In this document: positions 1 through 35,747 of the stretch, one piece after another
Layout of the letters: the number at the start of each line of letters is the position of its first letter
How positions within the stretch are numbered: position 1 is the stretch's first letter
Source: a virus
Reading direction: 5' to 3' (one strand)
IMG/VR virus record: IMGVR_UViG_3300025889_000409
Coordinates: 1-35,747 of that record
Length of the DNA stretch: 35,747 nt
Position numbers and translations under genes: made by a program
Notes under the pieces: generated by a model
Seen by the model: the letters and a program-made list of their open reading frames with translations, nothing else
Database searches by the model: none
What the model was told of the DNA's origin: nothing

Positions 1-9
1 GTAACTTGT

Positions 10-462
10 TTATATGTTTCTGTTTTGTGTTGGTCGTTGCTCTTCCATTGTTTTGAATCGAAAATATTTTATTTCTGGTTTCTGTGAAAGATAACCTTGA
101 AGCTGCTGTGATTCTTTTGCTGGGTCATCTCCTAAACGAAAATAAAAGTATCCAGCTTTACCACTTCGTGATTTTGTGTGTTTAACAGGATATATTTTTT
201 TCTTGATAGCAAATTGTTTGATTTCTTCGGCTACGTTGTCAGCCATGGCCGCATCACGAAGCATGTATTGAACTCCGCCTTTGTAATCTGTGATGTTGTT
301 AATGAGCTGAGCTTCTTCTAGTTCAACGTCTAATCCTTTATCAGTAAGATCTTTAATTTTATTTGGATCAGTGTCTTTTGGTACACGAACCGCACCGCCA
401 TTATTATTCATTTGTTCTTGAATGCCAAAGAACTCTTTATATGTGTTTCGTTTCTTGCTCAT
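10..462 (-). CDS. Hypothetical protein, 150 aa, last gene of the head block
   Basis: I do not recognise this family. The protein is small, soluble and highly charged, with no signal peptide or membrane segment. Its N-terminus is basic (MSKKRNTYKEFFG). The middle has a helical part around residues 65-90, and the Lys/Arg-rich stretch at residues 86-102 is followed by a Tyr/Phe-rich strand (GYFYFRLGDD). The ATG at 460-462 is preceded by its own ATATTTATA box 12 nt upstream, so it looks like a separate late unit downstream of the prohead genes. Its position after gp21 is where T4-like phages often carry scaffold or capsid genes. Nothing in the sequence ties it to gp22 or gp23, so a head-related role is only inferred from context. 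Confidence 0.8.
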   Translation of the reverse strand: MSKKRNTYKEFFGIQEQMNNNGGAVRVPKDTDPNKIKDLTDKGLDVELEEAQLINNITDYKGGVQYMLRDAAMADNVAEEIKQFAIKKKIYPVKHTKSRSGKAGYFYFRLGDDPAKESQQLQGYLSQKPEIKYFRFKTMEEQRPTQNRNI

Positions 463-474
463 TTCTGTTTCTTA

Positions 475-483
475 TATAAATAT
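475..483 (-). promoter_or_regulatory. Putative late promoter box ATATTTATA
   Basis: An exact copy of the 9-mer (TATAAATAT on the + strand) lies 12 nt upstream of the ATG of the 150-aa gene at 10-462. It is one of 11 copies placed just upstream of start codons in this window. Confidence 0.6.
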
Positions 484-508
484 AATAAAAAAATTACATA
501 TATCCTAA

Positions 509-931
509 TTATTTACCAAACAATCGATTCATTCCGTAACTCATGTTTTCATAAGCTCGCATTGCTCTTTCCATTAGCATATCAGCTTCTTGACAAGTTT
601 TTTCAACAAGTTTCATGTCATCTTCTACCCGTTTCAATTCGCGTTGCAACGAAACTTTTTCAAACTGCATTTCGTCTGCTTCTGTTAAGTCAGTAACAAC
701 ACGCTTTGCTGTTTCTACTAATTCTCTCAAACTACCACATTGTTCAGAAAGTTTACGACCTTCTCCGAACATGCTAGTTCCATATTCTTCCATGCGCATA
801 ACCATTTCCATGAATCGCTTTTTTTCTTCTGTGGTTACTGGCACATGTTGTTCTGCAGCTTCTTGCTGTTTGTCAAAATCGCCTTTTTGCTCGTTGTATA
901 TTGATCGTACGAAATCTAAATTGCTCTTCAT
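509..931 (-). CDS. Coiled-coil hypothetical protein, 140 aa
   Basis: The family is not recognised. The protein is almost entirely charged helix with heptad-like spacing, rich in Glu, Lys, Arg and Met (for example residues 36-75 and 85-130). It has no membrane segment. It lies 14 nt downstream of the gp21 protease gene and has no ATATTTATA box of its own, so it is probably expressed from the unit starting upstream of 3183. A small coiled-coil protein next to the prohead protease could be a head-core component. It is much shorter than the T4 gp22 scaffold (about 270 aa), so I do not assign that name. The ATG at 929-931 is the natural start. Confidence 0.8.
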   Translation of the reverse strand: MKSNLDFVRSIYNEQKGDFDKQQEAAEQHVPVTTEEKKRFMEMVMRMEEYGTSMFGEGRKLSEQCGSLRELVETAKRVVTDLTEADEMQFEKVSLQRELKRVEDDMKLVEKTCQEADMLMERAMRAYENMSYGMNRLFGK

Positions 932-945
932 TACTTTAATCTTTA

Positions 946-1587
946 TTATATTCTACATTTCCCATCTTCACATAAAATAGAAGTAATTATTTCATGCACA
1001 TGATGATATTTGTTTGTTGTTGCAGCATGACCTGCACTTTCAAATTGAAATTGTTTTCCGCCTACTGGTGCAATGAAAGCTCCATGGGTAGAAGGATTTG
1101 ATACTACATCCCAACAAATAAGTTCAAAGTCAGGTTGAACTTCCATTATGTTTTCATTGCGAAGTTCTTTAACACTACCTAAACCTCGAGATGATATTCC
1201 TAAACGTATTCCTTCTTTAAACAATGATTTTAATATTTTACCAGATGGCGTATCTAAAACTTGTAAAGCTCCACATAAATCGTCGCCTTTCCACCAAATT
1301 TTTAAAATATTGTGTGACACATTGTTTAAGTTAACAACTTGTGATTCTGGATGATCTAATTCTCCTAATGCTCTGTGCTGCTGGATAAATTCTTTATCAT
1401 ATCGTTTACATTCACGTTCTAGTATATGTTTTGGATATACCCGACCGTTTTGATTTTTAGCTCCTGCACGTTGCAATACGCCTTCCACTACATATCCACC
1501 AGGAATACCGTATTTGTTTCCTGTAGACTCGTTAAGTGTGTTTAACGGAGTAAATGTTATAAAATCTTGTATAAGTTGTTTTGCCAT
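946..1587 (-). CDS. 21: Prohead core protease (T4 gp21-like)
   Basis: This is the maturation serine protease that cleaves scaffold and capsid precursors inside the prohead. The 213-aa length matches T4 gp21 (about 212 aa). Visible family features are the N-terminal segment with NGRVYPKHIL (residues 47-56), the GELDHP motif (75-80) carrying the catalytic His79, and the GISSRG motif (130-135) carrying the nucleophilic Ser. These are followed by a conserved region with WDVVSNPSTHGAF (159-171). The gene starts 4 nt after the stop of the 247-aa gene and is followed by the coiled-coil gene, within one transcription unit downstream of the portal gene. In T4 the order is also portal then protease, but two extra genes are inserted here. 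The assignment rests on motifs and gene order together. Confidence 0.93.
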   Translation of the reverse strand: MAKQLIQDFITFTPLNTLNESTGNKYGIPGGYVVEGVLQRAGAKNQNGRVYPKHILERECKRYDKEFIQQHRALGELDHPESQVVNLNNVSHNILKIWWKGDDLCGALQVLDTPSGKILKSLFKEGIRLGISSRGLGSVKELRNENIMEVQPDFELICWDVVSNPSTHGAFIAPVGGKQFQFESAGHAATTNKYHHVHEIITSILCEDGKCRI

Positions 1588-1591
1588 AATA

Positions 1592-2335
1592 TTATTGCAT
1601 TAAATTTCTAACTCGCTCTGATATTTTAACTAATCGTTCTGAAATTGTACCTAATGCTTTATTTGTTCTTTTCTTATATCCTTCTCTCGTAACACCACTC
1701 TCTTCTTTTAAACGACTAGCATTCTTAACCGACTCTTCAATTTCACGTAATTTTTTAGATACTTCTATGATTGTCTCGTTAACTTTGGTTTCTGGTGACT
1801 TCTTTGGATCTGATGTTGCATATGTTCGATATCCTTCAATTAGATGCTCATATCGTTTTTCCATTGCTTCAGCTACACCCGGATATTTCATTTTCTTTTT
1901 TACTTTTTTGTCTTTAGAAAATGCGTATGGTGTTTGGTATCCAGCAATACCACCGGTTACTGATTGTTCGTCTAAGTCATCATATTCAAGATCATATATG
2001 CCCATTTCCTCAGCTTCTTCTTTGCTGTATTCATTTTTTATTTGATCTCGAAAATCTTTAATTGATAATATCCATTCAATTAATGCATCTACTGCACCCG
2101 GATTATCATTTAAAAATTCTTCTATTCCTTGACGATAACCAAATAATCCTACCAATGTTTCTATAGGGTTAGATGAATAATATGCTTCATTAACAGATTC
2201 TTCTTTTACATCTACACCTGGTTCATACCATACTCTATCGCCATCATTGTCTTGCCAACGACGAGGCTCTTTTTGTTTTGTAGCTGGTTTGGTATTTTCA
2301 AATTTTCTTTTCATTTCCGTAATCAATTGTTTCAT
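1592..2335 (-). CDS. Hypothetical head-cluster protein, 247 aa
   Basis: The function is not recognised. The N-terminal third contains an Asp-rich loop, WQDNDGDRVWYEPG (residues 27-40), that resembles a metal-binding loop. The middle has a helical segment (53-105) and the motif GGIAGYQTPYAFS (128-140). The C-terminal 90 residues are a charged, probably coiled-coil helix region. The ATG overlaps the stop of the upstream 283-aa gene by 4 nt (ATGA), which suggests translational coupling, and the gp21 gene follows after 4 nt. Its place between portal and protease suggests a prohead or neck component, but that is inference from position only. Confidence 0.85.
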   Translation of the reverse strand: MKQLITEMKRKFENTKPATKQKEPRRWQDNDGDRVWYEPGVDVKEESVNEAYYSSNPIETLVGLFGYRQGIEEFLNDNPGAVDALIEWILSIKDFRDQIKNEYSKEEAEEMGIYDLEYDDLDEQSVTGGIAGYQTPYAFSKDKKVKKKMKYPGVAEAMEKRYEHLIEGYRTYATSDPKKSPETKVNETIIEVSKKLREIEESVKNASRLKEESGVTREGYKKRTNKALGTISERLVKISERVRNLMQ

Positions 2336-3183
2336 TGGTGAACTCTGTTTAATTCGTCAACTAGGTCAAAATATCTTAAAAGTGATAATACATGAGACTC
2401 TTTTATAACTTTCATGTTTTCCACATTGCAAAGCATTTCTGCTAAATTTTCTATTTTTATACGAGCAACATCATCTGCAGTCTTTGCTACATGTTCTTTT
2501 AGTTGCCGTTTAATTTTTGGTATTTCTGTTTTGATATATGATTTAAGTGAATCAGTATCATTAACATGAGTGATATATTGTTTTAACAGATTCTTTTGAG
2601 CTTCTGACAAATTAGTATACTTGTTATTAAATTTATCTACAAGCAGTTTATATGTTAAAAGTCTAGTGTCTTTTGTTTGTTTACGGAATTCTTCGTATAA
2701 CTCATCCGTTTCAGTTTGTTTAACTAAATCCTTAAGTGTGTGTTCTAGTATCACATCTTTGCATTGAGCCAATTGTTTAACGGAAGCTTGGTCTGCATAT
2801 TCAAACAACAAATAAGTCGAAGCTAAAACTTTGTAATTAGGTATGCGAGCGTTTGATAAAGAATCAAATGAAAAGTTTTCTTGAATCTCTTTTACCAGAT
2901 TATATTTTTGTCTGCGCAATGCGCTTTGATTCAATTTACGATATGCTTTTTGAGCTTCTGCAATGTAATCTAATGCTCGTGCTTCTGATTTATGTTGCTC
3001 TTTAAGAACTGAGTTATAAAGTTGCAATTCTTTTGCTAGTTCTGTGTTCTTACCGAAATATTTTTTAATAATATCTAATGCAATTGTTTTATCTGAAGTT
3101 AGTGTTTCAGACGTTAGTTTTCTAACCAACATTTCAAACAAAATTCCGGTGTTTTTGTACTTCGAATGTTTAATTTTCTTCAT
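2332..3183 (-). CDS. Hypothetical helical protein downstream of portal, 283 aa
   Basis: No function is recognised. The protein is basic and predicted to be nearly all helix, starting MKKIKHSKYKNTGILFEMLV and continuing with many Lys/Leu/Glu-rich segments (for example 45-110 and 155-235). It has no signal peptide, membrane segment or cysteine cluster. It is the first gene of a unit that continues with the 247-aa protein, gp21 and the coiled-coil protein, and it has an ATATTTATA box 30 nt upstream. Co-expression with the prohead protease makes a virion-assembly role likely. A scaffold-like role is possible but not shown by any motif. Confidence 0.85.
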   Translation of the reverse strand: MKKIKHSKYKNTGILFEMLVRKLTSETLTSDKTIALDIIKKYFGKNTELAKELQLYNSVLKEQHKSEARALDYIAEAQKAYRKLNQSALRRQKYNLVKEIQENFSFDSLSNARIPNYKVLASTYLLFEYADQASVKQLAQCKDVILEHTLKDLVKQTETDELYEEFRKQTKDTRLLTYKLLVDKFNNKYTNLSEAQKNLLKQYITHVNDTDSLKSYIKTEIPKIKRQLKEHVAKTADDVARIKIENLAEMLCNVENMKVIKESHVLSLLRYFDLVDELNRVHQ

Positions 3184-3213
3184 TTCTAGTATTCAGTTCT
3201 AGATTTATTTATA

Positions 3214-3222
3214 TATAAATAT
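3214..3222 (-). promoter_or_regulatory. Putative late promoter box ATATTTATA
   Basis: This copy lies 30 nt upstream of the 283-aa gene at 2332-3183, the longest spacing of the 11 copies. It sits within a longer alternating A/T run. It would head the unit that includes gp21. Confidence 0.55.
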
Positions 3223-3230
3223 TGTTACGC

Positions 3231-5069
3231 TTATAAAATATTGTTTTCATCTAGCATCGTGCCGCTATCTTCATCGGTTTGTGTAGACTCATATAGCATT
3301 TGATTGGCTAAATCTTTACTTTTCTTGTTTATCTTTTTTAATACATCAATATTTTCTCGCTGCATATTATATGGAGAACTGGTACTAGCTCGTCGACTAC
3401 CGCGCGGGTCAGCTTGGAATGTTGTTTGCTGATTTTCCGGGTCCATATGTTGCTTGATTTGCTTGATGCCTAATGGATCCCATCCGAATGCGTTTTTATG
3501 TGTTCCAGATTTTGGACCTTCAGGTGGTCTACCTCCTTTATCATCACTATCGGGACTCATGTGCATTGAAGCTAAATCGTGTGGCGTTCCATATGAAACT
3601 CCGGTTAATGTAGGATCATTTCCTTCTTGTTCGATTTGACTTTGACGGAATCTCAATTTAAGATCTTCAATCACATCGTTACGTTCTTGCAGCCATTGCT
3701 CTTCAGACATATTGAATATATATTCATAAATAAATCTATCTGAAACAAGTTTGCTATCTTTCATTGCAGCAGCCAATTGAATTTTTTCATTCATTAAGGC
3801 TACTTTTTGCTGATCATATATAATTGATGGTGCCGTTAATTCCAAATCAAAGTTAACAAGATCTGCATCTTCATATCCTTGTGTGTATAAATGCACGATT
3901 GCAATCTTTGCTAGTTCAGATTCAACTATTTTCTGAATACGTTCTATTGTGCGTGCAAATCGGATATCCATGGATGCTAATGTGGATTTTCCTTCTACAC
4001 CCTCTTCATATCCTAAAAATGGTTTAGGTATTTTAAGAGCTGCCATCATTTTGTGTTTAACATATTCGATGTCATCTATACCGGTAAATTCCATTCCTGG
4101 TAATGTGTCAATCTGTGTAGAAGAATTTCCGCCTCGTACAGGTAAAAAGTAATCTTCCAACATGTTGTTCAAGTTGAACTTGAGATTGTAATTACCTGTT
4201 CTTTGATCTACATATGGAACTTTTTTCATTTTGTTGATCATTTGTTCCATGAATGCATCTACTTCATTAGGAGGAATATTACCAATATCTACTTTGAATA
4301 TTCTTTTTTCTGGAGCTCTCATTACACGATGAATAAGCATTGCATCTTCAAGCATTGTCAATTTTTGAAATTCTTGACGTGCTCCTTCTAACATGGATCG
4401 ACCATAAGGTAAAAAGTTAGAGTCTGATATTAATCTGAAATGAGCTATTTCAAAAACATCATATTTTTCTTCTGGATTAGAAACATGGTGGAATTCTATT
4501 TCATAATCTCCAATATCTTCTCGGAATTCTTCCCACCGTTCCATTTCATAACTAGAAAATGGTCTTGCATTAATAATTCCAATTTCATCTGCAATATCTA
4601 ATTTTAAAAAGAAATCGCCATACTTACACATATTACGAATCCAAGGCCACAGATTGAATTCTATATTTAATATGTCATAAAATAAATTGTTTAGTATTTT
4701 TTGTATGCGAACATCCTCAGTTTTAATTGTTAGCATATCTCCGAATTGATTTGCAAGTGTAGATTCATCTGCATATATGTCTAATGCAGAACTAATAATT
4801 GGATCTTTATCCATCATTTCGAAATCCGTATACAACTGCATTCTGTTTTGATGCATGTAGTAATTGGAATCATATCCACCCATTCCACCGACAGCATGGC
4901 GATTTGTTCCGTGCATTCGAGTGTAACGATCGGCTATTTTACTTCCTACTAGATTTCCTGATGATTGTAATCTGTTTGTGTCGACTACACGTAATTTGTC
5001 TTTACCATATGCTCTTACAATAACATTGGTACGAAACAAATTTCGTAATCTTCTTCTTAATGTGGCCAT
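3231..5069 (-). CDS. 20: Portal vertex protein (T4 gp20-like)
   Basis: The portal forms the dodecameric ring at the unique capsid vertex, where the terminase docks and DNA passes. At 612 aa it is longer than T4 gp20 (524 aa). Family features are a basic N-terminus, the region around residues 81-103 containing KDPIISSALDIYADEST, and the following block on local polypeptide geometry (WPWIRNMCKYGDFFLKLD). Further on are RVMRAPEKRIFKVDIGNIP and the conserved segment with KPFLGYEEGVEGKSTLASMD. The C-terminal roughly 120 residues are low-complexity and polar (PDSDDKGGRPPEGPKSG and beyond), which probably accounts for the extra length. The gene lies directly downstream of terminase with its own ATATTTATA box 21 nt before the ATG. 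Confidence 0.95.
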   Translation of the reverse strand: MATLRRRLRNLFRTNVIVRAYGKDKLRVVDTNRLQSSGNLVGSKIADRYTRMHGTNRHAVGGMGGYDSNYYMHQNRMQLYTDFEMMDKDPIISSALDIYADESTLANQFGDMLTIKTEDVRIQKILNNLFYDILNIEFNLWPWIRNMCKYGDFFLKLDIADEIGIINARPFSSYEMERWEEFREDIGDYEIEFHHVSNPEEKYDVFEIAHFRLISDSNFLPYGRSMLEGARQEFQKLTMLEDAMLIHRVMRAPEKRIFKVDIGNIPPNEVDAFMEQMINKMKKVPYVDQRTGNYNLKFNLNNMLEDYFLPVRGGNSSTQIDTLPGMEFTGIDDIEYVKHKMMAALKIPKPFLGYEEGVEGKSTLASMDIRFARTIERIQKIVESELAKIAIVHLYTQGYEDADLVNFDLELTAPSIIYDQQKVALMNEKIQLAAAMKDSKLVSDRFIYEYIFNMSEEQWLQERNDVIEDLKLRFRQSQIEQEGNDPTLTGVSYGTPHDLASMHMSPDSDDKGGRPPEGPKSGTHKNAFGWDPLGIKQIKQHMDPENQQTTFQADPRGSRRASTSSPYNMQRENIDVLKKINKKSKDLANQMLYESTQTDEDSGTMLDENNIL

Positions 5070-5090
5070 ACTTTGATTATATTAATTTTA

Positions 5091-5099
5091 TATAAATAT
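5091..5099 (-). promoter_or_regulatory. Putative late promoter box ATATTTATA
   Basis: The copy sits 21 nt upstream of the portal gene ATG, in the gap between the terminase stop and the portal start. It would give the portal gene its own late transcript. Confidence 0.6.
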
Positions 5100-5123
5100 A
5101 ACTTGGCAAAGATCAGTGGTGTT

Positions 5124-6704
5124 TTATTTGATCAGCCAGGTTAGATCTTCATCACCGTAACCGTTATTCCATTTCCAACCGGTATCAGTGTTATTACGAC
5201 CGTTGGTTGAAATAATTCCATTTGTTTTTGTGAATTGTGAAATTGCTTTTTTATGCAATTCAATACCATGTTGTCTGAGTTTTAATGATGTATCACGTAA
5301 CCATAATCCGATACAGAAACTCATAACAAGGTCATCGTTATAACCTACTTCTGCTTGTGCTTTTCCGTTTTGCCATTTAAACACAAACATTTCTTGTATT
5401 AATCTTTTACTGCGTATTTTAGGTGATCCTTCTCGCATATACATTTCTAATGCAGATATCATTAATGGTCTTGTTCTGCTTGTTGTGGAAACACCCGGTA
5501 CCATTTTAGTTTTATCTTTTACATCATAACCTTTCATGAGTTGTACTTCTAAATCTACATACCCATCATCTTTATATGTATAAAATAAATTTTCATAGTT
5601 TCTGTCTAGAGCTGGTTGAATTGCAGCCCAACCTATGTTTGCATTTTCAATTGCCAACAGTGCATTGTTCCATTCTGTTGCAACTGTTACTAGCATATTA
5701 CCAAAATCATTGGGTGGAATTTTACCTTTATACTCAGCAACTTGTGTTACTGTTTCGACATCGATAACATGAAAGGCAGACCAGTCGGCACTATCACCAC
5801 GTGCGACGTCAGCTACTACTATATAATTTTTAGTATAGTCTGGATACTCCCATACCCAATAGCTGTTATCATATCCTCTTTTTTCTAATGGTTCTGAACA
5901 TTCGGATTCATATCGTTGCAGTATAGCGCCATCAATTACAGTGTGTCCGGAACTAATAAAGTCACAATCACACTCTTGAGCTGCTCCTTGTTCTCCTAAT
6001 AATCTGGTTTGTTCCTCTCGCCATTCTTTGTCTCGATCCGGGTGCACCGTCCAATGCAGTTTAATTGTGTTGAATCCATTAACGCTGCTTTCTGCTTCAG
6101 CCCATGTTTGATGAAACCAGTTACCTAAACCGTTTGGAGTAGATAACACAATTGCACCCCCACCAGTAGATAAGGTTGCTTGAGATGCTATCCATATTTC
6201 TTCAATGTTTCGTATAAAGGCAGCCTCATCAACAATTAGCAATGATAATGCTTCTGAACGTGCTCCTGTGGATGCACTGGATATTGCTTTGATTTGTGAA
6301 CCATTCTTGAATTTCAATGATAATTTATTGTCAGCTTCAATTGTTCCTTTCAACCAACTTGGAAGATTATCATGCATTACCCGTACCTTGGTTACTAGGT
6401 TTTTTGCTACTTCTTGTGTGGTTGCGATAACAAGTGTGTTGAAATCTTCATTGAACAACATGCTCCAAAGTGCAAAGCCTGCAGATAGTGTTGATATACC
6501 TAACTGACGTGACTTTAATATAATGTTGTATCGGTTGTCTCGGAGTTCTGCTAATGCATCTTCCTGGAATTCATACAGATTAAATTTGATCTTTCCTCGT
6601 TTAGGATGTTGAATATAACAATAATTACGCATGAAAAAGATAGGATCTTTTGCACACCGAACATATTGTTCTTGAATTATCTGTTTTAAATTCTTTTCTG
6701 CCAT
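5124..6704 (-). CDS. 17: Terminase large subunit (T4 gp17-like)
   Basis: This is the ATP-driven DNA packaging motor and headful nuclease. The 526-aa length is somewhat shorter than T4 gp17 (610 aa). The N-terminal ATPase shows the terminase-type Walker A LKSRQLGIST (residues 63-72), Walker B LLIVDEAAF (155-163) and the coupling motif LSTPNG (188-193). The C-terminal RNase H-like nuclease domain shows acidic positions in VVADVARGDSADW (near Asp299), AIENANIGW (near Glu352) and YNDDLVMSF (near Asp457-458). The gene starts 1 nt past the stop of the 126-aa membrane protein, at the end of a five-gene unit. T4 gp16, the small subunit, is not recognisable nearby, although the Cys-rich 219-aa protein is in the same unit. 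Confidence 0.96.
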   Translation of the reverse strand: MAEKNLKQIIQEQYVRCAKDPIFFMRNYCYIQHPKRGKIKFNLYEFQEDALAELRDNRYNIILKSRQLGISTLSAGFALWSMLFNEDFNTLVIATTQEVAKNLVTKVRVMHDNLPSWLKGTIEADNKLSLKFKNGSQIKAISSASTGARSEALSLLIVDEAAFIRNIEEIWIASQATLSTGGGAIVLSTPNGLGNWFHQTWAEAESSVNGFNTIKLHWTVHPDRDKEWREEQTRLLGEQGAAQECDCDFISSGHTVIDGAILQRYESECSEPLEKRGYDNSYWVWEYPDYTKNYIVVADVARGDSADWSAFHVIDVETVTQVAEYKGKIPPNDFGNMLVTVATEWNNALLAIENANIGWAAIQPALDRNYENLFYTYKDDGYVDLEVQLMKGYDVKDKTKMVPGVSTTSRTRPLMISALEMYMREGSPKIRSKRLIQEMFVFKWQNGKAQAEVGYNDDLVMSFCIGLWLRDTSLKLRQHGIELHKKAISQFTKTNGIISTNGRNNTDTGWKWNNGYGDEDLTWLIK

Positions 6705-6705
6705 A

Positions 6706-7086
6706 TTATTGTATTATAGCTACTATCATTTTACCAGTTAATAGCGTCGCAGCTATACCACCGGTAAACCAAAGTGCAGGATGTTGATACCACTTTTGTT
6801 TAAGCATTTTTTCACGCTTTACATATATTTCAATGTTTTCTTCTAGAATTGCAATTTGTTTTGAATGATATGATAATTGCAATGAATCTAAATAATTAAT
6901 TTGTTCTAATTGAGATATAATATTTTTTTGCGTGTTAATTATTTTTGCGTTAACTGAATCTATATAATATAATGAATCCAATGTTTCTGATATTGCATGT
7001 ATTTCAGATTCAGTAAAACATGTATCTGTTTGAGCAGTAACCGTTAAACTATTTAAGAAAAATATCGTATAGATGATATACTTCAT
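6706..7086 (-). CDS. Secreted coiled-coil protein with C-terminal membrane segment (spanin-like)
   Basis: The 126-aa protein has a cleavable-looking signal peptide (MKYIIYTIFFLNSLTVTAQ, likely cut near residue 18). A coiled-coil ectodomain follows (about 25-100), and the C-terminal hydrophobic helix contains LWFTGGIAATLLTG (about 105-125). This layout resembles a unimolecular spanin, the late-lysis protein that links the inner and outer membranes of Gram-negative hosts. However, the Cys at residue 23 is not in a good lipobox, so lipid attachment is not supported. The gene overlaps the next upstream membrane-protein gene by 4 nt (ATGA) and abuts terminase. Alternatives are a periplasmic structural or superinfection protein. 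The topology is clear and the function is inferred. Confidence 0.8.
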   Translation of the reverse strand: MKYIIYTIFFLNSLTVTAQTDTCFTESEIHAISETLDSLYYIDSVNAKIINTQKNIISQLEQINYLDSLQLSYHSKQIAILEENIEIYVKREKMLKQKWYQHPALWFTGGIAATLLTGKMIVAIIQ

Positions 7087-7406
7087 TTACGTTTAGTTTT
7101 ATTAATAATATTGTTTTTACTTTGTGATGTAGTTCTTTTTTTCTTAGGAGCCGTTTTCTTTTTTGATTCTAATTCAGTAACTTTCTTTTTATTGTCCGTC
7201 ACTTGTTTTTTAACTGTTTTCTTTTCTTCAGTTACACGCTCAGATTTACCTTTTAATTTGTTTAACTCAGCATCATTGTCTTTTAGTTGTTCTTCTGTTT
7301 TATCTAATTTGTTGTTATTAGACAGTTTAATTATCGAAATAATCATGGTAAATAAACCAACAATTCCGATTGCAATGTATTTCCAATATTTTTTAATCGT
7401 TTCCAT
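7083..7406 (-). CDS. Small membrane protein with Lys-rich coiled coil (possible spanin partner)
   Basis: The 107-aa protein has one N-terminal membrane helix (about residues 9-27, YKYIAIGIVGLFTMIISII-type composition). A coiled-coil region follows (about 33-80), and the tail is very basic (80-107, many Lys). An N-terminal anchor with a coiled coil is the layout of Rz-type inner-membrane spanins. Together with the following signal-peptide protein it could form a lysis pair. The strongly positive C-terminus does not obviously fit export under the positive-inside rule, so a cytoplasmic tail is also possible. It overlaps the Cys-rich gene by 14 nt and the next gene by 4 nt, so all are co-translated in the terminase unit. 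Confidence 0.75.
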   Translation of the reverse strand: METIKKYWKYIAIGIVGLFTMIISIIKLSNNNKLDKTEEQLKDNDAELNKLKGKSERVTEEKKTVKKQVTDNKKKVTELESKKKTAPKKKRTTSQSKNNIINKTKRK

Positions 7407-8052
7407 TTGGTAATGTTCTTTTATCTAGTTCTGCCATGAATTCCTTTTTATATTCCTGGAATCCTTTTTCTATTTTTTCATGAAATTCTTCTGGAGTCAT
7501 TTGTGCTTGCATATCTTCTGTTAACCCATCAGAATTCACAACAACTTTAGATGCTTCGGTATATGCCTTTTTTAACATTTCGACATCTTGTTCTGCATCT
7601 CTTAACCAGGCTAATGCATTTGCCCGAACTTTTTCTTTTGCGTATTCATGATACTTGCCTTCTTTTTTGAGTTCATGTTCCATTTCTATGGTACAATCAA
7701 AACACATACCATTTGCTTTACGCATTGTTTCATCTAATGGATGTGGCTTTAGGCAGGTGCATGATTCTTTGCGACACTTAGGAAATGATCTAATGTAATC
7801 TCTTGCTTGTTGTAATGCATCTGAGTTCTTAGATTTTTTAATTCTAAATCCGTCTCGTTGTTCTACAATTGTAACTATTCCAGTAACTGGATCTACTTCT
7901 TCCCATATGTCCCCAATTTCATGTGTAGCTGATTTTTTTGCTGCAGATTCTGCATCTGAAAATCCTACTGTTTTTTTGGTTTGGAACTTGTGGGTGCCGT
8001 CAATCATTTGTTGAACGGCTTTAATGTTTTGTAACTTGTTCTTTTTTGCCAT
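7393..8052 (-). CDS. Cys-rich putative zinc-binding protein, 219 aa
   Basis: The family is not recognised. The central region carries a cysteine cluster: Cys93, Cys98 and Cys100 in KCRKESCTC, then Cys117 and Cys120 in MCFDC, with a His at 104. This spacing suggests a zinc ribbon. Before it lies a well-structured segment with WEEVDPVTGIVTIVEQRDGF (50-69), and after it a long charged helical region to the C-terminus. The N-terminus is basic. The gene is in the same unit as terminase, three genes upstream of it. A DNA-binding packaging role (a small-terminase analogue) is one possibility, but no gp16 motif is visible. I therefore leave it unnamed. Confidence 0.82.
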   Translation of the reverse strand: MAKKNKLQNIKAVQQMIDGTHKFQTKKTVGFSDAESAAKKSATHEIGDIWEEVDPVTGIVTIVEQRDGFRIKKSKNSDALQQARDYIRSFPKCRKESCTCLKPHPLDETMRKANGMCFDCTIEMEHELKKEGKYHEYAKEKVRANALAWLRDAEQDVEMLKKAYTEASKVVVNSDGLTEDMQAQMTPEEFHEKIEKGFQEYKKEFMAELDKRTLPNGND

Positions 8053-8062
8053 GTATTATATT

Positions 8063-8902
8063 TTATAGAATGCCATTGTTTTTCATCCAAATTATCATGT
8101 CTGTTCGCAGTGACGTTGGATCAATCTCTTGTCCGATTTCTGCCTCTACTTTTGTTAATGTGTTTTTCATCATGTTCAAAAATATCGATGTTACTGCGTC
8201 AGCTGGATTTTTTGAATTTTTAACTTTCTTTAATATATCTTGTTGAAATATCTGAGCTGGTCCTTGTTCTTTTGGAGCATCGGCTACAGGAGCTGCTGGC
8301 TCTGCTGCAGGAGCTTCTGCTTCGGGAGCAGGCGTTTCTGCTGCTGGTGCTGGTTCTGGTGCTGGTTCTGGAATTGGCGCAGGTTCTGGTGCTGGTGCTG
8401 GTTCTTCGGCAGCATCTTCTGTTTCTGCTTCTTCGCGGATCATTATTGCAATTTTTCTGCGAACATATTCTCTGATTAATCGTTCTTTGTTTTCTTCAGA
8501 CAATTTATCAACACGTTCCTGTAGTTTCTCTTCGTTCTCTGGCTCTACCATTGAATTAGTAATTGCACCATGATCGATTCGTTCTAATTTTTCCAAGAAA
8601 CCATCTGTATCTTCAATTTGTAATTTTTCAAAAACTTTGCGAGCATGTTCAGCCGAATATTCACCTTCTTCTACTTTTTTGTATAAACGCTCTTTAATAT
8701 CCGGTACCATGTTTTCTACGTTGTCAATTACATCTGTAGCATATTTTCTTGGTACATTTGGAACAACACCTTTAACTCCACCAGGTACCATGTTAGGAGC
8801 TTCTTCTCCTACATAATCTTTCATATCTTTACGGGTTTCTGGTTTTTGTGACTTTGCTTCGTCTTTAGGTGCTTTGTATTTGCTCTTATGTTTTTCAGCC
8901 AT
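8063..8902 (-). CDS. Hypothetical protein with Pro-Ala-Glu linker, 279 aa
   Basis: The protein has two structured-looking parts joined by a low-complexity linker. Residues 1-160 are charged and mostly helical, with a Pro/Val-rich patch (VPGGVKGVVPNVPRKYATDV, 39-58). Residues about 161-210 are an almost pure Ala/Pro/Glu linker with PAPEPAP repeats. Residues 215-279 form a second helical domain (IFLNMMKNTLTKVEAEIGQEI). It is the first gene of the packaging unit, behind an ATATTTATA box 19 nt upstream. A flexible two-domain virion or assembly protein is a reasonable guess, but no family is recognised. Confidence 0.85.
   Translation of the reverse strand: MAEKHKSKYKAPKDEAKSQKPETRKDMKDYVGEEAPNMVPGGVKGVVPNVPRKYATDVIDNVENMVPDIKERLYKKVEEGEYSAEHARKVFEKLQIEDTDGFLEKLERIDHGAITNSMVEPENEEKLQERVDKLSEENKERLIREYVRRKIAIMIREEAETEDAAEEPAPAPEPAPIPEPAPEPAPAAETPAPEAEAPAAEPAAPVADAPKEQGPAQIFQQDILKKVKNSKNPADAVTSIFLNMMKNTLTKVEAEIGQEIDPTSLRTDMIIWMKNNGIL
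8267..8425 (-). repeat. Low-complexity repeat encoding the Ala-Pro-Glu linker
   Basis: Short degenerate repeats of the type GCACCAGCACCAGAACC (coding strand) encode the PAPEPAP-rich linker of the 279-aa protein. The repeat number may vary between relatives through slippage. It also creates spurious Trp/Cys-rich open frames on the + strand. Confidence 0.75.
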
Positions 8903-8921
8903 GGGTTTTCTTTATTTTATA

Positions 8922-8930
8922 TATAAATAT
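8922..8930 (-). promoter_or_regulatory. Putative late promoter box ATATTTATA
   Basis: This copy is 19 nt upstream of the 279-aa gene and overlaps by one base the TAA stop of the upstream fusion gene. It would drive the unit containing the zinc protein, the two membrane proteins and terminase. Confidence 0.6.
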
Positions 8931-10927
8931 TATCTACTGTATTTTAGGACGCCTACAAGTTGATTGATTGGTGCAAAACTACCGGTTAATTTGTATGTAT
9001 TGCCCCCATACGTGAATACTATTCCTTCTAAAGGCACAATTTTATCAAACCCGCCAAGTGCTTGTATCCGGGATAAATGCTTACGTAGTAGTTCTAGGTC
9101 TTTAATGTTATTGCTTGATTTTAATAATCGTATTGAGTCTGCTAAATCTTTTCTGATTTGTTGTACTGCGTTAGACGGATTAACTGCAACAAAGTCACTT
9201 GCATTCTGAAGTATCAATGCTCCTAGTTTCAAGAATATTGATTCAAATGGTTGTATGTTTTCATACTGTATCTTTTTCAGATTAGCAGCAGTATCTGTTT
9301 CTACGACCCAATTCAGAAATTGTTCGTTATCAATCATTTTCTTCAGAGCCGTTTTATTTAAAGATTTATCTGCAATTGACCATCGTCGAACCAACGCAGT
9401 TAATACAACTTCTGGAATATCATATCCTAGTTCTTTAGCTTTTGCTTCAATTAATTCTTTCCACCACGCTTTGTGATATTCAAATACTAAATCCGTTTCT
9501 GCTAAACCGTAACGATTTCTGAGTTGATCTACTTCTTTGAATAACGCATCTTGATAATCTTCAAAATTATCTACTTTGCCTAATTTTAATTCTCTCGGTG
9601 GAATAATTTGAAACGTTTTTTGCAAGTGTGCATTAGCATCTTGTATTGCTCGTTGCAATGCTGCGCCTCCAGGCATATCAGTCATAACTTCATTTCCAGC
9701 ATCATCATATTCCGTTAAATTGTGGAATTGTAGTACCGCGGTTTCATATGCAATAACATTTCTAGTTGCCGGATATATGATTTCCATGTTAGCATATATT
9801 CGACCGTTTTTAAATATTTCTGTTAGTCGTTCAGGTCCTAGTTTTGATAATGCAGCATCTAAATCTTTTCCAGCTTCGCGGAATGCATCTGATATTGCAC
9901 CACGACCTTCGTATTTCGAAGCTAATTCTTCTGCAGATAACGGATTGATTCGTTCTCTTGTCCCGCGCGCGAATCCTACTTGTCCATCTTTATATGTTAC
10001 AAATATGTTCTGTCCATCTGTCTTTTCCGTAACAGCTTGTTCTACATTTAATCGTCCCGTTAATCCGCGCGCTATCATTTCTTTCATGTCATTGAAAGTT
10101 AAATCATAACGATCATAAGGATGATCCATGTGCCCTGCAAGTCCGCCTTCGTTTAATGGAACTCCAAAAACAGTTTTGCTAAAATTTCCAAAATCATAAA
10201 CAAATTCTTTGCCACTGTTCTTGTTCAAGAATCCTCTCAATTTATTGATTTTTTTAGCATGGGTCTGTGTTTGTTTTTTTGTTGGATAACCTCCACCCAT
10301 TATTTCATTAACATCTTCTTCAAGTTGTTGTTTCCACCATTCTACTGAAAACAGTGATTCTGTAACAGTGTTGAATATTTGCCATACATTTTTTATTAAG
10401 GCTTCATCATATTGCGGATATTGTTGTGCAAATGTTTCATAGTCTCCACTAGCAATTGCTTCGCGTGCTGCGGTTGCAGAAATAGGTTTTCCGTTGCTTG
10501 TTAACGGATCTACCATCACATTGATCTCTTCTGCGTTAACGTCTGCAGGTATTTTTCTGCCGTTTTTATCTCCAACCTGTTGATATTTTTCTACGTTGCT
10601 TATAAATCCTTTTACTCGAACATAGTCATTATCTTTGTTAGATGCAGCTAATGCATATGATCCACCAGGTGCATTAAACAAGTATTCATATGCTGCAAGT
10701 ATCGGACTTGGATATGGTGTTGGTTGTATTTCTATTTTAGGATTATTGTTCAGCAATCTGAAAATATCTATGCTGTTTTCTCTGGTTACTCCTGGTCTTG
10801 AATTTGGACCTATTAGCATGATCACTTTGCTTACTGCCGGGTGATTGGCATATTCATTAGCTAAATGCATATGTGCTCCGGTAATGGGTTTGAACCCTCC
10901 GGGAAATAAAACAGTTACGTTGTTCAT
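8930..10927 (-). CDS. Nucleotidyltransferase fused to RNA/DNA ligase-like domain
   Basis: The 665-aa protein combines two nucleotide-transfer domains. Residues 1 to about 190 look like a HIGH-superfamily nucleotidyltransferase (NadM/cytidylyltransferase type). The evidence is GGFKPITGAHMHL (10-22), a variant of the GxFxPxHxGH motif with Thr16 at the first His and Ala18 at the Gly, plus ISATAAR (149-155), matching ISxTxxR. The second part has covalent-nucleotidyltransferase signatures: EKTDG (301-305) with candidate AMP-accepting Lys302, IYANMEIIYP (377-386) as motif III, EGIVF (634-638) as motif IV and YKLTG (645-649) near motif V. About 240 mostly helical residues are inserted between motifs III and IV. 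NAD metabolism, nucleic-acid end sealing or protein nucleotidylation are all possible. It has its own upstream box. Confidence 0.85.
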   Translation of the reverse strand: MNNVTVLFPGGFKPITGAHMHLANEYANHPAVSKVIMLIGPNSRPGVTRENSIDIFRLLNNNPKIEIQPTPYPSPILAAYEYLFNAPGGSYALAASNKDNDYVRVKGFISNVEKYQQVGDKNGRKIPADVNAEEINVMVDPLTSNGKPISATAAREAIASGDYETFAQQYPQYDEALIKNVWQIFNTVTESLFSVEWWKQQLEEDVNEIMGGGYPTKKQTQTHAKKINKLRGFLNKNSGKEFVYDFGNFSKTVFGVPLNEGGLAGHMDHPYDRYDLTFNDMKEMIARGLTGRLNVEQAVTEKTDGQNIFVTYKDGQVGFARGTRERINPLSAEELASKYEGRGAISDAFREAGKDLDAALSKLGPERLTEIFKNGRIYANMEIIYPATRNVIAYETAVLQFHNLTEYDDAGNEVMTDMPGGAALQRAIQDANAHLQKTFQIIPPRELKLGKVDNFEDYQDALFKEVDQLRNRYGLAETDLVFEYHKAWWKELIEAKAKELGYDIPEVVLTALVRRWSIADKSLNKTALKKMIDNEQFLNWVVETDTAANLKKIQYENIQPFESIFLKLGALILQNASDFVAVNPSNAVQQIRKDLADSIRLLKSSNNIKDLELLRKHLSRIQALGGFDKIVPLEGIVFTYGGNTYKLTGSFAPINQLVGVLKYSR

Positions 10928-10942
10928 TCGTTTTCTTTTTTA

Positions 10943-10951
10943 TATAAATAT
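10943..10951 (-). promoter_or_regulatory. Putative late promoter box ATATTTATA
   Basis: The copy lies 15 nt upstream of the nucleotidyltransferase-ligase fusion gene. On the coding strand it continues into a run of A residues and AAAGAAAACGA directly before the ATG, the A-rich leader typical of this window. Confidence 0.6.
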
Positions 10952-10973
10952 TGTACATGTTATTTAATGGTGG

Positions 10974-13900
10974 TTATGTCCATGTTCCCCATTCTTGTGC
11001 GTACCAATTGTTATTACCATCACAATACAAAACTATTTGTGCATATTGTGAAGTAGTAGTTCGGTTTCCGGTACCTCCGCCGGGTCTAACAATATTTCCA
11101 GTTGTAGTAGGTTCAGCTACAACCAATGTACCAGCTGCATTTTCTTTCATTATTACTATTTGTCGACCTGTTTCTAATCCAGAAACATCTGGCAATGTAA
11201 TTGTCTGAGTTCCAGAGGATACCGTTGCGACAATTGTATGATCTGATGTAGCTACTGTTATATCTGCATCAGAATCTCTCCAGGATGTATGAAATGCACC
11301 ATTAATAGAAATTCGTCGATCTACTCCGGATGTCGAACCACCAGGCGATGCTGAAGATGAAAATGCCATATATGGTCGATTTGCTTGAAGTCCAGTCTGA
11401 AATTGGTATGTAGTGTTCCATGAGCCTAATTGTCGTTGACCTATGGTTGTAGATGTAGTACTAGTAATCCTGGCAGGTGATATACGAAATGTACCAAAAT
11501 ATTCTGACTCGTTAATTATTATCGAAGGCGCTAGCTGTACCGAAGCAATTGGTAAGGAAGATCGACTTACAAATAGTTCGATTCGACCTCCACTGCCGTC
11601 TCCGTCGCCTATAGTAATATTTCTGGAAAACACGTGATTAAACGGATGTTCTGTTCCAGAAAGTGCAGCTAACCCAGAACCACCTGTTCCAGATGTTGTT
11701 AGCGTTATAACAGATCCTTGGCTGAGTAATATTTGGTCCCATGTAAGTGGTATTGTTCCTATCCTAGGATTAAATGTATCTAAAAGATATGTATCAGTTG
11801 CATTTGTTTCTAAGATAAAATCTAAACGTTCTTTAGATCCGATTTGAGGTAACGTAAAATCTCCAATTGGTCTTAATAATGAACAATTGATTCTAACACG
11901 TCTTGCTATTTCGCCTCCTAATGAACCATCTAATACTACTCGATATGACGGTGTTGCCGAACCATCTGATTCATTATATGCTTGTAAATATGATCCGGAA
12001 TTTGCGGCGGTTATTATAACTGTTGCATCTCTAATTACATTTGCCAATGCAACGCCTGAAAATAATGCATTTGATGCTGTTACATTACCATCAGCAGTTA
12101 AGTGGAAATTACTAGATGAAATTTCTATGTTACTATTACTTCCGCTAATAAAAGATGTGTTAGGATCTCCTAAAAAGAAATTCTTTGTAGCTACATATAA
12201 TTCATCATCTGCTGTAGAATAACGGAAATAGCTAGATGTATCTAAAAATAATTCTAAACCTACGCCGCTATATGGTACTCCACCTTTAGTGTTCTGGCCA
12301 GGTAATGCACTTCCGCTCCAAAGCAAGAATCCAGGATCGCCTGTTTCAAATCCACTGTATCCTAATGATCTAACAAAACCAGTATCAGTTAATCCACTGA
12401 TTGCAATACCTGATTCCAATGTGTCTGCCACATATAGAGAACCGGTAATCATGGAAAAATCACCATCAATATATCTGTTACCGCCTTGCCAATCCAAATT
12501 GTTTTTGAAGCTAATCAGTTTGCTACGTTCTCCAGCAACATTGTAATATTCTATTTTGAATGATAACTGATTACCTGACTTATGTTTGGTCGGTATTTCG
12601 GTTCGTAATCGTGTATAGTTTGGCGTATAGCCTGGATCGTTATCTGTTGTGGTTCTGATATCAGAAAAACTCCATTGGCCAGCTTCTATAACAAATAGCA
12701 ATACGCCGGTACCGGTTCGATCTGCTTTAAAATAAAACGTTTGATCATCAATTCGTTGTGAATTGGAACGTATTTCAAGTTCTCCGACTTTCTTTCCAAC
12801 ACGAACAGGTAACTCTTGATTATAATAATCTGTAGTATTATAATTAAATGCACTACCACTCATGTATACATGAATTTTCGGAGATTGATTGTTACTAAAA
12901 CTATTACGTTGGCCGAATGCATCAAATGTTACTTTGTATTGTGAGTTTGCAATAAATTTACCGGCAACCGATGAAGAAACTTGTAATACATATACATCAT
13001 TTTTTCTGGGTATAGGTATTGCTGACACTAGGCCTATTCCATTAATTAACGGTTTGTTACCATATAGTAAAATAGGGGCAGTAGTTTCTGTACGTCCCAA
13101 GTATGTGTGACTTTCCCAATATGTATCAATAACGTTTTGATTTATTATAGATCCAATATTAGTGTATGGATCTACACTCGATGTAGAAGGAACGAATATT
13201 TCTGTTTCTACTAGTTCAATGTCATTTGTAAGTTCATATGTTCCAACAGTTCCTTTTCCTGATGCATACACTTTGATTCGGCTAACATCACCTGACGCTG
13301 GTTGTAATCCTTCTATTTCTACATATGCAAATGATTCAGAATTTTGTGTTGGAGTATACGTCGGAGTAGCTTCATAATCTATAGTATAGGCGCTTGGTCC
13401 GAAACTGTTGTATGTGTGTGAAAATATGCTTTGACTTGAAAATACTGTGTATGGAGCATCTAATTCGATTGCGTCTCTTGATAACACTTTTTTAATAGTG
13501 CTAGTATAAGTGTTATTGCTTATTGGATATCTCGGAGTAGATTGTGGATTTGTAGGAGAAGCAACAGTTAGTGTTCCTCCTACCATATCCGATGTAAATG
13601 TTCCTCCGCCAGCTACAACTGCTATTCGCTTAAAGTTGCGATCGGTATATGTTATAGTTCCACCAGCATAGGTTGGAAATTGACCAGATGTGTATGTGCG
13701 ATTCAATTGAACCCCTACTTGCTCTGACACTCGTATTGTAGGTTCAGTTTCAAATATTATTTCTGAAACATTTGGGGCAGTAGGATTAACTGCTACGCTT
13801 CTGGTCCATTTAACATTCGGTTTATTCTTCCATTCTGCAGGAACATTTCGAAGTGTGCTGAGTAGTGTTACTGTAGCATCGCCTGGAGAAGTATCTTCAT

Positions 13901-14180
13901 ACACCCAAATTACTATGACTCGGGCTTTGTCTTCATCTATATAATTTGCAAGTATTTCCGAATATATAGGATCACCATTATAATCTAAAACTTCAACTTG
14001 TATTAGAGAACCAGGCTGAAGTGTATCTTCACGTCCTCGAAATTTTATAACATTTTTACCAGCAGTTAATCTTTCTGGAAATTCAGTTATCGCAAAAACA
14101 TCTGGCGATGTTGCGGTATTATCTGTTCGAAATGTAGGTGTATTTATATATCCTCTATAAACTGCAGTTTTTTGTAGCAT
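10974..14180 (-). CDS. Large tail-fibre or baseplate structural protein, 1068 aa
   Basis: This looks like a virion fibre protein: long, acidic, dominated by Ser, Thr, Gly, Asn and beta-strand patterns, with hardly any cysteine. The N-terminal 500 residues resemble a string of beta-sandwich modules. The middle contains fibre-type phrases such as DGDFSMITGSLYVADTLESG and DELYVATKNFFLG, and TADGNVTASNALFSG follows. The C-terminal 100 residues contain GTQTITLPDVSGLETGRQIV followed by a Gly/Thr-rich strand region, a tip module common in phage fibres. It stands alone behind an ATATTTATA box and directly after the gp47-gp46 gene. A receptor-binding or fibre-shaft role is inferred. I cannot assign it to a specific T4 gene. 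Confidence 0.85.
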   Translation of the reverse strand: MLQKTAVYRGYINTPTFRTDNTATSPDVFAITEFPERLTAGKNVIKFRGREDTLQPGSLIQVEVLDYNGDPIYSEILANYIDEDKARVIVIWVYEDTSPGDATVTLLSTLRNVPAEWKNKPNVKWTRSVAVNPTAPNVSEIIFETEPTIRVSEQVGVQLNRTYTSGQFPTYAGGTITYTDRNFKRIAVVAGGGTFTSDMVGGTLTVASPTNPQSTPRYPISNNTYTSTIKKVLSRDAIELDAPYTVFSSQSIFSHTYNSFGPSAYTIDYEATPTYTPTQNSESFAYVEIEGLQPASGDVSRIKVYASGKGTVGTYELTNDIELVETEIFVPSTSSVDPYTNIGSIINQNVIDTYWESHTYLGRTETTAPILLYGNKPLINGIGLVSAIPIPRKNDVYVLQVSSSVAGKFIANSQYKVTFDAFGQRNSFSNNQSPKIHVYMSGSAFNYNTTDYYNQELPVRVGKKVGELEIRSNSQRIDDQTFYFKADRTGTGVLLFVIEAGQWSFSDIRTTTDNDPGYTPNYTRLRTEIPTKHKSGNQLSFKIEYYNVAGERSKLISFKNNLDWQGGNRYIDGDFSMITGSLYVADTLESGIAISGLTDTGFVRSLGYSGFETGDPGFLLWSGSALPGQNTKGGVPYSGVGLELFLDTSSYFRYSTADDELYVATKNFFLGDPNTSFISGSNSNIEISSSNFHLTADGNVTASNALFSGVALANVIRDATVIITAANSGSYLQAYNESDGSATPSYRVVLDGSLGGEIARRVRINCSLLRPIGDFTLPQIGSKERLDFILETNATDTYLLDTFNPRIGTIPLTWDQILLSQGSVITLTTSGTGGSGLAALSGTEHPFNHVFSRNITIGDGDGSGGRIELFVSRSSLPIASVQLAPSIIINESEYFGTFRISPARITSTTSTTIGQRQLGSWNTTYQFQTGLQANRPYMAFSSSASPGGSTSGVDRRISINGAFHTSWRDSDADITVATSDHTIVATVSSGTQTITLPDVSGLETGRQIVIMKENAAGTLVVAEPTTTGNIVRPGGGTGNRTTTSQYAQIVLYCDGNNNWYAQEWGTWT

Positions 14181-14198
14181 ATCGTACTTGCATTTTTA

Positions 14199-14207
14199 TA
14201 TAAATAT
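14199..14207 (-). promoter_or_regulatory. Putative late promoter box ATATTTATA
   Basis: The box is 18 nt upstream of the 1068-aa fibre gene and shares one base with the TGA stop of the gp47-gp46 fusion gene. It switches from a replication/recombination gene to a structural gene. Confidence 0.6.
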
Positions 14208-17200
14208 CAAGTATGTAATATATGACTGAATCCTTCAATTTTATTAACTTCTAGCAGATTGTCTACCATGTCTCGCATTGAGTCTACGTGACTGATAATG
14301 ATTGAAAAATCAAATTTGGTTCTTAAATACTCAAACAGATTGATAACTGATGATATATGCTCCGCATCTAAACTACCCCATCCTTCATCGATTGCAATGA
14401 AATTAGGACGTGGCAAGGCCGAGACATTGATAAGTCCAATGCGAATAGCTAAACTAGAAATAAATCTTTCCATTCCACTACTCAATTCCAATGGCCATGT
14501 GTTTTGTTCATCGTAAATAATATATCCATTAATGTTTTTACCATCTGTATGCAAAACTATGTTAAAATCTACAATCTGATTGAGCACATTGTTTATTTCA
14601 GATTCAATTTTAGGAATTGCTAATGCTACTAAATCATATGGAACACCGTTACGACTAACTGATTTTAAATAGTATTCAAATGCACGGTATTCTGTTTCCA
14701 ATTGTTTGTATTTATCAAGTTGTTCGAGTGCATTTTTCTTTTTAGTTCGAGCTACTTCAATTTCTCCATGTTTAGATTTAATCTGCTCAGAAATAGTTTT
14801 TAATTCAGAATTTTTTGTTTCGATATCCGTTTTTAAAGATTGAATTTTCGTTTCTACTGTTGCATTGAATTCTATAGCAGTTTTATTTTTGTGAAATTGT
14901 TCTTGCCGTTCATGACAAGTTTCAAGTTCAGATTCACGAGTTTGTAAATCATTTTCAATAATCTGCAGTTCGAGCTCAGCCCGTTCTTTTTGGTTTTTTG
15001 TGTTTTTAATTTCAGTTTTTAAATTGTCCGCAGTTTGTTGATCTGTGACATATTTCTGTGTTTGTTGAATTTGATTTTCTTGTTCTGCTAATTGATCTGA
15101 TAATTGTTTTAATACAGATCTATCTGTTTCAATTTCATTCTGGGCTTTGTATGCATCTTGAACGAATACGTTAGACACGCAGTATTTGCAGTTTGGGTCA
15201 TATTCGTGTTTTGATAAATGATCGATCTTTTTTTGTTTGTTATCAATGTCTTTTTGAAGTTGTTTAACTTTTCTATCCGTTTCATGATGTTTTTCTTGAC
15301 ATTCGTTATGTGTATTTACTTGTGTGTTTATATGATTAATATCATATTGATCTAATTCCGTTTGTTTTGATTTTATATCTGCAGAAAATGATTCTATATC
15401 CGATTCTTTGCTAGTAATTTGTTCTTGCAATGATTCTATAGTTTCAATCAACCCGTTTTCAGTTTGTTCTAGTTTTGTAATATCTGGTCCGTCATACGTT
15501 GTTGCATGTTTAGACTCAATTAAACTAAGAATTTCATTTTGTAAATCATTTCTTCGGTTTGACAATATGGATTCAGAAGTTTCACATTCGATGATAAAAT
15601 CTTTATTCTTGTTAATAACATTGTCAGACTGTGTTATTATTTCAGCAAAATCCGTTTTCTTGTATTCTCGCAATTTACCTGCAGTTTCTTTGATATCATC
15701 ATTTGCTAACTGATAAATTTGTTCGAACACCGTTATGTCTAAAAACTGTGATAACAAGTCTTTTCGTTCGCGCTGTGATTTGTCAATAAAATTGTTGCTA
15801 TCTGATTGCAATGAAAATGCAGTTAAAATGAAATCATCATAAGTACCTAAATACTTGCGAATATTTTTATTTGTTTCACTTCGTTCTTCGCCATTCAAGT
15901 TTTCTGCTTCAGTAAAGAAATTCACATTAACCTTAACATGGCCAGATTTTTGTTTGATTCCTTCGCGCTGAATAGTATACAACGTATCATTGATTGTGAA
16001 TTTAAATTCTCCTCGGAATGCAGATTTTTGAGTGTTTAAAACTTCTCCAGCTTTACCTGTTTTACTGCATTTATCAAAAATTGTGTATGTTATTGCATCT
16101 AGCAAACTAGATTTACCTGAAGTATTAGGTGCAAATAATCCAGTAACATCTGATATCTTGGTGAAGTCAATTGAATTGTTATCTCCATAAGAAAACATGT
16201 TTTCGAATTCAAATGATACCGGCGTCCAAGTGACGTGTCTAACTGATTCTAATGCAGGCAACTTGGTGTTTATTGTGCGATTAATATGTCTTACTGCATC
16301 TAATTCTTCTTCTGTTATGTCTGGATTATTATTATGCAAATAATCTGTTATCAGTGTATTTTGATATTCAACGTCACGCACATTGCCTATTGTGATGTTT
16401 GTGTTTGCATTGCCAGAGTTAGATGAATTGCTTCGTTGAATTGATATGTCTTGAATTTGATATTTAGAACGAAGTGTAGTTATGAATTTTTTCATATCTG
16501 CAGCATCCGTGTTGTTAAACTTCACACGAACCCGAGGTTTATTAGGCATTCTTTTCGGTGCTGCCGTGATACTGGTTCCTTCGGTTTCAAATGTCACATA
16601 ACCATAATCATTGTGTATTTCCATGAACTTGGCTGTTCGGTCTGGCAGATTCCAATGTAGGATTCCGTGATCTAATGCTTCGCCATGGTTTTGCTGTATG
16701 AGTGACCCTGGATACTTTATTAATGGTTTTTTAACGCCGGTATCAATAGCATATGTTTGTAAGGTTTGGTCTGCTTTATGAATGTCTCCTAGCAATACTA
16801 AATCATGACCATCAAAAATATCAGTTTTAACATGTTCATTTGATATTTCATAACCAATATCAGTTTTTGCAGAATGAACGGCACCGTGGTGCAATGCAAT
16901 CTTGTATTTGTCTGATTTAATATCTTTTGCTCGTATATAATGTTCTGGTGCTACATCAACCGCCATGTGATTGAATAAAACATTGCCAATTTCATACACT
17001 GCATTATCTTTAATAAAATGCACGTGCTTGTTTTGTATAACATCCAATACCGGTGACAATGCATCTATTCGATGCATATTGTTTAAATTCATGTCATGAT
17101 TACCTAGTATAACTATGGTAGGTATAGTAAACATGTTGAAGAATTCAGTTAGCATACGAACCAATTCCGGACTCATATCTAATTTGCTATGAACTATATC

Positions 17201-17374
17201 ACCGGTAATCACACAACAGCTTGAATCGTCAGCATGCTGCGAAATTTCCAACATCATGTTTTCGAACACTTCACGATATTCTCGGTGTCGTTTCAATGTT
17301 CTTATGTGTATATCACTAACGTGAAATATGTTTGATATTGTGTCGATTCCAATATCTAATCGTTTTATTTCCAT
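14207..17374 (-). CDS. 47-46: Single-chain gp47-gp46 (Mre11-Rad50 / SbcD-SbcC) recombination nuclease
   Basis: In T4, gp47 and gp46 are separate subunits of a nuclease-ATPase that processes DNA ends for recombination-dependent replication. Here both are in one 1055-aa frame. Residues 1 to about 375 are the metallophosphoesterase, with SDIH (20-23), TGDIVH (57-62), GNHD (91-94), LHHGAVHS (161-168) and GDIHK (196-200). From about 380 the Rad50 part follows: FENMFSYG, Walker A APNTSGKSS (415-423), long coiled coils, and a zinc hook CKYC (729-732). The second ATPase half has LSSGMERF (964-971), Walker B FIAIDEGWGSLD (992-1003) and ISHVD (1027-1031). All key residues are present, so it looks active. 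It overlaps the primase gene by 10 nt, has no late box, and is probably read with primase. Confidence 0.95.
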   Translation of the reverse strand: MEIKRLDIGIDTISNIFHVSDIHIRTLKRHREYREVFENMMLEISQHADDSSCCVITGDIVHSKLDMSPELVRMLTEFFNMFTIPTIVILGNHDMNLNNMHRIDALSPVLDVIQNKHVHFIKDNAVYEIGNVLFNHMAVDVAPEHYIRAKDIKSDKYKIALHHGAVHSAKTDIGYEISNEHVKTDIFDGHDLVLLGDIHKADQTLQTYAIDTGVKKPLIKYPGSLIQQNHGEALDHGILHWNLPDRTAKFMEIHNDYGYVTFETEGTSITAAPKRMPNKPRVRVKFNNTDAADMKKFITTLRSKYQIQDISIQRSNSSNSGNANTNITIGNVRDVEYQNTLITDYLHNNNPDITEEELDAVRHINRTINTKLPALESVRHVTWTPVSFEFENMFSYGDNNSIDFTKISDVTGLFAPNTSGKSSLLDAITYTIFDKCSKTGKAGEVLNTQKSAFRGEFKFTINDTLYTIQREGIKQKSGHVKVNVNFFTEAENLNGEERSETNKNIRKYLGTYDDFILTAFSLQSDSNNFIDKSQRERKDLLSQFLDITVFEQIYQLANDDIKETAGKLREYKKTDFAEIITQSDNVINKNKDFIIECETSESILSNRRNDLQNEILSLIESKHATTYDGPDITKLEQTENGLIETIESLQEQITSKESDIESFSADIKSKQTELDQYDINHINTQVNTHNECQEKHHETDRKVKQLQKDIDNKQKKIDHLSKHEYDPNCKYCVSNVFVQDAYKAQNEIETDRSVLKQLSDQLAEQENQIQQTQKYVTDQQTADNLKTEIKNTKNQKERAELELQIIENDLQTRESELETCHERQEQFHKNKTAIEFNATVETKIQSLKTDIETKNSELKTISEQIKSKHGEIEVARTKKKNALEQLDKYKQLETEYRAFEYYLKSVSRNGVPYDLVALAIPKIESEINNVLNQIVDFNIVLHTDGKNINGYIIYDEQNTWPLELSSGMERFISSLAIRIGLINVSALPRPNFIAIDEGWGSLDAEHISSVINLFEYLRTKFDFSIIISHVDSMRDMVDNLLEVNKIEGFSHILHT

Positions 17375-18306
17375 AAAATACCCATTTGGTAATTAATTAA
17401 CGACTGAAACGTTAATTGTGTTGTGTCTGATATTCTTTTTGTTATTTCTTCAAAACCTAATTCCGAAGCATCTTTGTCTTGCAATTCTACGAAATACACA
17501 TTCAATCCTTCTTTCATGAAATTATCAGCAATATCCAATGCATTGCGTATTGCATCACTATCCAAACAAATGTAAATATCTTTTACACGTTTTTCTATTA
17601 ATTTTTTTCTTAAAGCTGGTTGAATGATTTTACCGAATAAAGGTAATGCATTGCGTTTAATTGCAATTGCATCAAACGCACCTTCACATAAAATTACTGG
17701 TTCATTCCAATTGATCATCATTTCGAATCCTATTATATCTTTTGATACGCGCGGATTCTTGTGTTTCTGCCAATCTGCACTATAGAATGCTCGACTTACA
17801 AAATAATTCAATTGTCCTGCAGCATCATAACTAGGAATAATTATTTTGCCGGAATATGCTCCATCTTCGCAATATCCAATTCTGTATCTGATAATATCAA
17901 AAATTGAAACATTCCTGGATTTCAAATAAGAAATTGCATTGCGATAGTCTGGTGTATTTTTAGTAACCCAGAGTGGTTGATATTCTTTTGGAAGCTGAAG
18001 AAGCTCTTTTTTTTCTGTGGTATCAGTGTTTCTGAATTTAGAAATTTTAATTATTCGTTCTAATTCTTCGAAACGTTCTCTGGGTAAATTTAATTGCTTG
18101 AATAAACTGTGAATACTACGACCTTTTTGATCTGATATCCAACAGTGCCATGGATTCTCTCCTTTACTGTCAGTTTTTAAATTGATTTCTAACTTGGGCT
18201 TATAATGTGATTTGAACGGAGAAAAGAATGCTACATTATCACCTGAGGTAGATTTACCTTTACCTAGAACAGATTCTAATAACTGCAGTAATCTTTGATT
18301 TGCCAT
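17365..18306 (-). CDS. DNA primase with TOPRIM domain and degenerate zinc ribbon
   Basis: The 313-aa protein probably synthesises RNA primers for lagging-strand replication (a gp61 or DnaG analogue). The TOPRIM domain shows VILCEGAFDAIAI (204-216) with the catalytic Glu208, and YICLDSDA (245-252) with the Asp249/Asp251 pair. Before it, RIGYCEDGAYSGKIIIPSYD (142-161) matches the region preceding TOPRIM in DnaG-type primases. The N-terminal 70 residues align in layout with the zinc ribbon, but the ligands are mostly lost: SPFK (29-32) stands where CPFH is expected, and NPWHCWISDQKG (51-62) keeps only one Cys. It is the first gene after the 205-nt gap and overlaps the recombination fusion by 10 nt, a coherent replication pair. 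A TOPRIM protein of other function is less likely. Confidence 0.88.
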   Translation of the reverse strand: MANQRLLQLLESVLGKGKSTSGDNVAFFSPFKSHYKPKLEINLKTDSKGENPWHCWISDQKGRSIHSLFKQLNLPRERFEELERIIKISKFRNTDTTEKKELLQLPKEYQPLWVTKNTPDYRNAISYLKSRNVSIFDIIRYRIGYCEDGAYSGKIIIPSYDAAGQLNYFVSRAFYSADWQKHKNPRVSKDIIGFEMMINWNEPVILCEGAFDAIAIKRNALPLFGKIIQPALRKKLIEKRVKDIYICLDSDAIRNALDIADNFMKEGLNVYFVELQDKDASELGFEEITKRISDTTQLTFQSLINYQMGILWK

Positions 18307-18511
18307 ATTATTATAATAAGAAAAATACTGAAGTATCCAAAGAATATGGCTTTGATATAATTAAATTATAATATATGTCAGACACAATCATTTCATTAAT
18401 GGTCTAACGATCTCATTCATTAAATAAATTTAATTTCATTCAATCAGTTAAATTAATTAACTTTTCATTAATTATAAAGAAAATAATAATTTAAATTTTA
18501 AATTCCAACCT
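18307..18511. other. Longest intergenic region, very AT-rich, with TTCATTAA repeats
   Basis: This 205-nt stretch lies between the resolvase stop and the primase start, with no open frame worth calling. It contains four copies or near copies of TTCATTAA, starting at 18392, 18416, 18435 (TTCATTCAA) and 18464. Two of them extend to the identical 10-mer TTTCATTAAT. It also contains the AT-rich palindromic tract AATTAATTAA at 18451. No ATATTTATA box is present. It may hold the early or middle promoter of the primase and gp47-gp46 genes, or binding sites for a regulator or replication protein. None of these roles is proven. Confidence 0.6.
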
Positions 18512-18991
18512 TTATTCGAAAAACTTTTTAGGATTGTTTGCTGTTTCGCCATTTTTCACGCATTCTGCCAACCATTCTGCAGGAATATCACGTTTTGCTA
18601 CATGAGTAATACCCAGTTTATTTGCGTATGCTTCATATGTAGTTTTACTTGTTTTTGATATACGCTGATTTGGATTCTGAAATATAATTCTGATATCGAT
18701 ACCAGGATTTGATTGCAAAACATGTTTCATTTTTTTACGGTCTATAGTAGTCCATCGTCCTTTAGTTTCAATGTACATGAGTTCGCCGTTACGTTTAGTG
18801 AATATGAAATCAGGAGTATATTTATGTTTTGTTTCAGGCACCGTGTAATTCAATGTTTCAGTTTCATAGCATAACGGATAATCTGCTGCTGTTATTTGTT
18901 CCGATACAGTTAATTCTAATCCAGATTTATAACCATGTTTATATGCAGCTTGTCGTGTTTTACTTGTGGTGTTCCAATGATTTCTAGGCAT
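18512..18991 (-). CDS. Holliday-junction resolvase, T7 endonuclease I (gp3) type
   Basis: This structure-specific nuclease resolves branched DNA before packaging. The 159-aa length fits T7 endonuclease I (149 aa). The catalytic set is visible: Glu26 in SGLE (23-26), Asp61 in YTPDF (58-62), and Glu75 and Lys77 in ETKG (75-78). They correspond to T7 Glu20, Asp55, Glu65 and Lys67. Further shared features are DRKK (84-87), DIRIIF (99-104), the SKTTYEAYANKLGI region (115-128) and IPAEW (136-140). T4 itself uses the unrelated endonuclease VII (gp49), so this gene is a non-orthologous replacement. It lies 21 nt after the 691-aa structural gene without its own box, so it is probably read late, which suits resolution before packaging. 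Confidence 0.94.
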   Translation of the reverse strand: MPRNHWNTTSKTRQAAYKHGYKSGLELTVSEQITAADYPLCYETETLNYTVPETKHKYTPDFIFTKRNGELMYIETKGRWTTIDRKKMKHVLQSNPGIDIRIIFQNPNQRISKTSKTTYEAYANKLGITHVAKRDIPAEWLAECVKNGETANNPKKFFE

Positions 18992-19012
18992 AACTTGTTT
19001 TTATTTTTTTAT

Positions 19013-21088
19013 TTAACCAAAGTCAGTATCGACACTAATTTTTTGATATGAAACTCCAGTACCATCCGGGTTAGCTACATGATATCCATACCAATATGTA
19101 TCATCGGCTGTATTCCCATGGAATTTGTTATAAAAAACACTACCTGTTTTAAACATGTTTCGATAACTGTCCACATCGGTTTGAAATTTTTGTACTATTG
19201 CTGTTAATTCGGAGTTATTTAATGAAACCATATCTAATTGGTTCACTAATGTTTGCAATTGATTGACTTGACCATTCCATGAATGTGCAAATCTTGGATC
19301 TTCCGGGAACCAAGACGGTACACCGTCGTTCCACTGCGCCATTACCACATCGGTCCAAGCTCCGTTCTCATCATCATCGGAAAATATTCCTAATGTACTC
19401 CAAGTTCGTTTGGTGCCAATATATCCAATAAAATTTTTAGAATCTAATATAAAGTCCTTAATTGACACAGCTATATTTCTAGTCCAGTCATTCATTTGGT
19501 TAATATGGTCTGTTAATTGAGATTCGTTGTTAACATCTAAGCTTAGGTATTTAAATGGGTTCATAAAATAATCTATTAATGTTACATTACCTGTTACTCC
19601 AACTACACCTATAGGTTTGATAATCTTAGAGTTCAAATTCAACACACCAGAATCTGAGTTCATTTTTATTTTATTACTCGCTATATTAAAAGCTGCAGGA
19701 ACTGGTGATTTGTTAACAGATATTGAGGCAAGCACTGTTAATGATTCATTGGCATCTACAAAACATTCAAAATCTGTTATAACTAAACGAGATTCATCCT
19801 CGGCATAAATATGTTCGGTACTAATAGTTTGTTTTATTTGTCCAAAGGAATTTTCTTCGGCAACTGCAGAAAGCCGAGGTGCTGAGCGAACAATTAGATC
19901 CTTACCTAGATCCTCTTTAGCTGAATTTTGAGCTTGTACTATAATTTTATATAAATCTTCTACAGCTTTTGAGGCAAATTTTCCGCGGTATTTTACAGAA
20001 GTACCCGATGAAGAATCATTCTTTTGTTTTACACGTTGTTTATTCGACGAAGCCTTTTTTGCTTTATCGATATTAAATCCTGCTTGTTCTGTTAATTTAT
20101 ATAATTTTGATTCTGATAAATTTGGCTGTATTTCATTAATTGCCGCTTGTAATTTTGTATATAAATCTGCATCTGACGTTACTGTGAACCCGGGTTTAAG
20201 TATATCTATTAAAGCTCGAGAACGTGTTCCAATTTCACCATCCCAATCTCCAGGAACACGACTTGTATTCCAACTAGCATTTATAAAAGATTTAAATTCT
20301 GGCAAGTTTTTAAATTCTCCAGACGATTCTTTCATACCAAACGTGTACATGGCTCGCTGTAAATTTTTAGCTGCATCACCACTGTTTCCTAAATTATTTA
20401 ACTGCGTTTTTTTAGTTATAAATTGATTACTAAGCTGTTCTGGAGTTAATTCTGAGTCATCTTTTGTATCAATGTCTTGCTTGTTTTTACTTGTATCATC
20501 AATTACTTCATCATCTTTCGGTGTTACTACTGGTTTTAAACTAGATATCTGATCTTCACCGAAAAATTTCATTGTTCCAGTAACTCCCCATTCTGGAGAA
20601 ATTGTAGTATTAATATCCGATGTCATAATAAAAACTACAGTATAATATAACTTTGCACTAGGATCATATGATACCGTGCTAGATGCATCAGCTTGCTTTT
20701 TAGCATCTTGTGGCTCAGATATAATTGCAGAATATTCACTTAATGCACCAGGGCCACCAAATCTATCTATCAATGCAGATGCTTCTCTTCTTGCAACCCC
20801 AGCTACGCTTTGTAAACGATCATTTTCAGAAGCAGTTCCACCTTTTGTTACATTAGAATAAAGTTTAATGTACGGCCGTTTCGATTTTGGATTTGTTCTC
20901 TTAATCGAATTAACCTTATCAAAAAAACTGCGATCTGCTGAACTAACATTGCTCGGACTATCTATAGAACCATAACTAGTAGCTGAGCCTACTTTACCAC
21001 GTTTCACATTAGTATCCGTAACAATACTTTGTTCTAAAATATGTGTTCGTATAAGTTGTTCTAATAAAAGTTTACTATCAAATTTCAT
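19013..21088 (-). CDS. Large structural protein with peptidoglycan-binding-like motif, 691 aa
   Basis: The family is not recognised. The protein begins with a basic helical segment (MKFDSKLLLEQLIRTHILEQ), followed by a region rich in Ser and Lys and an acidic linker (about 185-215). Residues 241-298 resemble a PG_binding_1 helix bundle: an LQRAMYTFGM helix, then WDGEIGTRSRALIDIL, close to the DGxxGxxTRxAL pattern. The insertion between the halves is longer than usual, so this is tentative. The C-terminal half (about 375-691) is a mixed fold with a Trp-rich end (WSTLGIF, WNDGVPSWFPEDPRF). It has a late box 14 nt upstream and heads a unit with the resolvase. A tail or cell-wall-contacting virion protein is plausible. 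Confidence 0.8.
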   Translation of the reverse strand: MKFDSKLLLEQLIRTHILEQSIVTDTNVKRGKVGSATSYGSIDSPSNVSSADRSFFDKVNSIKRTNPKSKRPYIKLYSNVTKGGTASENDRLQSVAGVARREASALIDRFGGPGALSEYSAIISEPQDAKKQADASSTVSYDPSAKLYYTVVFIMTSDINTTISPEWGVTGTMKFFGEDQISSLKPVVTPKDDEVIDDTSKNKQDIDTKDDSELTPEQLSNQFITKKTQLNNLGNSGDAAKNLQRAMYTFGMKESSGEFKNLPEFKSFINASWNTSRVPGDWDGEIGTRSRALIDILKPGFTVTSDADLYTKLQAAINEIQPNLSESKLYKLTEQAGFNIDKAKKASSNKQRVKQKNDSSSGTSVKYRGKFASKAVEDLYKIIVQAQNSAKEDLGKDLIVRSAPRLSAVAEENSFGQIKQTISTEHIYAEDESRLVITDFECFVDANESLTVLASISVNKSPVPAAFNIASNKIKMNSDSGVLNLNSKIIKPIGVVGVTGNVTLIDYFMNPFKYLSLDVNNESQLTDHINQMNDWTRNIAVSIKDFILDSKNFIGYIGTKRTWSTLGIFSDDDENGAWTDVVMAQWNDGVPSWFPEDPRFAHSWNGQVNQLQTLVNQLDMVSLNNSELTAIVQKFQTDVDSYRNMFKTGSVFYNKFHGNTADDTYWYGYHVANPDGTGVSYQKISVDTDFG

Positions 21089-21102
21089 TTTATTTCTTTA
21101 TA

Positions 21103-21111
21103 TATAAATAT
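21103..21111 (-). promoter_or_regulatory. Putative late promoter box ATATTTATA
   Basis: The copy lies 14 nt upstream of the 691-aa gene and shares one base with the stop codon of the kinase-like gene. It would drive the structural protein and the resolvase. Confidence 0.6.
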
Positions 21112-21653
21112 TACCAATCTATCATTACCAAATTACCATTCCAACTCATAATGTTGTCCGGTCGGAAATCTATATCCAATTCAAACTCTGGTATTCCTGT
21201 TTTTCGCACATCAGCTTCAAGCGCATTGATAAAATTAATTATCTTGATATCCGTATCATTTACCACTTCTGTTTTAGCAAATTCAAACACACTATGTTCA
21301 CCGAATGTCTCACGCTGCCATTGTTTATATGAATTGAAAAACTGTGTTAACTGTTGACGCATTGCGCCAGATAACTCAGAAGCTTTATTCATGATGTACA
21401 TTCGTTTACCGTCAACATAATATACTGGAATAAAAGTAGAGAATTCAGAATGTCTACCAACAATAACCGATGCTACTCGATATTCATCTAATTCAGTAGT
21501 TATTTTAAATAAATAATCGGTACCTTCAATTTCATATATACGACCGTTGTCGCCTTTATTGAAAAACTTGAATTGTTTTTGTTTGATCTTATCCAGCAAC
21601 ACTTCAATTTCTGAATCAGACGCTTCTCGCAATATGTGTGACATTCGTATCAT
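21111..21653 (-). CDS. Minimal protein-kinase-fold protein, 180 aa
   Basis: Residues 34-42 (GDNGRIYEI) resemble a Gly-rich loop and YLFKI (47-51) the ATP-anchoring Lys strand. YIMNK (86-90) fits a hinge. IDFRPDNIM (161-169) matches the catalytic loop pattern of RDLKPENIL, with Asp162, Arg164 in place of Lys and Asn167 correctly spaced. VMIDW (176-180) matches the metal-binding Asp strand, as in aminoglycoside phosphotransferases (IDW). The protein stops right there, so activation segment and distal C-lobe are missing. The next bases are a promoter box and another gene, with no remnant of a longer frame. The start overlaps the 542-aa fibre-like gene by 4 nt (ATGA); Met4 is an alternative start. 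It could be an active small kinase, a pseudokinase or a structural accessory. Confidence 0.8.
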   Translation of the reverse strand: MIRMSHILREASDSEIEVLLDKIKQKQFKFFNKGDNGRIYEIEGTDYLFKITTELDEYRVASVIVGRHSEFSTFIPVYYVDGKRMYIMNKASELSGAMRQQLTQFFNSYKQWQRETFGEHSVFEFAKTEVVNDTDIKIINFINALEADVRKTGIPEFELDIDFRPDNIMSWNGNLVMIDW

Positions 21654-23278
21654 AATAAACTTGGTAAATTGTTATCTAAATCCACACGAACCAAAAAGTT
21701 GATATCAACATCTTCACGCTTTTTAATTGGCTGTGCTAATTTTGCAACAGCAACCATTTCATTGCGATCATTGTATAAACCTATAGTTGTGATATACGGT
21801 TGAAAATCACTGCCGGTAGCAAATGAAGCTATCGTGAAATCATCATCAAGCAGTGTGGTTGGGTTAGTAGAAACATTCATCGTGCCCCGGGGAGTTCTCA
21901 CAATAACACCTAACTCGTAAATAGTCATGGTGCTTTTGTAACTTGCGGTATATGCTGAATCTAAAACGTATCGATATCGGTAATCTATGCTAGATAGAAC
22001 TACGATGCCTTGCTTTTCAAACACATTACCAACATGATTGGTTTGAATGAATCCCATGGTCGCCTCATTACGGTCATTTAATGCACTTATATTGCTAGTT
22101 GTAAGTGACTGGTTAAAGATCCTTATTTCATCTAGATATCCGGTTAAATTAAAACTATTACTGTTATAGCCCCCAATATACACATCATCCTCGTTATCTA
22201 TTCGAGCACTTGCTGATAATGGATTAGAAACAGGTGCTAATAATGTGCTAGTAATGCTATTTTCTAATGCACCATCCACATATAATTGCAAACTGCTGCC
22301 TGATTTATTCAATACAACATGAGTCCAATCCGTAATAGCCGTGCTGCTTGTTATTTGTGCTACGAAGTTAGAAGCTCCACCTGCACTTGCTATAATTTGA
22401 TTGCTACCGCTCAATTCCAATTTAAATGGATACTGTGAAACTGAATCAGATGCTGCTTTAGCAATTACGAGCTGATTGTCAGGTCCGGCATTCGAAGCAG
22501 ACACAAACAATGAAACTGCATAATTGTTATCACGATTATATAGTCCAGGAACCGTTTTTCTGATGTATCCACTTCCATTAAAATAAGCAGATAATCCGAT
22601 ACTTTCTGATAATCCAGTAGTTGTAGGAACACCCGGTGTAAATGTTAATCCGGATATTTCATAATCAATTCTGCTAGTATCAAAATATTCATTGAAACCT
22701 TCATAATATTTAACGTCGGATACTATAGATGCAGTATCATATGCTACATCATATAAATTTCCATATCTGTCAGACTGAATATTAAAATCAGCTACGCCAA
22801 ATCCATATATACCTGATCCATATACCGCTGACCCATATACTGCAGCAGTAAGAAAATCGCCTTGTATGTTAAATGATGCTGGTTTTATTCCTTCCCCAAT
22901 ACGTATTTGTGGAATAGAAAAAACTGATGCAGATTCAAACAAAATTTTAGTTGTTCGCTGTTCGTTGTTTTGTCCAAAAGTGTTATATGGTTCATCCGCT
23001 CTGCGATAAAACAAATGATCTAATGAATCATAAATAATAAACTGATAAGAACCATTAGGGTTAGTAGCATCATTAAATGGAACACTGCTGCTAATTGCAG
23101 GCAAACCGTTAACATGTATTGCTCGCAGTGGACTTACATAACTAGAATCACTTGCAGAAGTAAAAGTCCAGGTACGATAAGCCTTAAACGGGTTAACAGT
23201 AACATCATTTTGCCGTATACGATTATACGGGGTAACAAATGTTCTGTCAATTGTTTCTAATAAATTTATTGTAGACAT
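21650..23278 (-). CDS. LamG-like tail protein with shared C-terminal module, 542 aa
   Basis: The protein is a likely tail-fibre or adhesin subunit. Residues 1-210 form a polar beta-rich N-terminal region with tandem Tyr-Gly phrases (AAVYGSAVYGSGIYGFGV). Residues about 229-400 look like a concanavalin/LamG sandwich: AYFNGSGYIRK, then DWTHVVLNKSGSSLQLYVDG, then YIGGYNS and GYLDEIRIFNQ, matching the usual strand order. Residues about 460-535 form a module containing YITTIGLYNDRNEMVAVAK, shared with the neighbouring 381-aa protein. LamG folds often bind glycans, so surface recognition is a reasonable inference. The gene has its own box, located in the loop of a terminator-like hairpin, and is translationally coupled to the kinase-like gene. 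Confidence 0.87.
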   Translation of the reverse strand: MSTINLLETIDRTFVTPYNRIRQNDVTVNPFKAYRTWTFTSASDSSYVSPLRAIHVNGLPAISSSVPFNDATNPNGSYQFIIYDSLDHLFYRRADEPYNTFGQNNEQRTTKILFESASVFSIPQIRIGEGIKPASFNIQGDFLTAAVYGSAVYGSGIYGFGVADFNIQSDRYGNLYDVAYDTASIVSDVKYYEGFNEYFDTSRIDYEISGLTFTPGVPTTTGLSESIGLSAYFNGSGYIRKTVPGLYNRDNNYAVSLFVSASNAGPDNQLVIAKAASDSVSQYPFKLELSGSNQIIASAGGASNFVAQITSSTAITDWTHVVLNKSGSSLQLYVDGALENSITSTLLAPVSNPLSASARIDNEDDVYIGGYNSNSFNLTGYLDEIRIFNQSLTTSNISALNDRNEATMGFIQTNHVGNVFEKQGIVVLSSIDYRYRYVLDSAYTASYKSTMTIYELGVIVRTPRGTMNVSTNPTTLLDDDFTIASFATGSDFQPYITTIGLYNDRNEMVAVAKLAQPIKKREDVDINFLVRVDLDNNLPSLL

Positions 23279-23284
23279 AGTAAA

Positions 23285-23318
23285 AACCCGTTACACTTTA
23301 TTATAAATATAACGGGTT
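23285..23318 (-). terminator. Terminator-like hairpin with promoter box in its loop
   Basis: A perfect 9-bp inverted repeat (AACCCGTTA / TAACGGGTT) flanks a 16-nt loop. On the minus strand it is followed by a short run of T, giving five T in a row including the last two stem bases. It lies about 20 nt after the stop of the 381-aa gene. The loop holds most of the ATATTTATA box for the next gene, so termination and new initiation are stacked in 34 nt. Confidence 0.65.
23302..23310 (-). promoter_or_regulatory. Putative late promoter box ATATTTATA
   Basis: The box lies 23 nt upstream of the 542-aa gene. Eight of its nine bases are in the loop of the 23285-23318 hairpin and the last base is in the stem. 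Confidence 0.6.
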
Positions 23319-23337
23319 CAAATTGTGATGTTATTTT

Positions 23338-24483
23338 TTAGTAATCTAGTTTCACTCGAATCAATTGTTCTCTGGAGAATGATTTTAATAACGGTTTACT
23401 CATTTTAGCAACTGCTAACAATTCGTTTCTTTCGTTATACAATCCAATTGTAGTAATATAAGATTTAGGATCTCCAACAAATGTGCTCTGTGCTATTAAT
23501 CCGTCTGACCCGGTTGTGTATGAAGGGTTGTTTGAGAAATTGTATTGACCATTTTTAACACGCACGAAATAATTTGCACTAGTTATTTGCTGTGAATTTC
23601 TTGCTTGGAATCCTGCACCAGATCCTGATATAGAATGGAACAATGCAAAATGGTTACTACCTTCAGAATTTGTTGTTGTATTAGTTTGGAAAGTTAATTG
23701 TTGATCTAGCATCTTGCCATCTAACACCATTACACCGTAATCTGGATAAAATAATCCATAATAAACAGGTGCGGAAGAATTAAATACTCCGTTATCTAAA
23801 GATCCAGATACAATATTATATACTCGGCCCGAAACTCCAACTGTAGCAGATGCAATCGATGAATCATCAATAAGAGTTACAACAGATGATCCAACTATTA
23901 CCGAACCAGTTGCGTTAGTAGCACGACTTGATATGTCTACCAATGGTAATTCAAAGTTACCTTCGTCCAAACGTTCTTTTACTCGATTTCTTTTAACATT
24001 GATAACATAGATAGAATCGGTACTACCAGAGCCTGCAGTAATGAATCTTGATGCATTTTTTTCAAGTAACAAACTTTTATATTGTGCATAAACTGCTTTT
24101 GATGCTGGATTCTCTTCTGTTCCTAATTCAGAAGAACCGGATCCTAATGCATGACCATAAGCCGCAGAAAATTGTACCGAAGACCCATCGGCGCTAGGAG
24201 TATCATCATAAATATCAACATAATATCTTCGTTGCGATGTAGTTTGAGCAGATGCAGTAAAAAACGTTGTCAATGAACCAACACCATCTGACCATAGTCC
24301 TGCAGTTACCGTTTGTTTGCTATTAGTAACCACATCGTCTGAACCGAACACTGTGAATGTATCGGTAGATACTGGAACCGGTGTATTGTTATTGTCTGGT
24401 CGAGGGGATCTTTGCAGTTCTTCTTCCGATCGCGTTTGACCATGTCTAGGTAAATGTTTTAATTTCGAAATCAATGTTTTCAT
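23338..24483 (-). CDS. Tail structural protein with shared C-terminal module, 381 aa
   Basis: The protein is a probable tail or baseplate accessory subunit. The N-terminus is basic (MKTLISKLKHLPRHGQTRSE), followed by a Ser/Thr/Gly-rich beta region. This contains DDTPSADGSSVQFSAAYGHA and a later stretch with YGLFYPDYGVMVLDG. Residues about 308-380 form the module with YITTIGLYNERNELLAVAK found also at the end of the 542-aa protein. No signal peptide or membrane segment is present. It starts 12 nt after the stop of the 213-aa gene, in the same unit, and is followed by the hairpin at 23285-23318. The shared module suggests that both proteins dock to the same virion partner. Confidence 0.87.
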   Translation of the reverse strand: MKTLISKLKHLPRHGQTRSEEELQRSPRPDNNNTPVPVSTDTFTVFGSDDVVTNSKQTVTAGLWSDGVGSLTTFFTASAQTTSQRRYYVDIYDDTPSADGSSVQFSAAYGHALGSGSSELGTEENPASKAVYAQYKSLLLEKNASRFITAGSGSTDSIYVINVKRNRVKERLDEGNFELPLVDISSRATNATGSVIVGSSVVTLIDDSSIASATVGVSGRVYNIVSGSLDNGVFNSSAPVYYGLFYPDYGVMVLDGKMLDQQLTFQTNTTTNSEGSNHFALFHSISGSGAGFQARNSQQITSANYFVRVKNGQYNFSNNPSYTTGSDGLIAQSTFVGDPKSYITTIGLYNERNELLAVAKMSKPLLKSFSREQLIRVKLDY

Positions 24484-24495
24484 ATTTTATTTGTT

Positions 24496-25137
24496 TTATC
24501 TTCCAGCACTGTCTGCTGCAGTAATCGGTGTTACAGTTAAATTAATAGTAACAGATCCACCAGTTTCATTTCCAATTATAGTAATCGTAGTTGTTTTCTG
24601 TGTAAATGTTAATTGTTTAGCAGTTACGTTAAATGCAAATCCTACTTCTGCTACACTCTGTGCATCTTGATTAACACCTAATTGAGCAGGAGCAATATTT
24701 CCTGCTACTGGTTGAGTTACTGTTAAGGTAGCCGCAGTAGAATCTCCTAAAATTGCAGTATATCCAAAATTAGAATTTCCATTCAATGTAGTGTTTGGAG
24801 TAATATCCGCGGATTGTCCAGCTCTTAATGTTAAACTAGTATTACCTACACTAACAATCGGTACATAGTTGCTTTGTTTTGGAAGTGTGATTAATTTGTA
24901 TCGAAGAGCTTGAGTTTCATCAGGAATAGCTTCGGTAATCGGCATATTCTCTATCAAGGTACCATAATAGTCAGTACCAAGTGGATGTTCTGGATTCCAT
25001 AAATTGTAATCAACTTCATCGTCACCTAATGCAAATTGTACGATGTTAAAAGAACCATCTCCTTTTGATAGAAGTTCTCGTCCTTTTAATGTTAAAATAG
25101 CATCTACCGTAATACTACTGTTATCTAAATATCCCAT
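24496..25137 (-). CDS. Tail-associated protein with Ig-like C-terminus, 213 aa
   Basis: The N-terminal 85 residues have a compact conserved look. They include ITVDAILTLKGRELLSKGDG and FNIVQFALGDDEVDYNLW, then ENMPITEAIPDETQALRYK. From memory this resembles structural proteins of marine T4-like phages, but I cannot run a search. Residues about 90-205 are Thr/Val/Asn-rich beta strands ending in TITIIGNETGGSVTINLTV, which suggests an Ig-like or bacterial-adhesin-type domain. It is the first gene of a unit with an ATATTTATA box 15 nt upstream. It lies between the 1155-aa and 381-aa tail proteins, so a baseplate or fibre-attachment role fits the context. Confidence 0.85.
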   Translation of the reverse strand: MGYLDNSSITVDAILTLKGRELLSKGDGSFNIVQFALGDDEVDYNLWNPEHPLGTDYYGTLIENMPITEAIPDETQALRYKLITLPKQSNYVPIVSVGNTSLTLRAGQSADITPNTTLNGNSNFGYTAILGDSTAATLTVTQPVAGNIAPAQLGVNQDAQSVAEVGFAFNVTAKQLTFTQKTTTITIIGNETGGSVTINLTVTPITAADSAGR

Positions 25138-25152
25138 ATTCTTTTCTTTTTA

Positions 25153-25161
25153 TATAAATAT
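25153..25161 (-). promoter_or_regulatory. Putative late promoter box ATATTTATA
   Basis: The copy is 15 nt upstream of the 213-aa gene. On the coding strand it runs into TATAAAAAGAAAAGAAT before the ATG, a clear example of the A-rich leader with no GGAGG. Confidence 0.6.
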
Positions 25162-25185
25162 ATACATGTTTACTTTATTGATTTT

Positions 25186-28100
25186 TTAGAAATCTGCTAG
25201 TGTCGGACCTGCATTACCGAAGTTCCCGGTGTTTTGGTTGTTTGGAACATTTATAACTTGATTAGGGTTAGTAACCGATGTTTCAACAACTGGTCCTCCA
25301 TCAATGGTATCTGGAGATGGTTCATTAAAATCTGGTGAAGTAGATTGTGTTCCGTTATAAAATGCATTGTTTAATCCATCTGGTAAATAGTCCTGTGTTT
25401 CTGCAGGATTACCCGCATCATCTAAATAAGTATCAGAAGGTACTGAATCTTGTACCGGTGGAATAAATGGTTCATTGGTATTCAATGAATCTTCAATTAC
25501 TTCGATTAATCCATCAATATTATCATATTCGCCGATAATAAAGTCATCCGGTATAGCATCGATGATTGCATCATAATTTTCATATTCACCCGTAACTATA
25601 GCTCCATCGTCAGTTAAATCAATTTCAGCTTCATACGTAAACAATTCTCTAGTTACCGTAGGAAGAAGAGTATCTTTGCTACGTTCTAACAGATTAGGTT
25701 GAACTAATACACCAGTTAAACGATCTACACGTGCTGGTAACAACTGATTCAATTGTTGGAAGAATGATAGATCATACAAAGCAAATATACTAATATACGC
25801 ATTGATGTCATTGCTTTGTGCATATTTCTTCCAATAATCTAATGCAAACTGTGTTAACCTAGGATATGAATATTGCTCAGTATTACCTGGGTCTCCTATA
25901 TAATCATCAAGTATAGTATATCCTAACTGTGCAATGATATCTTCATCAATCATTGTTTGTGGAGAAAAATATACTCCTAGCTTTTTGCTGTCTGTAGGGG
26001 CATCATCTGAAGTACTACGAGTTGCTCTGGTAATAACATCTAAACTTCCAACTAATTCATTATCAGTTAAACGTATTTTGTTATCATCATAAGTTCCTGC
26101 AGCTATTGATATACCATCATAGTAATAAGTTTCTTCAAGAGAATCATATGGAGTATCATTGCTCCATCCTGCAAATGAAGCAGATATTCCTGATAAATTT
26201 GGTTCAACCCCTGATAAACTTGCAGTAGCAGTGTGATTAATTTTTTGTGATAATGGAGTTCGGAATACTAATTCATCATATGCGTCAACGTTACCATCAT
26301 ATGCAGCAGGAGCTTTAGTGTGGTTTTCAAAAGCATCATCTTGTAATGACGTGTTCCACAATCTTAATTCTTGAACTTGACCTTGCAAACGAACTGCACC
26401 TGTGCTCGTTCCTCCTATTACCAATGTTCCTGGATCTGATATTGAAGCAGTAGCGCTAGCTGACGTAGTAGCTACAATGTTACCATATTTAGATCTTTTT
26501 GCTACTACTTCTAATAAACTACCATTAGTTCTTAACACAGTGTTCAACCAACCACCATCAAACATTTCGATAGCAGCTGAAGCAGTTCCATTAATAAGTA
26601 TACTACCATAAGTTCCACTCTGGAAATCAATAGTTACATCATTACCGTCTATAGTATATAAGTGCATGGTTCCCGGAAGTGTAGGATTTTCTAACACATC
26701 ATCCGTACGGAATCTAAGTTCAACACTATTAACAGGTTCGTCATAATTAACGGTTACTGTTCCTGCAGAATTATTGATTAAATCTAATGCATAATCAAAA
26801 TTTAATTTTTCATATATAGGAACACGATTGATACGAGGACCGCCATATTCTTTAATTGTTATAAGAGTCTGCGGAATTCCATAACAAGCTAACAACGCTT
26901 GTATGCTTCGTTTAGTTCCTTTTGATTTAAGAAGTCCTGGTATGTTATTTACAATTCTGCGCCATATGGTATATGTTTGATCTTGAGCGGGTAAAGAATC
27001 TCCAGTAACAGAATTTGAACCAGTTAAAGGCGTACCAGTTTCATTCGTACCTAACAAATAACTCCAAAGTTCCTCTCCTTGTTTACCATCAACCAGATTC
27101 CACCCGAACTGTTTTGCTACAGAATATAACAATTCATTCGGCATACCTAATTTAGGATGTTCTTCACGCTCACTAATTTTAGTCATATTATTAATATACG
27201 TGTAAAGTACATCATAATGTTGACCTAACATGTTTATGAACGAAACTAATCCTAATTTATCAGTTTCTCGTTGTATATAATTTGGTAATGTATTAATTAA
27301 TGCATTGAAATTGAATGAGTCATATTCCTGTGCATTTGAAATTAAATTACTATACCATGTTTTAAATTGATTGCTATTTACTGAAACATTGGTATAAGGA
27401 CGAGTTGAATTTGTTTTCGGTACTGGAGTAATATAACTACCAGTTACTTCTGATACATTTGGATTTGGATGTGGTATTTCATTGTTAAACTGTATCGAAG
27501 AAGATTCATAATATAAAAATTTTTCAAAATTATCAAACATTCCAATCAATTGGTTAGCCTGTGTTTGAAAATCCGATGCATTTGTAGTTGCAACACTTCC
27601 ACTTATTTCGGATACAGCTATCGATTGTGAATTATAATATTCTAAAAGTTCTAGTTTATATCTAAAATTTTCAACCCGATCATATGCAGAACTATAAAAT
27701 ATGAAATTATTAAAATCCGAATAATCAATATTTAATTTTACGCCTTGCAAGCTACCAGAAAATGCAGCATCAATAATTTGCTGCGATGTTTGTATTCCAC
27801 TACCCAATAACTCAGTCCAGGCCTGGTATCCTGTTTCTGTAGATAAGTTTGCATCACTTACGGCATCCCAATTGGCACCTGCAAGCTGGTTAAACGTTTT
27901 AACTTGTGTTTCTGGTATAATGGATACCTTGTCAATGTAAGGCTGTTTACGTTCTTCTACGACCCATAAGCGAAAGTCTTTTTCAATTGTTTCTGGTAAC
28001 GGGTCGAATAATTTTACATACAAATACTCTCCGACAACAACGCTGTTGACAAAGTGTACCATTTCATTGCGACTAAAATTCAATAAGAATGTGCGATGCT

Positions 28101-28653
28101 GAAACGGTATAGAAATAAATCCGGTTGAGTTACCTACGGCTGTCTGGGCATTTGAATTCTGAATATCATCAGCAAAGTCTGCTAACTGTTGCAACGCATC
28201 CGTGTTGGTTTCATCAATTAATCGAAGTTTTAATTCCGTACGGTCTGGAGATATTTCTTCAATCTTAAGATATTGTTGGTCGAAACTACCTATCAAGTTC
28301 TTGAAGAAATTTACTGCTATTCTGTAATTTCCTAAATTAACACCTAGAGATTCAAATTCATTGTATATATCAATTGATACCGGTTGATTCAGTGTTAACT
28401 GTGTGCCAGCAGCATCAAAATATACAGAAGTAGGTACATGTTGAACCTGATGATTACCAGTTATCCATGTTTCACCAGAATATATGTGAAGCTCGGTGCG
28501 GTAGTCTGTAGTTTGTAAGGCTATACCCGGATCTGAGATGTAACTGTAATAGTTTGTCTCAAATAAATTTAACAGTTTTTGTGGATATCGCTGAGCTGAT
28601 ACCGCACCTTGTGCTGCTAAAATTTGTTCGATATTTTTATATTGAGTTAACAT
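25186..28653 (-). CDS. Giant baseplate/tail protein with LamG-like region, 1155 aa
   Basis: This is the largest structural protein in the window. The N-terminal half (about 1-560) is mixed helix and strand, starting MLTQYKNIEQILAAQGAVSA. Around residues 565-620 is a conserved-looking block, NNIPGLLKSKGTKRSIQALL followed by YGIPQTLITIKEYGG, of the kind seen in baseplate-associated tail proteins. Residues about 635-775 resemble a LamG sandwich (LRFRTDD, then GTMHLYTIDGNDVTIDF, then VQELRLWNTSL). The last 150 residues are acidic, Pro/Asn-rich and probably disordered. The gene follows gp6 by three genes, near the position of T4 gene 7 (1032 aa), but no gp7 motif is recognised. It starts 5 nt from the stop of the 399-aa gene, in the same unit. 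Confidence 0.87.
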   Translation of the reverse strand: MLTQYKNIEQILAAQGAVSAQRYPQKLLNLFETNYYSYISDPGIALQTTDYRTELHIYSGETWITGNHQVQHVPTSVYFDAAGTQLTLNQPVSIDIYNEFESLGVNLGNYRIAVNFFKNLIGSFDQQYLKIEEISPDRTELKLRLIDETNTDALQQLADFADDIQNSNAQTAVGNSTGFISIPFQHRTFLLNFSRNEMVHFVNSVVVGEYLYVKLFDPLPETIEKDFRLWVVEERKQPYIDKVSIIPETQVKTFNQLAGANWDAVSDANLSTETGYQAWTELLGSGIQTSQQIIDAAFSGSLQGVKLNIDYSDFNNFIFYSSAYDRVENFRYKLELLEYYNSQSIAVSEISGSVATTNASDFQTQANQLIGMFDNFEKFLYYESSSIQFNNEIPHPNPNVSEVTGSYITPVPKTNSTRPYTNVSVNSNQFKTWYSNLISNAQEYDSFNFNALINTLPNYIQRETDKLGLVSFINMLGQHYDVLYTYINNMTKISEREEHPKLGMPNELLYSVAKQFGWNLVDGKQGEELWSYLLGTNETGTPLTGSNSVTGDSLPAQDQTYTIWRRIVNNIPGLLKSKGTKRSIQALLACYGIPQTLITIKEYGGPRINRVPIYEKLNFDYALDLINNSAGTVTVNYDEPVNSVELRFRTDDVLENPTLPGTMHLYTIDGNDVTIDFQSGTYGSILINGTASAAIEMFDGGWLNTVLRTNGSLLEVVAKRSKYGNIVATTSASATASISDPGTLVIGGTSTGAVRLQGQVQELRLWNTSLQDDAFENHTKAPAAYDGNVDAYDELVFRTPLSQKINHTATASLSGVEPNLSGISASFAGWSNDTPYDSLEETYYYDGISIAAGTYDDNKIRLTDNELVGSLDVITRATRSTSDDAPTDSKKLGVYFSPQTMIDEDIIAQLGYTILDDYIGDPGNTEQYSYPRLTQFALDYWKKYAQSNDINAYISIFALYDLSFFQQLNQLLPARVDRLTGVLVQPNLLERSKDTLLPTVTRELFTYEAEIDLTDDGAIVTGEYENYDAIIDAIPDDFIIGEYDNIDGLIEVIEDSLNTNEPFIPPVQDSVPSDTYLDDAGNPAETQDYLPDGLNNAFYNGTQSTSPDFNEPSPDTIDGGPVVETSVTNPNQVINVPNNQNTGNFGNAGPTLADF

Positions 28654-28658
28654 CTTGA

Positions 28659-29858
28659 TTAATCAATTTCGTTATTATTTTCATCAACGTTTTGCGAAGC
28701 ATCTGTAATAGACCATTGAGTTGGAGATTGTAAAAGGGTATGTATAGAAACCCGGCCAGATTGGTTTTCGGTATAAGGAATGTCAACAAATTGTCCAACT
28801 AATGCCCCAATATTGAATTGGTCTCCATCCTGGAAATCTTCATTTGGTATGATTATATCATATTCTGAAATTTTAGTTGTATTTGCATCAATAAATGCAG
28901 TTTGCTGCCCTGCATCTACAGTTAATTCCCTGAAGTCTCGTATAACAATTCCAGTTTCAAATTCCCGCTTAATCAATGAAAAGTAAACAGTACCAATACT
29001 TGATTGATTTACGAATATACTAGTATATTTGGTACGTGCATTAGATGCATATAACTCTGCATCAGCCTGAGTGATATTCAATTGATCGGTCAAGTAGTCT
29101 ACTAATGCATCTTCTGCTGCATCTAGATCGCCTCGATTATCAAAAACAAAACGATTATAATAAATTAGTCCATTACCACCACTAAACAAAATGCTATTCC
29201 AATCAGATTCTGTAATTACACTATTTCTAATAAAATCAGATAAGTTACTATATGATGCTTTTACAGTTCCAAAATTCGGATCCCATCTCGAGTTTGCTAA
29301 ATCAATTCCATATGAAGTATATCTATGTGCTAATCTGATACGCATTCGTAAACCATCAACTGCTAGTTCTTTTATCTCCGGAGTTATTGTGTATGCATTA
29401 GTATTGAGTTGAGGCTGGCCAGCTAACACAGTATCCATTAAAACACCAGAATAAAGTGTAGTTTCTCTCAACGTCCAATCTTCACTAGGTCTGTATTTTG
29501 CATACACTAAATCTACTAAATCATCAATACCAAATCCTTCAAACGAAATCTCTGGTACTGCAACATTCTCTGCAGGAAATCTAAAATATTTAAATCTAGT
29601 ATCTATGTTGCGAATCACACTAGAATTCACATATCGTAAAGAAGTTGCTTCTAATACTAAATTCTGATTGTCGGTTGCACCTTGATTCACAATGATATTA
29701 CCATTATCATCACGTTCTACAAAATCCGGATTATTTGATTGATATACTAATCCATTTTCTATATAAGGAACAGCACCAGGAGGATTTGTTTGTTGTGATG
29801 GTACTAAATTACCACCAGGTGTAAATACAGGTGTAGTATTGTTTGGATTACTTGGCAT
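28659..29858 (-). CDS. Virion structural protein, baseplate cluster, 399 aa
   Basis: The family is not recognised. The N-terminal 60 residues are Pro/Asn/Gly-rich and probably extended. They are followed by a structured region with RYVNSSVIRNIDTRFKYFRF and then FEGFGIDDLVDLVYAKYRPS. Near residues 240-300 is a helical part (DNRGDLDAAEDALVDYLTDQ), and the C-terminus is Asn/Glu-rich. It shares one base with the stop and start of the upstream 384-aa gene (TAATG), implying coupled translation, and is followed at 5 nt by the 1155-aa gene. The context places it in the baseplate or tail periphery. Confidence 0.84.
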   Translation of the reverse strand: MPSNPNNTTPVFTPGGNLVPSQQTNPPGAVPYIENGLVYQSNNPDFVERDDNGNIIVNQGATDNQNLVLEATSLRYVNSSVIRNIDTRFKYFRFPAENVAVPEISFEGFGIDDLVDLVYAKYRPSEDWTLRETTLYSGVLMDTVLAGQPQLNTNAYTITPEIKELAVDGLRMRIRLAHRYTSYGIDLANSRWDPNFGTVKASYSNLSDFIRNSVITESDWNSILFSGGNGLIYYNRFVFDNRGDLDAAEDALVDYLTDQLNITQADAELYASNARTKYTSIFVNQSSIGTVYFSLIKREFETGIVIRDFRELTVDAGQQTAFIDANTTKISEYDIIIPNEDFQDGDQFNIGALVGQFVDIPYTENQSGRVSIHTLLQSPTQWSITDASQNVDENNNEID

Positions 29859-31012
29859 TATCTAATAACTTTAAAATAATATTCATCGTCAATGCGTTGC
29901 TCAGTGAATCCATCTACAATTTTAAATTCTAAACGATAATAACGTTCAGGCATAAAACTATTCATATCAATGTAAATGAAGTTACTTGTTTCATCGCAAC
30001 TAACTTTATTATAAATATTATCAAAAGGAATTATGACTTCATCTGTGTTAGCATCCAATATTGAGTAATATGTTGTCGTCGGAAAACGTTTAACTGTTTG
30101 CAACGGATACAGATTGGTAGGTGATTTTCTAGGATATCTGTCACGTCCATACAATCTAACCTTTACTATGTCAGTGTCACGGTATTCTGCTTTGAGTTTA
30201 GTATACATTGCAAATGATTCTAAATTCACTTCCGGCAGCGTGTTATCGTATGTTGCATTGTCCCAATACATTACAAGTCTAGGAACATAAATAGTATGCG
30301 TTTCTCGACTGAAAAATCTGATATATCCTTGTTTGTTGTTATCAGCTTCATCTGACTCAGAAAACTTGAGCAAGAATCCGTTATTTTCTACGTCTTTCAA
30401 ATTAGATCCAGATATCCATAATTGAACTGCCTCAGTAACATCCATGTTAATATCAGTTGGACGATATGAAAATGCTTCTGATTCATCTAAACCAGGCTGA
30501 AAGAAATATGATGTGTTAAAAGAAGAAGTGTTAAATAAAGCTGAACCACTTTGATACAACCAACTACCTCCCGCACCAGAACCAGATACATAAAGACTTG
30601 TGCCTGGTATATTAATTTCTTGTGAACTAGATATCCATGCAGATCCACTAAGTGGCTGATCCCATGCAACACCATTAGTTACAACGGGGTTTGAATTTTC
30701 AAATCCAGTACCATTAATCCATTCCTGTCCTACAACCAATGCATCGATAGTGTATTCTGCTGGTAAATTTTTTGCGTGGGTTGTGAATAGTTGCAAAACG
30801 AATTTACAATCTTTAACATCTACACTATATTTAGACAACGCAGCATTAACTTCATCCATATCAAATTTCAATACAGATCTGGACTTTTGTAGTGTCTCTC
30901 CGTCTGTTGCTAAACGTTTACCAACTTCAAGTATTTCGTCAATACCAGTATTACGAGTCGGTGATGACTCATATAACGTGGCATCTGATTCTGCGTAAAA
31001 TATTCTAAACAT
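29858..31012 (-). CDS. Virion structural protein with DNRLRE-like region, 384 aa
   Basis: The N-terminal 200 residues have the order of a DNRLRE-type beta sandwich. ATLYESSPTRNTGIDEILEV is followed by SRSVLKFDM, then DALVVGQEWINGTG, and finally a segment with MDVTEAVQLWISG and NGFLLKFSESDEA. Such domains occur in cell-surface and carbohydrate-interacting proteins. A Gly/Ser-rich loop (about 145-175) sits inside it. The C-terminal half (about 250-384) is a second beta domain with DIVKVRLYGRDRYPRK and ends YYFKVIR. It starts 12 nt after the 151-aa gene in the unit downstream of gp6. The domain call is by eye and moderate in strength. A tail or baseplate location is inferred. Confidence 0.83.
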   Translation of the reverse strand: MFRIFYAESDATLYESSPTRNTGIDEILEVGKRLATDGETLQKSRSVLKFDMDEVNAALSKYSVDVKDCKFVLQLFTTHAKNLPAEYTIDALVVGQEWINGTGFENSNPVVTNGVAWDQPLSGSAWISSSQEINIPGTSLYVSGSGAGGSWLYQSGSALFNTSSFNTSYFFQPGLDESEAFSYRPTDINMDVTEAVQLWISGSNLKDVENNGFLLKFSESDEADNNKQGYIRFFSRETHTIYVPRLVMYWDNATYDNTLPEVNLESFAMYTKLKAEYRDTDIVKVRLYGRDRYPRKSPTNLYPLQTVKRFPTTTYYSILDANTDEVIIPFDNIYNKVSCDETSNFIYIDMNSFMPERYYRLEFKIVDGFTEQRIDDEYYFKVIR

Positions 31013-31024
31013 CGTGTCTTATCT

Positions 31025-31480
31025 TTATAATGAACCGGTACCTAAACTAATTTGTAAACAACTTCCACTTCGCCATAATTGTCCGTTAACTCCCGGATCT
31101 GTTGTTGGCAATGAAGCTGTGTAAAATAAAATGGTTCCTTGTGTTATAAATGTATTTGATACATCTAATCTGTTAAATGATGCACTAGTTGCCGTTACTG
31201 ATGACCCATTCACATATGATGCAGATTGTGCATTGGCAACATAACTTGCTGTTTGTGCGGTTTCTACATATGATGCTGTTTGTGCAAGTGTAACATAACT
31301 TGCGGTGTCAGCTGTACCTGTTAAGTTTCCAATTAAACTTCCGGTAATATCCAAAGAACCGGAAATAGCAACTGATTCTAACGTGTTACCAGTTAAAACA
31401 TCATATAAATCAGAAACAAAACTTGCTGAAATAAGTCCACCATTCACAATTTGTGCACGGTTATCGTTCAATACGCCCAT
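31025..31480 (-). CDS. Short fibre-like protein with TASYV repeats, 151 aa
   Basis: The protein is small, Ser/Thr/Gly-rich and fibre-like. Residues 59-94 are four 9-residue repeats of TASYV plus four residues (TLAQ, ETAQ, ANAQ, NGSS), a periodic pattern suited to a triple-stranded fibre or beta-helix. Upstream are GSLDITGSLIGNLTG strands. The end has TTDPGVNGQLWRSGSCLQIS, a common fibre-tip phrase. It has its own ATATTTATA box 16 nt before the ATG and starts a four-gene unit with the 384-, 399- and 1155-aa proteins. The function as a small tail fibre or fibre-linker is inferred from composition and place. Confidence 0.84.
   Translation of the reverse strand: MGVLNDNRAQIVNGGLISASFVSDLYDVLTGNTLESVAISGSLDITGSLIGNLTGTADTASYVTLAQTASYVETAQTASYVANAQSASYVNGSSVTATSASFNRLDVSNTFITQGTILFYTASLPTTDPGVNGQLWRSGSCLQISLGTGSL
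31199..31306 (-). repeat. Four 27-bp tandem repeats encoding TASYV units
   Basis: Four in-frame 27-nt units encode TASYVTLAQ, TASYVETAQ, TASYVANAQ and SASYVNGSS. The coding strand alternates between GCAAGTTATGTT and GCATCATATGT for the core, so the units have diverged at silent positions rather than being recent copies. Confidence 0.85.
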
Positions 31481-31496
31481 GATATATTCTTTTTAA

Positions 31497-31505
31497 TATA
31501 AATAT
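31497..31505 (-). promoter_or_regulatory. Putative late promoter box ATATTTATA
   Basis: The copy lies 16 nt upstream of the 151-aa fibre-like gene. It is followed on the coding strand by TTAAAAAGAATATATC before the ATG. It separates the wedge unit (gp25, gp6) from the tail-protein unit. Confidence 0.6.
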
Positions 31506-31510
31506 AAGTC

Positions 31511-33391
31511 CTAGTAATTAATTACTCGACCTTTTATATCTGAATCTGGGAATTTGATTTCGAAAATGCTTGGATCTAAAGAAGGATACACAATTCCATT
31601 GCGTGTAGCAGAAGTCAAATCATATTGATTTCCAGAATAACCTAACTCAGTATCAAATTTATTATTCATGGTTACACTAACCACGTTTTGAACTCCTTTT
31701 GTGCTCCCTATAATATTAACAACTTCTGATTTTATGATAGGTTGATTGATCTGCCAACGGTCAATATTGAAATAATCTTTAAGATTTGCTATACAATCCA
31801 ATAACACTGAATTGCTGTTATAATTAGGTAATACCGTTATTTCAAAATCTAAACCTACATTAATAACAAATGCATCTTTAATGTTAATTGCATCAGTTAA
31901 TATTCGATAATAGTCTAAGTACGTTTTAAGATTTTCTTTGATTGCTTGATTCAAGTTAACTAGTTGTTTACTCCCATTAAAACCTAACACATACAAATTC
32001 ATTGCGAACGGATTAGGACTATTTTCTTCAATGATCTGTTGTTGTGTTAATTGATCATCAGGTACAATATATGCTTTTGCTACACTACCAAATTTTGCTG
32101 GCATAGAATAACAACGTATAATATAATCCTGTATAGTAACTGACCGATTCTGTGTAGCAAAATTAGTTACAGCTGCTGTTTTTACATCAATTAAACTATC
32201 TGCTGGCTTCGCTCCAATTGCTGCTGACATATTATCTACTGCTAAACTACGTTTTGCAAAATTAAGTGTAGATCTAGAAACTGTGGAATTTACATTATCA
32301 ATAAATTCAACAAAATCAACCTTTTTAATCGTATTAGGTTCTGCATTATCAGTTATTCCGTTTCCGACAGTATATGTTACAGTTAATGTAGTATTCGAAG
32401 GAGCTTGTCCATATGCTCTAGTATATAAAAAATTTGATGGATCTATATCGACATCAATTGGTCTTCGAAATCCTGCTAACCCGTTTCCTACGTTATCTGC
32501 ATTCGGAATAACCTCTTCATCATTATTATCTGATATACCCGGTCCGAATTGTATTTCTAATTTATTATCACTACGTAATCTAGTTACATATCGTTTAGAA
32601 GTTTTTCTTAATTTTAATAAACTAGGAACTGAACTTCTGTATTGACTTAATACTGGGTCATTTTCTGCTAAATTTGGAACTTCTTCGAATAACGTATCTT
32701 GACCTAAATATGGTACTTGGTACCAATTGTCACCATCTGACTCTTCAATACTAATAATATCAATTACATTTGTATCTGGTAATACTACTTTATCATATGG
32801 TACAGGAGAATTAAATGTAAATGTAGCAGTTTTAACTGTGCCGGAAACAGCACGTGAAGATTTTTTTAATAAATAGTATATTGGTAAATTGGTTGTATCA
32901 TCAGTTTCATATATAGTTATATCAGTAGGATTAAATGATGATGATACCGAAAAATCTATAGAATCCAACGTGCGAAACTGAGCTGGGCCTGATTCTTGCA
33001 AAACTCGCATACCGGGACGAATTTGTAATGCATACGTAAAATCCGGACGTACATTTGCACCTGTACCAATTGCAGGTACCAATTGATATACATCTAAATC
33101 TACATAAGATGGTACTGCATTTTTTGCTATATATCCTAATGTTCTTGCAAGATTATATATATTTGCTTTTTCAGATGCTTGATCTAATAATGATTCTTTT
33201 AAATTATTATCCGCATAATATGATAAAACGTCACCTACGTATGCAGATAACTCTAATAACATGGTACCTGGATCGGATTCGTTAAAATCTGTATATGTAT
33301 TTGGAAAATATTGTTTAGTAAAATCAATTAAATTTTTTCTAAATTGACCAAAATCTTTTCCTAGATATGATATATCTTTTTTTATTTCCAT
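31511..33391 (-). CDS. 6: Baseplate wedge protein gp6
   Basis: In T4, gp6 forms the continuous inner ring of the baseplate wedges and belongs to the same fold family as P2 gpJ. The 626-aa length is close to T4 gp6 (660 aa). The N-terminal 60 residues carry the family hallmark: FTKQYFPNTYTDFNESDPG (about 28-46), then AYVGDVLSYYADNNLKES and an LARTLGY helix. The middle is beta-rich, and the last 150 residues fit the C-terminal dimerisation domain (LKDYFNIDRWQINQPIIKSE). The gene follows gp25 by 4 nt, the same pairing seen in many contractile-tail phages and in related injection systems. Confidence 0.93.
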   Translation of the reverse strand: MEIKKDISYLGKDFGQFRKNLIDFTKQYFPNTYTDFNESDPGTMLLELSAYVGDVLSYYADNNLKESLLDQASEKANIYNLARTLGYIAKNAVPSYVDLDVYQLVPAIGTGANVRPDFTYALQIRPGMRVLQESGPAQFRTLDSIDFSVSSSFNPTDITIYETDDTTNLPIYYLLKKSSRAVSGTVKTATFTFNSPVPYDKVVLPDTNVIDIISIEESDGDNWYQVPYLGQDTLFEEVPNLAENDPVLSQYRSSVPSLLKLRKTSKRYVTRLRSDNKLEIQFGPGISDNNDEEVIPNADNVGNGLAGFRRPIDVDIDPSNFLYTRAYGQAPSNTTLTVTYTVGNGITDNAEPNTIKKVDFVEFIDNVNSTVSRSTLNFAKRSLAVDNMSAAIGAKPADSLIDVKTAAVTNFATQNRSVTIQDYIIRCYSMPAKFGSVAKAYIVPDDQLTQQQIIEENSPNPFAMNLYVLGFNGSKQLVNLNQAIKENLKTYLDYYRILTDAINIKDAFVINVGLDFEITVLPNYNSNSVLLDCIANLKDYFNIDRWQINQPIIKSEVVNIIGSTKGVQNVVSVTMNNKFDTELGYSGNQYDLTSATRNGIVYPSLDPSIFEIKFPDSDIKGRVINY

Positions 33392-33395
33392 GATG

Positions 33396-33845
33396 TTATT
33401 CTGTTACTACATTTCCGTTTTCAGTAAAAATTGCAATCGGCTCACCAGAAAATTGTCCTAATGCCCATTTAATTTTTATAAAAATATCATATTGTATAGA
33501 TGGATCTGTGTTTGCAGATTCAATTTCAATATCTTCAATTGTTATATAAGGTAACCAAGCTGCTACAGGTTGATTAATAGAATCATTTATTCGCTGTTTT
33601 AAAATATCTGAAACTGGATTAAAAACTAAACGAAGTAAATCAGATCCAAAGCTTGGATGATATAGTCGTTCTCCTTTAGTAGTCATTAACAAATTTATTA
33701 AATTTACTCGAGCTTGTTCGGAATTAGAAAACGTAGATCTAATTACATTTTCTTCGCCTAATACAAACTTAACCCCAATACCTCGAGCTTGTAACGAATT
33801 TTGTATCGTTTCATTATTAATATTATTTAAAACTACGAATCCCAA
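33396..33845 (-). CDS. 25: Baseplate wedge protein gp25 (GPW/gp25 family)
   Basis: gp25 sits at the core of each baseplate wedge and contacts the sheath. The 149-aa length fits T4 gp25 (132 aa) with a short extension. Family features are ARVNLINLLMTTKGERLYHP (about 45-64) followed by SFGSDL, LLRLVFNPVSDILKQRINDS, and a final strand IAIFTEN. The start is TTG at 33843-33845, because the frame meets a TAA three codons further upstream and the next Met (Met54) lies inside the conserved domain. The gene lies 2 nt from the stop of the 164-aa gene and directly before gp6. Confidence 0.94.
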   Translation of the reverse strand: MGFVVLNNINNETIQNSLQARGIGVKFVLGEENVIRSTFSNSEQARVNLINLLMTTKGERLYHPSFGSDLLRLVFNPVSDILKQRINDSINQPVAAWLPYITIEDIEIESANTDPSIQYDIFIKIKWALGQFSGEPIAIFTENGNVVTE

Positions 33846-33847
33846 TT

Positions 33848-34342
33848 TTATTTACCTCGCTTTTTATCTATCGCCTTCATTAACGCAGAATAATCTCTTG
33901 TCATTGCTTTTGCAACCATTGGATCTACTTCCATGTTTTTACCTGTCTCTGGATCAGTCATGACCGATGGAGCCGCCATATTGCGTTGCACCGGCATTTT
34001 TCTAGCAGCACCGAAATTCATAGCATCTGCAGACGTCATTGTGATATCTTCTGTCATCAATTCCGCATATGAATTCATGTCTAACGGAGTATTTTCTCGC
34101 AAAGATTCTGTATCATTTAAAATATTAGAAAACTTGTTTTCTTTGAAATTAACTTTGCGCTTTGGTTTCGGTTGTGCCGACGTTTTAACTGGTGCCGTTT
34201 TAGAAACAACATCCGTTTTCATTTCATTTATTGTAGATTGTAACCCTTCTTGCAGTATTTCAGATAGTTCTTCTTTAATTACTTTACGAACCTCCTCAGC
34301 TACTACTTGTTTTAAAACTGAAATTAATTTTGATTGACTCAT
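33848..34342 (-). CDS. Coiled-coil hypothetical protein before gp25, 164 aa
   Basis: No family is recognised. The N-terminal 45 residues are a charged amphipathic helix (KLISVLKQVVAEEVRKVIKE) likely to form a coiled coil. The middle is basic and flexible (KTAPVKTSAQPKPKRKVNFK). The C-terminal 80 residues contain Met-rich short helices ending DYSALMKAIDKKRGK. There is no membrane segment. It heads the unit with gp25 and gp6 behind an ATATTTATA box 13 nt upstream, so a baseplate-assembly or scaffold-like role is plausible from context only. Confidence 0.82.
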   Translation of the reverse strand: MSQSKLISVLKQVVAEEVRKVIKEELSEILQEGLQSTINEMKTDVVSKTAPVKTSAQPKPKRKVNFKENKFSNILNDTESLRENTPLDMNSYAELMTEDITMTSADAMNFGAARKMPVQRNMAAPSVMTDPETGKNMEVDPMVAKAMTRDYSALMKAIDKKRGK

Positions 34343-34355
34343 AATTACTTTTTTA

Positions 34356-34364
34356 TATAAATAT
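34356..34364 (-). promoter_or_regulatory. Putative late promoter box ATATTTATA
   Basis: The copy lies 13 nt upstream of the 164-aa gene, followed on the coding strand by TATAAAAAAGTAATT and the ATG. It would drive the gp25-gp6 wedge unit. Confidence 0.6.
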
Positions 34365-34384
34365 TAATATGTATGATTTATAGG

Positions 34385-35227
34385 TTAACTCCAAGACCCA
34401 TTAGTTGGCTTAGGACCAAATAATTGATTTGTTTGTGTATCAATATAAAAATCTCCTGCAGTTCCTAATGTATCTACCGGATCTCCTTGACCTGTTAATA
34501 CATTGGTAGGTAGTTCTACTAGATTATTAATAACATCAAAGCCACCATCGATTAGTTCTACTATTTCTTGATAACGAGCATTTAAATCTTCATCAGATAC
34601 ATTTAATTCTGTATAAAATGTGCTAGGATACTGATCCAATATTTCTTGTGCGGTAGGAGGCGTTACTAGTGTTACATCGATAGTATCATTTCCAGATAAA
34701 TTGTTTAAAAAATCATTAACACGATCATCCGATTCATTGCATAAATTATTTAGGAATCGCTGTGTTTCAGATGCCGATTTTAAAATTGTAGGGAATAATG
34801 CTAACAACCGATCGAAAATGCTAAGCAATATGTTAGCAACAGTTAATGAGTTTTGAGCTAATTGTGCATTTGATTCTCCAATACTTTGAGCAGCTCCATT
34901 AGTCGGCGTTATTAGTGTTGCACCAACCGCTAAAGCTTGTCCAACCCGTGCTAGTATTTTTAACACATCTACTACCGTTGATAAAACTGCAATTAAATCG
35001 TTTATTTTTTCTAAAAAATTTAATAATGCTTCTAGTTTGTTTCGTAATTCGCGAACATCGGCATCGTCACACGTTACATTGGTAGGTATATTTTCCAATA
35101 AATTAGGAAGTTCCACTGCACCTAATTGCTGAAGTGTTCCTATATACTTGTTAAGTAATGGAAGCAACCGCGCGGCAATTAATACCGGCGGAGTAGCAAT
35201 TTGATTGATAGGAAATGATGATGCCAT
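34385..35227 (-). CDS. Virion structural protein, helical with fibre-type C-terminus, 280 aa
   Basis: The family is not recognised. The first 180 residues are helical and unusually hydrophobic (for example LIAVLSTVVDVLKILARVGQ and ILLSIFDRLLALFPTIL), yet interspersed with polar residues, so they may pack as a coiled bundle rather than membrane segments. Residues 195-240 form an acidic helical part. The C-terminal end GTAGDFYIDTQTNQLFGPKP is a short module found at the ends of many phage fibre and baseplate proteins. The ATG at 35225-35227 lies 15 nt after the stop of the upstream partial gene. It probably belongs to the baseplate hub or wedge region. Confidence 0.83.
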   Translation of the reverse strand: MASSFPINQIATPPVLIAARLLPLLNKYIGTLQQLGAVELPNLLENIPTNVTCDDADVRELRNKLEALLNFLEKINDLIAVLSTVVDVLKILARVGQALAVGATLITPTNGAAQSIGESNAQLAQNSLTVANILLSIFDRLLALFPTILKSASETQRFLNNLCNESDDRVNDFLNNLSGNDTIDVTLVTPPTAQEILDQYPSTFYTELNVSDEDLNARYQEIVELIDGGFDVINNLVELPTNVLTGQGDPVDTLGTAGDFYIDTQTNQLFGPKPTNGSWS

Positions 35228-35242
35228 GATTATATACTTTAA

Positions 35243-35747
35243 TTATTCTTGTTCTCGTTTGTCTTGTTGAATTTTATTGTTAAGAATATTATTCAATTGT
35301 TTTCCTGCTTCTAGTAAACTAATCTGATCAACGGCAGATGTTATAAGTGTATTATCTGCAGATTTAAATCCAGATGTTAACACGTTTAATATATTATTTA
35401 ATACATCATGCAATTCAGTTGAATATACACCAGACTCTTTATCTGATTGAGTACCAAACACTACTTTATCAGTATTCAACTCAATGTTATTAGGAGCATT
35501 AATCGTAACACTATCAGTTTTTGCATTTAGGTTTATTCGATCTGCAACGCCTATAAATTGCGATTGATATCCATTTTCTTGTTTTAAAGATTTTACGACG
35601 GTATAGTCATTGATATTTTGTGTGCTAGTTAAATATAAGGAAGAATAATCATTGTTAATATTATTAGTATTTAATTCATTATTAACAAAATTACTTTTTG
35701 AATTTGATATAACAATAATCGGATCATTTGTTACATCAAATTCAAAA
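35243..35747 (-). CDS. Structural protein, C-terminal part (cut by window edge)
   Basis: The frame is open from the stop at 35243 to the window end, giving 167 visible residues. A TTG at 35477-35479 could mimic a start, but the frame clearly continues upstream with good coding content. The true start therefore lies outside the window. The visible part contains DYSSLYLTSTQNINDYTVV, then a regular strand series (IADRINLNAKTDSVTINAP followed by NIELNTDKVVFGT). Such series are typical of beta-helical baseplate or hub proteins. The C-terminal 70 residues are helical and charged (QLNNILNNKIQQDKREQE). A gp5-like or other hub-associated protein is possible, but I do not assign it. Confidence 0.8.
   Translation of the reverse strand, partial: FEFDVTNDPIIVISNSKSNFVNNELNTNNINNDYSSLYLTSTQNINDYTVVKSLKQENGYQSQFIGVADRINLNAKTDSVTINAPNNIELNTDKVVFGTQSDKESGVYSTELHDVLNNILNVLTSGFKSADNTLITSAVDQISLLEAGKQLNNILNNKIQQDKREQE

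Follow-up and report, generated by a model that had tools for sequence, protein, structure and literature searches.

The nine-nucleotide word ATATTTATW is, with a probability of roughly 80%, the late-gene promoter of a large clade of T4-related phages, and is read by a diverged gp55-like sigma factor together with the host RNA polymerase. What was established directly is the box with its conservation, orientation and spacing, the lack of a -35 element, and the fact that a gp55-like protein exists and is conserved. The late-promoter reading is well supported. Most phages of the clade probably infect Bacteroidota. Hundreds of related phages have the boxes at matching places, and these boxes are very probably the switches of their late genes. 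T4 late transcription is a textbook system, and its box has been reported to vary little across the family. The widespread clade described here keeps the T4 late logic with a changed centre of the box and a sigma factor that is too diverged for standard family models. It offers a natural specificity switch for studies of -10 element recognition by sigma region 2, the box opens a route to late-gene annotation in hundreds of uncultured phages, and the cultured phages immuto and Mel-JY01 allow direct testing. No description of phage promoters with ATATTTATA or TATTTATA was found in the open-access literature, although an earlier description is possible, and nothing relevant on immuto and Mel-JY01 was found there either.

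Copies of the box in the window

The window, i.e. the whole stretch of DNA that was analyzed, comes from a T4-related myovirus and covers 35.7 kb of its genome. It encodes the portal protein, the terminase, a prohead protease, the baseplate wedge proteins gp6 and gp25, a fused gp47-gp46 protein and a primase. All convincing genes are carried by the minus strand, and none was found on the plus strand. Judged by the terminase, Microcystis phage Mel-JY01 (56%) is the nearest cultured phage, followed by Flavobacterium phage immuto (53%). The immuto genome (MW353177.1) contains, as annotated, a 7-deazaguanine DNA modification set at 18607-36971 (FolE, QueD, QueE, QueC, QueF, and DpdA).

A preliminary description of the window had listed 11 exact copies of ATATTTATA 12-30 nt upstream of start codons and a single further copy inside a gene, and had noted that the box is absent ahead of the primase gene and the fused gp47-gp46 gene. 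The exact count confirmed all of these positions, distances and absences. Altogether, the coding (minus) strand of the window has 12 copies of ATATTTATA and the other strand has none, and the 11 upstream copies all precede ATG start codons (Table 1). The intragenic copy is probably not a promoter. The box had also been said to head structural and packaging units; a small correction is that the terminase gene is not preceded by a box itself but comes last in the unit that begins at the 8922 box. Several copies had been reported to share one base with the preceding stop codon; this applies to three of them, in which the first base of the box is the last base of the stop codon.

As the window is 66% AT, the composition of its intergenic regions might be suspected of yielding the word by chance. 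However, Markov models of orders 1-4 predict only 1.2-1.9 copies on the coding strand. Eleven of the 12 copies fall into the upstream zones, which account for 4.2% of the coding strand (binomial P = 9e-15). In dinucleotide shuffles of the upstream regions (n = 2000), the mean number of genes with the word was 0.24 and the maximum was 3, compared to the 11 genes observed. Together with the lack of copies on the other strand and the conservation across many contigs, these results refute a chance origin, which can be regarded as practically negligible.

Table 1. Late boxes and further features. Positions refer to the window unless a contig is named; distances are from the end of the box to the ATG.
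Feature	Position	Strand	Distance (nt)	Remarks
Late box	475..483	-	12	gene 10-462; box not kept at this gene in most relatives
Late box	3214..3222	-	30	gene 2332-3183; exact or one mismatch in every relative compared
Late box	5091..5099	-	21	portal gene (gp20)
Late box	8922..8930	-	19	gene 8063-8902; unit ends with terminase; base shared with stop codon
Late box	10943..10951	-	15	cytidylyltransferase-like gene
Late box	14199..14207	-	18	gene 10974-14180; base shared with gp47-gp46 stop codon
Late box	21103..21111	-	14	gene 19013-21088; base shared with preceding stop codon
Late box	23302..23310	-	23	gene 21650-23278; in hairpin loop; conserved
Late box	25153..25161	-	15	gene 24496-25137; kept in immuto too
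Late box	31497..31505	-	16	gene 31025-31480
Late box	34356..34364	-	13	gene 33848-34342; unit includes baseplate wedge gp25 and gp6
Exact intragenic copy	30010..30018	-		inside gene 29858-31012; one to two chance copies expected
Portal gene (gp20)	3231-5069	-
Terminase gene (gp17)	5124-6704	-		last gene of unit begun at 8922 box; no own box
Cytidylyltransferase-like gene	8930-10927	-		annotation of its relatives in immuto and Mel-JY01
Probable virion protein, 1068 aa	10974-14180	-
Intergenic region before primase, 205 nt	18307..18511	-		no late box; TTTGGAT...TTATTATAATA -35/-10-like element and covarying hairpin
Canonical sigma-70-like gene (regions 2 and 4)	L093:17785-18525 (G003)			orthologues in G001, G002, G004, G005, G006, G008
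Host-type early promoter array	G003 15201-19309			before many small early genes
Host-type early promoter array	G004 56417-63893			before many small early genes
Host-type early promoter array	G005 101186-107653			before many small early genes
Host-type early promoter array	G006 94367-102736			before many small early genes
Host-type early promoter array	G008 65657-71628			before many small early genes

Conservation of the box in related phages

For the analysis of conservation, 80 IMG/VR relatives (874 kb) were retrieved via the portal protein, and seven large contigs were taken whole. In the 80 relatives, ATATTTATA occurs 205 times in sense and 4 times in antisense orientation. Unbiased word enrichment upstream of genes gave ATATTTATA as the top-ranked 9-mer in eight related contigs, with 132 upstream copies versus 2.3 expected from coding sequence. 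At the portal gene, ATATTTATW was found upstream in 77 of 77 relatives, as ATATTTATA in 60 cases and as ATATTTATT in 17, with the exact copies at distances of 11-22 nt. Because the portal loci are split between these two variants, the true word is ATATTTATW.

The presence or absence of the box at individual genes largely matches across contigs. Most of the boxed genes of the window are boxed in most relatives, the box at 14199 is exact in all seven IMG/VR contigs compared, and most genes inside units are never boxed. An independent enrichment was performed for a sister clade that had been found with the immuto sigma protein. The top 8-letter words were CTATTTAT and TATTTATA, and the former occurs 116 times upstream of genes versus 16 times within genes. 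From the enrichments in both clades it therefore follows that the common core is TATTTATA. The box is shared by the two cultured phages, and in immuto it precedes the genes for terminase, tail sheath, tail completion and baseplate hub. In the window, immuto, Mel-JY01 and the contigs compared, the box marks late (structural) genes and not replication genes.

Orientation of the box and organization of the probable promoter

In the relatives, 143 sense boxes and 2 antisense boxes were counted at 1226 majority-strand genes, and 10 sense boxes and 3 antisense boxes at 57 minority-strand genes. Because sense copies are in excess on both strands, the box points along the gene. This bears on the polarity of the site. 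The preliminary description had read the invariant block as the T4 late box on the opposite strand, and TATTTATA is indeed the exact reverse complement of TATAAATA. Such a site could give rise to antisense transcripts from the plus strand, or it could act symmetrically, as some copies contain the palindrome TTTATATAAA. However, box orientation tracks gene orientation on both strands, and the plus strand of the window is devoid of convincing genes. The palindrome, which had been attributed to many copies, is present in only 5 of the 11 upstream copies. Symmetry is neither conserved nor required: the flanking positions +9 to +13 are variable, and the form found in sister clades is ATATTTATA-ATAAA or CTATTTATA. 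The antisense and palindromic readings were ruled out by the orientation test on both strands, and an opposite-strand box is highly improbable.

Read in the same direction, TATTTATA equals TATAAATA with AA replaced by TT at the two central bases, and these two substitutions suffice to relate the sequences. If the T4 box is taken as -13 to -6, they fall at -10/-9. In the cryo-EM structure, gp55 has base pockets at -12, -9 and -8 (PMC7892883). A reversed site would be a less simple explanation than a change of specificity in the centre, which also agrees with the orientation test. The sense form of TATAAATA was found upstream of only one window gene and 4 of the 77 portal genes.

The spacing between box and ATG in the relatives is usually 11-25 nt, but overall it ranges from about 4 to 43 nt. 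A small group of genes has the arrangement ATATTTATA-ttaa-ATG. In most of them, the next in-frame ATG is dozens of codons away or does not exist, which suggests leaderless or nearly leaderless mRNAs. In Mel-JY01, an SD-like GGAG is visible, and most boxes are 27-43 nt away from the ATG. This wider spacing leaves room for a leader, which argues for a DNA signal and against a fixed translation signal. A logo of 143 sites showed the box followed by T-W-AAA, i.e. by an AT-rich segment directly downstream. A -35 signal was looked for in the same logo, 22-48 nt upstream of the box, but no position exceeded 0.08 bit.

The closeness of the box to the start codon would also fit a signal in the leader of the late mRNAs, either an A/U-rich enhancer of ribosome binding or a processing site. 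Flavobacteria do not have SD sequences and tune initiation by the nucleotides upstream of the ATG (PMC6847099), with which a translation signal would be in line. However, a range of about 4 to 43 nt that is shifted outwards in the SD-using Mel-JY01 is at odds with such a signal, and so are the genes with a box only 4 nt from the ATG and no in-frame ATG for dozens of codons. In addition, the genes inside units do not have a box, phages with the box also have a sigma factor, and terminator-like T runs precede several of the copies. An RNA-level function is therefore unlikely.

For the promoter reading, the following mechanism is proposed. ATATTTATW, with the core TATTTATA or, in the sister clade, CTATTTATA, would be the -10-type element of late genes. 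Recognition would not involve a -35 element and would be due to a strongly diverged, gp55-like sigma factor that is encoded by the phage and carried by the host RNA polymerase. We infer that the gp55-like protein reads the box, that the genes concerned are expressed late, and that transcription would start a few nucleotides downstream of the box, resulting in very short leaders.

As read from the sequence, the late box at 23302 forms part of the loop of a hairpin that resembles a terminator (23285-23318, minus strand), with the arms AACCCGTT/AACGGGTT and a T run after it. Incoming upstream transcripts would end there, those initiated at the box would not contain the 5' arm of the hairpin, and one site could thus do both.

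A gp55-like protein as candidate late sigma factor

The entry point to the candidate protein group was gene 152 of immuto, which gave a weak match to the PHROG model of T4 gp55 (E = 0.008). Proteins of this group have 230-256 aa, and one copy is present in each large contig checked as well as in immuto and Mel-JY01. The gene always occupies a site immediately before the baseplate block. In G001, the nearest relative, it is located two genes past the orthologue of a gene near the right end of the window. By analogy with G001, the window's own sigma gene would probably be found a short way past the right edge, with its position two genes upstream from the last gene.

A family-versus-family alignment yielded a collinear match to gp55 over 147 columns, and the N-terminal half resembles gp55. 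A blind hhalign comparison of 109 orthologue groups with the gp55 family gave the gp55-like group as the sole match (78.6%, next group 3.4%). The first AlphaFold model, based on 18 similar sequences, had a pLDDT of 61 and its PDB search was meaningless, and modelling was redone with 70 sequences, which raised the pLDDT to 82. In the PDB structure search, the best match by probability was region 2 of sigma-E with a -10 strand (probability 0.57, TM 0.73, 3.0 A), although with an E-value of 4.2. In the viral structure library BFVD, the named top matches were phage sigma factors, matched over nearly the full length. Pfam did not reveal a sigma domain in the gp55-like protein and the gp55 profile scores were modest, the matches of the sigma alignment to Pfam and to PDB sequences did not exceed chance level, and a scan with the Mel-JY01 sigma found no relatives. 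PHROG models alone are too insensitive for gp55, gp33 and gp45 in these phages. We have good but not complete confidence that the gp55-like protein is a sigma factor, and alignments and model point to a probable, distant homology to gp55.

The box might also be a phage promoter with a different reader, namely a canonical sigma-70-like protein, which contigs of the window's clade encode in the early region in addition to the gp55-like protein. This protein of 246 aa has Sigma70_r2 (E about 1e-15) and Sigma70_r4 domains in G001, G003, G005 and G006 and relatives in G002, G004 and G008, and a host-type early promoter is located directly upstream of its gene in G003 and G004. However, it was not found in immuto and Mel-JY01. 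Because these two boxed phages have the gp55-like protein without the canonical sigma, the gp55-like protein is the better candidate. Moreover, with a reader that has region 4, a -35 signal would be expected at the box sites, but no such signal is present. The canonical protein is thus an improbable reader.

Comparison with T4-type late transcription

The late-promoter system suggested in the preliminary description is strongly supported by conservation, orientation, gene class, the lack of a -35 element, the separate host-type promoters and the gp55-like gene, whereas the reversed polarity it had proposed is not needed. Like the T4 late promoter (TATAAATA, served by gp55, gp33 and gp45), the box is an A/T element of 8-9 bp at a -10-like position (PMC2988020, PMC7892883), and as at T4 late promoters there is no -35 element and the downstream segment is AT-rich (PMC2988020). 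In both systems, the box heads structural genes and the gp55-type sigma is encoded by the phage. In contrast to T4, the core is TATTTATA instead of TATAAATA, the sigma factor is longer (about 232 versus 185 aa) and has an extra helical C-terminal domain, no recognisable gp33 or gp45 was found, and the leaders are apparently very short. The late promoters of KVP40, 44RR, S-PM2 and Aeh1 likewise consist of one -10-like box that varies family-wide. These boxes are highly similar to that of T4, with Aeh1 deviating at -13/-12 (PMC2988020). The clade differs from them in its central TTT change, which is given for none of the four in that article.

Of the T4 factors for which a search had been suggested, a gp55-like protein was thus found in the large relatives, but no homologues of gp33 and gp45. 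PHROG 254 (gp33) matches T4 and none of 10 related records including both cultured genomes, in which a diverged copy could be missed, and PHROG 223 (gp45) matches T4 only. G003, G007 and Mel-JY01 clearly encode a gp44-type clamp loader, and therefore a diverged clamp is likely in these three. An ORF of roughly 99 residues before the sigma gene was considered as gp33 and rejected, as by eye it looks membrane-anchored. The gp55-like protein of the window's clade has a conserved FxxLPF-like C-terminal tail, which could bind a sliding clamp. FxxLPF as a clamp motif common to the DNA polymerase was not retained, because the polymerase ends differ, and is thus unproven.

In T4, gp33 is a stand-in for sigma domain 4, and Geiduschek and Kassavetis have asked why no fused late sigma exists (PMC2988020). 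As no gp33 was found, a tentative and rather doubtful idea is that the late sigma of the clade is such a one-piece protein, in which a gp55-like domain 2 and the helical C-terminal domain (residues about 140-227) would form a natural version of what is split between gp55 and gp33 in T4.

Other promoter classes and the region upstream of the primase gene

A second promoter class is of the host type and consists of TTG(ACA)/TTAGGA, a spacer of about 18 bp and CTTATCTTTA; it can also be written TTG-N-TATCTTTA or TTG/TAnnTTTR. Many copies are present in a compact early region of the contigs, and the genes of this class and the box genes occupy largely separate stretches. The class fits the Bacteroidota promoter TTTG/TAnnTTTG (PMC6847099). 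This housekeeping promoter, used by sigma-ABfr, probably serves the early genes of these phages. It differs from the late box in having a -33 element and a different -7 element and in its location in other genome regions.

A third pattern, TTGGAA-N-TTATAATA, was found in IMG/VR contigs (e.g. G003 35824-35923) before primase genes and, in most contigs, also before the unit with the gp55-like gene. It might represent a middle promoter class.

The minus strand upstream of the primase gene contains a conserved hairpin, GTTAGAC-loop-GTCTGAC with the loop CAnnAATGnAATGnnTGT, about 70-102 nt before the ATG. It has no match in Rfam. In 18 distinct sequences, which were chosen by a search for that stem so that the pairing result is favoured, 99% of the cells pair, 4 of the 7 pairs change on both sides, and every control was far lower. 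The hairpin may be an RNA element or, alternatively, a protein- or origin-related inverted repeat.
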